From: Roseospira visakhapatnamensis
GTDB lineage: Bacteria > Pseudomonadota > Alphaproteobacteria > Rhodospirillales > Rhodospirillaceae
DNA: 64,000 bases
Direction: 5' to 3'
NCBI RefSeq assembly: GCF_014197915.1
Contig: NZ_JACIGK010000001.1
Coordinates: forward strand, 186,001-250,000
In this document: positions 1 through 64,000 of the stretch, piece by piece
Numbering within the stretch: the first letter of the stretch is position 1
How the letters are laid out: each line of letters begins with the position of its first letter
Made by a program: the position numbers and the translations under genes
The notes under the pieces: generated by a model
Told to the model about the DNA's origin: nothing
The model's database searches: none
What the model saw: only the letters and a program-made list of their open reading frames with translations

Positions 1-725
1 AGACGGAACCGCACCTCCTTGTCGGCCCGCGCCCGGTCGTACATCACCGGGTTGCCGCCATGGGGCTCGTCGGCCGGGGTCCGGATCGGAATCCCGGTGC
101 CGTCCAGGGCCCGCAGCCGCGCCGGAGCGGTCAGCGCCGCGTAGCCGGGATCCGGGTCGGCCCACGCCTGGATGCGCATCCGCCCGTCCAGACACCCCAC
201 GGCCAGCCACCAGAACTCGTGGGAGTCGAGTCGCCGAACGGTCGGCGGCCCGCCGTCCAGGCCGTCGGCCTCCAGGGCGGCGCGCAGCCGCGCGGCGTCA
301 CCCGGCCCGATCACCCGGCGCGCCACCCGCCCGCCCAGGGGCGCCAGCGCCAGGCCCGGCGCCGCCGGATCGACGGTCAGGCTGGCCGGCGTCGGCCCCA
401 GCACGCGGGTCATCAGGACCAGGCTGCCGGGCGGCGGTCCCTGGGGGGCGGGGGGCGGTTCGACCAGGTCGTACACGCGCACGCGGACCATGTAGTCGGC
501 GTTGTGCACGAGTCTTACGCGCAGGGGCGCCCCCGGGGCGCAGGTGGCGCGGATGTCGTCCCCGTTCAGAAACGAGAACCAGGTCAGCTTCCGTGTCACC
601 GGATCGGCGATGTCGCCGCTGCTCGCGCAGCCGGCGAGCACGCCAAGAGCCACCACGGCCATCCCAAGTCTTGGGGTCACCCAGCGGGTAACCCGGCACG
701 TCTTGTGTAAGCCCAAACGTCGCAT
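1..725 (-). CDS. Putative lipoprotein, C-terminus beyond the window
   Basis: This gene reads leftward from ATG 725 and runs open off the left edge, giving at least 241 codons. The N-terminus has a positively charged stretch, a short hydrophobic segment and the lipobox LAGC (Cys near residue 33), so the product is probably exported and lipid-anchored. Beyond the Cys there is a soluble domain with segments such as KLTWFSFLNGDD and VRVRVYDLVEP and no membrane helices. A weak purine-rich stretch precedes the start. I do not recognise the family and give no function. The frame is preferred over the overlapping open frames because of the lipobox and the strong third-position GC bias. Confidence 0.7.
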   Translation of the reverse strand, partial: MRRLGLHKTCRVTRWVTPRLGMAVVALGVLAGCASSGDIADPVTRKLTWFSFLNGDDIRATCAPGAPLRVRLVHNADYMVRVRVYDLVEPPPAPQGPPPGSLVLMTRVLGPTPASLTVDPAAPGLALAPLGGRVARRVIGPGDAARLRAALEADGLDGGPPTVRRLDSHEFWWLAVGCLDGRMRIQAWADPDPGYAALTAPARLRALDGTGIPIRTPADEPHGGNPVMYDRARADKEVRFR

Positions 726-1104
726 GCCGTTCCCATCTCTTTCGGGGGAGTCCGGCGACCGGCGCCGGGACCTCTGGATCTCAAGGGACTCGAACTCTTC
801 TATGGACAGGACCTCAGGTATTTTCTATGCTGATCCCAATTAGGCATTGAATCCGCACCAAATTCCCAGACCGCCGGTGCTCCGTGGGAGCCTCGGAGGA
901 GGCCGGCGCGACAACCCCTCGATCGTGGCCGGCGCGTGACGCGAACCGGGCCGATACCCGGCACCGGGCCGCGTGCGCCATGTGTTTGGACGCCGCCGGG
1001 GTGTGTTCGGGCGTCGTCGCCGTTCCGGGCCGCGCGGCCCGCCATCGGACCGCAGGAGTCGCACCGTGTTGCCGCACCCGCCTGATGCCCCTGGCCTCCC
1101 TTCC
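726..1104. other. Divergent intergenic region
   Basis: This gap separates the leftward lipoprotein gene from the rightward carboxypeptidase gene. About 800-860 is AT-richer than its surroundings (for example TATTTTCTATG) and is the likely site of both promoters, but I cannot place convincing -35/-10 boxes. The right half (about 960-1104) is open in the frame of the downstream gene, so a longer N-terminus for that protein cannot be excluded. Confidence 0.4.
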
Positions 1105-2640
1105 ATGCTCGCCGACGGGTCCGCTCCCGCCGCGTCGCCCCGTCCTGTCGGCACGCGGGTCTGCCAACGAACGCCCGCGCGATCGCCCGGCCCGGCCCTG
1201 ATCACGGCCCGCCGCCTCATGGCGGCGCTGGGCGTCGTGCTGCTGCTGGGCCTGGTCCTGCCGGCCGCCGCCGAGGCCCGGGGCTATGCCTCGATCGTGG
1301 TGGACGCCGCCTCGGGCCGCATCGTCTCCGGGCGCCACATCGACACCCGGCTCTACCCGGCCTCGATGACCAAGATGATGACGCTCTACATGCTGTTCGA
1401 GGCCCTCGACCAGGGCAAGCTTACCATGAACTCGCGGCTGCGGGTGTCGACCCGCGCGGCCGGGCAGCCGGCCTCCAAGCTGGGGCTCCGGGCGGGCTCC
1501 ACCATCCGCGTGCGCGACGCCATCCTGGCGCTGGTCACCAAGTCGGCCAACGATGTGGCCACCGTGGTGGCCGAGGCCCTGGGCGGCACCGAAAGCCGCT
1601 TCGCCCGGATGATGACGGAGCAGGCGCACCGCCTGGGCATGAGCCGGACCACCTTCCGCAACGCCTCCGGGCTGCCCAACAGCGCGCAGAAAAGCACCGC
1701 CCGCGACATGGCGATCCTGGCGCTGTCGCTGCAAACGCACTTCCCGCGCCAGTACCGCCTGTTCTCCACCACCAGCTTCCGCCTTGGCGGCCGTACCATC
1801 GGCACCCACAATCACCTGCTGAAGCGCTATCCCGGCGCGGATGGCCTGAAGACCGGCTACATCCGCGCCTCGGGCTTCAACATCGCCTTCTCCGCGCGCC
1901 GCAACGGGCGCCGGCTGGTCGGCGTGGTGTTCGGCGGCCGCAGCGCCCGCAGCCGCGACGACCACATGGCCAAGCTGATGGACGCCGGCTTCGCCACGGT
2001 CGCGCACCCCACCTATGTCAGCTTCGGCGCCGACGGCCGTCACCTGCGCGTGGTGGCGCGCTCGGACCTGTCCTCGGGCGTCGCGCCGCGGCCGCCGATC
2101 CTGCCACCCGGCAAGACGGTCGGTCCGCAGGTGGCCTCCCCGCAGGGGGCGTCCCCCCAGGTGGTATCCCTGAGCGCGACCGTCCCCCCGGTCCCGACGC
2201 TGTCCGCGCCGCTGACGCCGGCGCGGGCCGGCGCCATGGTGCCGCTGCCCGCCGCCCGGCCGATCCTCGGCGCCGCCGGTCCCGCCGCCGGTCCCGTCGT
2301 CGTCTCCCTGCCCCGCCCCGCCGCCGCGGCGGCGCCGGCCCCGTCCGCCGCCACGGAGGCCAATCCGGGCGGGCGCTGGGGGATCCAGGTGGGCGCCTTC
2401 GGAAGCCAGGGCGCGGCCGAGCGCGTGGCGCACGAGGCCGCGCGCCTGCTGGCCGGGCGCATGAACGACGTGCGCGTGCGCGTCATCCCGCACACGGTGG
2501 ACGATGGCCGCCTGTACCGGGCGCGGCTGGTGGGCATGGTCTCGGAAGGTCAGGCACGCGGCGCCTGCGACACCCTGAAGGCTCGTGGCGGCTCCTGTCT
2601 GGTGGTGGTGCCGACGGGTTGGACCGTGGCCGCGCGCTGA
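1105..2640 (+). CDS. D-alanyl-D-alanine carboxypeptidase (S11 family) with C-terminal SPOR domain
   Basis: Penicillin-binding protein of the DacA/PBP5 type, which trims the terminal D-Ala from peptidoglycan stem peptides in the periplasm. The three active-site motifs are present in order: SMTK (about residue 87), SAN (about 147) and KTG (about 249). An N-terminal ITARR stretch followed by a hydrophobic segment ending in AAAEA is a signal peptide. A Pro/Ala-rich linker leads to a C-terminal SPOR domain (about 425-511, starting WGIQVGAFGS), a fold that binds denuded septal glycan. ATG 1105 keeps positive charge before the signal helix; ATG 1219 would remove it, and the frame stays open upstream to 973. 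It converges on parE across a palindromic repeat. Confidence 0.9.
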   Translation: MLADGSAPAASPRPVGTRVCQRTPARSPGPALITARRLMAALGVVLLLGLVLPAAAEARGYASIVVDAASGRIVSGRHIDTRLYPASMTKMMTLYMLFEALDQGKLTMNSRLRVSTRAAGQPASKLGLRAGSTIRVRDAILALVTKSANDVATVVAEALGGTESRFARMMTEQAHRLGMSRTTFRNASGLPNSAQKSTARDMAILALSLQTHFPRQYRLFSTTSFRLGGRTIGTHNHLLKRYPGADGLKTGYIRASGFNIAFSARRNGRRLVGVVFGGRSARSRDDHMAKLMDAGFATVAHPTYVSFGADGRHLRVVARSDLSSGVAPRPPILPPGKTVGPQVASPQGASPQVVSLSATVPPVPTLSAPLTPARAGAMVPLPAARPILGAAGPAAGPVVVSLPRPAAAAAPAPSAATEANPGGRWGIQVGAFGSQGAAERVAHEAARLLAGRMNDVRVRVIPHTVDDGRLYRARLVGMVSEGQARGACDTLKARGGSCLVVVPTGWTVAAR

Positions 2641-2672
2641 CGGGCGCGGCCGCGCCGGCCGGCCACGGACTG

Positions 2673-2697
2673 CAACGGTCATTCTCAATGACCGTTG
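2673..2697. repeat. Palindromic intergenic repeat, copy 1
   Basis: Perfect inverted repeat with 11-base arms, CAACGGTCATT and AATGACCGTTG, around a CTC loop. It lies exactly between the convergent carboxypeptidase and parE genes, ending four bases before the parE stop, so it could act as a bidirectional terminator. Related copies occur at 16586, 17934, 21188 and 54378. Confidence 0.85.
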
Positions 2698-2700
2698 ATA

Positions 2701-4734
2701 TTACACGTCCAGTTCCTCCACGAACTTCGCGTTCTCCTGAATGAAGGCGAAGCGCGTCTCCGCCTTGCGGCCCATCAGGCGTTCGACGAGGCCGGCGGTG
2801 TCGCGGGCCTCCTCGCGGTCTTCCTCGGTGCCCTGGCCGGGCACGACCACGCGCAGCAGGACCCGCCGCTTGGGGTCCATGGTGGTGTCCTTCAACTGAG
2901 CCGGCGGCATCTCGCCCAGGCCCTTGAAGCGGCTGACGTCCACCTTGCCGCGTCCGGTCAGCACGGTGGCCATGACCTCGTCCTTGTGGGCCTCGTCGCG
3001 GGCGTAGACCACGGTCCCCCCCTGGCTGAGCCGGTAGAGCGGCGGTTGCGCCAGATAGAGGTGGCCGTTCTCGATCAGCCTGGGCATTTCCCGGTAGAAG
3101 AACGTCATCAGCAGCGCCGCGATGTGGGCGCCGTCCACGTCGGCGTCGGTCATGATGATGATCTTGTCGTAGCGGAGCGCGTCGTCGTCATAGCGGTCCC
3201 GGATGCCGCAGCCGAGCGCCTCCACCAGGTCGGACAGCTCCTGGTTGGCGCGCAGCTTGTCGGCGGAGGCGGCGGCCACGTTGAGGATCTTGCCGCGCAG
3301 GGGCAGCACCGCCTGGGTGTCGCGCGCCCGCGCCTGCTTGGCGGACCCGCCGGCCGAATCGCCCTCGACGATGAACAGCTCGGTCCCCTGGGCCACCGAG
3401 CGGGTGCAGTCGGTCAGCTTGCCCGGCAGGCGCAGCCTCTTGGTGGCCGACTTGCGCGACAGGTCCTTGGCCTGCTTGCGACGCTGGCGCTCTTCGGCGC
3501 GCTCCAGGGCGGCGGTCAGCAGGCGGCCCGCGCCCTCCGGATCGGCCGACAGCCAGTGATCCAGGTGGTCGCGCATGGCCTGCTCGACCAGCCGCGTGGC
3601 CTCGGCGCTGGACAGCTTCTCCTTGGTCTGGCCCTGGAACTGGGGCTCGCGCAGGAACAGCGACAGCATGCCGCGCGCGCCACCCATGACGTCCTCGGCG
3701 GTCAACTGGCCACCCTTGCGGTGGCCCGCCATCTCGGCATAGCCCCGAAGGCCGCGCAGCAGGGCGTTGCGCAGTCCGGTTTCATGGGTGCCGCCCTCGG
3801 GCGTGGGCACGGTGTTGCAGTAGGAGCGGAGGAACGCCTCGCCGGCCTCGGGCCAGCACAGCGCCCACTCCACCCGGCCCCGGTCGTCGGCCAGGTCGGC
3901 CGCGCCCGCGAAGATCCCCGCGCCCAGCAGCGGCGTCCCGTTCAGGGTGGCCTCCAGGTAGTCGCGCAGGCCGTTGGGGAAATGCAGCTCGGCCCTGGCG
4001 GGCGTCGTGTCGCCGTCCTCCAGGAGCGCCGGGTCGCACTGCCAGCGGATGCGCACGCCCCGGAACAAGTACGCCTTGGAGCGCGCCATGCGGAACAGGG
4101 TGGCCGGACGGAAGCGGGCGCGCGGGCCGAAAATCTCCGTGTCCGGGCGGAAGGCAATGGTCGTGCCCCGCCGGCTGGCCGGGGCGTCGGCGCGCTCCAA
4201 CGCGGTCAGCGGCCGGCCGCGACCGTAGCGCTGGGTCCACTGGACGCGGTCGCGGGTGACGGTGACCGTCAGGTCCTCGGCCAGCGCGTTGACCACCGAC
4301 AGACCGACGCCGTGCAGGCCGCCCGAGACCTTGTAGGCGCCGCCGCCGAACTTGCCGCCCGAGTGCAGCACGGTGAGAATCACCTCCAGCGCCGACGTGT
4401 CGGGATAGCGCGGGTGCGGGTCCACCGGGATGCCGCGCCCGTTGTCGGTGATCACCACCCGATTGTCGGCGTCCAGGCGCACGTCGATGGTCGTGGCATG
4501 GCCGGCGACGGCCTCGTCCATGCTGTTGTCCAGCACCTCGGCCACCAGATGGTGCAGGGCGCGTTCATCGGTGCCGCCGATGTACATGCCGGGACGCCGG
4601 CGCACCGGCTCAAGGCCCTCCAGGACCTCGATATCCTGGGCGGTGTACGGGGTCGCGCCGGTGGAGGCCGGCCGGCGGGCGGCGGCGGGACCGCCAGGGC
4701 GGGCCGCGTCGGGATGTCGGAAAAGGTCGTCCAT
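2701..4734 (-). CDS. parE: DNA topoisomerase IV subunit B
   Basis: ATPase subunit of topoisomerase IV, which with ParC decatenates daughter chromosomes. The product is 677 aa, usual for alphaproteobacterial ParE. The N-terminal GHKL ATPase domain shows EVLDNSMDEAV and the GRGIP and GGLHGVG loops. The transducer domain follows, then a TOPRIM domain with EGDSAGGSAK and DADVDGAHI, and a short C-terminal segment. GyrB would be longer, and the opening YTAQDIEVLEGLEPVRRRPG is ParE-like. ATG 4734 is chosen because the homologous N-terminus begins close after it; upstream sequence in the same frame is compositionally unlike the protein. It is divergent from the thioesterase gene. Confidence 0.95.
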   Translation of the reverse strand: MDDLFRHPDAARPGGPAAARRPASTGATPYTAQDIEVLEGLEPVRRRPGMYIGGTDERALHHLVAEVLDNSMDEAVAGHATTIDVRLDADNRVVITDNGRGIPVDPHPRYPDTSALEVILTVLHSGGKFGGGAYKVSGGLHGVGLSVVNALAEDLTVTVTRDRVQWTQRYGRGRPLTALERADAPASRRGTTIAFRPDTEIFGPRARFRPATLFRMARSKAYLFRGVRIRWQCDPALLEDGDTTPARAELHFPNGLRDYLEATLNGTPLLGAGIFAGAADLADDRGRVEWALCWPEAGEAFLRSYCNTVPTPEGGTHETGLRNALLRGLRGYAEMAGHRKGGQLTAEDVMGGARGMLSLFLREPQFQGQTKEKLSSAEATRLVEQAMRDHLDHWLSADPEGAGRLLTAALERAEERQRRKQAKDLSRKSATKRLRLPGKLTDCTRSVAQGTELFIVEGDSAGGSAKQARARDTQAVLPLRGKILNVAAASADKLRANQELSDLVEALGCGIRDRYDDDALRYDKIIIMTDADVDGAHIAALLMTFFYREMPRLIENGHLYLAQPPLYRLSQGGTVVYARDEAHKDEVMATVLTGRGKVDVSRFKGLGEMPPAQLKDTTMDPKRRVLLRVVVPGQGTEEDREEARDTAGLVERLMGRKAETRFAFIQENAKFVEELDV

Positions 4735-4860
4735 GGCCGGGAGTATAGGCACGCCCGCGGGTGCGAACAAGACGATGGGCAAGGCGATCTGGTATAGACC
4801 CCGGACGTCATATACTTCATATCGTGTGGCCTTCCGGCCCTCCACCAAGGAGTTCTTTCC

Positions 4861-5298
4861 GTGACCCAGACCGACCCCTCCCGGTCGGCGCCGCAGCGTG
4901 GCGTCGTCTCCATCCGCACCATCGCCATGCCGGCGGACACCAACCCCTCCGGCGACATCTTCGGCGGCTGGCTGATGAGCCAGATGGACATGGCCGGTGG
5001 CACCCACGCCCGCCACCTGGCCGAGGGACGCGTGGTGACGGTCGCCGTGGACGGGTTCCTGTTCCACCGCCCGGTGTTCGTGGGCGACTGGTTGACCTGC
5101 TACAGCCACCATGTGAAAACGGGCCGCACATCCCTGACCATCCAGGTCGAGGCCTGGGCGCAGCGGGCCGCCGGCGGCGCCAACGAAAAGGTGACCGAGG
5201 GCACCTTCGTGTTCGTGGCCATCGATACCGAGGGCCGGGCCCGCTCGGTGCCGGCGGGTGTCGAGGACCGCGAGGCCGCGCTGGTCGGCACCCCCTGA
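4861..5298 (+). CDS. yciA: Acyl-CoA thioesterase, YciA type
   Basis: Single hotdog-fold acyl-CoA thioester hydrolase of 145 aa, hydrolysing acyl-CoAs to free acid and CoA in the cytoplasm. The family signature around residues 25-45 (PSGDIFGGWLMSQMD) includes the Asp expected to take part in catalysis, followed by VAVDGFLFHRPVFVGD. Translation starts at GTG 4861, preceded at good spacing by AAGGAG. The 126-base gap to parE must carry the promoters for both genes. Confidence 0.88.
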   Translation: MTQTDPSRSAPQRGVVSIRTIAMPADTNPSGDIFGGWLMSQMDMAGGTHARHLAEGRVVTVAVDGFLFHRPVFVGDWLTCYSHHVKTGRTSLTIQVEAWAQRAAGGANEKVTEGTFVFVAIDTEGRARSVPAGVEDREAALVGTP

Positions 5299-5333
5299 GC
5301 GGCGCCGGCCTTCCTCCAGACCGAGCCCGCCGC

Positions 5334-6080
5334 ATGCCCCCGGTCCCGCCCGTGCCTTCCTCCGCGTCTCCGCCGCGCGACCCGCGCGCGCCGATCCTGG
5401 TGATCGTCCATCAGGCGCATTCGACCTGCGGGCGCGTGGGGGCGGTGCTGCGCGCCCGGGGGCACATCCTGGACCGGCGGGTGCCGCTGCTGGGCGATCC
5501 CTTGCCCGCGGACCTGTCCGGCCATGCCGGGGTGGTGGTCTTCGGCGGTCCCATGAGCGCCAACGACGATCATCGCGACGGGATCCGCGCCGAACTGGCG
5601 GTCCTGGAGCGCGCCATGGGGGCCGGGTTGCCGGTGCTGGGCATCTGTTTGGGGGCGCAGATGATGGCCCGGGTGGCCGGCGCGCGCGTCAGCCGCCACC
5701 CGGCGGAGCGCGTGCAGATCGGCTACTACCCGCTTTGGCCCACGGCGGCCGGCCGCCGCCGTGGCCTGTTCGACGGGGAGACGCCCGCCGAGGTCTACCA
5801 CTGGCACACCGAGGGCTTCGACCTGCCGCCCGGGGCCACGCTTTTAGCGCGCGGGCCGGACTTCCCCAACCAGGCGTTCGCCCTGGGGGAGCGCGCGCTG
5901 GGCATCCAGTTCCACCCCGAGGTCACCCACGAGATGATGGAGCGCTGGATCCACAAGGCCGCGCCCATGCTGATGCTGCCCGGGGCGCGACCGGCCGAGG
6001 ACCACCGCGCCGGCCGCCGCCGCTTCGATGCCGCCGTGGCCCGGTGGGTGGAGCGGTTCCTCGATCGCTGGCTGGGGTAG
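5334..6080 (+). CDS. Class I glutamine amidotransferase-like protein
   Basis: Cytoplasmic protein of 248 aa with a class I glutamine amidotransferase (GATase1) fold. The nucleophile elbow GICLGAQ places Cys about residue 105, and IQFHPE supplies the His and Glu of the triad (about 194 and 196). The oxyanion region VVVFGGPM is also present. No synthetase domain is attached, so it may be a stand-alone hydrolase of the GMP-synthase-like or gamma-glutamyl type; the amine acceptor cannot be told from sequence. It lies 35 bases after yciA and may be co-transcribed with it. Confidence 0.85.
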   Translation: MPPVPPVPSSASPPRDPRAPILVIVHQAHSTCGRVGAVLRARGHILDRRVPLLGDPLPADLSGHAGVVVFGGPMSANDDHRDGIRAELAVLERAMGAGLPVLGICLGAQMMARVAGARVSRHPAERVQIGYYPLWPTAAGRRRGLFDGETPAEVYHWHTEGFDLPPGATLLARGPDFPNQAFALGERALGIQFHPEVTHEMMERWIHKAAPMLMLPGARPAEDHRAGRRRFDAAVARWVERFLDRWLG

Positions 6081-6212
6081 ACGACGCGCCGTTTTGACGT
6101 CAGGATCGGCCGGACTTCACCGAGACCGCGCTGGGGCAAGGCACCGGCACGAGAACGCCGCGACCGCTGTGGGGCGGCGCGCGGGGGAAACGGCCCGCCA
6201 ACGAGAGACCCC

Positions 6213-7022
6213 ATGACGACGGGCCTGTCCGGCATTCCAGAGACATTGTTGATCCCCCTCTGGGCGCGCGCGGCCGAGACCCGCGCGGCCGCCCCCATCG
6301 TGCGCGACACGCGCGCGGCCGACATCATGGCGCGCATCGACTACGACTTCGCCAGGTTCGACCGGGCCTGGCTGACCCAGGTCGGCGTGGCCGTGCGGAC
6401 CAAGATCCTGGACCGGGCGACCCGCGCCTACCTGGACCGCGTGCCCGGGGCCACGGTGGTCTCGCTCGGGGCCGGGCTGGACACCCGCCATGCGCGGCTC
6501 GCGCCCCGGGTGACGCGCTGGTACGACCTGGACCTGCCGGAGGTCATCGCGCTGCGGCGCCGCTTCTTCTCGGACACGGACCGCTATCGGATGATCCCGG
6601 CGTCCATGTTCGCGACCACGTGGATGGACCGCGTGGCCGCCGAGGGCACGCCGGTCCTGCTGATCGCCGAGGGGGTGTTGCCGTACTTCGCCGAGACCGA
6701 CCTCAAGCCCCTGCTGGCGACCCTGGCGGAGCGCTTTCGCGGCGGGGAAATGCTGCTCCAGACGCTGCCGCCGGCGCTGGTCGGGCGCGGCCGGTACCAT
6801 GACAGCGTGCGCAGACTCGACGGCCGGCCCGACTTCAAGTGGGGCGTGACAGACGTCCAGACGCTGGCCGGCTGGCACTCCGGCCTCTCGGTCGCCGAGC
6901 ACTGGAACTACTTCGACTATCACAAGGACCGATGGCGATGGTACGGACGACTCATGACCGTGCCGGCGCTGCGGCGCCGGATGTCCCGCCGCATCGTCCG
7001 CCTGCGCTTCGGCGAGGCGTGA
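6213..7022 (+). CDS. Class I SAM-dependent methyltransferase, LCMT/TcmP-like family
   Basis: The 269-aa product belongs to the leucine carboxyl methyltransferase-like (Ppm1/TcmP) family. The SAM-binding loop VVSLGAGLDTR (about residue 79) and the acidic WYDLDLPEV strand are visible, as is the LIAEGVLPYF motif of this family. Bacterial members methylate O-atoms of diverse polyketide or unknown substrates, so the target here is unknown. The frame closes just before the convergent ygfZ gene. Confidence 0.82.
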   Translation: MTTGLSGIPETLLIPLWARAAETRAAAPIVRDTRAADIMARIDYDFARFDRAWLTQVGVAVRTKILDRATRAYLDRVPGATVVSLGAGLDTRHARLAPRVTRWYDLDLPEVIALRRRFFSDTDRYRMIPASMFATTWMDRVAAEGTPVLLIAEGVLPYFAETDLKPLLATLAERFRGGEMLLQTLPPALVGRGRYHDSVRRLDGRPDFKWGVTDVQTLAGWHSGLSVAEHWNYFDYHKDRWRWYGRLMTVPALRRRMSRRIVRLRFGEA

Positions 7023-7031
7023 TCCCGGCCG

Positions 7032-8021
7032 TCAACCCGTCACCCCGGACGGCTCCGGCAACACCATCCAGTCCGGCACCCGGGGTGTCAGGCGCGCCGC
7101 GCCGGCCTCCAGCGGCCGTCCGTCGGCCAGCGCCTCCAGCCGCACGATGGCCAGCCCCAGGCCGGAGGCCGCGTCCAGCGCCACGCCCGAGCGCATCTCG
7201 CCGGCATCCTTGCCGGCGGCGGTGGTCAGCGGCGCGCCCGGCGCCGGCAGCGGTCCGCTCACCTCCACCGGCATCAGCCGGCGCTTGAGCAAGCCCCGGT
7301 ACTTGGTGCGCGCCGTCAGTTCCTGGCCCATGTAGCAGCCCTTGCGGAAGTCCACGCCGGCCAGCTCCTCCAGGCCGCATTCCAGGGGCAGGCTTTTTTC
7401 CACGCCGATGTCCGGCGCCCCCTCGGGCAGGCCCAGGGCCAGCCGGTGGCGCTCCCAGACGGCGGACTCGGCCGGCCGCGCGCCCAGGTCCTCCAGGACG
7501 CGCCGGGCCCGGTCCCCGGGCAGGATCAGGCGCGCCCCGGCCGCCGTCAGGCGCGGGTCCACGAAGGCCACGCCGCCCCCGGGCAGCGCCCGCGCCGCGC
7601 CCGCCTCGGCCGGCAGATCCAGCGCCGCCAGGGCACCCTCGCCGAACACCACGGCCACCACCCAGCCCACGGCCCCAACCCCAACCCCGGTGAGGGTTAC
7701 CTTGCTGCGCAGCCTGTACTTGGACAGGCGCGCGCGCAGTTCGTCCAGGCGGGCGGCCTCGGCCTCGACCAGCAGGAGGCCGTCCCCGTCGCCCGCCCCG
7801 GACACGCCGACCAGCATCAGGTCGAACAGCATCTTTCCCTGGGGGGTCAACAGGGCGGCGAACAGCGCCCGGTCGGGACCGGCGCGGGTGACATCGTTGC
7901 TCACCAGGCCCTGGAGGAACGGGACCCGGTCCGGCCCGGCCAGGGTCAGCACGCCCCGCGTGTCCAGGACGCGGCCCCACGGCGGGGCGGGCACGGCGGC
8001 GGTCTCGGTCGGGGCGGACAT
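7032..8021 (-). CDS. ygfZ: Folate-binding YgfZ/GcvT-like protein, Fe-S cluster assembly or repair
   Basis: This 329-aa protein belongs to the YgfZ/IBA57 branch of the GcvT superfamily, which uses tetrahydrofolate and supports maturation of [4Fe-4S] enzymes and tRNA modification. The diagnostic motif KGCYMGQE (about residues 227-234) contains the conserved Cys. The N-terminus shows GPDRVPFLQGLVSNDV, typical of the folate-binding half. ATG 8021 has a GGAGAT ribosome site about ten bases upstream and was preferred over an ATG 14 codons earlier. Confidence 0.9.
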   Translation of the reverse strand: MSAPTETAAVPAPPWGRVLDTRGVLTLAGPDRVPFLQGLVSNDVTRAGPDRALFAALLTPQGKMLFDLMLVGVSGAGDGDGLLLVEAEAARLDELRARLSKYRLRSKVTLTGVGVGAVGWVVAVVFGEGALAALDLPAEAGAARALPGGGVAFVDPRLTAAGARLILPGDRARRVLEDLGARPAESAVWERHRLALGLPEGAPDIGVEKSLPLECGLEELAGVDFRKGCYMGQELTARTKYRGLLKRRLMPVEVSGPLPAPGAPLTTAAGKDAGEMRSGVALDAASGLGLAIVRLEALADGRPLEAGAARLTPRVPDWMVLPEPSGVTG

Positions 8022-8107
8022 GGCGCGGATCTCCGGGGCAGGGGGGACGGACCCTGGAGACATGGGCCGCGCGGCCCCCCGGGCAAGGGGTCCGGGTCCG
8101 GTCGTCC

Positions 8108-11100
8108 TCAGGGCTCCGGGGAAAGGCGCGCGTCCAGCGCGGCCAGGGTGGCGTCACGGGCCGCCCGCAAGGCGGCGCGCGCGGCCGGGGGAGCCGGGGA
8201 CGTCTCCACGTCCGGCCCGGCGAGGGTCCGCGACACCGCCCGCTCCAGCGTCCAGGCCGCCGCCGCCAGCCGGCGCGCCCCCAGGGTCGCCGCCGCCCCG
8301 GCCAGGCGGTGGGCGTGGGTGGCCTCGCTATCGCCGGCCCGCACCGCGGCGCTCAGGTCGCGCAGGTCCCGCACCCGGTCGGTCAGCCGCGCCCGCCCCA
8401 GCAAGGCCAGCCGGCGCGCCCACACGCTCTCGTCCAGCAGCGGCGGCACGGCCTCCGGGGCGGCATCCGGGGCGGCATTCGGCGTGTCGGGGGCGCCGGC
8501 CCCCGGCGCGGCCATCCCCGGCACCCAGGCCGTCAGGACCCGCGCCAGGGTCGCCGCCTCCACCGGCTTGAACAGGCAGTCGGCCATGCCGGCGCGCGTA
8601 CACGCCTCGGGCGGGTGGCGTCCGGCGGCGGCGGTGACGGCCAGCACCGGCACCCGCGCCCAGGCCCCCCCCAGGTCGCGCAGGCGCCGGGTGGTGCGCA
8701 CGCCATCCGGATCGGGCATGTTCAGATCCATGAGGATCAGGTCCGGCGCCGCCGCCGTGGGCGGCCAGGCGCGCGCGGCCGCCAGCAGGTCCACGCCCCC
8801 GGTGAACCCCCGGGGCACGCAGTCCAGCGCCGCCAGGGTGGCCTCCAGGACCTCGCGGTTGATGTCGTCGTCGTCGACCACGAGGACGATGGGGCACCGG
8901 GCCGGCCGCCCCTGCCCGCCGGCCGTCTCCCCGGCTTCGTCCCGATCGTCCTCCCCGTCGTCGTCCCCGTCGTCGTCCTGGGCTCCGGTCTCGTCCGCGT
9001 CGTCGGCCCGGATCCCGCGCCGGACCGCCGGCACCGTCGTGTCGACCGGTAGGGTGACCCGGAACAGCGCCCCGCCGCCGACGGCGTCCTCGACGGCGAT
9101 CCGCCCGCCCACGCCCTCCACCAGGCGCCGGCAGATGGCCAGCCCCAGGCCCACGCCGCCGGGCCGGCGGCCCCGGACCCCGACCACCTCGCCGACGGCG
9201 CCCGGGCCGCCCTGGCTGAAGGGGTCGAAGATGCGCGCCCGGTCCTCGGCCCGCACGCCGGGGCCGGTGTCGGTGACCGTCAGGTCCAGCACCGTGGCGC
9301 CGTGCGGCGTCGTCTCCAGCCGGGCGCCCACGGTGACCGCGCCCGCCGGCGTGAACTTGACCGCGTTGCCGACCAGGTTGAACAGCACCTGGCGCATGAC
9401 CAGCCTCGGCCCGGTCAGCCGCGCCGGCAGCGCCGGATCCACGTCCATGGTCAGGGTGAGGCCCTTGCCGGCGGCGTTGGCCATCAGCAGCCCCAGAACC
9501 TCGGAGATCACGGCGGCCGGCGAGACCGGCGCCAGCTCGGCCGCGCCCTGGCCGGCCTCCGCCTTGGACAGCGCCAGCACGTCGTCGAGCAGCGTCAGCA
9601 GCAGCCGCGCCGAGGTCTCGATGCGGCCCACGTTGCGGGCCTGATCGGCGCTCAGCGAGCCGTCCTGCAACAGGCGGGCAAGGCCGATCATCCCCGACAG
9701 GGGGGTGCGGATCTCGTGGCTCATCATGGCCACGAAGTCACTCTTGGCGCGGGCCGTGGCCTCCGCCTGGTCGCGCGCGCGCACCAGCAGGGCCTCGGTC
9801 GCGCGCCGCGCCGAGACATCCTGCACATGGGCCACCCAGTGGCGCAGGGCGCCGTTCTCGTCGCGCACCGGCGCCGCCTTGGTGCGGATCCAGACGTGGG
9901 ATTCCGGGGCCGTGTCGTCGTCGGCCGGGTCGCCCTCCCCGGGGTCGTCGACCGCGTCGATCGGGTCGGTGCTGGCCGAATCGTAGCGCGCCCACGGGCC
10001 GGAGCCGGCCGGACGCACCCGCACCTCGCCGTCCAGCACGGCACCGCCATCCTCGGTGGCCCGCCGCAGGAGGTCCTGGAACACCGGCCGGTCGCGCGGC
10101 GCCAGCCAGAGCACCACCGAGGTCCCGGCGATGTGCTCCGGCGGCGCGCCCAGCAGCGTCGCCAGCGATCGGTTGACGCGCAGCCAGCGGCCCTCGGGCG
10201 AGATCAGGCCCATGCCCTCGGCGGCCTGATTGAAGGCGCTGCGAAAGCGCGCCTCGCTCTCGCGCAGGGCCTGTTCCGATCGCTTGCGGTCGGTGACGTC
10301 CAGCGTGATCCCGTCCCAGGCCACGGTGCCGTCCTCCAGGCCCTGGACCTTGCCCGAGGCATGGACCCACCGCACGCTTCCGGACTTGGAGACAATGCGG
10401 AACTCGCGCGCCCAGTCGGTCAGGTCCCGCGCCGAGCGATGGATGCTGTCCAGCACGCCATCGCGATCATCCGGGTGAAGCACCCCCTGCAACAGCCCGG
10501 AATCGATGACCGCCTGGGTGGGATCGACCTCGGTCAGGCGTTTCACGCCACTGCTGAGGTAGGTGTAGAGCAGCCGCCCGTCCGGGGTCAGCAGGCGCCG
10601 CCACACCGCGCCCGGCAGGTTGCGGGTGTAGGATTCCAGCCGGTGTTCGGTGTCGGCCCGGGCGCTGCGGTCGCGGGAGCGCGCCATCGCGATGGCGTAC
10701 ATCTCGGCCAGGAAGGCGAGCAGGCGGTGGTCCTCCTCACGCCAGGCCCGGAGCGGGCTGGTGGCGCCGGTGGCCTCCGCCCGGCCGGGGTCCCCCAGGG
10801 CCAGGGCCACCTGGGCCGCCGGCTCCCCGTCCACCAGCACCGGGCGGGCCATGACACGCATCGCCAGCACCGGGACACCGCGCGCGGGCCGGCCATCCGG
10901 GTCGGCCGGGTCGAGGGGGCCGGTGACCGGCTGGCCGCGGGCGTCGGACAGGCCCCGCCACCGCCATGGCCGCCCGACCGCCCGGTCCCGCCGGCCCCGG
11001 GTCAGGTTGATCAGCAGGGGCTCCAGCGGTGGCCGGGGATCGGCCTCCGCATGCCAGGCGCAGCACATCGCCGGGTCGTCGGCCGGGGCGTCTTTGCTGA

Positions 11101-11380
11101 CCGCCAGGCCATGGGCGCCCAGGAACCGCCCCACCTCGGCCAGCGCGCGCGGCGTCGCCACGCCGAGCGGATCACGCACGAAGTGCTTGGCCACGGCCAG
11201 CATGAGTTCATCACCGGCGGAGCGCCGGCGGCGCACGGCCTCGATATCCTGAGGGGGTGTTGGGGCCGGGGTGGGGGCCGGGGTCGCAGGGGGAGGGGCG
11301 GCCAGGACGTCGCGGACCCCGCCGCCGCCCCGGGACGGGGTTTCCCGCTTCGGCCCGTGGGAGGTCGGGGCGCGGTCCAT
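8108..11380 (-). CDS. Hybrid sensor histidine kinase with PAS, REC and Hpt domains
   Basis: A 1090-aa multidomain phosphorelay kinase of the BarA/ArcB layout. In order: a GAF-like sensory region (about 70-230), two PAS domains (about 250-370 and 375-540), HisKA with SHEIRTPL (His about 553), a HATPase domain with NLVGNAVKF, VTDTGPG and GVGLGLAIC, a receiver domain with VVDDDD and the acceptor Asp in LMDLNMP (about 882), and a C-terminal Hpt domain with AHRLAGAAA (His about 1023). No membrane helices are evident, so it is probably cytosolic. ATG 11380 follows the PilZ gene by 17 bases, and the two are likely one operon linking c-di-GMP and phosphorelay signalling. No cognate output regulator is adjacent. 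Confidence 0.9.
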   Translation of the reverse strand: MDRAPTSHGPKRETPSRGGGGVRDVLAAPPPATPAPTPAPTPPQDIEAVRRRRSAGDELMLAVAKHFVRDPLGVATPRALAEVGRFLGAHGLAVSKDAPADDPAMCCAWHAEADPRPPLEPLLINLTRGRRDRAVGRPWRWRGLSDARGQPVTGPLDPADPDGRPARGVPVLAMRVMARPVLVDGEPAAQVALALGDPGRAEATGATSPLRAWREEDHRLLAFLAEMYAIAMARSRDRSARADTEHRLESYTRNLPGAVWRRLLTPDGRLLYTYLSSGVKRLTEVDPTQAVIDSGLLQGVLHPDDRDGVLDSIHRSARDLTDWAREFRIVSKSGSVRWVHASGKVQGLEDGTVAWDGITLDVTDRKRSEQALRESEARFRSAFNQAAEGMGLISPEGRWLRVNRSLATLLGAPPEHIAGTSVVLWLAPRDRPVFQDLLRRATEDGGAVLDGEVRVRPAGSGPWARYDSASTDPIDAVDDPGEGDPADDDTAPESHVWIRTKAAPVRDENGALRHWVAHVQDVSARRATEALLVRARDQAEATARAKSDFVAMMSHEIRTPLSGMIGLARLLQDGSLSADQARNVGRIETSARLLLTLLDDVLALSKAEAGQGAAELAPVSPAAVISEVLGLLMANAAGKGLTLTMDVDPALPARLTGPRLVMRQVLFNLVGNAVKFTPAGAVTVGARLETTPHGATVLDLTVTDTGPGVRAEDRARIFDPFSQGGPGAVGEVVGVRGRRPGGVGLGLAICRRLVEGVGGRIAVEDAVGGGALFRVTLPVDTTVPAVRRGIRADDADETGAQDDDGDDDGEDDRDEAGETAGGQGRPARCPIVLVVDDDDINREVLEATLAALDCVPRGFTGGVDLLAAARAWPPTAAAPDLILMDLNMPDPDGVRTTRRLRDLGGAWARVPVLAVTAAAGRHPPEACTRAGMADCLFKPVEAATLARVLTAWVPGMAAPGAGAPDTPNAAPDAAPEAVPPLLDESVWARRLALLGRARLTDRVRDLRDLSAAVRAGDSEATHAHRLAGAAATLGARRLAAAAWTLERAVSRTLAGPDVETSPAPPAARAALRAARDATLAALDARLSPEP

Positions 11381-11397
11381 GGGGTGGTCGCTCCGGT

Positions 11398-11793
11398 TCA
11401 GCGCGGCGGGTCGGCCGGGCCCGTGGCCCAGGACATCGGCAGGCTGGCCTTGGCGGCGTACCGGTCGATATGGGCCGACAGCGCCTCGGTCACGGCGGCG
11501 TCCAGGACGAAGCGCACCCCGGCGACGGCGCCGGTGGACCAGCACACGACGCACGGTATGGGCACGTCCAGGCCCTCGAGGGTCAGCACCCCCCGGTCGT
11601 CCGGCGCCAGCGGCGCGCCAAGGTTCAGCGCGGCGCCGTGAAGCGAGATGTTCTCCACCAGGACATGGACCCAGCGCCCCCCGGCCATCCAGCGTCCGGA
11701 CAGCGGCAGCGGACGGCGGGGCCCATGGCGGCGCCGCTCGCCGCCGGCGACGGCCGACCGGTCCATCATGTCGGGGGTCTGGGGCGGCTCCAT
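11398..11793 (-). CDS. PilZ domain protein, predicted c-di-GMP receptor
   Basis: A 131-aa protein carrying a PilZ domain, which binds cyclic di-GMP. The arginine-rich N-terminal motif (RRRHGPRR) and the NISLHGAAL motif (N-x-S-x-x-G) are the two c-di-GMP-contacting elements of the family. ATG 11793 is preceded by TGGAGTG at suitable spacing. It is the promoter-proximal gene of a pair with the hybrid kinase downstream, which suggests that both act in one motility or surface-attachment circuit. Confidence 0.82.
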   Translation of the reverse strand: MEPPQTPDMMDRSAVAGGERRRHGPRRPLPLSGRWMAGGRWVHVLVENISLHGAALNLGAPLAPDDRGVLTLEGLDVPIPCVVCWSTGAVAGVRFVLDAAVTEALSAHIDRYAAKASLPMSWATGPADPPR

Positions 11794-11850
11794 CGCGCGA
11801 CACTCCAGAGCCTGGGGTGAGGGGGCCGGGGGCGGGACGGTTGAGTCCCC

Positions 11851-12885
11851 CTAGCCTACGCTCGGAAGCGCGGAAACGGAAGGCGAAGGTGCGCCACGGT
11901 TGGGCCCGGCGCGCGACTCGCGCGGCCCGGCCTCGTCGGCGGATCCCAGGTCCACCACCTCCAGGTCCAGTGCGCGGGCCAGGGCGCGGGCCTCGGCCAC
12001 CAGCGCCGGATCGGCGGGCGCGGCCAGGCCCGGCACCCGGTCCGCCTGGTGGGCCGGGTGGTAGCTGTCCAGGATGGCCACGGTCATGCCCGGGCCGCCC
12101 AGCGCCCGCGCCAGCTCCAGAACCGGGCGCACCCCGCCCATGTCGTCCGGCAGCACCAGGTGACGCAGCAGCACGCCGCGCCGCGCCAGCCCGGTGTCGG
12201 GGTCGAGTCGCAGCGGTCCGACCTGGCGGATCATCTCGGCGATGGCGGCGCGGTTGACGGTCCCGTAATCGCGCACCCGCGAGCAGCGGCGCGCCGCCAT
12301 ATCGTCGGCGTACTTGGCGTCCGGGGTGTAGATGTCCACGACGCCGTCCAGCAGGCGCAGCGTGTCCACCGAGTCGTAGCCGCCGCTGTTGTAGACCAGG
12401 GGTAGGCTCAGGCCGTCCTCGGCGGCCAGCACCAGGGCCTCCAGGATCTGCGCCACCACGTGGCTGGGACCGACCAGGTTGATGGTGGGGCAGCCCGCCC
12501 GTTGCAGATCCAGCATGGCGTCGGCCAGGGCGCGGGCGTCCAGGACATCGCCCTTGCCGCGCATGCTGGCGTCGGCGTTCTCGCAATAGACGCAACGCAT
12601 GTTGCACCAGGCGAACACGACATCGCCCGAGCCGGCATCGCCGACCACCACGCGTTCCTCGGCGAAGCCCGGCCCCACCGACGCCACCCGCGCATGCCGC
12701 CCGGTGCGGCACACGGCCCCGGCGGCCAGCGCCCCGGCGTCTCCGGCGGTGCGATCGACGTGGCAGGCCTGCGGGCAGAGATCGCAGTCCGCCAGCCGGG
12801 CCACCGCCGCCTCGGCGCGCCGCGCCAGATCGCCCCGGCGGTGCAGCCGCAGGTACCCCGGATCGGCATCGATGGTCATGTCCAT
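11851..12885 (-). CDS. Radical SAM protein, PflA-like (PflX/COG1313 type)
   Basis: This 344-aa protein has the radical SAM cluster motif CNMRCVYC (C-x3-C-x2-C) in the context VFAWCNMRCVYCEN, which fits the pyruvate-formate-lyase-activating-enzyme-like subfamily. An additional Cys pair (CDLCPQAC) precedes it and may bind another cluster. ATG 12885 is favoured because GGAGG lies eight bases upstream. A longer reading through the tandem repeats is rejected because the 22-bp unit is not a multiple of three. The target protein or small molecule is unknown, and no glycyl radical enzyme is nearby. Confidence 0.85.
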   Translation of the reverse strand: MDMTIDADPGYLRLHRRGDLARRAEAAVARLADCDLCPQACHVDRTAGDAGALAAGAVCRTGRHARVASVGPGFAEERVVVGDAGSGDVVFAWCNMRCVYCENADASMRGKGDVLDARALADAMLDLQRAGCPTINLVGPSHVVAQILEALVLAAEDGLSLPLVYNSGGYDSVDTLRLLDGVVDIYTPDAKYADDMAARRCSRVRDYGTVNRAAIAEMIRQVGPLRLDPDTGLARRGVLLRHLVLPDDMGGVRPVLELARALGGPGMTVAILDSYHPAHQADRVPGLAAPADPALVAEARALARALDLEVVDLGSADEAGPRESRAGPNRGAPSPSVSALPSVG

Positions 12886-12905
12886 GGGGGATCCCTCCAT
12901 CCCGT

Positions 12906-13015
12906 CCACCCGGTTGGTTCGGGCTTGCCACCCGGTTGGTCCGGGCTTGCCACCCGGTTGGTCCGGGCTTGCCACCCGGTTGGTCCGGGCTTGCCACCCG
13001 GTTGGTCCGGGCTTG
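12906..13015. repeat. Five tandem 22-bp repeats
   Basis: Five head-to-tail copies of a 22-base unit (CCACCCGGTTGGTCCGGGCTTG), with one base changed in the first copy (TTC for TCC). Each unit contains the stem CCCGG-TTGGT-CCGGG. The array lies in the 5' region of the radical SAM gene, 21 bases before its start codon. There are no spacers, so this is not a CRISPR array. Confidence 0.95.
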
Positions 13016-13059
13016 ATTGAGTCCTCCCGATCGGCGCCCCCCGATTGGGGGCCGCGTCC

Positions 13060-14133
13060 TCACCCGCCGCCGGACCTCAGGCTCGCCGCCAGTCCGGCGG
13101 TGACGGCGTCCGCGTCGAACCCGTTCAGGCCGATCACCACCAGACGCCCGGCGCGTCCCTCGGCGGCGCGCCACGGCCGGTCGTAATAGGCCTGCACGCG
13201 CGGCCCGACGCCCTGCACCACCAGCCGCATGGGCTTTCCGGGCACGTCCAGCGCCCCCTTCACCCGCAGCGCGCCATGCGCCGCCAGCACCGGCGCCAGG
13301 GCGTCGGCCACCGCCTGCGGACCGGCGCCGGCCAGCGACGCGGGCACCGGCGGCATCGCCGCGACGATGCTGTTGAAGTCGTCGTGATCGTGGTCCGAGG
13401 CCGAGTCGTGATGGGACGGCCGCGACTCGAGGTCGCTCTCGGCCGCCATGCCCAGGCCCAGCATGATCGCAGGATCAATGCGCCCGTGGCTGGCGCCGAC
13501 CACCGCCACGCCCGGCCGGGCGGCGGCGCGCACCTGGTCCTCGACCGTCGCCCGCTCGGCGTCGTCCAGCAGGTCGGTCTTGTTGACGATCACCAGGTCG
13601 GCGCACAGGAGCTGGTCGGTGAACACCTCCTCCAGCGGATTGTCGTGGTCCAGCGCCGCGTCGGCGGCCCGGAGCGCCCGCACCGCCTCCGGATCGTCGG
13701 CGAACAGCCCGGCCCGCACCGCCGGCGCGTCGATCACCGCCAGCACGCCGTCGACGGTGACCCGCGAGCGCACCTCCGGCCAGGTGAAGGCGCGCACCAG
13801 CGGTTTGGGCAGGGCCAGACCCGAGGTCTCGATAACGATGTGGTCGGGGGGCGGGTCGCGGTCCAGCAGCGCCTCCATGGTCGGCAGGAACTCGTCGGCC
13901 ACGGTGCAGCACAGGCAGCCGTTGGCCAGTTCGACGATGTCGTCCTCGCCGCAGCCCGCGACCCCGCAGGCCGAGAGGATGTCGCGGTCCATGCCCACAT
14001 CCCCGAACTCGTTGATGATCAGCGCGATGCGCCGGCCGCCGGCGGTCTCCATCAGGTGGCGGATCAGGGTCGTCTTGCCGGCTCCCAGGAAGCCGGTCAC
14101 GACGGTGGTGGGAATGGGGTTCGCCAGCGGCAT
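13060..14133 (-). CDS. CobW/COG0523-family GTPase, metal chaperone
   Basis: G3E-family P-loop GTPase of 357 aa. Visible motifs are Walker [10 protein letters not shown] (14-22), the metal-binding CxCC motif as NGCLCC (Cys 73, 75, 76), NKTDL for guanine specificity, a His/Asp-rich loop ([12 protein letters not shown]) and the C-terminal CobW domain. Members insert or traffic Zn, Co or Fe; CobW proper is tied to aerobic cobalamin synthesis. No cobalamin gene or B12 riboswitch is adjacent, so the metal is uncertain. ATG 14133 is used; an in-frame GTG lies six codons upstream. Confidence 0.85.
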
Positions 14134-14443
14134 GACGGGGGGATCTCTCACGTTGGGTTGATAGGGCGGCCGGGACTCGACCGCCAGGGTTTGGGTCAGC
14201 GGTCCGATTATGGCCGGCGCGCCGGACGGCGCAACCCTAACCCGCGTGGGTCTATGGTGTTCCGACCCTCAAACGTTCGTTTTATGTTCATTTTTGTTCT
14301 TGCGCGCCGGAACAAACGCTGTACGGTGGCGGATGAGACGCGTCGGCGCATCGACCGCCCGCCCGCGTCGCCGTCATCGTCCGGCCCGGGTCCGGCGCAT
14401 CGCTTGCAGGTGCCCGACCCCTGTGGAATAAGGGGGCTCCCTC
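14134..14443. other. Divergent cobW-recA intergenic region
   Basis: This gap carries the promoters of the leftward CobW gene and the rightward recA. The stretch 14265-14310 is notably T-rich for this genome and contains the SOS box listed separately. I saw no second gene and no riboswitch-like structure. Confidence 0.6.
14275..14289 (+). promoter_or_regulatory. LexA-binding SOS box of recA
   Basis: The sequence GTTC-GTTTTAT-GTTC fits the alphaproteobacterial LexA operator GTTC-N7-GTTC exactly. A third GTTC follows six bases later. The position, about 155 bases upstream of the recA start codon, is compatible with an operator at the recA promoter. It predicts DNA-damage induction of recA. Confidence 0.85.
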
Positions 14444-15553
<1,110 letters not shown>

Positions 15554-15674
15554 ACGGCCCCGCACCCGGGCGTCACAGTCGAGCCATCCGGGTGTCCATC
15601 AAGAGATGGCGCACGTCACGGACGGGGTCAGAGTCCATCCCCGCCCCGGCCCGCCGGTCCGGTCGTCCACGCGG

Positions 15675-16475
15675 TCAGTCGCCGACGCAGTCGGGGGACA
15701 GGGCCGCCGCCTCCCCTGAGGAGTCGGAGTCCTGATCGACCCGCCCGGTGAAGACATAGCCGGCGCGGTGCACGGTGACGATCAGGCGCGGTTCCGACGG
15801 ATCGTCCTCCAGCTTGCGCCGCAGCCGCCGCACAAGAACGTCCACCGTGCGTTCGGTGGGCTCGAAGGCGCCGGCGCGCCCCCAGGTCAGCAACTGCCGC
15901 CGTGTCATCACCGCCCCGGCGTTGTCCAGGAAGGTGGCCAGCAGGTCGAATTCGGCGCCGGTGAGGCGCACGTCGCGGCCCTCGTCGTCGGTGACCCGGC
16001 GGGCCTGGCCGTGCATCACCCAGCGGCCGAACCGGCGCGTGCGCGCCGTCGAGGCGGGGGGGCTCGACCCCTCCAGGCGCCGCAACAGGCCCCGGACCCG
16101 GGCGACCAGTTCGGCCTCGTCCACGGGCTTGACCAGATAATCGTCGGCGCCCAGCTCCAGGCCCGCCAGGCGGTCGTCGCGATCGTTGCGGGCCGAGACG
16201 ATGATCAACCCCACATCGGCCGACTGGCGCCGCAACTCCCCGGTCAGGGTCAGGCCGTCCTTGCCGGGCATGCCGATGTCCAGAAGGATCACGCGCACGG
16301 AGTCCTCGCGCGCCAGCACCGCCGCCATGCCGGCGCCGTCGGCGGCCGTCAGGGCCCGCAGGCCGGCCGCCTCAAGCACCGCCTGTAGCACGTCACGGGT
16401 GATCGGATCGTCGTCCACGACCAGAACGGTTGCCCGCCGGGCGGCGTCTGGCGCGGTCGGTCCTGTCGCCGGCAT
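15675..16475 (-). CDS. OmpR-family two-component response regulator
   Basis: Product of 266 aa with an N-terminal receiver domain: acidic triad DDD at 21-23, acceptor Asp about 66 in ILLDIGMPG, and conserved Lys about 116 in LVKPVD. A C-terminal winged-helix DNA-binding domain (about 165-255) includes [15 protein letters not shown] and [18 protein letters not shown]. It converges on recA. No partner kinase is adjacent, so the stimulus is unknown. ATG 16475 is chosen; an ATG 13 codons upstream is possible. Confidence 0.9.
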
Positions 16476-16585
16476 GCTGTCTTGCCCCCGTTTTGCCAGG
16501 GTCGATGCCCCCATTTTTGTTGTAGCCGGCCCATGGCGGGCCGGCAAGGCGGGCCGGCCACGGAGGTCACCGGCCTTGGTCGGCG

Positions 16586-16626
16586 ACCGTTGGTCTGATA
16601 CCAACGATCATTGAGAATGACCGTTG
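16586..16626. repeat. Palindromic intergenic repeat, copy 2 (extended)
   Basis: Extended form of the repeat family. It begins with ACCGTTGGTCTGATACCAAC, in which CGTTGGT pairs with ACCAACG, and continues into CAACGATCATT-GAG-AATGACCGTTG with one mismatch between the arms. It lies upstream of the response-regulator gene, not after a gene end. Confidence 0.8.
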
Positions 16627-16653
16627 TAGTCCATGGCCGGCCCGCTCCCCCTC

Positions 16654-16810
16654 CCCGGCCACCCCCCACTTTTCCTTGGGGCAGTATACTTGGGGTGGCC
16701 GGGTGGGGGAGTGGGCCGGTGCCGCCCTGGCACCGCTTTGCGGTGCCAAGATCTGGACCATCCGGGTGCCTGCAAGGCGCCCGGGGGCGGATGAGTCACA
16801 CTCATCCGCC
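16654..16810. repeat. Cluster of four strong inverted repeats, possible structured RNA
   Basis: Four consecutive stems are visible. The first has 12-bp arms CCCGGCCACCCC (16654-16665) and GGGGTGGCCGGG (16692-16703). In the second, CGGTGCC (16717) pairs with GGCACCG (16729), which can alternatively pair with a second CGGTGCC at 16741. The third has CCGGGTGCC (16762) against GGCGCCCGG (16776), with one G-U pair. The fourth has 11-bp arms GGCGGATGAGT and ACTCATCCGCC around CAC (16786-16810). No U-run follows, so a simple terminator is unlikely. Confidence 0.6.
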
Positions 16811-17120
16811 GCTGGTCTGATTTGTCCAAAATCCGATGCAAGGGACACGGTCGGTTTCACTGGGGGTGGTGATCTTGTCGGATCAGGATACGGGATCGGG
16901 ATGTCGACGCACCAGTGATCCCCCACGATCCCGGCATCGTCCCTTGGAAGGATCGCATGATCTCTTCAAAACGAAGCCGAACCTTGTTATGATTTGCTCT
17001 GTCTATTTTATCGATGGCCGTGGGTGACGTCCGTCCCTGACTCGAGAGCGCGGAGGCGAAATCCGTGGCGCGAGGTGAGGCGAGACATCTACCCCTCCAC
17101 CACCAGAAGGGATGTGTGAG

Positions 17121-17873
17121 ATGGCTGACTCAGTTGGGGCGGGCGGGCCAAGTGGCTCCAGCGGCGTTTTGTCCTCCGCCATGCGCTCGATTACCCGGAT
17201 GGGTGGCGAGCCCCATGATCGTGACGCGCGCCGTGTCGAGGATGTGGTGGACCTGTCGCCCAAGGCGGTCGCCGCGCAGGTGACCGACCGGCCGGTCGAA
17301 CCGGCAGGATCGACCGACACGCTACGCAATCCGCCGGCGCAACGCCAGGAACAGGATCTGCGCGATGCCGAGGCACGCCTGGAGAAGGCCCGCGAGGCCG
17401 ACATCGGGGCTCGGGTCGAGGCCGCCGACGTCGGACCCAACGGACCGATCAACATCGGCCTGGCCGCCGCCATCGCGGTGGGCCTGCCCGATCTGGTCGA
17501 TCGCTTCGACATCAATGGCGACGACAGCCTGGACCAGCGCGAGCGGGAGCGGGCGATTCGGTCGGTGCAGTCCGAGGCCGCGTACGATCAGGTGCGCGGC
17601 GGCGGGCCGTTGACGCCGGAGGGCGAGGTTCCGGAGTCCGGCGCCGGCGAGGGCGCCGAGGCCTATGCCGAACTCCAGGCCCGCAAGGCCGAGGCCAGCC
17701 AGCAGCGGGCCGAGGAGCAGGAAAAGGCCGCCCGGGCCAAGGCCGAGCGCGTGGCCGAACTGGCCGAGCAGGCCCAGGGGGTCACCCCGCAGGCCGCCGC
17801 GTCCGACGACGCCTACGCCCGCTCCGAGGAACTGGGCCTCATCCCCGGCGCCGTGCGCTCCGTGAGCGCCTGA
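17121..17873 (+). CDS. Hypothetical protein with an EF-hand-like calcium loop
   Basis: A 250-aa protein of unknown family. A canonical-looking EF-hand loop, DINGDDSLDQRE, lies at about residues 130-141 within a helical context. The N-terminal third is Ser/Gly-rich, residues about 75-100 are charged and helical, and residues 185-230 are Ala/Glu/Lys-rich with coiled-coil character. There is no signal peptide or membrane helix. ATG 17121 is preceded by AGAAGGG at nine bases; the ATG three codons earlier overlaps that site. The single EF-hand suggests Ca2+ binding, which is an inference. Confidence 0.65.
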   Translation: MADSVGAGGPSGSSGVLSSAMRSITRMGGEPHDRDARRVEDVVDLSPKAVAAQVTDRPVEPAGSTDTLRNPPAQRQEQDLRDAEARLEKAREADIGARVEAADVGPNGPINIGLAAAIAVGLPDLVDRFDINGDDSLDQRERERAIRSVQSEAAYDQVRGGGPLTPEGEVPESGAGEGAEAYAELQARKAEASQQRAEEQEKAARAKAERVAELAEQAQGVTPQAAASDDAYARSEELGLIPGAVRSVSA

Positions 17874-17933
17874 CGCGGGTCGTCCCCGGACTCCGGACGG
17901 GCGACTCGGTCGGCAGCCGGTTGGCCGGGGCGT

Positions 17934-17958
17934 CAACGGTCCCTCTCAAGGACCGTTG
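17934..17958. repeat. Palindromic intergenic repeat, copy 3
   Basis: CAACGGTCC-CTCTCAA-GGACCGTTG is a variant of the repeat family in which the central ATT/AAT pairing is replaced, and it is followed by GTCTGA as in copy 2. It lies between the convergent EF-hand and S4-domain genes. Confidence 0.8.
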
Positions 17959-18070
17959 GTCTGAAGGCCGGCCCGGGGTCGGGGTGAGAGACTCCCGAGA
18001 GGGACTCCGGGATCGACAGCGGACGGGGCCACAGGGCGACGGGACGCGATGTCCGGCGGCGTTCCGTGTG

Positions 18071-18478
18071 CTATCCGGGCGGCTCCTGCCACGGGTCGCG
18101 CAGCTTGTTCAGCGCGCGGCGGTCACGCTTGGTCGGACGCCCGCTGCCCGAGTCGCGCGGGGCCACCGGCGCCGGGGCCATGACCGGATCGGCCAGACGC
18201 TCGGGCGGGGCGAGGTCCTCATAAAGGGCCTGGGCCTCGGGGGCCGGTCCACGGCGCGCCCCGAGGGCCGCCACTCGCAGCCGCCGCCGCATCGGCCCCA
18301 GGATCAGCACCACCTCGTCCCCCGCGCGCACCTGGGCACTGGCCTTGGTGACGGTCGCGCCGTTCAGGGTCACGCAGCCGTCGGCGCACAGCGCCTGGGC
18401 CAGCGCCCGAGTCTTGCGGAACCGGGCATGCCACAGCCACTTGTCGATGCGCATCGACTCGCCGCTCCGGTCCGTCAT
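18071..18478 (-). CDS. S4-domain RNA-binding protein, Hsp15 (HslR) family
   Basis: Small 135-aa protein with an N-terminal S4 RNA-binding fold (about 9-70, including MRIDKWLWHARFRKTR and GCVTLNG) and a basic tail (GRPTKRDRRALNKL). Hsp15 binds stalled 50S subunits carrying peptidyl-tRNA and helps recycle them. Its ATG overlaps the stop codon of the helicase gene in an ATGA, so translation is probably coupled. Confidence 0.85.
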   Translation of the reverse strand: MTDRSGESMRIDKWLWHARFRKTRALAQALCADGCVTLNGATVTKASAQVRAGDEVVLILGPMRRRLRVAALGARRGPAPEAQALYEDLAPPERLADPVMAPAPVAPRDSGSGRPTKRDRRALNKLRDPWQEPPG

Positions 18479-21123
18479 GCGCGGATCTTCCCGGCCAGCA
18501 CGGCGAACGGCGAGTCGGCGGCGCGCCGCTTGGCGTGCGCGATGCGGCAATGGCGATCGGCCTTGCTGTCCTTGGCGGGGCCGGTGTTTTGGGGGCCCGT
18601 CTTGGGGCGGGCGTCGGGGGCGTTGCCCGGACCCACCGCCGGGGCCGGGGCGGGGCGAGTGCCGCCGAGCCGGGCGCGGCGACTCCCACGGTCCGGACGC
18701 AGGCGGCAGACACCGGCGTCATCGCGCCAGACGCGGAAGCCCAGGGCCCGGGCCAGGGTCTCGGCCTCGTCCAGTGACGCGCCCAGCATGGGCGGCAGGG
18801 TGGCGGGCAGGGGGGCGCCCGCGTGGGGATCCCGTTTGTCGGCGCCGGCATCTCGCGTGGCCTGGCGCAGGCCGGCGGCGAAGCGCTCCAGCATGTCGGC
18901 GCGAACCGCCCGGCCGCCCAGCAGACGAAAGCCCAGCGCCCGGATCCCCGCCTCGTCGCTGGCCTCGTCGCCGGTCTCGACGGCATAGCAGACCCGGCCC
19001 ATGGGCGGCGGCGCCAGCGGCCGGCCGGTGTATGCGCTCCACAGGATGGCGCGCAGGCGCTGGGCCGCCGGCTTCAGCAGCGGCGGCATGAACACGCTTT
19101 CCACCCCCAGGCGGATCTGCAAGCGGGCCAGGGCCTTGCGGTCGGCGCGGGAGAGCGCGCCCAGTTGCGGGGCGACGGCGGCGCGGGCCACGGTGCCCAG
19201 GGCCTCGGTCACCTGGAAGGCGATGCCGCGCGCCGGGCCGGACAGCCCCTCGGCCGCCCGGGTGACCAGCAAGGGCGCCAGGTCCCGGGCCACCCGGCGG
19301 TCGACCCAGGCGGCGAGGCGGGCACGCACCCGCTGGGCGGGGTCCCCTGTCAGCAGGTCGGAGGCCGGCAGCTCCACCGCCGGGCGCAGCGGCTCCGCAC
19401 CCCTGGACAGGCGCGCCACGGGACCCCCGTTCCAGTGCAGGGCGCCGTCGTCGGCCAGGGTGAGGGTCTCGTCGCCGGCCGCCTCCAGGGCCGCGACCCG
19501 GCGGGCGGTCTCGCCGTGCAGGGCCTTGAGGGCGGCGTGGAGCACCGCCTTGTCGCCGCGCGTCCCGCCGCCCCGATCCGGCGTGAACACGAAGCCGTCC
19601 AGGCGGCCCACCGGGTGGCCCTCGACACTGACCGCGCCGTCGGCCTCGACCCGCGCCACCAGCACCGCGCGGTCGTGCAACCGCTTCATGAGCACCGAGG
19701 TTCGCCGGTCCACGAAGCGCTGGGTCAGGCGCTCGTGCAGGGCGTCGGACAGGCGGTCCTCCAGCGCCCGGGTGCGCTCGCGCCAGTGGGCGGCGTCGGC
19801 CAGCCAGGCGTTCTGGTGGGCCACGTAGGTCCACACCCGGATGCTGGCGATGCGGTCGGTGAGGGCGTGGATGTCGCCGTCGGCGCTGTCCAGGCGCTTG
19901 ATGTGGCCGGCGATCCAGTCGGGCGGCAGGCGCCCCACCCGGCCCGTGAGGTGGCGATAGATCTGGTCCTGGAGCCGGTGGTGCGACTCCTCGTGGACCT
20001 TGCGGAAGTCGGGCACCCGGCAGACGTCCCACAGCAGGCGCACGGCGTCGGTCCCTCGGGCCAGCGCGCGGATCTCGGGGTCGCGGGTCAACACCTCCAG
20101 CGCCAACTGGTCGGGGGCGTCGCGGGTGCGGCGCAGAACCTCCAGGCCGGGGGGATGGTTGAGGCTGTTGGTCAGCGCCGCCACCGACGACAGGTCCAGC
20201 GCCGTGTTGCGCCACTGGATGGCGCGCACCGCCTGGAAGCTGTGGGTCTCCACCCGCTCTACCAGGTCCGTGGGCAGGGGACCGACGTCGGCGGTGGTGC
20301 CGAAGGTGCCATCGGTCTGGTAGCGCCCGGCGCGGCCGGCGATCTGGGCGACCTCGGTGCTGCGCAGAGGGCGGTGGCGGTCGCCGTCGAACTTCTCCAT
20401 GGCGGCGAAGGCCACATGATCGACGTCCATGTTCAAGCCCATGCCGATGGCGTCGGTGGCCACCAGATAGTCGACCTCGCCCCCCTGGTAGAGCGCCACC
20501 TGGGCGTTGCGAGTGCGCGGGCTGAGCGCCCCCATGACCACGGCGGCGCCGCCCCGCTGACGGCGCACCAGTTCGGCGATGGCGTAGACGTCGGCGGCCG
20601 AGAAGGCCACCACCGCCGTGCGCCGGGGCAGGCGGGTGAGCTTGCGCGGCCCGGCATAGGCGAGGCGGGAGAAGCGCGGCCGGGTCTCGAACAGGCAGTC
20701 GGGCAGCAGCCGGCGCAACAGCGGCTCCATGGTGGCCGCGCCCAGGAACAGGGTCTCGGCGCGACCGCGGGCATGCAGCACCCGGTCGGTGAACACATGG
20801 CCCCGGTCGGGGTCGGCGCACAGTTGCACCTCGTCGATGGCCAGGAAGTCCACCGGCCGCCCCAGGGGCATGCTCTCCACGGTACAGAGGAAGTACGCGG
20901 GCTCCGGCGGGATAATCTTCTCCTCGCCGGTGATCAGGGCCACGCGATCCGGCCCCTTGGCCCGCACCACCCGCTCGTAGTTTTCGCGGGCCAGCAGGCG
21001 CAAGGGAAAGCCCATCATGCCCGACGAATGGCCAAGCATGCGCTCCACGGCCAGATGGGTCTTGCCGGTGTTGGTGGGTCCCAGGACGGCCCACACCCGG
21101 CCTCGGTCGGGCGGCAGGGTCAT
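18475..21123 (-). CDS. Suv3-like superfamily 2 RNA helicase
   Basis: An 882-aa SF2 helicase resembling mitochondrial Suv3. Motif I is GPTNTGKTH (15-23), motif II is the DEVQ-type FLAIDEVQLC (about 105), and the second RecA-like domain has VATDAIGMGLNM and QIAGRAGRY. A long C-terminal region contains the Suv3-type helical bundle and a basic low-complexity tail. Eukaryotic Suv3 works with exoribonuclease in RNA turnover, so the same role is plausible here. ATG 21123 gives an N-terminus starting just before motif I; upstream sequence in frame is not conserved-looking. Confidence 0.88.
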   Translation of the reverse strand: MTLPPDRGRVWAVLGPTNTGKTHLAVERMLGHSSGMMGFPLRLLARENYERVVRAKGPDRVALITGEEKIIPPEPAYFLCTVESMPLGRPVDFLAIDEVQLCADPDRGHVFTDRVLHARGRAETLFLGAATMEPLLRRLLPDCLFETRPRFSRLAYAGPRKLTRLPRRTAVVAFSAADVYAIAELVRRQRGGAAVVMGALSPRTRNAQVALYQGGEVDYLVATDAIGMGLNMDVDHVAFAAMEKFDGDRHRPLRSTEVAQIAGRAGRYQTDGTFGTTADVGPLPTDLVERVETHSFQAVRAIQWRNTALDLSSVAALTNSLNHPPGLEVLRRTRDAPDQLALEVLTRDPEIRALARGTDAVRLLWDVCRVPDFRKVHEESHHRLQDQIYRHLTGRVGRLPPDWIAGHIKRLDSADGDIHALTDRIASIRVWTYVAHQNAWLADAAHWRERTRALEDRLSDALHERLTQRFVDRRTSVLMKRLHDRAVLVARVEADGAVSVEGHPVGRLDGFVFTPDRGGGTRGDKAVLHAALKALHGETARRVAALEAAGDETLTLADDGALHWNGGPVARLSRGAEPLRPAVELPASDLLTGDPAQRVRARLAAWVDRRVARDLAPLLVTRAAEGLSGPARGIAFQVTEALGTVARAAVAPQLGALSRADRKALARLQIRLGVESVFMPPLLKPAAQRLRAILWSAYTGRPLAPPPMGRVCYAVETGDEASDEAGIRALGFRLLGGRAVRADMLERFAAGLRQATRDAGADKRDPHAGAPLPATLPPMLGASLDEAETLARALGFRVWRDDAGVCRLRPDRGSRRARLGGTRPAPAPAVGPGNAPDARPKTGPQNTGPAKDSKADRHCRIAHAKRRAADSPFAVLAGKIRA

Positions 21124-21187
21124 AGTGCTCAAAAGGATGAGGGGTCGGGGCCGCCGATGCAAGGGCATCCCCGGTCCCGCGAGAAAT

Positions 21188-21229
21188 GATACCAACGGTC
21201 ATTGAGACGGTCACTGAGAATGACCGTTG
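21188..21229. repeat. Palindromic intergenic repeat, copy 4
   Basis: TGATACCAACGGTCATTGAG is followed by a partial duplication (ACGGTCACTGAG) and then AATGACCGTTG, so the stem half-site is present twice on the left arm. It lies in the divergent gap between the helicase and the GFA gene, where it cannot be a terminator for either. Confidence 0.8.
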
Positions 21230-21342
21230 CGGCCCGCCCCCGGTTCCTGACTGGGGGCGCAGCCTCCCGCGTCGGCTTGGAAGGAGGCCGCCGGCGGGAA
21301 AAGGACGTGAGACCATGAGAGCGACGCGAAAGGAGGGTGACC

Positions 21343-21753
21343 ATGGACCGGTTCACTGGCGGCTGCCTGTGCGGGGCCGTCAGGCTGGTGGCGTCGGGAC
21401 GCCCGTACCGGGTCGGCCTGTGCCACTGTCTCGACTGCCGCAAGCATCACGGGGCGCTGTTCTTCGCGTCGGCGGTGTTCCCTCGGGACGCGGTGACGAT
21501 CGACGGCGAAACACGCGATTATCGCGGGCGGCATTTCTGTCCCCGCTGCGGCTCGTCCGTTTTCGCGCGCAGCGGAGACGAAATCGAAGTGCACCTGGGA
21601 TCCCTGGACGCCCCCGACCAACTGACGCCGACGTACGAAAGCTGGGTCGTCCGGCGCGAGTCCTGGCTACCGCCGTTCCCGGTCTCGCGACGATACGACC
21701 GCGACCGACCCTCCACCGGCCGGGCCGAGGACGAGCCCCCTGAGCAGACCTGA
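21343..21753 (+). CDS. GFA/CENP-V fold zinc protein
   Basis: A 136-aa member of the GFA (glutathione-dependent formaldehyde-activating enzyme-like) family. Zinc-binding cysteines occur as GGCLCG (8, 10), CHCLDC (27, 29, 32) and FCPRCGS (66, 69), the usual pattern. Family members mostly lack proven activity, so a formaldehyde role is only a family name here. ATG 21343 sits seven bases after AGGAGG; an in-frame GTG two codons earlier overlaps that site. Confidence 0.85.
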   Translation: MDRFTGGCLCGAVRLVASGRPYRVGLCHCLDCRKHHGALFFASAVFPRDAVTIDGETRDYRGRHFCPRCGSSVFARSGDEIEVHLGSLDAPDQLTPTYESWVVRRESWLPPFPVSRRYDRDRPSTGRAEDEPPEQT

Positions 21754-21773
21754 CCGTCGTCGACCCGGCCCGC

Positions 21774-22775
21774 TCACGCGCCGCTGGCGGACGGGTCACG
21801 CCGCGCCAGGGACTCCGGTCGGTAGCGCAGCGAACGGCGCACGGGGCGGCCCTCGGTGTCCAGGAGATCCATCTCAAGGGTCGGGTCGGTGCGCATGGCG
21901 TCGCGCGAGGCGAGGTGCAGGATCCCCACCCGGTGATGGGGAATCGTCGCCTCGACGAAGGCGCCGCTGCGGGCGCAGACACGCGGCACGTCCAGGTAGT
22001 TGCAGGCGTGCGGCATGATCTCCACGGGCAGCCCGTCCAGATGCACGGCCATGACGATAGCCATCTGGTTGGCGCCGAAGATGCGGCCCTTGCGCACCAG
22101 CCGGCTCATGTTGGCCTGGATCACCGGCCAGTGGGGGGCGTCGCCGGCCAGGGCGAAGACGCCGTTGTTGAAGGGCCGCGCCCGGGCCAGACGGCGCAGC
22201 TCCTCGGGCGACAGGCGGGCGCGCCGGGCGTGCTTCATGCAGTAGGTGCGGCCCAGCGCCCAGCCGCCCACCCAGGCGCGCACCTCCAGGTCCAGGGCGC
22301 TGGTGGGGGTGTCGTCGTAGCCCACCGCCAGGCCGGCGCGGCGCACGCCCTCCAGCAGCCCGTCGATGGCCGTCGGATCGCAGACCCAGGCGTCGGCGTC
22401 GATCCAGATGTAGACGTCGTAGCCCGGGAAGTAGTCGCGGGTGAACAGCTTGTTGACCCGCGCCATCAGCCAGTCGCGCTTGCCGGCGCGCTGGCCGGCC
22501 TGGGCGATGTTCCAGGCGCCGTCGGCGAGGTTCTCGACCTTGGGACGCAGGCGCTCGGTCACCGCCGGGCTCATGCCGGTGGCGATCAGCGACAGGTCGA
22601 TGGCATTGAGCGACCGGTGGGCGCGCACCGAGGCGATCAATTCCTCGGCCAGGGGCGCGTAGCGGTCGTCGGCGCCGGTGACGATGGTCACCCGGGGCCG
22701 CGCCGGCATGGCGATGGTGGAGGGATCCTCGGACGGGTCCTCGGACGGCGCTTGGGGTTGACGAACGGCGGTCAT
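21774..22775 (-). CDS. Putative GT-A fold glycosyltransferase
   Basis: A 333-aa protein with features of a nucleotide-sugar transferase: an N-terminal beta strand VTIVTGADDRYAP, an acidic WIDADAW motif (about residue 123, DxD-like) that would bind metal and nucleotide sugar, then FNNGVFAL, a typical GT8-like acceptor-side motif, and an HHRVGILHLA segment near the end. No membrane helix is present. The donor and acceptor are unknown. It is read in the same direction as uxuA but is separated by 118 bases and is probably not part of the uronate regulon. Confidence 0.7.
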   Translation of the reverse strand: MTAVRQPQAPSEDPSEDPSTIAMPARPRVTIVTGADDRYAPLAEELIASVRAHRSLNAIDLSLIATGMSPAVTERLRPKVENLADGAWNIAQAGQRAGKRDWLMARVNKLFTRDYFPGYDVYIWIDADAWVCDPTAIDGLLEGVRRAGLAVGYDDTPTSALDLEVRAWVGGWALGRTYCMKHARRARLSPEELRRLARARPFNNGVFALAGDAPHWPVIQANMSRLVRKGRIFGANQMAIVMAVHLDGLPVEIMPHACNYLDVPRVCARSGAFVEATIPHHRVGILHLASRDAMRTDPTLEMDLLDTEGRPVRRSLRYRPESLARRDPSASGA

Positions 22776-22893
22776 GGGTGCGGCTGGCCCTCGGTGATGG
22801 GAAGGGCCAGCTTACCCGGGCCGCCGCCGCCCACAAACCCCGACGTCGTCGCCGGGCGGCGTCGCGGCATCCCGGATCATCCGGATCGGTGTG

Positions 22894-24057
22894 TTAGGAT
22901 AGGAAGCGCTTGACGGCCTGTTCGACGCCGCGCACCTCCGCAAGGCCCTTGAGCCGCCCGATGGCGGGATACCCGGGCGTGGACCGGCGGCGCAGGTCGT
23001 CCAGGATTTGATGTCCATGGTCCGGGCGGAACGGAATGGTCGTGTTCAGGCGGCGTTCGGCCCTCACCACGGCTTCGACGATGGCGACGATATCCAGGTC
23101 GCCGTCCAGGTGCGCCGCCTCGTGGAAGCTCATCGCGTCGTCCTCGCGCTTGGTCGAGCGCACGTGGACGAAGTGGATGCGATCGGCGAAGCGCTCGATC
23201 ATCTGGACGATGTCGTTGTCGGCGCGCACGCCATAGGACCCCGTGCACAGCGTGAAGCCGTTCGCCGCGCTGTCGGTCATGAGGGAGATGGCCGCCATGT
23301 CCTCGATGGTCGAGACAATGCGGGGCAGGCCGAACAGCGGGCGCGGCGGGTCGTCGGGATGGATGGCGAGAAGGGTCCCGACCTCGTCCGCCACCGGCGC
23401 GACAATGCCCAGGAAGGCCCGCAGGCGGTCGCGCAGGGTCGCCGCGTCGACGCCGTCGTAACGGGCGAGCCGCTCGCGGAAGGTCTCCAGGGTGTAGCTT
23501 TCCTCGGCGCCCGGCAGGCCCGCGATGATGGTGCGGGTCAGGGACTCGACCTCGGCCTCGGTCATGGCCTCGAAGGTGGCGCGGGCCGCGTCGACGGTCT
23601 CCGGCGCATACTCGGCGTCGGCGCCCGGCCGTTTCAGGATGAACAGGTCGAAGGCCACGTAGCGGGCGTGGTCGAAGCGCAGGCAGCGCGCGCCGTCGGG
23701 CAGTTCGTGGGCAAGATCCGTGCGGGTCCAGTCCAGGACCGGCATGAAGTTGTAGCAGATGACATGGATGCCGCAGGCGGCCAGATGGCGCACGCTCTGG
23801 GCCCAGGTCTGGGCATGGGCTTGCCAGCCCGGGGCGGCGGTCTTGATGTCCTCGTGGACCGGGATGCTCTCGACGACGTCCCAGGTCAGGCCGGCCTTCT
23901 CGATCTCGGCCTTGCGCTCGGCGATGGCCTCGACGGGCCAGACCGCGCCGTTGGGCAACTCGTGCAGGGCGGTGACGACCCCGGTCGCCCCGGCCTGGCG
24001 GATGTCTTGCAGGGAAACCGGATCCGTCGGACCAAACCAGCGCCACGTCTGCTTCAC
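22894..24057 (-). CDS. uxuA: D-mannonate dehydratase
   Basis: Converts D-mannonate to 2-keto-3-deoxy-D-gluconate in glucuronate catabolism. The 387-aa length matches UxuA, and the sequence is full-length from the N-terminal [12 protein letters not shown], through [15 protein letters not shown] and LAIHPDDPP, to HVRSTKRED and FRPDHGHQ, which carry the His/Asp metal-site residues. Translation starts at GTG 24057 with AAGGTG upstream. It is the last gene of the leftward arm of the uronide regulon, 75 bases after the regulator gene. Confidence 0.95.
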
Positions 24058-24132
24058 TGTCTTTTCACCTTGCTCACATGTCCTCGCGGACGCGCCGCGC
24101 CGTCCAAAATACAGTCCCCGCCGGGTCGCCGG

Positions 24133-24882
24133 TCAGCCCGTGCCCACGGCGACCGGATCGGTGTGGAACAGATAGCCGTCGAACTGCGGGTCATCGACGT
24201 CGGAGAGTTCGAGCAGGGTGTGCCGGACGTTCTCCAGGTGTCGCCACATGGCGTCCCGGGCCTGCGCGGGGTTGCGGCATTGCAGGGCGGCCAGGATGGT
24301 CTGGTGGTCGTCCAGCCAGCGGGTGCGGTATCCGCTGTCGAAGATCCGCTCGTGCAGCCGCGCCCACATGGGGCTGCGCTTTCGCTTGCGCCACAGCTCG
24401 TCGAGCATGTCCACCAGCACGCCGTTCTGCGAGGACTCGGCGATCAGGCGGTGGAACAGCTCGTCGCCCGAATAGTCGTCGTCGTTCCGCTCGATGGCCC
24501 GGCGTTCCATGTCCAGGGCCTCGCGCATGCGCAGGATGTCGCCCTTGGTGACCATGGTCGCGGCGAAGGCCGCGATGCTGCTTTCCAGGATCTGGCGGGC
24601 CTGGAGCAGTTCGAAGGGGCCGATATCCGCCTGGGTGCGGCCGCCACCGACATCCGGCAGCCGGGCCAGGTAGATTCCGGACCCCTTACGCACCGCCACC
24701 AGGCCCTCGATCTCCAGCATGATGACGGCTTCCCGAACGATCGAGCGGCTGACATCCATGTCCGCCGCGATCTGACGTTCGGTCCACAGGCGGTCGCCGA
24801 CGCGATAGCCGCCCTCGGCGATGGCCCTGCGCAGGTCTTCCGCCACGTCCTGGTAGCGTCGTTTGCCCGGTGCGATGGTCAT
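24133..24882 (-). CDS. uxuR: GntR-family transcriptional regulator, UxuR/ExuR-like
   Basis: A 249-aa FadR-subfamily regulator. The N-terminal winged helix (about 10-75) includes ERQIAADMDVSRSIVREAV, and the C-terminal FCD ligand domain includes the His residues of a metal/ligand pocket (LFHRLIAESS and HQTILAAL). Genomic position among uronate genes and ExuR/UxuR-like palindromes in the divergent promoter region support a role as the local uronate-responsive repressor. The start codon overlaps the stop of the beta-glucuronidase gene (ATGA), so its synthesis is autoregulated with the operon. Confidence 0.88.
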   Translation of the reverse strand: MTIAPGKRRYQDVAEDLRRAIAEGGYRVGDRLWTERQIAADMDVSRSIVREAVIMLEIEGLVAVRKGSGIYLARLPDVGGGRTQADIGPFELLQARQILESSIAAFAATMVTKGDILRMREALDMERRAIERNDDDYSGDELFHRLIAESSQNGVLVDMLDELWRKRKRSPMWARLHERIFDSGYRTRWLDDHQTILAALQCRNPAQARDAMWRHLENVRHTLLELSDVDDPQFDGYLFHTDPVAVGTG

Positions 24883-26690
24883 GGTGACGGACTCCCGCGC
24901 TCGGCGGCGCGCTCCGCGTAATAGGCGGCGAGCACCTGGAACGCCGCCTTCCGGGTGGTCTTGTCGGCGGCGATGAGCCCCTTGCGATTGAAGCCCCGCT
25001 GGAACACGTTCTGTCGCCGCTCCACGCGAAAATCGTAGAGAATCCAGGGGGACATGCCCTTCACATAGTCGAGATGCCGCAAGGTTTCGATCTGTTTTTC
25101 ATAGACCGCGCGCATGTAGGTCTCGCTGAACAGTCCTTGCGTCGGGCCGTTCGGGCCGATGTCGGCATCCGCGCCCGTCTCCGAGATGATGACGGGCTTG
25201 TCCGGCCTGGAGTTCCGTCCGATGTCCTCCAGGTCCTCGAAGTTCTCCTCGTACCAGCCGTAGTATTCATTCAGGCCGATGACGTCGATGTGATCGGCGA
25301 GGCGGTCCTCGATGCGCTTGCGGGCATGGTTCACCAGGCAGGCCGCCGAGGTCAGGCGGGTGGGATCGGCCGCCTTCGCCGTCTCCGCCAGCCGGCGCAT
25401 GAAGGAAAGGCGGGCGTCGGTATCCGGGTTCTCGTTGCCCACGGACCAGATGATGACGCTGGCCCGGTTGCGGTCGCGCTTGATGAGTTCGAGGAGCTGG
25501 TTCTCGGCGTCCTGATAGGTCGCCGGATTGTCGAAGGCGATGGCCCAGTAGACGGGGATCTCCTCCCACAGCAGGAACCCCAGTTCGTCGGCCAGCCGCG
25601 CCGCGCGTTCGTGATGGGGGTAGTGGGCGAGGCGCAGGAAGTTGCAGTTCAGCGCCCGGGCATGGGCGAAGCGGCGGCGCAGATCCTGGTCGTTCGTCAC
25701 CTTCCCCAGGACGGCGTCGTCCTCGTGGACCGAGATGCCGCGCAGGAACAGCGGCGCGCCGTTCAGCAGGATCGTGTCGCCGGACCGCTCGATCCGGCGG
25801 AACCCCACGCGGTCGGACACGCGATCGTCGCCCGCGCTCAGGTGGACGTCATAGAGCTTGGGGTCGTCCGGCGACCAAAGGCGGGGTTCGGCCTCCACCT
25901 CGATGGTGCCCGTCCCGTCCGCGTCCAGCGCCACGGCCTGGCTGATCCCCAGTTCGGGAATGTCCAGGCGCGCCGAGACGGCATCGCCCTCGACCGCTAC
26001 GGCCGCGCGGATCCGGTTGAAGCCCTCGCCGGGCGCCAGATGCACGAACAGATCGCGGATCACCGTCGCCGGTGTTTCGTAAAGGGCGACCTCGCGGTAG
26101 ACGCCGCCGTAGTTGAACCAGTCGGTGTTGCGCATGGGGACGCGGGTCAGGGTCCGCGTGTTGTTGACCATGAGCATCAGCCAGTTGCGGCCCGCCGTCA
26201 GGTCGTCGGTCAACTCCGCGAAAAACGGTGTCGACCCGCCGAGGTGATTGCCGATGAAGCGGCCGTTCAGGAAGACCTTGCAGTCGTACTGGGCGGCGCC
26301 CACCCGCAGGATGTAGCGACGGCCCGGCACGACGGCCGCTATGTCCAGGGGACGGGTGTACCAGGCGCTGCCCTCGAAGAAGTACCACTTTTCCTTGACC
26401 ATGGCCCAGCAGGAGGGCACCGGCGTCGTCTCGCCCTCGTAGGGATCGTAGTCCCAGGGCTCCGTTCGCTCCGCCGCCGCCATGGGCGTCATGGTGAACC
26501 ACTTCTGGCGCAGACCCGTGTCGAGCAGATCGACGCAGAAGGTCCAGTCGCCGTCCAGGGACCGGGCCTCGCGCCCGCCGGTGAACACCATGGTCCGATG
26601 GTTCAGGGACCGGGTGTCGAAGGGGACGCCGTAGTCTTCGTCGTGCAACGCTTGCAGGGCGTTTTCCGCCAGGTCGGACCGTTCCAGCAT
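24879..26690 (-). CDS. uidA: Beta-glucuronidase (glycoside hydrolase family 2)
   Basis: A 603-aa GH2 enzyme that releases glucuronic acid from beta-glucuronides. The acid/base Glu lies in SVGNENPD (about 418) and the nucleophile Glu in ISETGAD (about 502), close to the E. coli GUS positions 413 and 504. A FNRKG segment (about 567-571) supplies the N-x-K motif that contacts the uronate carboxylate (Asn 566/Lys 568 in E. coli), which separates beta-glucuronidases from beta-galactosidases. The sugar-binding, immunoglobulin-like and TIM-barrel domains are all present. No signal peptide is seen, so hydrolysis is cytoplasmic, after TRAP import. Confidence 0.93.
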   Translation of the reverse strand: MLERSDLAENALQALHDEDYGVPFDTRSLNHRTMVFTGGREARSLDGDWTFCVDLLDTGLRQKWFTMTPMAAAERTEPWDYDPYEGETTPVPSCWAMVKEKWYFFEGSAWYTRPLDIAAVVPGRRYILRVGAAQYDCKVFLNGRFIGNHLGGSTPFFAELTDDLTAGRNWLMLMVNNTRTLTRVPMRNTDWFNYGGVYREVALYETPATVIRDLFVHLAPGEGFNRIRAAVAVEGDAVSARLDIPELGISQAVALDADGTGTIEVEAEPRLWSPDDPKLYDVHLSAGDDRVSDRVGFRRIERSGDTILLNGAPLFLRGISVHEDDAVLGKVTNDQDLRRRFAHARALNCNFLRLAHYPHHERAARLADELGFLLWEEIPVYWAIAFDNPATYQDAENQLLELIKRDRNRASVIIWSVGNENPDTDARLSFMRRLAETAKAADPTRLTSAACLVNHARKRIEDRLADHIDVIGLNEYYGWYEENFEDLEDIGRNSRPDKPVIISETGADADIGPNGPTQGLFSETYMRAVYEKQIETLRHLDYVKGMSPWILYDFRVERRQNVFQRGFNRKGLIAADKTTRKAAFQVLAAYYAERAAERGSPSP

Positions 26691-26778
26691 GGCTCGGCGT
26701 TCCCTTCGGTCGGTGGGCGGCCACCCCGCCCGACCCCGGGGAGGGGCGGGTGGAGGGGCCGTCTGGTGTTGCCGCGCG

Positions 26779-27759
26779 TTACTCGCCGAGGGCCTTGATG
26801 CGCTGGATCAGGTCGGCGACCCGTGGGGACGCGGCGGCGGCTTCCTCATGCATGGGCAGGACCGCCTCGACGAAAGGCGCCTTGTCGACCTCGATGAACC
26901 GCACGCCCATCTCCTGCTTGGCCGTCTCCACACCCTTGGCTTCCTGCTTGTTCCAGAGCGCGCGGGCGTGGTCCATGGAGTCCCGGCCCGCCTGCATCAG
27001 GGCCTTCTGCTCGGCCTCCGACAGCGACTCCCACGTCTGGGTGGAAATCAGCACCACCGAGGGGATCATGGTGTGCTGGTCGTTGGAATAGACCTTGGCC
27101 ACCTCGCCGTGGCGCGCCGAGGTCAGGGCCAGCGGATTGTTCTCCGCCCCGTCCACCACGCCGAGCTGAAGCGCGCTGTAGAGTTCGCCGTAGGCGATGG
27201 GGGTCGGAATGCCGCCTAGCAACTCGACCATGCGGATGGCCGAGGGACTGGGCTGCACGCGGATCTTCATGCCTTCCAGGTCGGCGGGAGAGGTGATCTC
27301 CGTGTTGGCGTAGAAGGAGCGCGCGCCCTCCACGTAGTAGGCGATGCCCAGGAACCCCTTGTCCTTCGACGAGGACAGGATATCGGCACCGATATCACCG
27401 CTCAGCACATCATAGTAGTGAGCTTCGTCCTTGAAGATGTAGGGCAGGTTCAGCGCGCTATAGGACTCATCGAACGCTTCAAGCTCGCTGGCATTGGACC
27501 GCGCCATGTCCAACAGGCCGTTCTGAATCATTTCCATCGATTCGCGCTGGGTTCCCAACTGGGCATTGGCGTAAACGCGAATTTTCAGGTCGCCGTTGGT
27601 CAGCTCTTCCAGCCGCTTGGACATGTACTCGGCGGCTTCGTGGACCGGGTGCGACTCGGGATTGTTGTGGTTGAGCTTCAGGGTTCGCGCCTCGACCGCG
27701 GTACCCGACATCAAGAGGGACGCGCCCACCAGCGCGCCGAGATACTGCCGTTTGCTCAT
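26779..27759 (-). CDS. TRAP transporter substrate-binding protein, DctP family
   Basis: Periplasmic solute receptor of 326 aa for the TRAP system encoded divergently. Residues 1-24 form a signal peptide. The mature protein shows the DctP features HPVHEAAEYM, a LEGMKIRVQPSP segment carrying the Arg that salt-bridges the ligand carboxylate, and VDGAENNP. ATG 27759 has GGAGGAAA nine bases upstream. The context points to a uronic acid or uronide ligand. It is the first gene of the leftward operon, behind the UxuR-type operators. Confidence 0.9.
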   Translation of the reverse strand: MSKRQYLGALVGASLLMSGTAVEARTLKLNHNNPESHPVHEAAEYMSKRLEELTNGDLKIRVYANAQLGTQRESMEMIQNGLLDMARSNASELEAFDESYSALNLPYIFKDEAHYYDVLSGDIGADILSSSKDKGFLGIAYYVEGARSFYANTEITSPADLEGMKIRVQPSPSAIRMVELLGGIPTPIAYGELYSALQLGVVDGAENNPLALTSARHGEVAKVYSNDQHTMIPSVVLISTQTWESLSEAEQKALMQAGRDSMDHARALWNKQEAKGVETAKQEMGVRFIEVDKAPFVEAVLPMHEEAAAASPRVADLIQRIKALGE

Positions 27760-27880
27760 TTCAAATTTCCTCCAATCGTCTCGGAGGCTTTCCGCCTCCC
27801 ACCCTTGACCGGGATGTCCATGCCGCCGGGACCGGCATCCGGCATGGTGCGCGGCCGACCGCTCGGGGCGACCGAGGCCA

Positions 27881-27897
27881 AAATGGTTGGCCAATAT
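27881..27897. promoter_or_regulatory. Imperfect UxuR-type operator O1
   Basis: AAATGGTTGGCCAATAT is an imperfect match to the palindrome AAATTGGT-TG-ACCAATTT found 41 bases away. It lies on the side nearer the binding-protein gene and would overlap the -10 region of the proposed leftward promoter. Confidence 0.55.
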
Positions 27898-27906
27898 CGA
27901 CAATCA

Positions 27907-27941
27907 GTCAACCAATTTCGCAAAATTGGTTGACCAATTTT
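27907..27941. promoter_or_regulatory. UxuR/ExuR-type operator O2 (overlapping palindromes)
   Basis: AAAATTGGT-TG-ACCAATTTT (27922-27941) is a perfect palindrome and closely resembles the E. coli ExuR/UxuR consensus AAATTGGTATACCAATTT. It overlaps a second perfect inverted repeat with 12-base arms, GTCAACCAATTT (27907) and AAATTGGTTGAC (27923). Three half-sites therefore lie in phase, which would allow alternative or cooperative dimer binding. Confidence 0.85.
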
Positions 27942-28116
27942 GCGTTTGGGAGAAGGGTAGGGAAACGGACGGGCTCGACGCTCGGCCAAGGACCCCAGAA
28001 AAGAGACCCGCCGGCGCCCCGTCCGGGCGCCCTGGCGGTCGGGAGGGCACCGTGTCGAAACACCCTTGGAACGTCCCCGGATGGACCGTCGCCGAACCGG
28101 CGTCCCGGAGGACGCC

Positions 28117-28665
28117 ATGAAACGGCTCACGGCGGCCGTCGACGCCGTCCTCGGGACGCTCATCGTCCTGGACTTCGGGCTTCTGATCGTCTGTGTCTTC
28201 TGGCAGGCGTTCTCGCGCTACGTGTTGGGCGCCCCGACCACCGTCACCGACGAACTGGCTCGCTTCCTGTTCATCTGGATGGCCTTGTTCGGGGGGGCCT
28301 ACACCTACGGAAAGGGCCGGCACCTCGCCATCGATCTGCTGACGGGCCTGTTGAGCGGCCGCAAGGCCAAGGTGCTGCACGTCGCCGTCGTCCTGATCAT
28401 CGGCGCCTTCGCCCTTCTGGTGATGGTCTACGGGGGCCAGCAGCTCATGATGAAGACGCTGGCGACGGGGCAGCTCTCCCCCGTCCTGCGCATTCCCATG
28501 GGGTACGTGTACAGCGCCATTCCCGTGTCCGGGATGCTGATCCTCTTTTACGGCGTCGGTTTTCTGATCGACATCCTGGGCACCAGGGACACCGGGGGCG
28601 ACGCGCCCACCGGCGATCCGCGTGCCCTGGCGACGACCCAGGCCGGCCACGCGGAGCGAGACTGA
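28117..28665 (+). CDS. TRAP transporter small permease, DctQ family
   Basis: Inner-membrane protein of 182 aa with four predicted helices (about 10-30, 45-65, 85-108 and 130-150) and the FWQAFSRYVLGAP motif usual in DctQ. It pairs with DctM to form the TRAP membrane unit. ATG 28117 has GGAGGACGCC upstream. The stop codon overlaps the DctM start by one base (TGATG), so translation is coupled. Confidence 0.9.
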   Translation: MKRLTAAVDAVLGTLIVLDFGLLIVCVFWQAFSRYVLGAPTTVTDELARFLFIWMALFGGAYTYGKGRHLAIDLLTGLLSGRKAKVLHVAVVLIIGAFALLVMVYGGQQLMMKTLATGQLSPVLRIPMGYVYSAIPVSGMLILFYGVGFLIDILGTRDTGGDAPTGDPRALATTQAGHAERD

Positions 28666-29972
28666 TGGAACTGCAAAGCGCGCTCACGCTGTTCGGCACG
28701 TTCGGACTGCTCATGGCCCTGGGGGTGCCGGTCGCCTTCGCCATCGGCATCGGGGCGGCGGTCACCTTCCTGGCCTTCATGTCCTTCGATCAGTCGATGT
28801 TCATCGTCGCCCAGCAGATGGCGTCGGGCCTGGACAGCTTCACGCTGCTGGCCATCCCGTTCTTCATCCTGGCCGGCAACATCATGAACCGGGGCGGGAT
28901 CGCCCTGCGCCTGATCGACTTCGCCAAGGTCCTGGGGGGGCGCCTGCCCGGCGCCCTGGCCCATTGCAACGTGCTGGCGAACATGATGTTCGGGGCGATC
29001 TCGGGCTCGGCGGTGGCGTCGGCGGCCGCGGTGGGCGGCGTCATGGCCCCGTTGCAGAAGAAGGAGGGCTACGATCCCAACTTCTCGGCCGCCGTCAACA
29101 TCACCTCCTGTCCCACGGGTCTGCTGATCCCGCCCAGCACGACCTTCATCGTCTTCTCCCTGATCACCAACGGCACGTCCGTGGCCGCGCTGTTCGTGGC
29201 CGGATACCTGCCCGGCATCCTGATGGGGCTGGGCCTGATGCTGGTCGCGGGCGTGATGGCCAAGGCGCGGGGCTACCCGGTGGCGGCGAAACCCAGCTGG
29301 ACGGAGATCCGTCGCAAGGCCCTGGACGCGGTGCTGCCGCTGGGCCTGATCGTGATCGTCATGGGGGGCATCGTCAGCGGCGTGTTCACCGCCACCGAGG
29401 CGTCGGCGGCCGCCGTGGTCTACACGCTGTTCCTGGCCCTGGTCTGGTATCGCGAGATCTCCGTCAAGGACCTGCCCGCGATCATCCTGGAAGCCACGAT
29501 CACCACCTCCATCGTGCTGCTGATGATCGGCTGCTCCATCGCCATGTCCAAGGCCATGGCCTTCGCCGACATTCCCTACACCATCTCGGACATCCTGCTG
29601 TCCCTGTCCGAGAACCCGCTGGTGCTGCTGCTGATCATCAACCTGCTGCTGCTGGTGGTTGGCACGTTCATGGACATGACGCCCGCCCTGCTGATCTTCA
29701 CGCCGATCTTCCTGCCGGTGGTCACGGGCCTGGGCATGGATCCGGTGCACTTCGGCGTGATGATGACCCTGAACCTGTGCATCGGCATTTGCTCGCCGCC
29801 CGTCGGCTCGGCGCTATTCATCGGCTGTTCGGTGGGAAAGACGACGATCGCCGGCGTCTTGAGACCCATGCTGCCCTTCTACGCCGTCCTGATCGTGCTG
29901 CTGATGGTCATCACCTACGTCCCGGACATCAGCCTGACCCTGCCCCGGCTTTTCCTTGGCTACGGAAGCTGA
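28665..29972 (+). CDS. TRAP transporter large permease, DctM family
   Basis: A 435-aa integral membrane protein of the ion-transporter superfamily with about 12 hydrophobic segments. It catalyses Na+ (or H+) gradient-driven uptake of substrate delivered by the DctP protein. Family motifs GVPVAFAIGI, IPFFILAGNIMNRGG, GAISGSAVASAAAVG, TATEASA and CSPPVGSALF are visible. It is co-transcribed with DctQ upstream and a GH31 glycosidase one base downstream. Confidence 0.93.
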   Translation: MELQSALTLFGTFGLLMALGVPVAFAIGIGAAVTFLAFMSFDQSMFIVAQQMASGLDSFTLLAIPFFILAGNIMNRGGIALRLIDFAKVLGGRLPGALAHCNVLANMMFGAISGSAVASAAAVGGVMAPLQKKEGYDPNFSAAVNITSCPTGLLIPPSTTFIVFSLITNGTSVAALFVAGYLPGILMGLGLMLVAGVMAKARGYPVAAKPSWTEIRRKALDAVLPLGLIVIVMGGIVSGVFTATEASAAAVVYTLFLALVWYREISVKDLPAIILEATITTSIVLLMIGCSIAMSKAMAFADIPYTISDILLSLSENPLVLLLIINLLLLVVGTFMDMTPALLIFTPIFLPVVTGLGMDPVHFGVMMTLNLCIGICSPPVGSALFIGCSVGKTTIAGVLRPMLPFYAVLIVLLMVITYVPDISLTLPRLFLGYGS

Positions 29973-29973
29973 C

Positions 29974-32352
29974 ATGAGAACCCTCAAGACCTGGACGGTG
30001 GCGCGGACCCTCGACAATGGCGTGGAGCTGCGCGTCGAGGACCGTCACCTGCTGACCATCCTCGTCCTCGAAGAGACCCTGATCCGCGTGCTGCTGCGCA
30101 AGGATGGCGCCTTCCGCCTCGATCGGACCTGGAGCATCGCCCCGGCGGGGGACGTTCCCTGGGCCGGCCGCCCGCGCCTGAGCGTGGACGGCTTCTCCCT
30201 GCCGCCCTTCACCCTGGACCAGGAGGACGGCCGCCTCCGCCTGACGACCGCCCGGCTGCGGGTCACCGTGGGCCATCCCCTGGCGCTGACCTGGGAGGCG
30301 CGGGACGAGGGCGGCGCCTTCCGGCTGATCGCCCGGGACCGGCCGACGGCGGCCTACATGCTGGGGGCCCGCACCCATGCCCATGCCCATTTCCTGCTGC
30401 GTCATCCGGGCGAACGCCATTACGGGCTGGGCGAGAAGGCTGGTCCCCTGGAGCGGTCGGGGCGGCGCTACGAGATGCGCGACCTGGACGCCATGGGATA
30501 CGACGCGCGATCAACGGACCCGCTTTACAAGCACATTCCCTTCACCATCACGCGAACCGCCGAGGCGGGGGTCGTGGGCCTGTTCCATGACAACCTGGCG
30601 GGCTGCTGGTACGACCTGGGAAACGAACTGGACAACTACCACAAGCCCTTCCGCGCCTACCGCGCCGAGGACGGTGACCTCGACTACTACCTGAGCTGGG
30701 CGCCCTCCATCCTGGAGGTGGTCAAGACGCAGGCGCGCCTGACCGGCGGCACCGCCTTTCCGCCGCTCTGGAGCCTGGGGTACTCGGGCTCGACCATGCA
30801 CTACACCGACGCCCCCGATGCCCAGGCCCGCCTGGAGGGGTTCCTCCGCCTGATCGCCGAGCACGATATCCCCTGTGACAGCTTCCAGTTGTCGTCGGGC
30901 TATACCTCCATCGGCGACAAGCGCTACGTGTTCAACTGGAACCGCGACAAGGTGCCCGACCCCAAGGGCATGGCGGCGACCTTCGCCCGGGCGACCGTCC
31001 ACCTGGCGGCCAACATCAAGCCCTGCCTGCTCCAGGACCACCCCCGCTACGGCGAGGCCGCGGAAGCCGGGTTGTTTATCCGCGACGCCGAGACGGGCGC
31101 GCCGGAAAGGTCCGCCTTCTGGGACGACGAGGGCTCCCACCTGGACTTCACCAATCCCCGGACCGTCGCCTGGTGGCGCGCGAACGTCACCGAGGCGCTG
31201 CTGGACGTGGGGATCGGCTCCACCTGGAACGACAACAACGAGTACGAGGTCTGGGACTCCACGGCACAGTGCGACGGCTTCAGCGTCCCGGTGGACATCG
31301 GCCTGATCCGGCCCCTGATGCCCGTCCTGATGACCCGCGCCTCCCACGACGCCCAGGTGGCCCACGCCCCGGACACCCGGCCCTATCTGATTTCCCGCTC
31401 CGGGTCGCCCGGCCTGCAGCGCTACGCCCAGACCTGGTCCGGCGACAACCGCACCAGTTGGGACACCCTGCGCTACAACATCCGCATGGGCCTGGGCCTG
31501 TCCCTCTCGGGGCTGTTCAACGTGGGCCACGACGTGGGGGGCTTCGCCGGCCCCCGTCCGGACCCGGAGCTGTTCGTCCGCTGGGTCCAGAACGGCATCT
31601 TCCATCCGCGTTTCACCATCCATTCCTGGAACGACGACGGCACGGTGAACGAGCCCTGGATGTATCCGGAGGTGACGCCCCTGGTCCGCGAGGCCATCCA
31701 CCTGCGCTACCGCCTGATCCCGTACCTGTATTCCGCGCTCCACCGCTGCGTGACGGAGCGCGAACCGATGCTGCGGCCGACGTTCCTCGATCACGAGCGG
31801 GATCCCCGGTGTTTCGAGGAGACCGACGACTTCCTGATCGGCCACGATCTGCTGGTCGCCACGGTGGTCGAGCCCGGCGCCACGGAGCGCCGCGTTTCTC
31901 TGCCGCGCAACGACACCGGATGGTGGTCGGTCCGGGACGGCACCTGGCACCCCGGCGGAACCGACCTGACCCTTGCGGTGGACCTTGCCAGTATTCCCCT
32001 GTTCGCGCGCGGCGGATCGGTCATTCCCTTCGCCGAGGGGCTGCGCCGGGCCGACGCCAGCCGGGACACCCGGCGGACCTGGGCGGTCTTCCCGCCGCCG
32101 CCGGACGGCCAGGGGCACAGCCGGGAGTACGCCGACGACGGCCTGGACGCCCGCGCCCTGGCCGCGACCCATCGGCTCACCCGGTTCTCCCTGACGGGCG
32201 ACGCCGGGTCCGTCGCCCTGTCCTGGACGGCGCAGGGGACCTACCGCCCGGCCCACGCGGAGGCCACGGTTGTTCTGCCGGCGGGGGAACGTCGCCCGCT
32301 CACCGTGAACGGCCGGGCCATCCGCTCCGGCGACACCGTCCCGCTTTTCTAG
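29974..32352 (+). CDS. Glycoside hydrolase family 31 alpha-glycosidase
   Basis: A 792-aa GH31 enzyme. The nucleophile Asp lies in STWNDNNEYE (about 419), and the acid/base Asp in QTWSGDNRTSW (about 490), with the family GLSLSGLFNVGHDVGGF segment after it. An N-terminal beta-sandwich and C-terminal beta domains complete the usual fold. GH31 members cleave alpha-glucosides, alpha-xylosides or sulfoquinovosides; specificity cannot be read here. No signal peptide is visible, and placement between TRAP and uronate genes suggests that the imported compound carries an alpha-linked sugar as well as a uronic acid. ATG 29974 lies one base after the DctM stop. Confidence 0.88.
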   Translation: MRTLKTWTVARTLDNGVELRVEDRHLLTILVLEETLIRVLLRKDGAFRLDRTWSIAPAGDVPWAGRPRLSVDGFSLPPFTLDQEDGRLRLTTARLRVTVGHPLALTWEARDEGGAFRLIARDRPTAAYMLGARTHAHAHFLLRHPGERHYGLGEKAGPLERSGRRYEMRDLDAMGYDARSTDPLYKHIPFTITRTAEAGVVGLFHDNLAGCWYDLGNELDNYHKPFRAYRAEDGDLDYYLSWAPSILEVVKTQARLTGGTAFPPLWSLGYSGSTMHYTDAPDAQARLEGFLRLIAEHDIPCDSFQLSSGYTSIGDKRYVFNWNRDKVPDPKGMAATFARATVHLAANIKPCLLQDHPRYGEAAEAGLFIRDAETGAPERSAFWDDEGSHLDFTNPRTVAWWRANVTEALLDVGIGSTWNDNNEYEVWDSTAQCDGFSVPVDIGLIRPLMPVLMTRASHDAQVAHAPDTRPYLISRSGSPGLQRYAQTWSGDNRTSWDTLRYNIRMGLGLSLSGLFNVGHDVGGFAGPRPDPELFVRWVQNGIFHPRFTIHSWNDDGTVNEPWMYPEVTPLVREAIHLRYRLIPYLYSALHRCVTEREPMLRPTFLDHERDPRCFEETDDFLIGHDLLVATVVEPGATERRVSLPRNDTGWWSVRDGTWHPGGTDLTLAVDLASIPLFARGGSVIPFAEGLRRADASRDTRRTWAVFPPPPDGQGHSREYADDGLDARALAATHRLTRFSLTGDAGSVALSWTAQGTYRPAHAEATVVLPAGERRPLTVNGRAIRSGDTVPLF

Positions 32353-32392
32353 CCCATCACGCGCGACCATCGGGTCGCCAAGGAAACCAACC

Positions 32393-33841
32393 GTGCCCAA
32401 GACCACGACGATCGAAACGCCCCGCTATAACCGGGCCCTCCTCAAGCCCCGCATCCTGCATCTGGGCTACGGCGCCTTCGCCCGCGCCTTCCTGTCCACC
32501 TATGTGGACGAAACCCTGGACAGGACCGGCGGCGACTGGGGCGTGGTGGCCGCCCGGCTGCATTCCGGGGTGGTCGAACTGGATGCCCTCGACGCCCGGG
32601 ACCGAATCGTGACCGTCGTCGCCGCCGACGATGACGGACTGTTGGTCCGGCGGGTGGGCTGCCTGGTGGACACCAGCCACCCCGGGCGGGACGGCCTCGA
32701 CGCGCTTCTCGCCATCTTCGAGCGGGAGTCCCTGTCCCTGGTCTCCCTGACCATCACCGAGAAGGGATACTGCTCCCGCGCGGGCGAACTGGATGAGGCC
32801 CACCCCGACCTCCGGCACGACTTGGCCAACCCGGCGGCGCCGCGCACGGCCGTCGGCGTGCTGGTCGCCGGACTGCGCCGGCGCATGGCCCTGGACAGGG
32901 GCGGCCTGACGATTCTGTCCTGCGACAACTTGCCGGAGAACGGCGCCGTCTGCCGGTCCGTCGTGCTCGGGTTCGCGGCCCTGGTGGATGCGGACCTGGC
33001 GGCCTGGATCGCGGCCCACGTGAGCTTTCCGTGCACCATGGTCGACCGCATCGTCCCGGCCCTGGACGAGGCCGGCCGGACCCTGTTGCGGGAGATCGGC
33101 GTGGAGGACACCGACGCCATCGTCTGCGAGCCCTTCCGCCAGTGGGTCATCGAGGACCGCTTCGTCCGAGGACGGCCCGATTTCGATCTGGCCGGGGCCG
33201 AGTTCGTCGCCGACGTGCGCCCCTTCGAGGAGATGAAGCTGCGCATGCTCAATGGCGCGCATTCGTTCCTCGCCTATCTGGGCGCCCTGGCGGGACACGC
33301 GACCATCGCCGACTGCGTGGCCGATCCGGCGTTCCGCGACGCGGCCCGGGACCTGATGACCCTGGAGCAGGCGCCCACCCTGGCGATGCCCGACGGCATC
33401 GACCTCACCGCCTACGCCGACGCCCTGATCCGGCGCTTCTCGAACAGCCGGTTGAACCATCGGACCACGCAGATCGCCACGGACGGCACGCAGAAGCTGC
33501 CCCAGCGGATGCTGGCCTCGATCCGTATCCATATGGCCCACGACAGGCCCTGGCCCCGGCTGGCCCTGGGGCTGGCCGGATGGATGGCCTATTGCCGGGG
33601 GACGGACGACACGGGGACGCCCCTGCCCCTGAACGATCCCCATGCCGACGCTCTGCGGGCCATCGCGGCCTCGACACCGGACGGGCCGGCCTACGTGGCG
33701 GCCATGCTGGAGGGATCCACGGTGTTTCCCGCGGACCTTGCCGCCTCGCCCTCGTTCCGGGAGCCCGTGGACGCCGCCTATCGGACCCTGCGTCGCGACG
33801 GCGCCCGCGCCGCCGTCGCCGGACTCGGAAAGGACGCGTGA
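32393..33841 (+). CDS. uxuB: Fructuronate reductase (D-mannonate oxidoreductase)
   Basis: NAD-dependent polyol dehydrogenase-family enzyme of 482 aa that reduces D-fructuronate to D-mannonate. The N-terminal nucleotide-binding region has ILHLGYGAFARAF and SLTITEKGY, and the C-terminal domain carries the family signature EEMKLRMLNGAHS with catalytic Lys about 282 plus conserved Asn and His. UxuB is preferred over mannitol dehydrogenase because uxaC, uxuA and uxuR are in the same regulon. GTG 32393 is preceded by AAGGAAA. Confidence 0.9.
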   Translation: MPKTTTIETPRYNRALLKPRILHLGYGAFARAFLSTYVDETLDRTGGDWGVVAARLHSGVVELDALDARDRIVTVVAADDDGLLVRRVGCLVDTSHPGRDGLDALLAIFERESLSLVSLTITEKGYCSRAGELDEAHPDLRHDLANPAAPRTAVGVLVAGLRRRMALDRGGLTILSCDNLPENGAVCRSVVLGFAALVDADLAAWIAAHVSFPCTMVDRIVPALDEAGRTLLREIGVEDTDAIVCEPFRQWVIEDRFVRGRPDFDLAGAEFVADVRPFEEMKLRMLNGAHSFLAYLGALAGHATIADCVADPAFRDAARDLMTLEQAPTLAMPDGIDLTAYADALIRRFSNSRLNHRTTQIATDGTQKLPQRMLASIRIHMAHDRPWPRLALGLAGWMAYCRGTDDTGTPLPLNDPHADALRAIAASTPDGPAYVAAMLEGSTVFPADLAASPSFREPVDAAYRTLRRDGARAAVAGLGKDA

Positions 33842-35250
33842 TGAAAGCCTTCATGGGAGACGACTTCCTCCTCGAAAGCGATGCCGCGTGCCGCCTGTAT
33901 CACGAGGTCGCGGCCCCCCTGCCCATCATCGACTACCACAACCACCTGCCGCCCCGGCAGATCGCCGAGGACACGCACTGGGAGAGCCTGGGCCAAATCT
34001 GGCTGGAGGGCGACCACTACAAATGGCGGGCCATGCGATGGGCCGGGATCGACGAGCGGCGGATCACGGGAGACGCCAGCTTCCGCGAGAAATTCGACGC
34101 CTTCGCGGACATCATGCCCCAGTGCCTGGGGAACCCCCTGTACCACTGGACCCACCTGGAGATGTCCCGCTACTTCGGCCTCGACGGTACGGTCCTGTCC
34201 CGCGACACCGCCGCCGCCGTCTGGGATGCCGCCGCCGACCGGCTCCCCCGGCCGGAGTTCGGGGCACGCGGACTGTTGCGGCGGATGGCGGTCGAACTGG
34301 TGGGCACCACCGATGACCCGTGCGATTCCCTGGAGCATCACCGTGCCCTGGCACGAGAGCCGGACCTGGGCTTCCGGGTCGTGCCCAGCTTCCGTCCGGA
34401 TCACGCCGTCAAGATCGAGGCGGCGGGCTTCCCGGCCTACCTGGAGCGACTGTCGGCGGCGGCGGACATGCCGATAACCCGCTTCGAGGATCTGGTGGCG
34501 GCGCTGGAGCGGCGGCTTGATCATTTCGTGGCGGCCGGGTGCGTGGCCACGGACCACGGCATCGAGATCGCGCGCCTCGGTGCGGAACGGACCGACGCGG
34601 CGCTGACCGCCATCCTCAAGCGGCGCCTGGCCGGACACACCCTGGACGAGGCCGACATCGCCGACTTCCAGGGCGCGGTGCTGGTCGCCCTGGGCCGGGC
34701 CTACGCCCGGCGGGACCTGGTCATGCAGCTTCACCTGGGCCCCATCCGGAACAATCGGAGCGCCCTGGTCCGGACCCTGGGGGCCGATGTGGGCGGGGAC
34801 TCCATCGGTGACCGCCCCTTCGCCGCGGCGCTCAACGCGCTGCTCGATCGCCTCGACCGGACCGGCGACCTTCCCCGGACCATCCTCTATTCCGTGGATC
34901 CCTCGCGGAACGCGGTCATCGTGACCACCGCCGGCAACTTCCAGGACGGCTCGGTTCCCGGCAAGGTCCAGGCCGGGTCGGGCTGGTGGTTCAACGACCA
35001 GTTGGACGGCATGCGCCGGCAGATGACCCAGTTGGCGCAAATGGGTCTGATCGCGCGTTTCGTCGGCATGCTGACCGACAGCCGGTCCTTCCTGTCCTTC
35101 CCGCGCCACGAGTACTTCCGCCGCCTGTTGTGCGACATGGTGGGCGACTGGATGGAGCGCGGCCACATCCCACCCGACCACGACCTGGCGGCGGGGCTGG
35201 TGACCGACATCTGCTACCGGAACGCCGCGCGGTGGTTCGCCGCCCGATGA
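33841..35250 (+). CDS. uxaC: Glucuronate isomerase
   Basis: Isomerises D-glucuronate to D-fructuronate, the first step after hydrolysis of a glucuronide. The 469-aa product is full length. The N-terminal metal-binding motif HNH (His 33 and 35 in IIDYHNHLPP), the MQLHLGPIRNN segment, and GSGWWFNDQ and MLTDSRSFLSFPRHEY near the C-terminus are all typical. The start ATG shares its A with the uxuB stop. It closes the rightward operon and faces the end of the Nudix gene. Confidence 0.95.
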   Translation: MKAFMGDDFLLESDAACRLYHEVAAPLPIIDYHNHLPPRQIAEDTHWESLGQIWLEGDHYKWRAMRWAGIDERRITGDASFREKFDAFADIMPQCLGNPLYHWTHLEMSRYFGLDGTVLSRDTAAAVWDAAADRLPRPEFGARGLLRRMAVELVGTTDDPCDSLEHHRALAREPDLGFRVVPSFRPDHAVKIEAAGFPAYLERLSAAADMPITRFEDLVAALERRLDHFVAAGCVATDHGIEIARLGAERTDAALTAILKRRLAGHTLDEADIADFQGAVLVALGRAYARRDLVMQLHLGPIRNNRSALVRTLGADVGGDSIGDRPFAAALNALLDRLDRTGDLPRTILYSVDPSRNAVIVTTAGNFQDGSVPGKVQAGSGWWFNDQLDGMRRQMTQLAQMGLIARFVGMLTDSRSFLSFPRHEYFRRLLCDMVGDWMERGHIPPDHDLAAGLVTDICYRNAARWFAAR

Positions 35251-35289
35251 CCGGTCCGTCGCCGCCCCCTCGGCCCCGATGCGGTCGCG

Positions 35290-35763
35290 TCACGGCACGT
35301 GTTCCCACACGTCGATCAACCGTTTGCTCTCGTCATAGGTAAAGACGGCTTCATACACCCCCGGCGTGTCCGCCAGCAGCCGGGGCGCGAACACCCGATC
35401 CGCATCGGGCAGGGTGAGGTCGGGAAGCCGGTCGATGTCGACCCAGATCAACTCGCCCTCCGGCGGCGCGGCCAACAACTCGCCAGTGAACGCCGTGACC
35501 CGGTACATGAACATCAGCCATTGCCAGTCGGCGACCGGCGAGGTCTCCCGGATGATGCCGCGCAGGACCGCGTCTTGCGCGTACAGCCCGGTTTCTTCCG
35601 CGAACTCCCGGACCGCCGCCTGCACGGGGCTTTCGCCCGCCTCCAGCTTGCCGCCCGGGGCCACCCAGAACCCGACGAAGGGGGGCTTGGTCCGCTTGAG
35701 CAGCAGGACCTGCCGGTCCCGCGTGCAATACACCATGGCGGTGATCTTGGGGGGCAGGATCAT
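35290..35763 (-). CDS. Nudix hydrolase, last gene of the C-nucleoside-like operon
   Basis: A 157-aa MutT-like pyrophosphohydrolase. The Nudix box is complete (residues 38-60: G-KLEAG-E-SPVQAAV-REFAEETG-L). The core resembles broad (deoxy)nucleoside triphosphate or 8-oxo-dGTP hydrolases. Its ATG overlaps the stop of the cyclohydrolase gene (ATGA), so it belongs to the biosynthetic operon. Possible roles, both inferred, are hydrolysis of toxic analogue triphosphates (self-protection) or release of a nucleotide intermediate. GGAGGGAACC precedes the start. Confidence 0.85.
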   Translation of the reverse strand: MILPPKITAMVYCTRDRQVLLLKRTKPPFVGFWVAPGGKLEAGESPVQAAVREFAEETGLYAQDAVLRGIIRETSPVADWQWLMFMYRVTAFTGELLAAPPEGELIWVDIDRLPDLTLPDADRVFAPRLLADTPGVYEAVFTYDESKRLIDVWEHVP

Positions 35764-36383
35764 GGTTCCCTCCATGGCTCGTCGCGGGACAGCGCGGCGG
35801 CGATGCCGGCGTCGTAGGCGGACAGGACGGTGAAGACCTTGGCCGCCAGCCGGCGGCGCAGTCGCAGCGCGTCCCCGGCGGCATCGCCACCGGACGCGTC
35901 CAGGGCCTGGGCGACGTGCGGATAGTCGGCCGGGTCGACGATCGCATAGACCGACCGGAAATTCTTGGCGGCCGCGCGCAGCATGGACGGTCCGCCGACA
36001 TCGATGACCTCGACGAGCGGTCGCTCCGGCGACGGTTCGGCCGCCCTGGCCGCGAAGGGGTAGGGCGTCACCGCCAGCAGGTCGATCGGCGGGTACCCGC
36101 CCGCCGCCATCTGGGCTTCGTCGTCGGGGTCCCCCCGGCGATAGAGCAGGCCGGCGAAGACCTCGATGGTCAGCGTCTTGAGCCGGCCGCCGAACAGCGC
36201 CGGGGTCGGCACCAGCCCGTCGACGCGCCGGACCGGCACGCCGGCCGCGTCCAGCGCGGCCGCCGTCCCGTCGGTGGCGACGATCTCCCACCCGGCCTTC
36301 GCCAGGGCCGCCCCGAAGTCCTCCAGCCCGGTCTTGTCCGACAACGACAGGAGGGCGCGGCGCCGGGAGATCGCGCCGGTCAT
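35760..36383 (-). CDS. Stand-alone IMP cyclohydrolase-like (PurH N-domain) protein
   Basis: This 207-aa protein corresponds to only the MGS-like cyclohydrolase half of PurH. It keeps SDKTG (15-19), the Lys of GGRLKTL (69), Tyr 108 in TPYPF, Asp 128 and Lys 140 in EVIDVGGPSMLRAAAKNF, the positions matching catalytic Lys, Tyr, Asp and Lys of ATIC. The canonical KTLHP is changed to KTLTI, so the nucleotide pocket may differ. It probably closes the six-membered ring on a formylated carboxamide nucleotide, replacing the degenerate domain of the neighbouring PurH. The start overlaps the upstream synthase gene by four bases. Confidence 0.82.
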   Translation of the reverse strand: MTGAISRRRALLSLSDKTGLEDFGAALAKAGWEIVATDGTAAALDAAGVPVRRVDGLVPTPALFGGRLKTLTIEVFAGLLYRRGDPDDEAQMAAGGYPPIDLLAVTPYPFAARAAEPSPERPLVEVIDVGGPSMLRAAAKNFRSVYAIVDPADYPHVAQALDASGGDAAGDALRLRRRLAAKVFTVLSAYDAGIAAALSRDEPWREP

Positions 36384-37423
36384 AGGGGGACCCCCTCGAT
36401 CACGGCGGGATGGTTCTGGGCGTTGGTGAAGAAGAAATCCCGGGCGATGCCGTCGCGGACCAGCCCGTCGCACCAGGCCAGGGCGGAGGTCCTGTCGCGG
36501 GTGAAGGCATAGCACATGGGGCCGGTGACGCTGATGCAGATGGCGTCGATGTCGTCGCGCGATTCCGCCTCCCGGAACATCCGCTGGACGGGTTCGGGCT
36601 GCACGAGGATCTGCTCGCGCTTGTAATGATGCTCGTAGGTCAGCACGTTGAGCGCCCGGCAGAAGTGGCGGTAGTCCGCCTCGATCACCGCCGTGGACAG
36701 GTTGAGCAGCACATGGTGGGCCGTGCGCCGGGCCTCGGCCGCCGGGATCGGCAGCGTCTTGCGGAACCAGTCCAGTTCCGGCTTGCCGTGCAGTTCGGAC
36801 CCTTCCGTGATGATGCACAGGATGGGCCAGGGCGGAAACGGTGCCTGGATCAGCACCGGGGGCTTGGGCGCCGGATGGGCGAAGCGGCTGGGCAGCAGGT
36901 AGGCCTGCGGGTCGTCGTTGAAGTCGTCCGGGTTCAGATGGCCGCCGTCGACCAGATAGCCGCCGCGATCGATCAGGTTGACGCTGGCCCCCGACGTGCC
37001 GGCCCGGCCGGCCAGCCGCGCCAGGCTGGCGGTGTCGATCGCCTGGCCGTAGAGCGCCGCGTACGCCTTGCCGGCCGCCAGCAGGGTGGTGGTCTTCGAC
37101 CCGAAGCCGTGATGGGGCGGAAGGCCGCGCTCCACCGTCAGGCCGACCGGCGGCAGCGCGAACCGGTCGGCCATCCTGCCCAGGAAGTCGACGAGGACCG
37201 GACGGTACTCGTCCGCGTTCGCGTCCGTGTCCACGGTCAGGCGGTCGGCCGGGCGGGCGACAAGCTGCACCGAGGGGTGGCGCAGGGACAGCGAGGCCAT
37301 GCCGTTCCGCCGGCCGGTTTCGCCGTTCAGGTCGATGAGCGTGAAACTCAGGCGGCTTGCCGCCGTCACGCGGAGTCCGAAGGCCACCGTGGACGGATCG
37401 ACATCGGGGCGTCTGGTCACCAT
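36380..37423 (-). CDS. Beta-RFAP synthase-like C-glycoside synthase (ForT/PyfQ type)
   Basis: A 347-aa GHMP-superfamily protein resembling beta-ribofuranosylaminobenzene 5'-phosphate synthase (MptG). The N-terminal RLSFTLIDLNGETGR matches the family opening, and GLPPHHGFGSKTT (100-112) is the phosphate-binding GHMP loop. MptG joins PRPP to 4-hydroxy- or 4-aminobenzoate with loss of CO2; the formycin and pyrazofurin enzymes ForT and PyfQ do the same on a pyrazole dicarboxylate to make the C-C glycosidic bond. In this operon, flanked by PurA-, PurC- and PurH-like genes and with no methanopterin genes, a C-nucleoside role is the better reading. Its acceptor ring is unknown. Confidence 0.78.
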   Translation of the reverse strand: MVTRRPDVDPSTVAFGLRVTAASRLSFTLIDLNGETGRRNGMASLSLRHPSVQLVARPADRLTVDTDANADEYRPVLVDFLGRMADRFALPPVGLTVERGLPPHHGFGSKTTTLLAAGKAYAALYGQAIDTASLARLAGRAGTSGASVNLIDRGGYLVDGGHLNPDDFNDDPQAYLLPSRFAHPAPKPPVLIQAPFPPWPILCIITEGSELHGKPELDWFRKTLPIPAAEARRTAHHVLLNLSTAVIEADYRHFCRALNVLTYEHHYKREQILVQPEPVQRMFREAESRDDIDAICISVTGPMCYAFTRDRTSALAWCDGLVRDGIARDFFFTNAQNHPAVIEGVPL

Positions 37424-37454
37424 GGGCGGTCGGCCTCGTCGGGGCGCGCGGGCG

Positions 37455-38819
37455 TCAGGACGCGCGGCTGTGGAAGGGATCGGTCACGGTGATGGTGTGC
37501 GCGCGATCGGCGCCGACGCCGATGGCGGCGAACTCGACGTCCAGGCTCCGGGCGATGAACGACAGATAGGCCCGGGCCTCCGGCGGCAGCGCCGACAGGC
37601 CCTCCCGCGCCGCGCGGTCGGGATCGAAGCCGGGCCACCCGGGAAAGGTCTCGTAAACCGGGTGAAAGTCGCCCACGCGGGCCTGTTCGGTGGCGTAGGT
37701 GGTGATGGTCCGGCCGTCGACCGTGTGGGCCACGGCGACCTGGACGGTGGGCAGGTCCGACAGGACATCCAGACAGGACAGACACAGGGCGCGCACGCCG
37801 TCGAGCTGGATCGAGCGTTTCAGCAGCGGCAGGTCCAGCCAGCCGATGCGCCGGCGCCGGCCGGTCACCGTGCCGTACTCGCGGCCCCGCTCGGCGATGG
37901 CGTTGGCGGTGTCCTCGTCCTCGATCTCCGTGGCCAGGGGGCCGCCGCCGACCCGGGTGGTATAGGCCTTGGCGACCGCCAGGATGTCCAGCGGCCGGCC
38001 GGGCGGGATGCCGGCCCCGACGAAGACGCCGCCGCCGGCGCTGTAGCCGCTGGAACAGAAGGGATACGTGCCATGCTCGATATCGAGCATGACGCTCTGC
38101 GCGCCTTCGTAGACCACCGACTTGCCCGAGGCCGACAGGCCCTCCAGCCACGTCGGAATGTCGTCCAGCGCGGGGGACAGCGTGGCCACGGCGTCGAGAT
38201 AGCGCGCGGTGATCGCCGGGACATCCCATGCCTCGGCGTCGTCGGCCAGCGCCGGCGCCAGGGTGGCGATCCAGCGGCGCTTGAGGGCGTGCAGCTTCTC
38301 CATGCGGGGGCGCGCGCTGTCCGGGTCGAGAAGGTCGACCAGACGCAGGCCGATCCGGCCGATCTTGTCTTCCCGGCAGGGTCCCACGCCACGGCGCGTC
38401 GATCCCAGTTCCCGGTTCGCGGACGCCGACGCCTCCCGGTCCGTCGCCGGGGACCGAAGGGGCGCGCCGCGCCAGATCTCCATGGCCTCGTCCTGGAGGC
38501 GATGATAGGGGAAGATCACGTGACACGTCGGCGCGATATGCAGGTCAACGGACAGCCCGGCCTGTTCGAAGCCCCGGATTTCCTCGACCAGCGCGACCGG
38601 ATCGACGACACAGCCGTTGCCCAGGCCGCAGGGACGGCCGCGCAGGACGCCGGCGGGGACCTGCACGAACCGGAACTGCCCGGCGTGGGTCACGACCCGA
38701 TGGCCGGTGTGCGGTCCGGCCTGGTAGCGGACCACGGCGTCGGCCTGTTCAGCGTAGTAGTCCGTGAACCGGCCCTTGCCTTCGTCCCCGAACTGGCTGC
38801 CGACAACGACAACGTCCAT
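37455..38819 (-). CDS. Adenylosuccinate synthetase-like enzyme (PurA paralogue)
   Basis: A 454-aa PurA-family protein. The catalytic GDEGKG (Asp 12) and His 40, GSTRRGVGP (139-147), EGAQ, VGGGPLATE and TGRRRRIGWLD are conserved, so GTP- and aspartate-dependent amination of a 6-oxo nucleotide is likely. The usual GGHNAGHT is AGPHTGHR, replacing the IMP-contacting Asn by His. GAQGTLL is GAQSVML, and the TSSN segment is altered. These changes cluster around the nucleotide base and phosphate, which suggests a substrate other than IMP. A separate housekeeping purA is expected elsewhere. GGGAG precedes ATG 38819. In formycin biosynthesis ForC plays this role. Confidence 0.85.
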   Translation of the reverse strand: MDVVVVGSQFGDEGKGRFTDYYAEQADAVVRYQAGPHTGHRVVTHAGQFRFVQVPAGVLRGRPCGLGNGCVVDPVALVEEIRGFEQAGLSVDLHIAPTCHVIFPYHRLQDEAMEIWRGAPLRSPATDREASASANRELGSTRRGVGPCREDKIGRIGLRLVDLLDPDSARPRMEKLHALKRRWIATLAPALADDAEAWDVPAITARYLDAVATLSPALDDIPTWLEGLSASGKSVVYEGAQSVMLDIEHGTYPFCSSGYSAGGGVFVGAGIPPGRPLDILAVAKAYTTRVGGGPLATEIEDEDTANAIAERGREYGTVTGRRRRIGWLDLPLLKRSIQLDGVRALCLSCLDVLSDLPTVQVAVAHTVDGRTITTYATEQARVGDFHPVYETFPGWPGFDPDRAAREGLSALPPEARAYLSFIARSLDVEFAAIGVGADRAHTITVTDPFHSRAS

Positions 38820-38857
38820 GCGCGTGCTCCCTTCGGTGGGTGGCGGACGACCGTGCG

Positions 38858-39850
38858 TCATGACGGGCGGGTCGCGCTCTGTGGCGCCGGGAGCTGCCAG
38901 GCGCGCAGTTTCGAGGCCAGGTCGTAAAGGGGGGGGGCGCCCCAGATGGTCTCGCCCGTCCACAGCTCGCACAGCGAGCGGTACATGTCCGCCACCAGCG
39001 ATAGCAGGTCGCCCGGCAGCGGCTCGGGCGTCGGCCAGGTGGACCGGGGGCGTCCCTCGGCGGCCCAGCGTTGAACGTCCGCCTCCAGGCCGCGCGCCAG
39101 ATAGAAGTCGCGCAGGATCTGCTTGGTGACGTGGACGCCGTCCAGCGTGAAGCGGTTCTCGTCGGCGGTGCCGGCGGTATCGACCAGAATCACCCGGCCG
39201 TCGCCGTCGATTCCGAACTCGACCTTGCCGTCGGCATAGGTCAGGCCGCGCGATTGCGCGATCTCGTTCACGACGCCGTTGATGACGTGCGCCAGGCGCT
39301 TGACCTCCGCCACCTGCGCGTCGGACAGCGCGGCCAGGGCCTGCGCCTCGGCGTGGGTGATGAAGCGGTCGATCTCCTCCAGCTTGGTCGTGAACTCGAT
39401 GATCGGTGTCTTCAACGTGGCTCCCGGCGTGGGCAAGCCGGTCAGGCCGAGCTCGTCCAGGGTCACCTTTTTCGCCGCCAGCCGCCGGAACACCGAGGCG
39501 CCGGGCGGCAGGCGGTTGCGGTAGATGACCTGCAGGGGCACCAGGCGGGCCCGGTCGCCCGGGTGCAACTCGCCCCGGGCCGGATCCAGAATACGCAGGA
39601 ACTTCACCGTCATGGTGCGCGGGGGATCGAAGGCCACCATGTGCGTCGGCACGCCGGCCTGCTCCAGGCGCCGCAGGGTGTAGGCGGCCATGCGGCCCAG
39701 GGCCTCGCCCTTGTCGGGGATCCGGTCGGGCATCTTGCTGTAATGGAAGACGGAATAGTCGTCGGTGAACCGAAACGTCGCCAGACCCGGCTCGTGCTCG
39801 GACGGCGGCCTGAGGATGTCAACGTCCTTGGTCGACCAGCGCTTGGGCAT
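38858..39850 (-). CDS. SAICAR synthetase-like enzyme (PurC paralogue)
   Basis: This 330-aa protein aligns with PurC, which uses ATP to couple aspartate to the carboxylate of CAIR. Visible parts are FRFTDDYSVFHYSKMPD, IPDKGEAL, LVPLQVIYRNRLPPG and YADGKVEFGIDGDG. The acidic DE-LTPDSSRFW loop of ordinary PurC is replaced by DTAGTADENRF, a variant seen in some divergent members. In the operon it would form the succinocarboxamide on a C-ribosyl heterocycle carboxylate, as ForA does in formycin biosynthesis. The lyase for the next step (PurB) is not encoded here, so the cellular one may serve. Confidence 0.85.
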   Translation of the reverse strand: MPKRWSTKDVDILRPPSEHEPGLATFRFTDDYSVFHYSKMPDRIPDKGEALGRMAAYTLRRLEQAGVPTHMVAFDPPRTMTVKFLRILDPARGELHPGDRARLVPLQVIYRNRLPPGASVFRRLAAKKVTLDELGLTGLPTPGATLKTPIIEFTTKLEEIDRFITHAEAQALAALSDAQVAEVKRLAHVINGVVNEIAQSRGLTYADGKVEFGIDGDGRVILVDTAGTADENRFTLDGVHVTKQILRDFYLARGLEADVQRWAAEGRPRSTWPTPEPLPGDLLSLVADMYRSLCELWTGETIWGAPPLYDLASKLRAWQLPAPQSATRPS

Positions 39851-39907
39851 GTGTTCAGTCTCCTCGTCCGAGAAACGCGTCGGATGCCTGCGGCCGGGGC
39901 GGGCACC

Positions 39908-41470
39908 TCAGTGCCGGAACTGGCGTGTTCCGGTGAAGACCATGGCCATGTCGCGCGCGTCGGCCAGGGCGATGACCTCCGCGTCGCGCTTGGACCCGCC
40001 GGGATGGATGGCCGCCGTCGCGCCGGCCTCCGCCGCGGCCTCCAGGCCATCGGCGAAGGGAAAGCAGCCGTCCGAGGCGACGACGGCCCCGGCCGCGCCG
40101 GGTCCGGCCGGGCGTCCGTCCGTGTCGCCGGCGGCGGCCGTTGCCTTCTGGACCGCCATCCGGGCGCTGTCCACGCGGCTGGTCTGCCCCGTGCCGATGC
40201 CGATGGTGGCGCCGTCCCGGACCAGGATCACCGCGTTGGAGCGCACGTGTCCCACCACCGCGATCCCGAACCGCATGTCCCTCCATTCGGGGTCCGTCGG
40301 CGGGCGCCGCGAGACGACCCGCCACGGCGTGTCGGTGTCGGGCGGGCGGTTGGCCGTCTGGATCAGGAACCCGCCGCCGACCGACCGGAAGCCCGGCGTT
40401 TCGGGGGGCTCCATGGTCGCGGTGCCCGTGGCCAGCAGCCGAAGGGCCGTCTTGCCGGCGAGGCGGGCGCGCGCGTCCTCGGCGAAGTCGGGCGCGACCA
40501 CGACCTCGAAAAAGCGGCCGGCGATGGTCTCGGCCGTCGCCGCATCCAGGGGGCGGTTGACGGCGACGATGCCGCCATAGGCGCTGACGGGGTCGCAGGT
40601 CAGCGCCCGCCCGAGGGCGTCGGAGAGCGTGTCTCCCCGCGCCGCGCCGCAGGGCGTGCCGTGCTTCACGATCACGGCGGCGGGGCGATCGAAGGTCCGC
40701 GCCAGGCCGAACGCGGCGTCGGCGTCGGCGATGTTGTTGTAGCTGAGCGCCTTGCCGTGCACCTGGGTCATGGTGCAGACACCGGGTGCTTGTGTCTGTG
40801 GTTGCATCTGGAGGCTGTAAAGGGCGGCCTGCTGCTGCGGGTTCTCGCCGTACCGCAGCGCCAGGCGCCGTCGCCCGATCAGGGCCATGGTCTCGGGAAA
40901 GGGACCGTCGCCGTCGGTCGCGGACTCGGCCGGGATGGCCGCCGCGACGGCGGCATCGACGGCGGCGGTGTGGGCCAGGGCGCGGCGCGCCAGTCGCCGC
41001 CGCGCCTCGGCGGCGGGGCCGGCGGCCGATCCCGAGACCAGGGCCGCGACGGCGCCGAAGTCCGCCGGATCCACGGCCACGGCGACCCGGTGGTGGTCGT
41101 GGGCCGCCATGCGGACCAGGGTCGCCAGATCGTGGGCCAGATCCCGGGCCAGATCCCGGGCCAGATCCCGGGCCAGATCCGGAGACACAGGAGGGCGGTC
41201 GCGCCCGTCGTTCCCGTCGGGGCATAGCGTGGTCACGATCACCAGATCAAGGGCACGGACCGCCGCCCGCAACGGGTTTCGCGACACCGGCTGCCCGAGG
41301 CGATCCGGCAGCTCGAACGGATCGGCGACCTCGGTCACCGCCAGGCCCGCGTCGCGCAGGATGGGGGCGCTGGCCGGCGGCGCGAACAGGGCGACGGCGC
41401 CGTGGGCGAGCGCGGGCGCCAGGGTGTCGAGGCCGGTGCCGTCGCGAAGGCTGATGAATGCCTGGGACAT
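39908..41470 (-). CDS. PurH-like AICAR transformylase with degenerate cyclohydrolase domain
   Basis: A 520-aa PurH homologue. The C-terminal transformylase half (about 200-520) is intact: RYGENPQQQAALY, SYNNIADADAA, catalytic Lys-His at about 269-270 in VKHGTPCG, SAYGGIVAVNRP and a C-terminal FTGTRQFRH. The N-terminal MGS-like domain has lost the SDK, STGGT and GRVKTLHP motifs and carries an insert of repeated LARD units (encoded near 41130-41180), so cyclohydrolase activity is probably gone. That activity is supplied by the separate cyclohydrolase-like gene at the operon end. Expected reaction: formyl transfer from 10-formyl-THF to an aminocarboxamide C-nucleotide. Confidence 0.87.
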   Translation of the reverse strand: MSQAFISLRDGTGLDTLAPALAHGAVALFAPPASAPILRDAGLAVTEVADPFELPDRLGQPVSRNPLRAAVRALDLVIVTTLCPDGNDGRDRPPVSPDLARDLARDLARDLAHDLATLVRMAAHDHHRVAVAVDPADFGAVAALVSGSAAGPAAEARRRLARRALAHTAAVDAAVAAAIPAESATDGDGPFPETMALIGRRRLALRYGENPQQQAALYSLQMQPQTQAPGVCTMTQVHGKALSYNNIADADAAFGLARTFDRPAAVIVKHGTPCGAARGDTLSDALGRALTCDPVSAYGGIVAVNRPLDAATAETIAGRFFEVVVAPDFAEDARARLAGKTALRLLATGTATMEPPETPGFRSVGGGFLIQTANRPPDTDTPWRVVSRRPPTDPEWRDMRFGIAVVGHVRSNAVILVRDGATIGIGTGQTSRVDSARMAVQKATAAAGDTDGRPAGPGAAGAVVASDGCFPFADGLEAAAEAGATAAIHPGGSKRDAEVIALADARDMAMVFTGTRQFRH

Positions 41471-41496
41471 CGTGCGCTCCCCATGGTCCTGTGCCG

Positions 41497-42579
41497 TTAC
41501 CGCGCCGCCGGGAAGGCGACGCCCACCCGTTCCCCGGCCTCGACCAGGGACGCCACGGTCGCCCCGTCCAGCGGGATTCCGTGCGTCTGCCGATGCCGGG
41601 CGGTCATGGCCTCCCGATAGCCCGGGTAGACGACGGGGGTGTCGGGATCGGTGGTGTCCACGGCCAGGACCGCCGACAGGATCTGGTCCACGGCCTCGCG
41701 GAACGCGTCCATCGACCGCAGGGCCTTGGGATCGATGGCGATCAGGACCAGACCGATGTTCTCGTCGGATGCCGTGGCGCCGACCGGACCGGCCGCCGCG
41801 CCGGACAAGGCCGCACACAGCAGATCGCAAAGCAGCGCCAGCCCCAGGCCCTTGTAGCCGGATGCCTGTCCGCCCAGCGGCAGAAGAAAGGCGGTCCCGG
41901 CGTCCAGCGCCCGGGGGTCGGTGACGTCCCGGCCCTCGGCGTCGGCCAGCCAGCCCGCCGGGATGGGCTCGTCCCGCCGCGCCGCCAGACGCACCCGCCC
42001 GGTGGAGACGGCCGCCGTGCTCATGTCGAGCAGGAACGGCGGCAGGTCGCCCGCCGGAACGCCGGCGGCGACGACATTGGTGCCCACCAGGGGGGTCGTC
42101 GAACCCGGGGCCGGCACCAGCGCCTGGGACCCGAGATTGATCAAGGCGAGGCCGATCAGGCCGTCGTCCACGGCGGTCTTGACGTAGAACCCCATGCTGC
42201 CGGAATGGGTCAGCCCGTCGACCGCCGCGCAGCCGATACCGTGGGCGCGGGCCAGACGGCAGGCCTGGTCCATGGCGAAGGCGGCGCTCACGAAGCCGAT
42301 GGCGCGGCGGCCCGCGATGCGCACCGTGGCGCCCTGGGCGCGCACCACGCCCGGGACGCCGTCGCGGGCAATCGCCCCGTCATGCACCTTGGGCAGGTAG
42401 ATCCGGGCCAGATTGATCGCCCCGTGGCTGTCGAAGCCGTGCAGATCGGCGTAGGCGAGGCCGGCGGCGGCGATCCGCGCCTGCGCTTCGGGCAGGCCGG
42501 CCGCCGCGAGTGTCTCGACGGAGAACGCGACCAGGGCCTGGTGGTCGTAGGCGCGCACGTCCGCCGCCTGCATCGTCAT
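41497..42579 (-). CDS. Malate/L-lactate dehydrogenase-family oxidoreductase (Ldh_2)
   Basis: A 360-aa NAD(P)-dependent oxidoreductase of the family containing archaeal-type malate dehydrogenase, ureidoglycolate dehydrogenase and delta-1-piperideine-2-carboxylate reductase. Family features include LAYADLHGFDSHG near the N-terminus, AVDGLTHSGSMGFYV, VGTNVVAAGVP and GYKGLGLALLCDLLCA. Known substrates are 2-hydroxy acids or cyclic imino acids. In this operon it could oxidise or reduce an alpha-keto/imino precursor of the heterocycle. GGAGG precedes ATG 42579, which overlaps the deacylase stop. Confidence 0.82.
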   Translation of the reverse strand: MTMQAADVRAYDHQALVAFSVETLAAAGLPEAQARIAAAGLAYADLHGFDSHGAINLARIYLPKVHDGAIARDGVPGVVRAQGATVRIAGRRAIGFVSAAFAMDQACRLARAHGIGCAAVDGLTHSGSMGFYVKTAVDDGLIGLALINLGSQALVPAPGSTTPLVGTNVVAAGVPAGDLPPFLLDMSTAAVSTGRVRLAARRDEPIPAGWLADAEGRDVTDPRALDAGTAFLLPLGGQASGYKGLGLALLCDLLCAALSGAAAGPVGATASDENIGLVLIAIDPKALRSMDAFREAVDQILSAVLAVDTTDPDTPVVYPGYREAMTARHRQTHGIPLDGATVASLVEAGERVGVAFPAAR

Positions 42580-43931
42580 GAGATGGTCCTCCCGTCCTCT
42601 CCGGTGCGCGGCGTCTCGTCCCGGAGATGCCGGGCCATGGCGAGGCACAGTCGGGCGATCCGGTCGACGTAGCCGTACAGGTCCCGCCGATCGATGAACT
42701 CACCCTCGGCATGGGCGCGATTGCGCCCCAGATCGCCCGGGCCGAAGACGATCGTGTAGGCCTCCGGGCGCGCGAGCCACATGGCGTCGCAGGTGAACGG
42801 CAACCGCGCGTCGCCCTCGGCGATCCGGTCGAGACCGATGGCGGCGAGCAGCGCCTCGCAGGTCGGGTCGCGATTCGACAGCACCGGCAGGCCGCGCTTC
42901 AGCCAGTCCATCCGGCAAATCCGGTCGGCCGCCAGGGCCGCCGCGCGCGTCACCGCCAGGTCGCGATAGTCGGCGGCGAACCGGTCGCGGGCCTCGGTGA
43001 ACGCGGCCTCGGCCATGGCCTCGATGGCCTTTGCCATCGGCGGGTCCGTGTAGGCGAAGTTGATCAGCAGGTGTCCCGACCCATAGACGCGATTGTGCGC
43101 GGCGCCGGTCTGGAGACCCGCCAGGCAGATCTTGCCGCCCCGGTCGAGGACGCGCGGCGCCAGCCGGTGGGCGAGCCGGTCGGCGAGGGCGGCCAGCAGC
43201 AGGGTGGCGTTCTCGCCCCGGCAGGGATCATCGTCGGTGGACCCCTGGCCCTCCACCCGGATCCGCGCCGTCGCCGAGGTCGTGGTGCGGTCGAAGTAGC
43301 CGCCGTCGGTCGGCTCGCAGATGACGTTGAGCCGTCCCCAGACTCCGGCCTCCGTCAGCACGCGGGTGCCGTAAACGCCCATGGCGCCGCCCTCCTCGCC
43401 GGCCGGCGCCTGGATCTGGACGGTCAGGGTGTCCATCAGGGACGGGTCGCGGGCCAGGGCGGCGCGCACGCCGGCCAGCACGGCCACGGCGAGCCCCTTG
43501 GCGTCGATCACCCCCCGGCCCTGAAGGCGGTCCGCCGTGGCCCGCGCCGGGCCGCCGCCGCCGACCGTGTCCATATGCGCGTTGAACACCAGCCGCCGGT
43601 CGGGCGGCCGCTCGGCGCCCAGGTGGAGAACGAGGTTGGGCTGGGCCTCCAGGAAGTCCGCGCCCAGCGCCCGGGCGCGCTCCCGGACGGTGACGGGCAC
43701 GTCGGGGCGGTCCAGGCACGAGGCATCCGGGGCCCGCCAGTGAACCGCCGCGAAACCGATGGTGAGCGCGTGGTCGATCAGGCGGCGCTGGGCCTCGGCG
43801 ATGCGCCCCCGGCTGCCGTGCTCCATCGGCGTCGTCGTGTCGATCGCCAGCAGGTCGAGGAGGCAGGCCTCGTCCTCGGCCGTCCACAGGTCGGCCGTCC
43901 ACGGGCCGGCGGTCTCGACGGCGGCGGTCAT
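42576..43931 (-). CDS. M20-family metallo-deacylase (ArgE/DapE-like)
   Basis: A 451-aa zinc hydrolase of the ArgE/DapE/ACY1 family. The dinuclear site residues are visible in FNAHMDTVGGG (about 118), GVIDAKG, APAGEEGG and ICEPTDGG, and the inserted dimerisation domain follows (TTTSATARIRVEGQ). Such enzymes remove N-acetyl or N-succinyl groups from amino acids. In context it suggests that an acylated amino intermediate is deprotected during precursor synthesis. It overlaps both neighbours by ATGA. Confidence 0.85.
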   Translation of the reverse strand: MTAAVETAGPWTADLWTAEDEACLLDLLAIDTTTPMEHGSRGRIAEAQRRLIDHALTIGFAAVHWRAPDASCLDRPDVPVTVRERARALGADFLEAQPNLVLHLGAERPPDRRLVFNAHMDTVGGGGPARATADRLQGRGVIDAKGLAVAVLAGVRAALARDPSLMDTLTVQIQAPAGEEGGAMGVYGTRVLTEAGVWGRLNVICEPTDGGYFDRTTTSATARIRVEGQGSTDDDPCRGENATLLLAALADRLAHRLAPRVLDRGGKICLAGLQTGAAHNRVYGSGHLLINFAYTDPPMAKAIEAMAEAAFTEARDRFAADYRDLAVTRAAALAADRICRMDWLKRGLPVLSNRDPTCEALLAAIGLDRIAEGDARLPFTCDAMWLARPEAYTIVFGPGDLGRNRAHAEGEFIDRRDLYGYVDRIARLCLAMARHLRDETPRTGEDGRTIS

Positions 43932-44806
43932 GGTCCCGGCCCGCCGGCCGCCTGGAGACGGTCGCCCAGCAACGCCACGAACCGCTCCGCATAGGCCCGG
44001 TAGCCACGCGCCAGCGCCGGCGCGTCCGTCGAGGTCCGCAGATGCGGGATATGGCCGATGTGCGGTTCCAGGCTGATCCGGCCGCGATAGCCGCCGGCCC
44101 AGAGGCGATCCAGGATCTCCAGCAGGCGGGCGTCGCCCTCGCCCGGGAAGGTGAAGGTGACCGTGTCGCCGTCGCTGCGGGCGTCCTTGACGTGCACATG
44201 GTCGATCCAGGGGAAGACGGCCTCCATGTAGGCCAGCCCGTCGTGCCCGTAGGCGACGGGATTGCCGATGTCGAACAGCGCCCGCAGGTGAGGGGAATCG
44301 ATGGCCGAGAACAGGGCCACGGCCCGCCGGGGATCCCGGCCCGCCCAGCCGGCGCAGTTCTCGTGCCACAGCACCAGGGTGCGGTCGGCGGCGCGCTCGA
44401 CCAGGGCCGTGAGGCGGCGCATGGCCTCCGCTTCCCAGGCGCGGTCCGTGAGCCCGTCGTTGGGATAGGACATGATGCGCACCGTCCGGCACCCGAAGAT
44501 CGGCGCCAGCGTGGCCAGCCGGTCCAGCTCGTCCAGATCCTCCTGGAGGGGACCGCTAATGGGCCGGGCCCAGTTCGCGATGCGCGAGGCGAGGCAGGCG
44601 ACCTCAAGGCCGGCGGCCGTGATCTGGTCGCTGTAGCGCCGGGCGGACGCGGGATCGATGTCGGCGACGGCCGTTCCGGCGATGCTGCGCAGCTCCAGGA
44701 ACCCGAACCCCAGCGCGTCGTGGATGCGCACCTGACCGGCCAGATCCGGGGCGGCCTCGTCGCCCAGGCCGCCGATGTGCCGGCGAGTCAGGACGGCGTC
44801 GGTCAT
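43928..44806 (-). CDS. Sugar phosphate isomerase/epimerase-like TIM barrel
   Basis: A 292-aa AP-endonuclease-2/xylose-isomerase-like TIM barrel. Metal-ligand-type residues appear at the ends of strands: FLELRSIAG, LVLWHENCAG, LRALFDIGNP, IDHVHVKDA and ISLEPHIGHI. Members isomerise or epimerise sugars and keto-acids, or act on inositols (IolE/IolI). The substrate is unknown. ATG 44806 has GGGGAGGAA just upstream; a tandem ATG lies one codon earlier. A 109-base gap separates it from the aminotransferase gene upstream, the largest break in the operon. Confidence 0.8.
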   Translation of the reverse strand: MTDAVLTRRHIGGLGDEAAPDLAGQVRIHDALGFGFLELRSIAGTAVADIDPASARRYSDQITAAGLEVACLASRIANWARPISGPLQEDLDELDRLATLAPIFGCRTVRIMSYPNDGLTDRAWEAEAMRRLTALVERAADRTLVLWHENCAGWAGRDPRRAVALFSAIDSPHLRALFDIGNPVAYGHDGLAYMEAVFPWIDHVHVKDARSDGDTVTFTFPGEGDARLLEILDRLWAGGYRGRISLEPHIGHIPHLRTSTDAPALARGYRAYAERFVALLGDRLQAAGGPGP

Positions 44807-44915
44807 CATTTCCTCCCCGTGTCGGGTCCGGGGCGTTCCCGCGATGGGGCCGATGGCGGTGTCCATGGGGCGACAATCCCAGCATCGGTGACCCGGGGAG
44901 GGACCGGACGGGCGC

Positions 44916-46028
44916 TCAATGGCGCGTGTGAAAGGCCAGCACCCCGTCGACCACCGCGTCCGCCTGGGCGTCCGTCATGTGGGGATAGATCGGCAGGGCC
45001 AGGTTCTGTCGCGCCGCGCGGATGGCGGTGTCCAGCCGGTCCCGTGGATCGGCATAGGCGGCGAAGGCCCGCTGGTGCGGGAGGATGCGGGGGTAGTAGA
45101 TGTGCGTCGCGATGCCGCGATCGAGCAGGAACGCGCGCAGCGCGTCGCGGTCGGGGCTCTGGACGGCATAGATATAGTAGCAGCGGCCCTCGACCCCGGG
45201 CGGCGGCAGCGTGATCCGGTTGCCGAGGACCGACAGGCGCTCGGTGTACGACGCGGCGATGCGCGCGCGGGACCGCAGGATGTCGTCGAACCGCGCCAGC
45301 CGGTGGTTCAGGAAGCCGGCCATGATCTCGTCCATGCGGCTGTTGAAGCCGATGATGTGATGCAGGAAGCGTGTCGCGCCGTCCTGTCCGTGATTGCGCA
45401 GCATGCGGCAGCGGCGGCCGATCTCCGGATCGTCGGTGACGATCATGCCGCCCTCTCCACAGCCCCCCATGGCCTTGACCTGGAAGAAGGAGAAGGTGCC
45501 GACGTCGCCCAGGCGGCCGGCCGCGACGCCATCCTGGGTGGCCCCCTGCTGCACGCAGGCGTCCTCGACGATCACCAGGCCGTGCCGGCGGGCGATGTCG
45601 CGCAGGGGCGCCATGTCGACCAGGCAGGAGAACAGGTGCGCCGGCAGGATGGCCCTGGTCCTCGGCGTGATCCGCTCCTCGACGCGGGCCGGATCCATGA
45701 CCATGGTGTCGGCGGTGACGTCGACGAACACGGGGGTCGCCCCCAGGGCGATCACCTGGCTGGCCACGGGCTGGCAGCAGTAGGCCTGCACGATCACCTC
45801 GTCGCCGGGGCCGACACCGGCCGCCTTCAGGGCCACCAGGACGGCGAAGGTGCCGCTGCTGACGGCGATGGCGTCCGCCGCCCCCGTGGCGCGGCGAAAG
45901 CCGTCCTCCAGGGCGGCGACGTGATCCTTCAGCATGAACCGGTTCGTGGTCCCGGCCTCGAAGACGAGGTCGTGGATGAGCGGCCGGTCGGCCTCGAACA
46001 GGTCCGGGGGGAAGAACGGAATCGTCAT
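44916..46028 (-). CDS. DegT/DnrJ/EryC1/StrS-family aminotransferase 1
   Basis: A PLP-dependent sugar-type aminotransferase of 370 aa. The PLP-phosphate region SSGTFAVLVALKAAG, the IVEDACVQQGA segment and the Schiff-base Lys in FFQVKAMGG (about 184) are present. FFQVKAMGG differs from the more usual FFPTKxLG of the neighbouring paralogue, so the two probably act on different substrates. Relatives aminate keto-sugars or cyclitols. Its start overlaps aminotransferase 2 by ATGA. Confidence 0.87.
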   Translation of the reverse strand: MTIPFFPPDLFEADRPLIHDLVFEAGTTNRFMLKDHVAALEDGFRRATGAADAIAVSSGTFAVLVALKAAGVGPGDEVIVQAYCCQPVASQVIALGATPVFVDVTADTMVMDPARVEERITPRTRAILPAHLFSCLVDMAPLRDIARRHGLVIVEDACVQQGATQDGVAAGRLGDVGTFSFFQVKAMGGCGEGGMIVTDDPEIGRRCRMLRNHGQDGATRFLHHIIGFNSRMDEIMAGFLNHRLARFDDILRSRARIAASYTERLSVLGNRITLPPPGVEGRCYYIYAVQSPDRDALRAFLLDRGIATHIYYPRILPHQRAFAAYADPRDRLDTAIRAARQNLALPIYPHMTDAQADAVVDGVLAFHTRH

Positions 46029-47239
46029 GCCGGGCTCCGGTCGTAGAAGTCGGAGATGCAGGCGCACACGCGCTCGACCGCGCGGTCGGACAGATCCGGA
46101 TAGAGGGGCAGGGCGAAGGTTCGGGTGCAGGCGTCCTCGGCGACCGGGAAATCGCCGGCCCGGTATCCCAGGTCCGCGAAACAGGGCTGCCTGTGCAGGG
46201 GGCGCGGGTAGTATTCCTCGGTTCCGATCCCGTGCGCGGCCAGGTGGGCCATCAGCCCCGCCTTGTTCTCGGCCTCGATCACGTAGACGTAGTACACGGG
46301 ATTGGTCGCCTCGGGGCGGGCCGCCACCCGGGGCGTGCGCACGCGCGGATCAAGGGGGGCCAGCAGGCGGTCGTACAGGCCGGCGATCTCGGCCCGGCGC
46401 GCGATCTCGGCGTCGAGCGTCGCCATGCGCGTCATCAGCACGGCGGCCTGGATGTCGTCCATCTTGCTGTTGTAGCCCCACACCACGGCCTCGTTGGAGA
46501 TTCCGGGCATGTTGTCGATGGTCTGGCCGGTCCGGCCGTGGTGTCGCATGACGCGCGCCTCGTCGACGATGGACGCGTCATCGGTCAGGATCATCCCGGC
46601 GTCGCCCAGGGCGCCGAGGGTCTTGGTGGGGAAGAAGGACAGCACCCCACCCCGGCCGAACAGGCCGCCGTGGCGGCCGCCGTACCACATGCCGATGGCC
46701 TCGGCGCTGTCCTCCACGATCATGAGGTTCGCGTCGTCCGCCAGCGCCTGGAGGGCCGTCATGTCGGCCATCTGGTGGAACAGGTGCACCGGCATGATGG
46801 CCCTGGTTCGCTCGGTGACGGCGGCGCGGGCGGCCGCGACGTCGATATCGTAGGTGCGCGGGTTGACGTCGACGAACACCGGCCGCGCGCCGATGAGCGC
46901 GACGCTGGTGGCGCTGGCCACGAAGGTGAAACAGGGCACGATCACCTCGTCGCCCGGCGCCACCCCGGCGGCGCGCAGCAGGATCATCAGGGCGTCGGTG
47001 CCGCTGTTGCAGCCGATGGCGAAGCGCGCGCCGGTGTAGGCGCACAGGCGCGCCTCCAGTCGCTCGACCATCTGGCCGTGGCTGTACTTGCCGCGATCCA
47101 TGACGGCGTCCAGATGCCGCCGGAGGTCCGGCCAGGACCGTCGGAACGACGCCGAGCCGTCATAGAACGGGATGTCGTCGTCCGCCGTCGGGCGGGGCGC
47201 GGGCGCCGGCAGGTCCGCATGAATCAGGCCGTGAGTCAT
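46025..47239 (-). CDS. DegT/DnrJ/EryC1/StrS-family aminotransferase 2
   Basis: A 404-aa PLP enzyme paralogous to the next gene downstream. It shows CNSGTDALMILLRAAG, VEDSAEAIG and the Lys-bearing SFFPTKTLGALGDAG (about 206). It resembles aminotransferases for nucleotide-linked 3- or 4-keto sugars (WbpE, PseC type). With the Gfo/Idh oxidoreductases encoded upstream it could form an oxidise-then-aminate pair. The gap to the upstream oxidoreductase is only seven bases. Confidence 0.88.
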   Translation of the reverse strand: MTHGLIHADLPAPAPRPTADDDIPFYDGSASFRRSWPDLRRHLDAVMDRGKYSHGQMVERLEARLCAYTGARFAIGCNSGTDALMILLRAAGVAPGDEVIVPCFTFVASATSVALIGARPVFVDVNPRTYDIDVAAARAAVTERTRAIMPVHLFHQMADMTALQALADDANLMIVEDSAEAIGMWYGGRHGGLFGRGGVLSFFPTKTLGALGDAGMILTDDASIVDEARVMRHHGRTGQTIDNMPGISNEAVVWGYNSKMDDIQAAVLMTRMATLDAEIARRAEIAGLYDRLLAPLDPRVRTPRVAARPEATNPVYYVYVIEAENKAGLMAHLAAHGIGTEEYYPRPLHRQPCFADLGYRAGDFPVAEDACTRTFALPLYPDLSDRAVERVCACISDFYDRSPA

Positions 47240-47246
47240 GGTCGCT

Positions 47247-48293
47247 CTACTCGGGTTCGGGGTCTTTCAGGCCGCAGGTGGCGCGGGCCTGGGCAAGCAG
47301 CCGGCACATCGGCAAGTGGAACTCCGGCGTGCTGACCGGCCGGTCGCCGATGCCGAGAAAGTAGTCGTAAGTCTCGCGCAGCATCTGTTGGACGGTGTTA
47401 TCCTCGAACCGGTCGATGACGGTCACGCCGCCGTCCTCGTCCACGGTCGCCAGGTGGGAGAAGCAGTCGTCCGACGAGCAGGGGAAGTAGCCCCGCAGCC
47501 GCGCCCCGTCGCGAAAGCGCAAGTCCACCCAGCGCTCGCGGGTCGGCTTGCGCAGGTCCGACAGAAGCGTCGCGGGCGTCCCCGCGTTGGCGGTCAGGCG
47601 CAGGGTGACCGATCCCAGGGCCTCGTAGCGGTGCGTCTCGCCGACGACCAGATCCTCGCAGGCGCTTGAGACCAGCGTCAGCCGGGGACCCAGAAGGTGC
47701 GCCGTCAGGCCCAGCATGTGGGGCAACTCCACCTCGAAGGCCGTCGGGTTCACGGTCCGGCTCCGGGTTCGGGAGAAGCGCGGCTTGTGCTGGTGCATCT
47801 CCAGGGTCACCACGGCGTCGGGTCCGCCGTGTTCGGCGATCCGCCGCGCCAGAAGCCGCGTCAACCGGCTGAACAGCCAGTTCGTCACGACGACGATCTT
47901 GATGTCGTCGGCCCGCGCGATGGCCTCCATCTCCTCGATCTGGCGAAACCCGATGCACAGCGGCTTCTCGACCAGAAAGCGGCGGTAGCCCAGCTCGTAG
48001 GCCTGGGTCAGGATCCGCGTGTTGAGGACGGCCGTGGCCGAGATGTGGACGATGGCGCCGCCCCGCCGCTCCACCGCCAGGTCGGCCAGCCGGCGGGACT
48101 CGCTCAGGCGGGGGTCGACGACCATGGGCGGCAACAGGCGGACGCCGGCGCGCGACAGGAAGTGGTCGGCATGGGTCTCCAGCGGGCGGAGATGGAAGTT
48201 GGTGCCCGCGTGGCCCAGGCCGACGATCACCGGCTGCACATCTTCGGTGGCGGGCGCCGGCCCGACGATCCGCGCCGTTGCTGTCTGCGTCAT
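47247..48293 (-). CDS. Gfo/Idh/MocA-family oxidoreductase 1
   Basis: A 348-aa protein with an N-terminal Rossmann fold (VIVGLGHAGTNFH) and the family EKP motif as FLVEKPLCIG (about 108). The C-terminal alpha/beta domain is shorter and more divergent than in the paralogue at 48712. The Gly-rich loop GLGHAG fits NAD(P) binding. The likely role is oxidation of a sugar or cyclitol hydroxyl, or reduction of a keto/imino group. It overlaps the small unknown gene upstream. Confidence 0.75.
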   Translation of the reverse strand: MTQTATARIVGPAPATEDVQPVIVGLGHAGTNFHLRPLETHADHFLSRAGVRLLPPMVVDPRLSESRRLADLAVERRGGAIVHISATAVLNTRILTQAYELGYRRFLVEKPLCIGFRQIEEMEAIARADDIKIVVVTNWLFSRLTRLLARRIAEHGGPDAVVTLEMHQHKPRFSRTRSRTVNPTAFEVELPHMLGLTAHLLGPRLTLVSSACEDLVVGETHRYEALGSVTLRLTANAGTPATLLSDLRKPTRERWVDLRFRDGARLRGYFPCSSDDCFSHLATVDEDGGVTVIDRFEDNTVQQMLRETYDYFLGIGDRPVSTPEFHLPMCRLLAQARATCGLKDPEPE

Positions 48294-48715
48294 GGCCTCT
48301 CTCCCCGACCAGAGGCGGCTTCCGGTTCGAAGCGCACCGTGCCCTCGACCGCGACGCTCGGGTGATCCCCCGTCAGAAGCGCGGTGCTTTCGATGATGAT
48401 GTTGTAATGATTTGGGAAATGGCAGTCGTCGAAGCCGACGACCCGGCCGACCCGTGCCTCGGGCAGGGCCACGACGTCGCCCGCCTCGATGACTCCGGCC
48501 CGCGTGACCTCCACGAAGCCGAGGAAGCCGGTGCGATCCACGCGCGACCCGGCGGACAGGCCCGTCTGATCCGTGGTCACCAGTTCGTGGAGGTCGCCGG
48601 CCCGTACGCACCGTGTGCTCTCGGGAATCAAGGTCATGCCGCGATCGTGGCGGACGTGGCGAAGGCGCTTCACGAAGACGGCCGTCACGGTGCGCTTGTC
48701 CGGGGCGATGCTCAT
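48290..48715 (-). CDS. Conserved small protein of unknown function in the operon
   Basis: A 141-aa soluble protein with no signal peptide or membrane helix. It is rich in beta structure and has striking conserved-looking segments: RLRHVRHDRGMTLI, GDLHELVTTDQTG, RTGFLGFVEVTRAG and VGFDDCHFPNHYNIIIES. It may belong to the DUF6917-type group, but I am not certain. Wedged by ATGA overlaps between two Gfo/Idh oxidoreductases, it is probably a partner or a small enzyme on the same pathway. The DDCHFPNH segment could bind metal. Confidence 0.7.
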   Translation of the reverse strand: MSIAPDKRTVTAVFVKRLRHVRHDRGMTLIPESTRCVRAGDLHELVTTDQTGLSAGSRVDRTGFLGFVEVTRAGVIEAGDVVALPEARVGRVVGFDDCHFPNHYNIIIESTALLTGDHPSVAVEGTVRFEPEAASGRGERP

Positions 48716-49701
48716 GCCAGGCCCCCGGTGACGGCGATGCGCGGGACCGGACGGGCCTGGCGGTAGGCGTCCGCGACAAGCCGGGCGACGGTGTCACCCT
48801 CCGGGCCGACGCCACGCGGCGCGCAGTGGCTGACCGCGCCCCGAGGCGCGCCGGTGACGCGGGCGACGAAGTCGGCCAGGACGCCCTCGTACTCGTGCTC
48901 CAGGGATTCCTTGAAGCCCGTGTATCCTCGCAGGTAATCGATGCTGGTCGTGGCGCCGGCCTTGTCCCGAACGACAAACCCTTTCAGTTCCCCGTCGGGA
49001 TACCCCCAGTCGAGGAGGGCCTCGGCCGAGACGGCGCCGGCGGTGAGCCGCACCCGTGCGCGGATGTCAAGCCCGCGGTCATCGACCTCAAGGTCCACGC
49101 CGTCGACCGTCAACGGGCCGAGAAGCGCCATCAGCGCATCCAGCGCATTCGGTCCGTTGTCCGCCAGACAGCCGCCGCCGCACCGGTCCGGGTTGAGGTA
49201 CCACCGGTCCCGCCCGCAGTGATCCTCGATCTTTTCGCAATAATAGAGAGAGACATGGGAAACGGAGGCCGTGTCGAATCCGGCGTCCAGGAAATCTATG
49301 TAGTGTTGATTGTAGCGACGGTGAAACGCCGTGAAAAGCACGAGTCCGCGAGTCCTGGCCTGGTGAGTCAGGTGGGCGGCATCGGCCTCGCTGAGCGCCA
49401 GGGGCTTTTCACAACACACGTGGAGGTCATGGTTCAACGCCGCCGAGCAGACCTCGACGTGGGCATCGTTGGGCACATTGACGATGACGGCATCGACGAG
49501 TCCGCTGGCCATCAGGTCCGCGTAGTTCGTCATGACGGGCACATCGTGGACGAGCGACGGCGGGACCCGCGCCGGATCGAGGTCGCTGACGGCGGTGATA
49601 CGGACGTCGGTCCGTTTCTCGATGGCCCGCACGTAGTACGCCGAGATTACACCGCATCCGATGAGGCCGAGACGAAGGTCGCGCGAAACGGTCTCTGGCA
49701 T
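48712..49701 (-). CDS. Gfo/Idh/MocA-family oxidoreductase 2, first gene of the operon
   Basis: A 329-aa NAD(P)-dependent oxidoreductase. The N-terminal Rossmann motif LGLIGCGVISAYYV, the EKP motif in CCEKPLALS (about 100) and the C-terminal HRRYNQHYIDF segment with candidate catalytic residues are clear. Similar enzymes are WbpB, NtdC and inositol dehydrogenases. Being promoter-proximal, it marks the start of the 14-gene leftward transcript. ATG 49701 is used; an upstream in-frame TTG is possible but lacks a better ribosome site. Confidence 0.85.
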   Translation of the reverse strand: MPETVSRDLRLGLIGCGVISAYYVRAIEKRTDVRITAVSDLDPARVPPSLVHDVPVMTNYADLMASGLVDAVIVNVPNDAHVEVCSAALNHDLHVCCEKPLALSEADAAHLTHQARTRGLVLFTAFHRRYNQHYIDFLDAGFDTASVSHVSLYYCEKIEDHCGRDRWYLNPDRCGGGCLADNGPNALDALMALLGPLTVDGVDLEVDDRGLDIRARVRLTAGAVSAEALLDWGYPDGELKGFVVRDKAGATTSIDYLRGYTGFKESLEHEYEGVLADFVARVTGAPRGAVSHCAPRGVGPEGDTVARLVADAYRQARPVPRIAVTGGLA

Positions 49702-50124
49702 CGTCGACTCACTCGAAAAGTGTCTCAAATCGAAGGGATATATCCAATGGGATGATGAAGGTATATGGCACTCGTAATAGGGAAGGCCGTCAAGCCGAAA
49801 ATGATGCGCAATCGTAATGATTGAGTGGGAGATCGCGATTGTGGTCCCGGCGGCGAGAGGGGATCACCGTTGGCGGTAAAGCCGCGCCGCCGCAGTTGAT
49901 CGGGCTGTGAGATGCGGCCGGCCGGCGGCGACCGAGCCCCTGGACTCGCGCGGCGTCGGTCGACTCGCAGCGAATAAGCTCGTTATTGATGCGTTTCAAT
50001 AATGGGTGGTACTATTCCGGCATCGAATCGGATGCCGAGGTCGTGCGGACGACCGACCGTGGACGAACGCGCCAGCGTGCTTGGTGTCGGTGACGAAAAC
50101 CGCTTGCAGGAACGGACGGGTGCC
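49702..50124. other. AT-richer divergent control region
   Basis: Gap between the biosynthetic operon and the P-type ATPase gene. 49720-49830 and 49970-50020 are far more AT-rich than the window average (for example GGGATATATCCAATGGGATG), which suggests foreign origin or a dense regulatory zone. A possible rightward promoter is TTGATG (49986) with TACTAT (50010) at 18-base spacing. No regulator gene is adjacent. The rightward frame is open from 50002 but has no ribosome site until ATG 50125. Confidence 0.5.
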
Positions 50125-52251
50125 ATGATTCCTCTTGTCCCGGTAATCGCGGCCTCTCTTGTTGTTGGCGGAGCGTCCTACCTTTATGCGTCCAGAGACA
50201 AGCGGCGGTCCGATCTTGGCCGACTGCATCGAATCAGAACGAAGACACTCGTCACCTCACGACAGACCCTGGAACCGGCGCGAAAGCGGCGGCCGCGCCC
50301 CCCGTCCGAAACCGAGACTCAAAGCGTCTATGTTTCGGACACCAGCGACGCAGCGGTTGAGCCGTTCCTCAATGATCGGACGATGGCGTCGATCATCGCC
50401 GTCGTGGTGTCGGTGGCGGGGATCGTTCAGCCGGCCATCGCGATCGCGGCGTTGCCCTTCGTCCTTTGGGGCTGCTTTCCGTTTCTTCAGGACGGCGTCG
50501 TCGACCTGGTCCGGCGCCGGCGCATTACCTTTGGTCTGATCGATACGGTCGTCTTCGTCAGCCTGATCCTGTCCGGCCAGTGGCTGATCGCGGCCCTCTT
50601 GATGCTGGCGCTGTCGGCCTCGGGAACGGTCCTGGCGCGGGCCGAGAACAGGTCCCAGCAGGTCTTGATGGATGGCCTCGGCGTCAACATCACCAAGGCC
50701 TGGCTGCTGATCGACGGCGCGGAGGTGGAAACGCCGCTCGACCGCGTGGACAAGGGCGCGACGGTCGTGGTGCGGGCCGGCGGCACCATTCCCGTTGACG
50801 GCCTGATCACGGAGGGCTGCGGAACGGTGGACGAACGGCTGCTGACCGGCGAGGCCCTGCCGGTCGAACGCACGGTCGGGGAGCGTGTCTACGCCAGCAC
50901 CCATCTGCTGACGGGGACCCTGTCGGTCTGTGTCGAGGAAGCGGGCACCAGGACGGTCGCGGCCCAGATCGCCGCCACCCTGCAACGGACGCTCCGGTAT
51001 CGTCAGTCCCTGCAATGGCGATGGCTGCGCCTTCTGGACCGCCTGACCGCCCCGATCCTGATCTTCGGCGCCGTGGCCTGGGCGCTGCGGGGCACGCAGG
51101 CGGCCATGGGCGTCATCTGGGCGTTCGGCTTCGGCTACACCATGCGCCTGGCGGCGCCGGCGGCGCTGTTCACCGCGCTGCGGCGGGGGCTGGATCACCA
51201 GATCCTGGTGAAGGACGGCCGGACCCTGGAGCGCATGAAGACCATCGACACCGTGGTGTTCGACAAGACGGGCACGCTGACGTCCGACACCATGCAGGTG
51301 ACGGACATTGATGCCTTCGGCGACCACACGGACGCCGATGTCCTGCGCCTGGCGGCCTCGGCGGAGGCGGACCAGACGCACATCATCGCGCTGGCGATCC
51401 TGGAGGCGGCGCGCCGCGACGGCCTGGACGCTCCCCGTCCCGACGACGTGACGGTCCAGTTCGGGTTCGGCCTGACGGCGCGGCTGGCCGAGGGCGAGGT
51501 GGCCGTCGGCAGCGCGCGGTTCATGGAGACCCTGACGGTCGCGCGCCCGGCCCTGTCCGAGGACCGGGAGCGGGAGTCGGCCCAGGTCGGGCGCTCGACC
51601 GTCTGGATCGCGCTGGATGGCCAGGCGATCGGCGCCATCCACGTGCAGCCGACGCTGCGACCCGAGGCGCATGCCGCCGTCCGCCTGCTGAAACGGCGAA
51701 ACCTGACCCTGCATGTGCTGTCGGGGGACCAGCGCGCGCCGACGGAGCATCTGGCGCGGACCCTGGGGATCGATCGCGTCCAGGCCGAGACTCCGCCCGA
51801 CCAGAAGGCCGTGTACATTCAAGAGCTTCAGAGAAAGGGACACAAGGTCTGCTTTATCGGCGATGGCATTAACGACTCCATCGCCCTCAGCCAGGCGGAT
51901 ATGTCCGTGTCGATCAGTGGCGCGTCGTCAATCGCGATCGACACGTCGCAAGTTATCTTGCTGACCCAGGATATTCGTGGACTTCATCAAATCTTCGATG
52001 TCGCCGAGGGCTTCAACAAGAGGCTGACGGAAAGCCTCTACCTGAGCATCGTGGCCGACGCCGCCCTGGTCATCGCCGCGCTGTTCGGACAGGCCGCGTT
52101 CACGACGATCGTCCTGGGAAGCTTCGCGTGTGGGGCCGCGATCGTCTCGAATGCCGCCCGCCCGCCACGGCCCGGTGACGCGATCGACCCCCCGGCCGCG
52201 CGCCCCCTGATGGCGGGGGAGGGTGGTCCGTCCGCTCTGGCGGCCCCGTGA
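50125..52251 (+). CDS. Atypical heavy-metal-type P-type ATPase lacking the CPC motif
   Basis: A 708-aa P-type ATPase with P1B-like topology. It has the actuator TGEAL (about 240), phosphorylation DKTGTLT (Asp 380), an N-domain, and the hinge GDGINDS (579-585). In P1B pumps the sixth membrane helix carries CPC or a close variant; here the equivalent segment reads GYTMRLAAP (337-345). No N-terminal CxxC metal-binding domain is present. The ion, or even whether it moves a metal, is therefore unclear. It is divergent from the biosynthetic operon and 25 bases before the sugar dehydrogenase gene. ATG 50125 is chosen; the frame is open to 50002. Confidence 0.82.
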   Translation: MIPLVPVIAASLVVGGASYLYASRDKRRSDLGRLHRIRTKTLVTSRQTLEPARKRRPRPPSETETQSVYVSDTSDAAVEPFLNDRTMASIIAVVVSVAGIVQPAIAIAALPFVLWGCFPFLQDGVVDLVRRRRITFGLIDTVVFVSLILSGQWLIAALLMLALSASGTVLARAENRSQQVLMDGLGVNITKAWLLIDGAEVETPLDRVDKGATVVVRAGGTIPVDGLITEGCGTVDERLLTGEALPVERTVGERVYASTHLLTGTLSVCVEEAGTRTVAAQIAATLQRTLRYRQSLQWRWLRLLDRLTAPILIFGAVAWALRGTQAAMGVIWAFGFGYTMRLAAPAALFTALRRGLDHQILVKDGRTLERMKTIDTVVFDKTGTLTSDTMQVTDIDAFGDHTDADVLRLAASAEADQTHIIALAILEAARRDGLDAPRPDDVTVQFGFGLTARLAEGEVAVGSARFMETLTVARPALSEDRERESAQVGRSTVWIALDGQAIGAIHVQPTLRPEAHAAVRLLKRRNLTLHVLSGDQRAPTEHLARTLGIDRVQAETPPDQKAVYIQELQRKGHKVCFIGDGINDSIALSQADMSVSISGASSIAIDTSQVILLTQDIRGLHQIFDVAEGFNKRLTESLYLSIVADAALVIAALFGQAAFTTIVLGSFACGAAIVSNAARPPRPGDAIDPPAARPLMAGEGGPSALAAP

Positions 52252-52276
52252 GCCCGCACCACGAGGACCTGTCCTG

Positions 52277-53566
52277 ATGGCCGACCACGCCCGTGTCCTG
52301 TCCGTGATTGGCCTGGGGTATGTGGGGCTTCCCGTGGCCGTCGCCTTCGCCCGGTGTGGTTTCCCGGTGATCGCCTTCGACACCAAGGCGGAGCGGATCG
52401 CCGCCCTGAAGGCCGGCGATGACCAGACCCGGGAAGTGCCCGCCGACGTCCTGACGGCCGCGCCGCTGCATCTGACCACGCGGCCCGAGGATCTGGCCCG
52501 GGCCGACTTCCACATCGTCACCGTGCCGACGCCGATCAACGAGACCAAACAGCCCGACCTGTCCCCGCTCGTCGCCGCCAGTCGAACGGTCGGCCGGATC
52601 CTCAAGACCGGGGATATCGTCGTCTACGAATCGACCGTCTTTCCGGGCGCCACGGAAACCGTCTGCGTGCCGATCCTGGAGGCGGAGTCCGGTCTGGTCC
52701 TGGGCGACGACTTCGCCGTCGGCTACTCTCCGGAGCGGATCAATCCGGGGGACCGGGACCATCGGTTCGAGAGCCTCGCCAAGGTGGTGTCGGCGAGCGA
52801 TCCCCGTAGCCTGGACATCATCGCCCACGTCTACGGCCGCGTCATCGCGGCGCCGATTCATCGCACCGTCAACATCCGCACGGCGGAGGCGGCGAAGGTG
52901 ATCGAGAACACGCAGCGCGACTTGAACATCGCGCTGATGAATGAGCTGGCGATGATCTTCGACCGGCTCGACATCGACACCGGCGATGTCCTGGCGGCCG
53001 CCGGAACGAAGTGGAACTTCCTGCCGTTCACGCCGGGCCTGGTCGGCGGTCACTGCATCGGCGTGGATCCCTACTATCTCACCCACCGGGCGGAGCAGGT
53101 CGGCTACCACCCGCAGGTCATCCTGGCGGGGCGCCGCATCAACGATGGCATGGGCGCGTTCGTCGCCCGCAACACCGTGAAACGGCTGATGCGCCGCAAC
53201 GGCGGCGGTCCGGCCCGGGTGACCGTCCTCGGGCTGACCTTCAAGGAGAACGTGCCGGACCTCCGCAACACCCGCGTCGTCGACATCGTCCGGGAGCTTC
53301 AGTCGTTCGGCGTGCTGGTGCAGGTCCACGATCCCATGGCCGACCCGGCGGAGGTCGTGGCCCAGTTCGGGGTTCCGCTCGGCGACCTGGAGACGCTGGC
53401 GCCGGCGGACGCCGTGATCCTGGCCGTGCCCCAGCGCCCGTATGTCGAACACGGCTGGCCCTTGATCCTGCGCTGCCTGGCCGGCCATGGCGGGTTTGTC
53501 GCCGATGTGCGGGCCTGTCTCGATCGCGCCCAATGCCCGCCCAACGTGGAACTCTGGTGCCTGTAG
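52277..53566 (+). CDS. UDP-HexNAc/UDP-sugar 6-dehydrogenase (WbpO/TviB-like)
   Basis: A 429-aa NAD-dependent four-electron dehydrogenase oxidising C6 of a UDP-sugar to the uronate. The N-terminal Rossmann motif is VIGLGYVGLPVAVAF, the middle segment contains ESTVFPGATE and YSPERINPGD, and catalytic Cys lies in GGHCIGVDPYYL (about 260). The sequence type is closer to UDP-GlcNAc/UDP-GalNAc dehydrogenases than to UDP-glucose dehydrogenase. With the Gfo/Idh and DegT genes next door it resembles the WbpA/WbpB/WbpE set for diamino-uronate sugars, though it may instead belong to surface polysaccharide synthesis. Confidence 0.87.
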   Translation: MADHARVLSVIGLGYVGLPVAVAFARCGFPVIAFDTKAERIAALKAGDDQTREVPADVLTAAPLHLTTRPEDLARADFHIVTVPTPINETKQPDLSPLVAASRTVGRILKTGDIVVYESTVFPGATETVCVPILEAESGLVLGDDFAVGYSPERINPGDRDHRFESLAKVVSASDPRSLDIIAHVYGRVIAAPIHRTVNIRTAEAAKVIENTQRDLNIALMNELAMIFDRLDIDTGDVLAAAGTKWNFLPFTPGLVGGHCIGVDPYYLTHRAEQVGYHPQVILAGRRINDGMGAFVARNTVKRLMRRNGGGPARVTVLGLTFKENVPDLRNTRVVDIVRELQSFGVLVQVHDPMADPAEVVAQFGVPLGDLETLAPADAVILAVPQRPYVEHGWPLILRCLAGHGGFVADVRACLDRAQCPPNVELWCL

Positions 53567-53568
53567 CC

Positions 53569-54324
53569 TTACCCGCGCGGTGCGTCGTTCGTCCCGGCGC
53601 GGCCGATCCGCGCCAGCAGGTCCGGAACCTCGCGGATGCTGTCCAGCCGCCACAGGCCGGCGGTGGCGGTGGTGTCCGCGCTGTCGGACGCCAGGGGCGC
53701 GTGCGCCTCATGGGCCCAGGTCACGTGATAGGGGATGTGAACGGCGCGTCCGCCGATGTCCAGAACCGGCGCGATGTCGGAGCGCACGGAGTTGCCGATC
53801 ATGACGAAGGCCCCGACGGGGACGCCATGCCGCTTCAGGATGGTCCGGTAGGTCGCGGGGGTTTTCTCGCTGACGATCTCGATCGCCTCGAAGGACGCCG
53901 CGAGGCCGGACTCGGCGATGCGCCGCTCCTGACTGATCAGCTCCCCCTTGGTGATCAGGATCAGCCGGTGGGACGCCGACAAGGACTGTATGACATCGGC
54001 GACACCGTCGATCAATTCCGTGGGAGATTGCAGGATGTCGTGCCCGATTCGCATGATGGTTTCGACGTCCCGTCCCGAGATCTCTCTGTCGGAGACCTCC
54101 AGGGCCGTCTCGATCATCGACAGCACGAAGCTTTTGACGCCATAGCCGAAGACGTCGATGTTGCGGGTCTCGGTCCGGAGCAGGCGCGCGTCGATCTCCT
54201 CGCTCGATCCATACGCCTTGAGAAGGGCGCCGTAGGCACGCTGGGCATCGGCATAGAACTTCTCCATGTGCCACAGCGTATCATCGCCGTCGATGCCGAT
54301 GACCATCTGTCCGGACGTGGTCAT
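53569..54324 (-). CDS. HAD-superfamily hydrolase (phosphatase-like)
   Basis: A 251-aa HAD-fold protein. Motif I is GIDGDDTLW (Asp 12 and 14), motif II is LITKG, the Lys of motif III lies near SEKTPATY, and motif IV is MIGNSVRSDIAP. The helical cap lies between motifs I and II, as in phosphoglycolate- or beta-phosphoglucomutase-like members. It could remove the 5'-phosphate of the final nucleotide or of an amino-sugar phosphate. Stop codons of this gene and the sugar dehydrogenase nearly touch (convergent). AGGAGA precedes ATG 54324. Confidence 0.82.
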   Translation of the reverse strand: MTTSGQMVIGIDGDDTLWHMEKFYADAQRAYGALLKAYGSSEEIDARLLRTETRNIDVFGYGVKSFVLSMIETALEVSDREISGRDVETIMRIGHDILQSPTELIDGVADVIQSLSASHRLILITKGELISQERRIAESGLAASFEAIEIVSEKTPATYRTILKRHGVPVGAFVMIGNSVRSDIAPVLDIGGRAVHIPYHVTWAHEAHAPLASDSADTTATAGLWRLDSIREVPDLLARIGRAGTNDAPRG

Positions 54325-54377
54325 GTCTCCTGCCCTCCTCATGGAAGTTCACGTCGGCGGCCACCGTCCTGGTCAAG

Positions 54378-54394
54378 GACCGTTGCTAACGGTC
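54378..54394. repeat. Palindromic intergenic repeat, copy 5 / possible terminator
   Basis: GACCGTT-GCT-AACGGTC forms a perfect 7-bp stem immediately downstream of the leftward ABC gene stop codon. Just to its left (54363-54380) lies ACCGTCCT-GGTCA-AGGACCG, another fragment of the same repeat family. The placement after a gene end fits transcription termination, although no clear U-run follows. Confidence 0.6.
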
Positions 54395-54400
54395 GCTTTG

Positions 54401-56098
54401 TCAGCCGTCGTCGTCGTCCTCCGCGACCACCCGGCCATCCCGCATCTTGACCACACGATCCGCCGCCGTGAAGTAGCGATCGTCGTGGCTGACCACGACG
54501 GCCGTCAGGCCCCGGGCGCGCAGGTCCGGCAGCACCTCGGTGTAGAACAGGCGGCGGGATTCCGGGTCCTGATCGGCCGCCCACTCGTCCAGCACCAGCA
54601 CCGGGCGGCGCTCCATGATCGCGACGGCCAGGCCCAGCCGCTTGCGCTGACCCGCCGACAGGGCGCGGGTGGTGAAGGCGCCGTCGTGGATCCCCACGAC
54701 GCGGGCGACACCTAGGCGGTCGAGCACCCACCGCCCGTCCGCCACGGCCTCGGGGGCGATGCCGTAGAGCCGGCGGAACAGGTGCAGGTCGGTGGGCACA
54801 TAGGCGAACAGGGACCGCCACGCGGCCAGGGTCACCGGGTGGCCGTCCACCGTCATGTCCCCGTCCGACGGCGCATACAGGCCTGTGAGCACCTTGATGA
54901 GGGTCGACTTGCCGCTGCCGTTGCCGCCGACCAGGAACAGGATCTCGCCCCGCCGGAGGGTCAGGTCGATCGGCCCCATGCCGAACCCGGGGACGCCGCC
55001 CGCGTCCGGGTAGCGATAGGTGAGCCCGCTCAGCACCAGCCGCTCGAACGCCGGCGCGTCCGCCGCTGCCGGCGCCGCCTGGGGGCCGGTCGTCTCCGGC
55101 GCCAGCGCCCGGTCCAGCCCGTCGAGGCGGTCGAGGGCCTGGCCGGCGCGCTCCAGGGTCGGCATCACCAGGAGCAAGCCGCTGATCCACTGCCACAGGA
55201 CGGCCAGCATCAGGAACGCCACCGTCACTTGGGCCGACAGCCCGAACCGTGGCAGCACGAACACCAGCAGCGCCATGGCCAGCAGCCAGCTCAGCGCGTG
55301 CATGTCCATGATCCGCGAGCGGGCGCCGGCCGCCGCCACCGCGCCGTCGCGGGCCGCCCGCGCCGCCGGCGCCAACGCGGTGATCACCAGGTCGCGCCGT
55401 TTCGCCGGGTCCAGATGCAGGTCCCGAGAGCCGGCGATCATCTCGCCGAGGTGACGGTTGAAGCGGGCCTCGGCCTCGGCGGCGCGGGCCGAGGCCCGGC
55501 GTTCGACAATGCGGCGCCGGCGGACCAGGACGCCCCAGACCACCGCCGCCGCGCCCAGGCACAGGAACACCGTGGGCGTGGTGACCAGGATGACGAGCGC
55601 GCACACGATCAGCGTCAGGCCGTGCTGCACGATCTGGAACACCAGCAGGACACCGCTGGCCACGGTGCTCAAGGCGCGGGCGACGGCCTCGCTCAGGCTG
55701 TCGGCGCCGGTGATCTCCACCGCCTCCAGGCTGGTCTCGCGCAGCCGGCCGACCAGCCCGTCCAGCAGGGCGCGCCGGCATCGCTCGCTGCTCCGCATCC
55801 CGCGCGCCAGGGCCATCCCGTGGACGACGGCGGCCCCGGCCACCAGGGCGAGGAAGCCGATCAGCCGGGCGAGGTCGACCGGCTGCGACGCGGCGTCCCG
55901 GATCAGGGCGCCGGCGGTCAGGATCACCACCGCGAACACCAGGCCGGTCAGCGCGGCCAGAACCAGGCCGACCGGCCCGCCGTCCGGGTCATGCATCAGC
56001 AGGGCGCGGACCACGCTGCGGATCGACCCGAGGGGGAGGAGCGCCCCCCGGGGCGGTGCCTCGGGCCACGGGTCTGGCGCGCCCGTCACGCCGGTCAT
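54401..56098 (-). CDS. PvdE/YojI-type ABC exporter 1 (fused membrane and ATPase domains)
   Basis: A 565-aa half-transporter. The N-terminal membrane domain has about six helices (first at about 45-65), and the C-terminal ATPase has Walker A GGNGSGKST (about 390), signature LSAGQRKRLGLA (about 480) and Walker B VLVLDEWAADQDP (about 500). The GQRKR signature and DEWAADQDP are hallmarks of the cyclic-peptide exporter family (PvdE, SyrD, YojI). It overlaps its partner by ATGA. It probably exports a small natural product, possibly that of the neighbouring operon. Confidence 0.87.
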   Translation of the reverse strand: MTGVTGAPDPWPEAPPRGALLPLGSIRSVVRALLMHDPDGGPVGLVLAALTGLVFAVVILTAGALIRDAASQPVDLARLIGFLALVAGAAVVHGMALARGMRSSERCRRALLDGLVGRLRETSLEAVEITGADSLSEAVARALSTVASGVLLVFQIVQHGLTLIVCALVILVTTPTVFLCLGAAAVVWGVLVRRRRIVERRASARAAEAEARFNRHLGEMIAGSRDLHLDPAKRRDLVITALAPAARAARDGAVAAAGARSRIMDMHALSWLLAMALLVFVLPRFGLSAQVTVAFLMLAVLWQWISGLLLVMPTLERAGQALDRLDGLDRALAPETTGPQAAPAAADAPAFERLVLSGLTYRYPDAGGVPGFGMGPIDLTLRRGEILFLVGGNGSGKSTLIKVLTGLYAPSDGDMTVDGHPVTLAAWRSLFAYVPTDLHLFRRLYGIAPEAVADGRWVLDRLGVARVVGIHDGAFTTRALSAGQRKRLGLAVAIMERRPVLVLDEWAADQDPESRRLFYTEVLPDLRARGLTAVVVSHDDRYFTAADRVVKMRDGRVVAEDDDDG

Positions 56099-57729
56099 GA
56101 GGCCGCGGCATCGGCGCCGGGGCCGACCCGCCGTCCGCTGTCCAGGTGGATGATCTGGTCCGCCACATGGAACCACCGGTCGTCGTGACTGACGGCCACG
56201 ATGGTCCGCCCCTCCGCCGTCAGGCGCGGCAGCAGGTCCCGATAGAATCGCTGGCGAAACGCCGGATCCTGGTCGGCGGCGACCTCGTCCAGCAGCAGCA
56301 GGGGCCGGTCTTCCAGCAGCGCCAGCGCCAGGGCAATCCGCTTGCGCTGGCCCATGGACACCCTCTGGGGATGCAGGGTGTCGGCGTCCAGGCCGAGCGC
56401 GCGCGGCAGGCCCAGATCCTCCAGCAGCGGCGCCAGCCGCGCTCGCCGGGCGGGCGAAAGCCCATAGGCGCGGCTGAACAGGACCGGATCGGCGAACACC
56501 ACCGAGCAGAGCGCCGCGCGCGCCTCCGCGTCGGCGGGACGCCCGTTCAGCAGGATGGCGCCCGAGGCCGGTGGCATCAGCCCCACCAGCAGGGTCAGCA
56601 TCGTGGTCTTGCCGCTGCCGTTGCCGCCGACGATGAAGGTCACCGTGCCGGGCTCGATCCGGCAGGAGAGCGGCCCCAGCGTGAAGCCGGCGGTCGCCGT
56701 CGGATCGCGATAGCGGTAGACGAGATCGAGGGTGTCCAGCCCGGTGAACGTTGCCGGCGGCGGCGGTTCGGTGGCGACCGGGGACGCCGGGGGGCGGGCG
56801 GCCGCGCGCACCTCCGCCGTGAAGGCCTCCAGGGCGCGCCGCGCCTCCATCGCCCGCGCTAGGACCGGGGTCTGATCAAGGACGTACAGCGGCATGGCGA
56901 CGATCAGGGCGACCGCGCCCAGGGCCTCCGGCGCGACGGTGCCGTCGCCGAGATGTGGCCCCAGGACCAGCACCAGCGCCACCAGGGCGAAGCGCACGGC
57001 GTTGGTCATCGCCGTGGTCGTGGCCAGCAGGCGGCCGGCCGCGCGTCCGGCCCGCGCGGCGGCGTCGGACGGCCCCGCCAGCTCGGCGGCGTGAAAGTCC
57101 CGGGCCAGGGCCGGGTTGAGCTTCAGGGTCTTGAAACCGCGCAGCATCTCCGCCATGCCCTCGAACGTCCGCTCCTGGGCCTCGCGTATGACGCGCTCGT
57201 GGGCCAGCATGCGCTGGGTCGCCAGGGCCAGCCCCAGCGTCATGGCCAGGGCGATCCCCGTCAGCGCCAGGAACACGGTCGGCGCGATCATGGCGATGAG
57301 GATGAAGGCGGCCAGCACGCGCGCCACCACCTGCCAGCCCTGCGCGATCAACAGGGCGGACTCGGTAGCCCGGTGCCCGAGGTCGATGATCCGGTGACGG
57401 AGGGCATCCGGGCCGAGCGCCCGGAGGGTCTCGAACGGCATCTGGCCCAGCGCCCGGATGACGGCGCGGCGGTGGCTCAGCGTCCGCGCGTGGATCAGGC
57501 CGTGGATGGCCACCATCATCGGGGTGCGCAGGGTCACGAACGCGACGATCATCACGAGCGCGGCCACGAACACCCAGCCGGGCGCCTGGCGATCCGGCAG
57601 AAAGCCGACCGCATAGCCCAGCGCTCCACCGACCCCCGCGCTGGTGGCGCCCACGAGGATGACCAGTAGACTCACGCCGGCGGGTGGTCGCCTCGGCGTG
57701 CCGACCTGACGGGATCGCTCCGACACCAT
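56095..57729 (-). CDS. PvdE/YojI-type ABC exporter 2 (fused membrane and ATPase domains)
   Basis: A 544-aa half-transporter paralogous to exporter 1. It has Walker A GGNGSGKTT (about 365), signature VSMGQRKRIALA (about 460) and Walker B LLLLDEVAADQDP. Membrane segments lie within residues 20-280. The two are likely to form a heterodimer. The first position of the signature is Val in this copy, and DEW becomes DEV, so the two ATP sites may be asymmetric. An AGGA ribosome site precedes ATG 57729. Confidence 0.87.
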   Translation of the reverse strand: MVSERSRQVGTPRRPPAGVSLLVILVGATSAGVGGALGYAVGFLPDRQAPGWVFVAALVMIVAFVTLRTPMMVAIHGLIHARTLSHRRAVIRALGQMPFETLRALGPDALRHRIIDLGHRATESALLIAQGWQVVARVLAAFILIAMIAPTVFLALTGIALAMTLGLALATQRMLAHERVIREAQERTFEGMAEMLRGFKTLKLNPALARDFHAAELAGPSDAAARAGRAAGRLLATTTAMTNAVRFALVALVLVLGPHLGDGTVAPEALGAVALIVAMPLYVLDQTPVLARAMEARRALEAFTAEVRAAARPPASPVATEPPPPATFTGLDTLDLVYRYRDPTATAGFTLGPLSCRIEPGTVTFIVGGNGSGKTTMLTLLVGLMPPASGAILLNGRPADAEARAALCSVVFADPVLFSRAYGLSPARRARLAPLLEDLGLPRALGLDADTLHPQRVSMGQRKRIALALALLEDRPLLLLDEVAADQDPAFRQRFYRDLLPRLTAEGRTIVAVSHDDRWFHVADQIIHLDSGRRVGPGADAAAS

Positions 57730-58348
57730 TCACCAGTCCTCATGGCAAGGCACTCGGAACAGTACAGTTCGGCTCCGGTGTCGTCGAGGGGGGTCGCGCG
57801 GGGAGGTCCGCCCGTGGAGTCCCGGGCGCCGCGACGCGCGACGGGCGCATGGCTGGCGACGGTCCGCGATCAAAGGGCTTTATGAACCGGGTTGATCACC
57901 GTATGCCTGCGGCCTACTGTTTCTGGGGTGCCCGTGGACGGGGTGCGGGACCACCGACCGTCCGGTCCGGGCGCCACGGCTCCGCGCGCGTTGCGCCATC
58001 GAGCAAGACGGTGCCATGTGGGTCCTTTACGGATGGGTCAGGATCGTTCCGTGGGGCCGCTTGGCGCGCGTCGTCCAGGGGGTGGCCCGGGGGCTGCGGC
58101 GCGGCCGGCTTGGCGGCGCGCGCCTGCTGCGGCTGCTGCCGACGGCCTCCGGCCCCAAGGACGGCCTGAGGGACGGCCCGGGGATCGACCCGGCGGGGGG
58201 GGCCGCAGGGTCCGGGGTCCCGGGCCGGCGCGCCGAGGGTCTCTGGCGGGCCATGGTCGGCGCGTGGACCCGCTCTCCTCCGGATGGACCGCGCGGTCGC
58301 CGCCGAAACCATGTCTCCACCCTCACACCCCCGGGAGCCGTGACACCC
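57730..58348. other. 0.6 kb divergent intergenic region
   Basis: This gap lies between the leftward exporter pair and the rightward DUF697 gene. From ATG 58016 the frame of the downstream protein is open and would add 111 residues (opening MWVLYGWVRIVPWG), but that extension is low-complexity and Arg/Gly/Pro-rich, and I leave it as non-coding. I see no repeat of the palindrome family and no clear promoter boxes. Confidence 0.45.
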
Positions 58349-59053
58349 ATGACCGACGACGCGCATGCAGAGCCGCCGCCGCGATCCTCCTCGGACCTCG
58401 ACCGGGGCGATGAGCCCATCCCCGACGGGAGGGACGACGGGAGGGACAATGGGGGGGACAACGGGAGGGACGATGGGGACGGCGGCGCGGACGACCTGCC
58501 GACCGTCGCCGACCTCATCCATGCGGAGGCCCAGTCCCTGGTGCGCGGCAACGTCATCGCGGCCATGGCCATCGGCCTGGTGCCCGTGCCGGTGGTCGAT
58601 GTCGCCAGCGTGGTGGGCCTTTCGGTGCGCATGGTTCACGGGCTGAGCCAGTGTTATGGGGTGCCCTTCTCGAACGAGGCCGCGCGCGCGGCGCTGATCG
58701 CCCTGATCCCGGCCGTGCTTCCGGTGACGGCCGTGGGCAGCATGGCCAGCGCCGTGAAGTCGGTCCCCATCGTCGGGTCGGTAGTGGGGGCGGGCGGGGT
58801 CTCCCTGCTGTCCGGCGCCGTCGTCTATGCCCTGGGGCAGGTGTTCATCCGCCACTACGAGCGCGGCGGAACCCTCCACGACATCAAACTCGACGCCGCC
58901 CGCGCGCACTTCAAGTCCGCGCTGGCCCAGGGACGCCAGGTGGCGTCCCGCATGCGCGACCGGGTCGACGGCGTCGGGCCGCGTCCCGCCGGATCCGCCG
59001 ACGCGGCGCGCTCGCCGGCCGGAGAGCATCCCCGGGCCGAGTCTCAGCCATAG
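58349..59053 (+). CDS. DUF697-type membrane protein A
   Basis: A 234-aa protein. The N-terminal 50 residues are acidic and repetitive (runs of GRDDGRDNGG encoded by short GGGA-rich DNA repeats). The core (about 55-190) has the DUF697-like pattern of two hydrophobic hairpins: AMAIGLVPVPVVDVASVVG, then VGSMASAVKSVPIVGSVVG and a Gly-rich LLSGAVVYALGQVF segment. A C-terminal charged tail follows. The function of such domains is not known; they often accompany GTPases or envelope-stress genes. ATG 58349 has GGGAG upstream. It is paralogous to the next gene. Confidence 0.75.
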   Translation: MTDDAHAEPPPRSSSDLDRGDEPIPDGRDDGRDNGGDNGRDDGDGGADDLPTVADLIHAEAQSLVRGNVIAAMAIGLVPVPVVDVASVVGLSVRMVHGLSQCYGVPFSNEAARAALIALIPAVLPVTAVGSMASAVKSVPIVGSVVGAGGVSLLSGAVVYALGQVFIRHYERGGTLHDIKLDAARAHFKSALAQGRQVASRMRDRVDGVGPRPAGSADAARSPAGEHPRAESQP

Positions 59054-59249
59054 AGCGATGTCCGGTTCCTGGAAACGGATGGCGATTGCGCCGCCGCGCG
59101 CTTCATGAGACACTTCGGCTTCGAAATGAAATAGAAAGGTTGGCGGTCCAGGGTGGACAGGCCGGCGTGGCGTGCGACGGTGATGCGCGGCCCACCGTGC
59201 CCCCCGATCGTCCACGACACGCCCGATCGTCCACGACAAGGAGGTCGAT

Positions 59250-59828
59250 ATGATCACCGAGACCGATCAGACCGAAGCCGCGACCGACGCCGGGGATGCC
59301 GTCGACGACGCGGTCGCGGCGGGGCACACGATCCCCCCGACCGACGCGCAGATCGACAACCTCATCAAGACCTACGTCATCAGCGCCATGGCGCTGTCGC
59401 TGGTGCCCGTGCCGGTGTTCGATATCGCGGCCCTGATCGCGGTGGAACTGAAGCTGATCCACGCCCTGGCGCGGCGCTATTCCGTACGGTTCTCGGAGAA
59501 CATCGCCAAGTCCCTGGTGCTGTCGCTGATCGGCGGCATCGTGCCCATCACCGCCGTGGCCACCGCCGGCAGCCTGCTCAAGGTCTTCCCGGTGATCGGC
59601 AGCCTGGCCGGCGGCGCGAGCATGGCCATCCTGGGGGGCGCCATCACCTACGCCATCGGCCGCATCTTCGCCGAGCACTTCGCGTCGGGGGGCACGCTGC
59701 TCACCTTCCGTCCCGCCGACGTGCGCGAGCGCTTCCGCGACGCCGTCAAGCGCGGCAAGGCGGAGGCGGCCGACCTCAACGCCGGCCATCCGCCCGCGGA
59801 CGAGGGCCGGGCGGCGGCGTCCGCCTGA
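59250..59828 (+). CDS. DUF697-type membrane protein B
   Basis: A 192-aa paralogue of protein A with the same core layout: AMALSLVPVPVFDIAALIAV (about 45-65), RFSENIAKSLVLSLIGGIVP, a Gly-rich SLAGGASMAILGGAITYAIG, then EHFASGGTLLTF. The acidic repeat region is shorter here. Strong AAGGAGG precedes ATG 59250. The two copies are 196 bases apart and probably arose by duplication. No function can be assigned. Confidence 0.8.
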   Translation: MITETDQTEAATDAGDAVDDAVAAGHTIPPTDAQIDNLIKTYVISAMALSLVPVPVFDIAALIAVELKLIHALARRYSVRFSENIAKSLVLSLIGGIVPITAVATAGSLLKVFPVIGSLAGGASMAILGGAITYAIGRIFAEHFASGGTLLTFRPADVRERFRDAVKRGKAEAADLNAGHPPADEGRAAASA

Positions 59829-59987
59829 TCGGCGCCCACCACGGACGCGGATGCGGACGGGGGCACGGAAGGCGGCATGGAAGGCGCGGCATGGACGGGG
59901 CATGGACGGGGGCACCCGGGGGTCTGACCCGGTCAGTGGGGACGGCCGGTCCGGGCCGACCCCCGAGGGGGTGGGGACACAAGCGGC

Positions 59988-61148
59988 ATGGGCTTCTTCA
60001 GGCGCACGGGCCGGCACGCGGACGCGTCCGGGTCCCCAGGCGGCGCGGGGGCCGGGGCGGGCCGGTCCGCGCTGGACGACGACGGCTTCAACGATGGCCG
60101 GCCCGACGGCGACGGAGTCCGGGGCGGACTGGGTCGCGTCGCGGGGGTCCTCGGCGACGGCCTGCTGCCGCTGGCCGCCGTCACGGTCCTGGTGGTCCTG
60201 CTGGTCCTTCTGTACTTGTGGAACGGGTTGCTGGTGCTGATCCATCCCGGCGAGGCGGGCGCCTTGTATCGCCCGTTTCATGGGGGGACCGTGACGGACT
60301 ACGTGTATCCCGAGGGTCTGCACATTCTGAAGCCCTGGAACCGGATGTACGTCTACGACGTGCGCGTCCAGACCGTGCGCCAGGACCTCCGGGTCCTGAC
60401 CAACAAGGGCCTGCCCATTTCGTTATCCTTGTCGATCCGGTTTTACCCGGAATACGATCTGGTCGGCCTCCTGCATCAGCGGGTCGGCCCGGACTATGTC
60501 CAGAAGATCGTGGTGCCGGAGGTGGAGTCCGTGTTGCGTCGCAATATCGGGCGCCACGACCCCGAGGATGTCTACACCAACAAGGAAGGCATCCTGACCA
60601 ACATCGTCGTCAAGGCGATCGAGGAAGCCGGCCAGAAGTTCGTGTTCATCGACGATGTCATCATCCGTTCGGTGACGCTGCCGGAGGAGGTGCACGCCGC
60701 CATCGCCGAGAAGCTGGTTCAGCAGCAGCGCTGGAAGGCCTACGAATTCCGTCTGGCCCGCGAACAGCAGGAAGCGGAGCGCAAGAGGATCGAATCCCGG
60801 GGCATCCGCGACTTCCAGACCAATGTCCAGGCGACCCTCACCCCGGACATCCTGCGCTTTCACGGGGTCATGGCGACCCTGGATCTCGCGCGTTCGGCCA
60901 ACAGCAAGATGATCGTCATCGGCGGCGGCGATGGCGGGTTGCCGGTGATCCTGAACCCGGGTTCCGACGACCCGGCCGCCACCCTGCCGGCCCTCGGGTC
61001 GTGTGGCGTGGTGCCCGCCGGGACGCCCCCCGGGACGCCCCCCGGGACGCCCCCCGGACCCGGCGCCGGTGCCGACCCGGGGGCGTCGCCGGTGATCCCG
61101 TCGACCTCGGCGTCGGTGCTGCCCGCCGCGCGGCTGGCCGGGCCGTGA
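59988..61148 (+). CDS. SPFH/prohibitin-like membrane protein
   Basis: A 386-aa protein with a Gly/Asp-rich N-terminus, one transmembrane helix (about 62-82, AAVTVLVVLLVLLYLWNGLL) and an SPFH/band-7 domain (about 85-250, opening LVLIHPGEAGALYR). A charged helix follows (AEKLVQQQRWKAYEFRLARE), then a low-complexity tail with GTPPGTPPGTPP repeats. SPFH proteins oligomerise as membrane scaffolds or cages for proteases and lipid microdomains. Its stop overlaps the GTG start of the binding protein, so the two are coupled. Confidence 0.85.
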   Translation: MGFFRRTGRHADASGSPGGAGAGAGRSALDDDGFNDGRPDGDGVRGGLGRVAGVLGDGLLPLAAVTVLVVLLVLLYLWNGLLVLIHPGEAGALYRPFHGGTVTDYVYPEGLHILKPWNRMYVYDVRVQTVRQDLRVLTNKGLPISLSLSIRFYPEYDLVGLLHQRVGPDYVQKIVVPEVESVLRRNIGRHDPEDVYTNKEGILTNIVVKAIEEAGQKFVFIDDVIIRSVTLPEEVHAAIAEKLVQQQRWKAYEFRLAREQQEAERKRIESRGIRDFQTNVQATLTPDILRFHGVMATLDLARSANSKMIVIGGGDGGLPVILNPGSDDPAATLPALGSCGVVPAGTPPGTPPGTPPGPGAGADPGASPVIPSTSASVLPAARLAGP

Positions 61149-62383
61149 ATCGGCGCGGCTTCCTGGCGGTTGGCGCGGCGGGGCTGGCGACCCTGACCAC
61201 GGCCTGCGGACGGGCCGACGCCGACGAGCGCGCCGCCCTGGCGGCCGAGCGTGACCGGAGCGGCGAGGGCACCATCGACATCGGCGTGGTCTGGACCCGC
61301 CGGCCCGACGCGCTGCTGCTGGAGGGCGTCGAACTGGCGGTCGAGGACCTGAACGCCGGCGGTGGTGTTCTGGGCCGGCCGGTCACGCTGACGGTGCTTC
61401 CCGACGAGTCCGGCGCCGCCGACCCCCGCGCCGGGGCGCGCGACCGCGCGCGCGCGCTCGTCCGCGAACCCTCCCTGATCGCCGTCCTCGGCCACACGGT
61501 GCCGGCCGGCGCCGGCCCGGCATCGATCCTCTACGAGGACAGCGGCGTTCTGTTCCTCAACGCCACCATGGCCGACCACGGCATGCATGGGTTCGGGTTC
61601 CGATACGTGTTCAGCACCATTCCCAGCGACGAGGACATCATCCGCCAGGCCGCGACCTTCTGTTCGAGCCTCGGGTACCGGCGCATCGCCATCCTCAGCC
61701 ACCGGGACAACCGCGCGGCGCCCCTGCGCCACGTGTTCGCGGCACAGGCCACCACCCTGGACATGACCATTGCCGTGCAGCGGTCCTTCTTCACCGGCCG
61801 CGAGACCTTTCGCGACCTGCTGGCCGACCTGGGGGCGTTTCCCCATGACGCCCTGCTGCTGCTCACCGACGGGGCGGCGGCCGGCGCCATTATCGGCCAG
61901 GCCCTGGAGATGTCCCTGAACACCCACTGTGTCCTCGGCCGGGTGACCGATCCGGTGGCCCTGCGGCGCCGGGTCGGGCGCGAGACGCCGCGCATCGCCA
62001 TGCCGAGCCTGTTCAACCCCTATGGCGGGTCACCCCGGGTGCGCCGGTTCCGCCAGGCGTTCACCGACAGGGTTGGCTGTGCCCCCGATGCCTGGGCCGC
62101 CCAGGGGTATGATGCCATGGGGCTGCTCGCCCATGCGATGCGTCAGGCGAACGCGACCGTGCCGCTCAGCATTGCAACCGTGCTGCGATACACGTTGGCA
62201 TGGCGCGGATTGACCGGCCGCCATTCGTTCGATCGGCGCGGCAGCATCTACACCAAGGACGTCGCGTTCGCGACGCTGGAGAAGGGCGACATCCTGGTCT
62301 TCGGTCCGGCGGGGGCGGTCTCGCCGCTGCCCGGGGACCAGGGGGCGCCGGCCGACGCGCCGTGTCCGCGATCATCCGCTTGA
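61145..62383 (+). CDS. Amino-acid-type (Peripla_BP_6) substrate-binding lipoprotein
   Basis: A 412-aa periplasmic binding-fold protein of the leucine/isoleucine/valine-receptor type. The N-terminus has RRGFLAVG, which resembles a Tat motif, and the lipobox TTAC, so it is exported and lipid-anchored. The fold is visible in IDIGVVWTRRPDALLLEGVEL, AVLGHTVPAG and VFSTIPSDEDIIRQAA. No permease or ATPase genes are adjacent, so it may act as a sensor or with the SPFH protein. GTG 61145 overlaps the upstream stop codon (GTGA). Confidence 0.82.
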   Translation: MNRRGFLAVGAAGLATLTTACGRADADERAALAAERDRSGEGTIDIGVVWTRRPDALLLEGVELAVEDLNAGGGVLGRPVTLTVLPDESGAADPRAGARDRARALVREPSLIAVLGHTVPAGAGPASILYEDSGVLFLNATMADHGMHGFGFRYVFSTIPSDEDIIRQAATFCSSLGYRRIAILSHRDNRAAPLRHVFAAQATTLDMTIAVQRSFFTGRETFRDLLADLGAFPHDALLLLTDGAAAGAIIGQALEMSLNTHCVLGRVTDPVALRRRVGRETPRIAMPSLFNPYGGSPRVRRFRQAFTDRVGCAPDAWAAQGYDAMGLLAHAMRQANATVPLSIATVLRYTLAWRGLTGRHSFDRRGSIYTKDVAFATLEKGDILVFGPAGAVSPLPGDQGAPADAPCPRSSA

Positions 62384-62397
62384 GGGGAGGCTTCGCC

Positions 62398-62619
62398 GTG
62401 CCGCTGCTGTCTACGCCGTTTCTGGTGACGGGCTACGTGGGCTTGTGCGCCATCCTGGGCATCATCGGGCGCCGCCGGAAGATGGGCGGGTGGGGATACT
62501 TCTTCGCCTCGCTGGTCCTGACACCGGTGATTGGGGCGTTGCTGGTGGCCGTGTCCGATCCCCGCCGCGACTGGACCCGGGACAAGGTCCGGTCCTGCGA
62601 CTGCGGCCGGGACCTCTGA
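62398..62619 (+). CDS. Small two-helix membrane protein
   Basis: A 73-aa protein starting at GTG 62398, preceded by GGGGAGG at good spacing. Two hydrophobic helices (about 6-22 and 33-51) flank a basic GRRRKMGG turn, and a charged C-terminus has a CDC motif. Similar small membrane proteins sit next to envelope genes in many bacteria. The function is unknown. Confidence 0.6.
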   Translation: MPLLSTPFLVTGYVGLCAILGIIGRRRKMGGWGYFFASLVLTPVIGALLVAVSDPRRDWTRDKVRSCDCGRDL

Positions 62620-62623
62620 TCCG

Positions 62624-63961
62624 GTGCCCGGACGCGCGTCGCCTCGCCGGGGATGTCGCGCGGCCACCGCGCGGGTCTCGCGCGCGCCGCTGGGGGTGGC
62701 GCCGGTCCTGGCGATGGTGCTGGCGGCGGCGGGTTCCGCCCATGCGCAGGCCGGCCGCGACTATGTCAGCGTGATCGGCTCGCGGGCGACCCATCCCTAT
62801 GTCTCGCATCTGGTCGAGCACTTCGGCCAGTCCACGCGCTTCAAGTACCCCCGCGTCGAGACGACCGAAACGCGGGCGGTGTTGAAGCTGCTGTGCGGGG
62901 GGCTCGGCGCTGGCTTCCCCGATGTGGCGATGGCCACCCGTCCGATCGACGACGCCGAACGCGCGCGCTGCCGGGACAACATGGTCGGCGACGTGCTCTC
63001 GCTGCCGGTGGGGTTCGATACCGTGGTGCTGGCCACGGCGCGCCGGGAGGAGGGGCCGCCCCTGGCGCTGACAGCGCGACACCTGTTCCTGGCGCTGGCG
63101 GCGCGGGTGCCGGATCCCGCGACGGCCGACGAGTCCCGCCCGGCGCTGGTGGCCAACCCGTATCGGCGCTGGTCGGCCATCGATCCGGCGTTGCCGGACC
63201 TGCCGATCCGTGTCGTGCTGCCGCCCGTCGCCACCACGGCGACCGATATCCTGGCCGAGAGTATCCTGGCGCGCGGCTGTCGGGATGTGATGGGGCTCCA
63301 GACGCCGGCGGCGCCCTGCGGCGCCCTGCGCGACGATGCGGCGGTCGAGCGCCTGAGCGCGCCGTCCGAGGATCTGGTGGCGACCCTGAAGGCGCGGGCC
63401 GGCGACGGCGCCATCGCGTTGCTTCGGCCGTCGGATGTCGCGGCGGCGGCGGCGCTGGTGGGGCTTCCGATCGACGGCGTCCCCCCCACCCGCGCGCGCA
63501 TCGCCGACTATCCCGCCGCCCGCCCGCTGTACCTGATCGTCAAACCGGACCACGTCGACCTGATCCCGGGCCTGCGAGCGTTCATCGCCATGGTCATGGA
63601 TCCCGCCCTGTCGGGACCGGCGGGATCGCTGACGCATGTGGGCCTCGTGCCGTTGCCCGAGGAGATCCGCGCCGACCATGCCGCGCGCGCGGGTGCGCTG
63701 ATCGCCGTGCCGGACACCATGGGCGGGCATGCCGGGGATGATGGCGACGGCCTCTCGCCGCACACCCGCCTGCGCACCATCGAGACCGCGTTGTGGCGCG
63801 CCGTGCGCCACAGCGACGATCCCGACACCATCCGCACCTATCTGTCGGTCTTTCCGGACGGGGTGTTCGCGCGCCGCGCCCAACAGCGGATCGCGGTGCT
63901 CACCCGTCGCGGCGCCGATCGGGAGCCGGGGCCGGAGGACGGGCCGGACGCGGCCCGGTGA
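62624..63961 (+). CDS. PstS-like periplasmic substrate-binding protein
   Basis: A 445-aa exported protein. GTG 62624 gives a basic n-region followed by a hydrophobic h-region (VAPVLAMVLAAAGSAHA) and a cleavage-like AHA-QA site. The mature part begins YVSVIGSRATHPYVSHLVEHF and continues with FPDVAMATRPIDDAERARC, the pattern of phosphate-type (PstS/PBP-like II) receptors. The C-terminal 60 residues (about 380-440) look like an added helical domain. No phosphate permease genes are in view, so it may instead be an OmpA/efflux-linked or signalling receptor. The start is uncertain. Confidence 0.75.
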   Translation: MPGRASPRRGCRAATARVSRAPLGVAPVLAMVLAAAGSAHAQAGRDYVSVIGSRATHPYVSHLVEHFGQSTRFKYPRVETTETRAVLKLLCGGLGAGFPDVAMATRPIDDAERARCRDNMVGDVLSLPVGFDTVVLATARREEGPPLALTARHLFLALAARVPDPATADESRPALVANPYRRWSAIDPALPDLPIRVVLPPVATTATDILAESILARGCRDVMGLQTPAAPCGALRDDAAVERLSAPSEDLVATLKARAGDGAIALLRPSDVAAAAALVGLPIDGVPPTRARIADYPAARPLYLIVKPDHVDLIPGLRAFIAMVMDPALSGPAGSLTHVGLVPLPEEIRADHAARAGALIAVPDTMGGHAGDDGDGLSPHTRLRTIETALWRAVRHSDDPDTIRTYLSVFPDGVFARRAQQRIAVLTRRGADREPGPEDGPDAAR

Positions 63962-64000
63962 CGCGGCCTCGCCGGCGGTTCGACGACCGGCCGGAGCCCG

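Follow-up and report, generated by a model that had tools for sequence, protein, structure and literature searches.

In the formycin A/pyrazofurin pathway of Streptomyces (ForT, ForA, ForH, ForC), as set out in the consulted parts of its published account, ForT carries out C-ribosylation and paralogues of PurC, PurH and PurA then act (PMC8724604). In the portions of the literature covered here, ForT-type genes are tied only to pyrazole bases. C-nucleosides resist cleavage and serve as drug scaffolds; other natural examples are 9-deazaadenosine, from Anabaena affinis, and pyrrolosine, which is of Streptomyces origin and whose corrected structure is a furopyrimidine. Among sugar pathways, WbpA/WbpB/WbpE convert UDP-GlcNAc to a 3-amino uronic sugar, and the 4-acetamidopyrrole-2-carboxylate of congocidine/netropsin is of GlcNAc origin; a sugar source is also named in a paper title, "A sweet origin...". 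Here we analyse an operon in a window of 64,000 nucleotides (the whole stretch of DNA examined) from Roseospira visakhapatnamensis. With a probability of roughly 0.62, we read its gene content as a ForT/Pur route to a C-nucleotide whose base would be made from UDP-GlcNAc by an upstream module and would likely be an aminopyrrole.

Operon organization

The operon is real and intact, with 14 genes running on the minus strand from 49701 to 35290 (Table 1). Every gene is an uninterrupted frame with an ATG start, and GC3 ranges from 0.81 to 0.94, in agreement with the single leftward 14-gene operon of the preliminary description. Its picture of genes joined by ATGA overlaps or gaps under 60 bases applies to seven 4-base overlaps and to five gaps of 7, 26, 31, 38 and 57 bases (the 31-base gap lying between g4 and g3), and fails at a single junction, the 106-base gap at 44810-44915 that separates g10 from g9. 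The five purine-type genes do lie contiguously, within 35760-41470. Since the order g14 to g7 recurs in Lentzea and Nocardia, it is more than chance. Family calls were made with Pfam/NCBIfam on 19 of the window's proteins, with domain assignments based on Pfam or tblastn. The family scan found no glycosyltransferase among the 14 operon proteins, and the operon contains no acetyltransferase and no PurB gene. One transporter encoded in the flank shares about 80% identity with proteins from plasmids of the alphaproteobacteria Ruegeria and Nitratireductor, a weak sign of an alphaproteobacterial host.

Table 1. Operon genes and a nearby dehydrogenase gene, with positions in the window
Gene	Assignment	Position	Strand	Basis
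g1	Nudix hydrolase (proposed UDP-sugar release or nucleotide sanitation)	35290..35763	-	PF00293 1.4e-19
g2	Stand-alone IMP-cyclohydrolase domain (MGS/IMP-cyclohydrolase)	35760..36383	-	PF02142 3e-12
g3	C-nucleotide synthase of ForT type (beta-RFAP synthase family)	36380..37423	-	PDB matches and ForT residues
g4	PurA (adenylosuccinate synthetase) paralogue	37455..38819	-	PF00709 5e-121
g5	PurC (SAICAR synthetase) paralogue	38858..39850	-	PF01259 3.9e-29
g6	PurH paralogue (AICAR-transformylase part)	39908..41470	-	PF01808 5.5e-98
g7	Ldh_2-family NAD(P) dehydrogenase, proposed alpha-hydroxy acid oxidation	41497..42579	-	PF02615 3.8e-92
g8	M20-family metallohydrolase, proposed N-deacetylase	42576..43931	-	PF01546 9.5e-16
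g9	Xylose-isomerase-like TIM barrel (isomerase/dehydratase candidate)	43928..44809	-	PF01261 1.4e-24
g10	Second DegT-family aminotransferase	44916..46028	-	PF01041 9e-92; 54% to Lentzea
g11	DegT-family aminotransferase	46025..47239	-	Second-best PDB match WbpE
g12	Divergent Gfo/Idh-type oxidoreductase, EKP motif	47247..48293	-	hhalign to g14 family
g13	DUF6917 protein, module marker	48290..48715	-	PF21891 6.5e-49
g14	Gfo/Idh/MocA oxidoreductase, operon's first gene	48712..49701	-	PF01408 1.8e-21
g15	UDP-HexNAc 6-dehydrogenase-like; outside operon	52223..53566	+	PF03721/PF00984/PF03720

ForT-type synthase and purine-type genes

With its start placed at 37423, g3 encodes 347 aa, including the stretch SFTLIDLNGETGR, which carries the ForT residues R19, S21 and L24. 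A shorter form, from the ATG at 37300, scored 136 bits against TIGR00144, the beta-RFAP synthase subfamily (cut-off 113.5). A PDB search with g3 (E <= 0.01) returned three matches, the best at 1.8e-71; all three are ForT or near-identical variants, two of them deposited under the name beta-RFAP synthase. The PRPP- and dicarboxylate-binding residues of ForT are kept at 17/17 positions compared (R19, S21, L24, R33, H99, G101, S104, T106, G134, R135, T138, S139, S142, S174, E211, K263 and Q266), and four formycin-type homologues have the same residues; residue roles were taken from papers, and ForT residues 19-33 from papers and homologues. Seven of these positions differ in all three methanopterin-type sequences compared (L024, L011, L012), in which the residues are H (21), F (24), E (134), R (138), G (142) and A (263), with a gap at 174. 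In the tree, a split with support 100 separates the ForT-type set, g3 included, from methanopterin-type and other distant homologues. By match, residues and tree alike, then, g3 is a ForT-type C-nucleotide synthase, and the proposed comparison with ForT and methanopterin enzymes places it with ForT. Scanning genome contigs with two short peptide patterns gave 8 loci; as only two short patterns were used, more relatives surely exist. A viral origin was considered and rejected: the 31 pattern matches in viral contigs included no relative.

The purine-type genes are paralogues of a housekeeping set. Second copies of purA, purC and purH are all present elsewhere in the genome, as the preliminary description had asked to be checked, which rules out the operon as the housekeeping purine set. 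The PurA paralogue g4 shares 37% identity with the organism's own housekeeping PurA and 47% with the PurA encoded in two Streptomyces ForT clusters (L016/L017). The PurC paralogue g5 is 57-62% identical to the proteins of Lentzea, Nocardia and Mesorhizobium, compared with 26% for the housekeeping PurC across 197 aa. Alignment with the organism's own PurH shows that g6 retains KHGTPCG in its transformylase part and has a degenerate N-terminal cyclohydrolase part; g2 retains SLSDKTG and GRLKTL in alignment. The two PurH activities thus seem to be divided between g6 and g2. The Nudix box of g1 is intact, and a homologue is present in the Mesorhizobium cluster; none was found in the Lentzea and Nocardia loci. 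PurC similarity by itself is undiagnostic: nine plasmid records have a PurC relative, and in the two examined in context (Streptosporangium, Micromonospora) it lies in a QueE-containing cluster that resembles a 7-deazapurine pathway.

Because the housekeeping purA, purC and purH are separate and g3 does not fall with methanopterin enzymes, the C-nucleotide reading stands. The earlier proposal of ForT-type C-glycosylation followed by PurC/PurH/IMPCH/PurA logic is thereby borne out at the level of gene content, and the operon very probably specifies a product of the purine-like C-nucleotide class.

Upstream module and its distribution

The eight upstream genes, g7 to g14, were not recognised in the preliminary description as what they probably are: a transferable amino-sugar-type module that makes the base. 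The aminotransferase g11 matches 7b0d (2.3e-76) and then WbpE (3nyu, 2.6e-72) in the PDB, and the SFFxxK lysine is found in both DegT proteins. The first gene product, g14, is 42-45% identical to its Lentzea and Nocardia homologues, in conserved order, and shows no specific closeness to any sugar 3-dehydrogenase. No Pfam/NCBIfam match was obtained for g12, which hhalign aligns to the g14 family at 97.5% (E 7e-12); single-sequence structure predictions were of low confidence for g12 (pLDDT 35) and the DUF6917 protein (pLDDT 43). HMD and EE motifs and weak ArgE/DapE matches characterize g8, g9 has weak IolE matches, and the structural relatives of g7 are malate, ureidoglycolate and sulfolactate dehydrogenases. 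A likely partner of the operon is g15. Its best PDB match is the UDP-ManNAc dehydrogenase 4r16, and the UDP-dehydrogenase of the Nocardia cluster is likewise closest to UDP-ManNAc 6-dehydrogenases. Against a partnership, g15 is encoded on the opposite strand, separated from the operon by a P-type ATPase gene, and is only 34-41% identical to the UDP-dehydrogenases of related clusters.

Lentzea and Nocardia also have the eight-gene module (two DegT, two Gfo/Idh, M20, Ldh_2, TIM barrel, DUF6917) together with ForT. In Lentzea, ForT, PurC and IMPCH lie on the strand opposite g14-g7 and a few kb away, the distance being about 13 kb in Nocardia. The PurA homologue of Lentzea is shorter, with 30% identity, and g1 is absent; the Nocardia loci (about 40 kb each) yielded no homologue of g1, g4 or g6. 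In other actinobacteria the module occurs without ForT, adjoining UbiA or a second trp set. DUF6917 is found in 29/397 genomes of the Lentzea order, and ForT-like matches are lacking in 28 of the 29 positive genomes of one order. Adjacent g14 and g13 were seen in 24/24 short DUF6917 loci, and 13 of 19 longer loci contain all nine module genes (one by a partial dehydrogenase match), UbiA accompanying 12 of these 13. In Trp-type genomes, TrpC-TrpB-TrpA lie within the operon in 3/3, TrpD in 2/3 and TrpF in both regions that cover it; all three have a further TrpB elsewhere, and five Trp-type loci searched at E <= 1e-3 gave no TrpE/PhzE-like gene. The module is not invariant, as g12 is missing from Trp-type loci and only four of the module genes are present in L075/L076.

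The ForT tree groups the window with Lentzea and Nocardia at support 62. In the module tree, the UbiA-type loci form a separate branch with support 100, and Lentzea and Nocardia join the Trp-type loci, not the window, at 49; the place of the window in both trees is thus weakly resolved. Since UbiA enzymes are, to our knowledge, not limited to aromatic acids, UbiA is a weak pointer to an aromatic substrate. Taken together, the UbiA and trp partners and the UDP-HexNAc-type enzymes suggest that the base is an anthranilate-like heteroaromatic made from UDP-GlcNAc.

Proposed pathway

The conserved module would start from UDP-GlcNAc. A UDP-HexNAc 6-dehydrogenase (g15 or another) would convert C6 to a carboxylate, and pairs of Gfo/Idh and DegT enzymes (g14/g12 with g11/g10) could install one or two amines at C3/C4, the C3 amine having a precedent in the Gfo/Idh and DegT pairing of WbpB/WbpE. 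In this scheme g14 may act as a dehydrogenase at sugar C3 or another ring position. Release of the C2 amine by g8 and oxidation by g7 of the C5 hydroxyl, alpha to the C6 acid, would allow the C2 amine to close on C5, and the ring would then aromatise with the putative assistance of g9 and DUF6917; C1 would also have to become a carboxylate. GlcNAc and two DegT proteins account for three nitrogens, more than a mono-aminopyrrole needs.

As a ForT-type enzyme, g3 is expected to couple PRPP with a heteroaromatic dicarboxylate that bears an amino group, releasing CO2 and giving the C-nucleotide. From this, g5, the cellular PurB, the g6 transformylase, the g2 cyclohydrolase and g4 would construct a fused pyrimidine ring and aminate it, steps that would require an amine beside a carboxylate on the five-membered ring. 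The base would most likely be an amino- or diaminopyrrole-2,5-dicarboxylate leading to a pyrrolo[3,2-d]pyrimidine, and our best guess for the product is the corresponding deazapurine C-nucleotide. With a single amine, as in 3-aminopyrrole-2,5-dicarboxylate, decarboxylative ribosylation beside that amine would leave it with no ortho carboxylate; the scheme therefore calls for a second amine or for ribosylation at C4-H. We consider it probable that the base is sugar-derived, and put the chance that it is a pyrrole at even.

Alternative explanations

A methanopterin-type beta-RFAP synthase accompanied by the genome's ordinary purine genes would account for the TIGR00144 membership of g3, and has a negligible probability: the purine genes have housekeeping counterparts elsewhere, the g3 residues and the fully supported tree split set it apart, no Mpt-type family besides g3's own was found among the 19 window proteins scanned, and the Azospirillum homologue, by contrast, sits among fae, mch and fhcD. 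Residues, tree and this contrast rule the reading out for g3. A pathway to formycin or pyrazofurin proper, with the aminopyrazole dicarboxylate formed via Lys N-hydroxylation and a MetRS-like N-N enzyme encoded elsewhere, would fit the complete set of ForT positions in g3. In Lentzea (G317) a Lys/Orn-monooxygenase gene and a MetRS-like gene are neighbours on a contig other than that of ForT, and such a pair also occurs in G319 and G320. The distance between ForT and a Lys/Orn-monooxygenase is about 7 kb in Nocardia (C1:24523) and about 28 kb in Lentzea (C218:42727). The pair is adjacent, anywhere in the genome, in seven of nine genomes tested, including 4/4 of formycin type (G321-G324), all four of which lack DUF6917. 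The Nocardia genome, however, lacks a second MetRS-like gene (the two pieces adjoin each other on C24), and the window's own genome, 96.7% complete, has no Lys/Orn monooxygenase (E <= 0.001) and a single MetRS-like gene (E <= 1e-20). The base is therefore probably not formycin's pyrazole; its formation by the known route is very unlikely, and the "formycin-like" label given earlier does not extend to the base.

The product of the module might instead be a nucleotide sugar in its own right, used to decorate a C-nucleoside whose base comes from elsewhere, as the nucleotide-sugar character of g11 and of the UDP-dehydrogenases, and the usual occurrence of DUF6917 without ForT, would allow. This we find improbable, because the operon has no glycosyltransferase, would be left with no base-forming genes once the module is subtracted, and because the other partners of the module (trpDFCBA, UbiA) point to an aromatic substrate and not to a sugar. 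A furan base, which would lead to a pyrrolosine-like furo[3,2-d]pyrimidine C-nucleotide, is marginally less improbable, though still unlikely. Sugars readily give furans, and there is a natural precedent in pyrrolosine, described in the part of the source consulted as a C-nucleoside isomeric with 9-deazainosine and once misassigned to it (PMC11079976); the UDP-HexNAc-like dehydrogenases and the M20 deacylase-like protein, however, favour an amino sugar, from which the nitrogen at C2 could enter the ring. An aminopyrrole made from UDP-GlcNAc thus remains our preferred base.

Significance

If true, the combination of ForT/Pur logic with a sugar-derived base would constitute a route to deazapurine-type C-nucleotides. 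More tentatively, and at somewhat less than even odds, we propose that the module is portable and converts UDP-GlcNAc to an amino-heteroaromatic acid resembling anthranilate, probably a pyrrole dicarboxylate with one or two amino groups, for use with ForT and Pur enzymes, a duplicated trpDFCBA or UbiA. If so, this new sugar-to-heteroaromatic route would supply a building block common to at least three kinds of pathway, leading to deazapurine C-nucleotides (window, Lentzea, Nocardia), to a tryptophan analogue with its benzene ring replaced, and to a prenylated product, and would place C-nucleosides of the 9-deazapurine or pyrrolosine type on a genetic footing. Genome mining would then be possible via DUF6917 adjoining ForT or trpDFCBA. 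Among the papers listed in our literature search, which lay mostly outside subscription journals, we found no description of a C-nucleoside cluster outside actinobacteria or in Lentzea, of a sugar-derived aminopyrrole or related route like this one, or of biosynthetic genes for 9-deazaadenosine or pyrrolosine, and no paper on DUF6917. The cluster occurs in a non-actinobacterial genome, though its nearest relatives are actinobacterial.

Comparison with known systems

Much like the formycin/pyrazofurin systems, the window has ForT beside PurC, PurH and PurA paralogues, with the housekeeping set separate. It differs in that the Lys N-monooxygenase/MetRS-like pair is missing from the genome and an amino-sugar-type module replaces the base genes, in the division of PurH between a transformylase whose cyclohydrolase part is degenerate and a stand-alone cyclohydrolase, and in lacking the PurB that adjoins ForT in a formycin-type locus (L021). 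The preliminary description knew of no such system outside actinobacteria; the plasmids of the alphaproteobacteria Mesorhizobium L-2-11 and Aminobacter SS-2016, however, carry a different cluster, with a ForT-type protein (47%), PurC (62%), Nudix and a bifunctional PurH. Neither plasmid has DUF6917, no module homologue was found at E <= 1e-5 in 41 kb, and PRA-isomerase-like, GMC, Rieske and BtpA proteins stand in place of the module.

The window may correspond in part to the WbpA/WbpB/WbpE set, with a UDP-HexNAc 6-dehydrogenase-like protein (g15, near but outside the operon), Gfo/Idh proteins and a WbpE-like DegT, and it has in addition a further DegT and Gfo/Idh, M20, Ldh_2, TIM barrel and DUF6917, with neither glycosyltransferase nor acetyltransferase in the operon. 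The likeness to congocidine/netropsin lies in the idea of an aminopyrrole carboxylate from a sugar; the present system has no NRPS. 9-Deazaadenosine and pyrrolosine are known C-nucleosides of the predicted kind, from which the position of the ribose in the present prediction may differ.

Gene content and a second purine-type set

We put the probability that the 14-gene leftward operon of the window (g14 to g1, 49701 to 35290, minus strand) belongs to the C-nucleotide class at roughly 0.85, and, judged from its sequence, it is a ForT-type C-nucleotide operon. What the sequence shows is the gene content, the conservation, the active-site residues, the absence of the known N-N genes from the genome, and the partners of the gene module g14-g7. 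The operon is present as the preliminary description had it, with all 14 frames open, ATG starts, and GC3 of 0.81-0.94. The junctions, described there as mostly overlaps or gaps under 60 bases, comprise seven 4-base overlaps and gaps of 7, 26, 31, 38 and 57 bases, together with one longer gap of 106 bases. A family search with g12 returned no match, and profile comparison with g14 places it as Gfo/Idh-type. The G+C content of the operon is that of its flanks.

The purine-type genes of the operon are a second purine set in the genome (G000; 4.49 Mb, 99 contigs, 96.7% complete): separate housekeeping purA, purH and purC, proposed earlier as a check, lie outside the operon. Identity between operon copies and their own housekeeping counterparts is 37% for PurA, 45-46% for the parts of PurH and 26% over 197 residues for PurC. 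The full-length PurH paralogue (g6) lacks the GRVKTLH stretch in its N-terminal cyclohydrolase half and retains KHGTPCG in its transformylase half, while g2 is a stand-alone cyclohydrolase domain with SLSDKTG and GRLKTL retained, which suggests that PurH's two activities have been divided between these genes.

Features and loci discussed in the text
Feature	Coordinates	Genome or record	Remarks
g3, beta-RFAP-like, ForT-type	36380-37423	Window	Start placed at 37423
g15, UDP-sugar 6-dehydrogenase class	52223-53566	Window	Opposite strand to operon; past a P-type ATPase gene
HAD hydrolase; two proteins with ABC-transporter ATPase	53569-57729	Window	Beside g15
Housekeeping purA	C9:144819	G000	
Housekeeping purH	C1:306652	G000	
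Housekeeping purC	C24:27567	G000	
L016, ForT-type gene with PurC and PurA	6028-18208	Streptomyces lushanensis	
L022, ForT-type cluster	18489-31729	Mesorhizobium L-2-11 plasmid MesoLjLa4	
L025, distant beta-RFAP-like gene	7182-11594	Rhizobium leguminosarum pRL22b5	
L086, genes between module and ForT and after IMPCH	230-8027 and 12181-14496	Nocardia anaemiae	
L115, annotated relative	15950-24003	Streptomyces sp. NBC_00490 plasmid	

The probable C-nucleotide synthase and its relatives

At E <= 0.01, g3 matched three PDB sequences (E about 1e-71), all of them ForT or near-identical variants. The ForT residues that bind PRPP and the substrate's two carboxylates are named in PMC8183095 and PMC9832568, with S21, S174, E211, K263 and Q266 binding or ordering the dicarboxylate; g3 is identical at 17/17 positions checked, these five included. 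Methanopterin-kind homologues (L011, L012 and the Azospirillum L024, which adjoins fae, mch and fhcD) deviate at 21, 24, 134, 138, 142, 174 and 263. Three nearer relatives deviate once each: L016 and L017 carry T at 174, and L022 carries T at 142. The tree splits the ForT-type set, with support of 100, from the methanopterin-type and other distant sequences; branches between the main groups within the ForT-type set are weak (35, 38, 62, 75). The grouping of g3 with methanopterin enzymes had been named as a check; g3 falls in the ForT-type set, and both the split and the residue differences contradict a methanopterin-type enzyme. From the conserved positions and this separation, the substrate of g3 is probably an amino-heteroaromatic dicarboxylate, as for formycin.

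Two short peptide patterns, run against 84,980 species, matched at eight loci, every one actinobacterial. Closest to g3 were Lentzea kentuckyensis (62%), Nocardia anaemiae (58%) and two Streptomyces (51-52%); four further loci at 43-44% are labeled formycin-type for their 77-96% identity to ForT. Plasmid records matched in 31 cases, with Mesorhizobium L-2-11 and Aminobacter SS-2016 both at 47% and the others at 28-36% among the 20 matches listed. Within the window's order, 6 of 317 genomes matched, strongly only the window's own, and the five genomes listed from the same genus had no match; in the class, 19 of 385 matched, the best besides its own at 1e-24. By these counts the operon is sporadic, and it was probably acquired.

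Several of these loci differ in content. The clusters on the alphaproteobacterial plasmids of the two Lotus japonicus isolates (L022, and L023 on Aminobacter pANY103c) encode ForT-like (47%), PurC (62%), PurH, Nudix, PRA-isomerase-like, GMC oxidoreductase, Rieske, BtpA and amidohydrolase proteins; DUF6917 was not found in them, and their product is probably a different C-nucleotide. L016 and L017 (Streptomyces MnatMP-M17) pair the ForT-type gene with PurC, PurA and a TrpE/PhzE-like fusion, L016 also having two luciferase-type monooxygenases, and may use a chorismate-derived aminobenzoate for a quinazoline-like C-nucleotide. The distant L025 protein, with H at ForT position 21 and E at 266, adjoins a Ham1/AAA fusion annotated as a non-canonical purine NTP pyrophosphatase, with a DNA adenine methylase nearby; this is possibly an unusual-nucleotide system, and L010 has a similar protein.

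A conserved module and its partners

The eight genes g14 to g7 occur in the same order on one strand in Lentzea (L014, L029) and Nocardia (L030), with PurC, ForT and IMP cyclohydrolase (IMPCH) homologues encoded on the opposite strand at a distance of a few kb (Lentzea) or about 13 kb (Nocardia). Lentzea additionally carries PurH-C and a short PurA (30%). Homologues of g1, g4 and g6 were absent from the roughly 40 kb of Nocardia fetched, as was g1 from the fetched Lentzea locus. In both, a UDP-sugar 6-dehydrogenase adjoins g7 or PurH, and the nearest PDB entries to the Nocardia enzyme are UDP-ManNAc dehydrogenases. The window's g15 shares 34-41% identity with these cluster enzymes and 26% with the other strong match to UDP-sugar dehydrogenases in G000, and is a likely member of the pathway. 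The HAD hydrolase and ABC proteins beside it could be a phosphatase and an exporter of the product.

DUF6917 (g13) is a marker of the module. It occurs in 2 of 10 ForT-bearing genomes or records tested (Lentzea, Nocardia). Across Lentzea's order, 29 of 397 genomes carry it, Lentzea alone among the 29 having a ForT match, and g14 adjoins it in 24/24 short loci. Longer loci were fetched for 19 of 31 listed places in that order: 13 hold all nine genes (with a partial dehydrogenase match in L068), two hold seven or eight (without g12), three, one of them on a short contig, hold four, and one has a diverged DUF6917 only.

A UbiA-family prenyltransferase adjoins g10 or sits one gene away in 12 of the 13 complete loci (by Pfam in four). 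An annotated relative, the plasmid-borne UbiA-type pathway L115, lists DegT, DegT, methyltransferase, UbiA, adenylate-forming enzyme, nucleotide sugar dehydrogenase and epimerase. Three actinobacterial genomes closely related to one another (G540, G572, G599; loci L073, L074, L078, L079 and L080) have TrpC-TrpB-TrpA within the operon directly before g11, TrpD directly upstream in G540 and G599 and not in G572, and TrpF nearby in both genomes with that region fetched. Another TrpB (57-60%), the one Trp protein checked for copies, lies elsewhere in all three, and a search of the five loci revealed no TrpE/PhzE-like gene. ATP-grasp L-amino-acid ligases lie upstream in G540, the genome examined; this operon is likely a tryptophan-analogue dipeptide pathway with no anthranilate synthase nearby.

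Origin of the base

The preliminary description called the operon formycin-like. Formycin's base, a pyrazole, requires two enzymes, one a Lys N6-monooxygenase and the other MetRS-like, according to PMC8724604. G000 has no Lys N6-monooxygenase gene and one MetRS-like gene, and the pair was found neither there nor in the Nocardia genome; with these known N-N genes absent from G000, the formycin-like base is not upheld. The pair is adjacent in 7 of 9 genomes tested, namely the four formycin-type genomes, Lentzea and both Streptomyces, and its presence in the last three makes the picture less clean; so does the occurrence of a Lys/Orn-monooxygenase gene about 7 kb from ForT in Nocardia and another about 28 kb from it in Lentzea. 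In Nocardia the monooxygenase is accompanied by a class-III aminotransferase and a LanB-like protein; the L086 interval encodes these (the latter a LanB-like N-terminal protein) and an MFS protein, and a carbamoyltransferase follows IMPCH. These extra genes are possibly for C-nucleoside tailoring.

We consider an amino sugar the probable source of the base, and a pyrrole, rather than a furan or other ring, to have about an even chance. The characterized forms of ForT with PurC/PurH, and those of TrpDFCBA, use small aromatic amino acids in which an amine must stand beside a carboxylate; UbiA substrates are frequently, though not always, aromatic acids. Given these partners, the most economical interpretation is that a UDP-HexNAc is converted by the module into an anthranilate-like heteroaromatic acid. 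Beyond the partners, we infer all module reactions from family knowledge, and likewise the ring heteroatom, regiochemistry, and final product and its use. The UDP-sugar dehydrogenase would oxidize position 6 of UDP-HexNAc, Gfo/Idh enzymes would form a keto sugar, and DegT enzymes, of which g11 is close to WbpE, would aminate it. Once M20 (g8) had removed the N-acetyl group and Ldh_2 (g7) had oxidized the C5 alpha-hydroxy acid, the C2 amine could close on C5; the six sugar carbons would match those of a pyrrole-2,5-dicarboxylate exactly. With two enzymes each of the Gfo/Idh and DegT types, 3,4-diamino substitution would be possible, a pattern that would allow both decarboxylative ribosylation on one side and pyrimidine closure on the other. 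Compared with the formycin pathway, the second half of the operon follows the same logic, whereas the first half departs from it.
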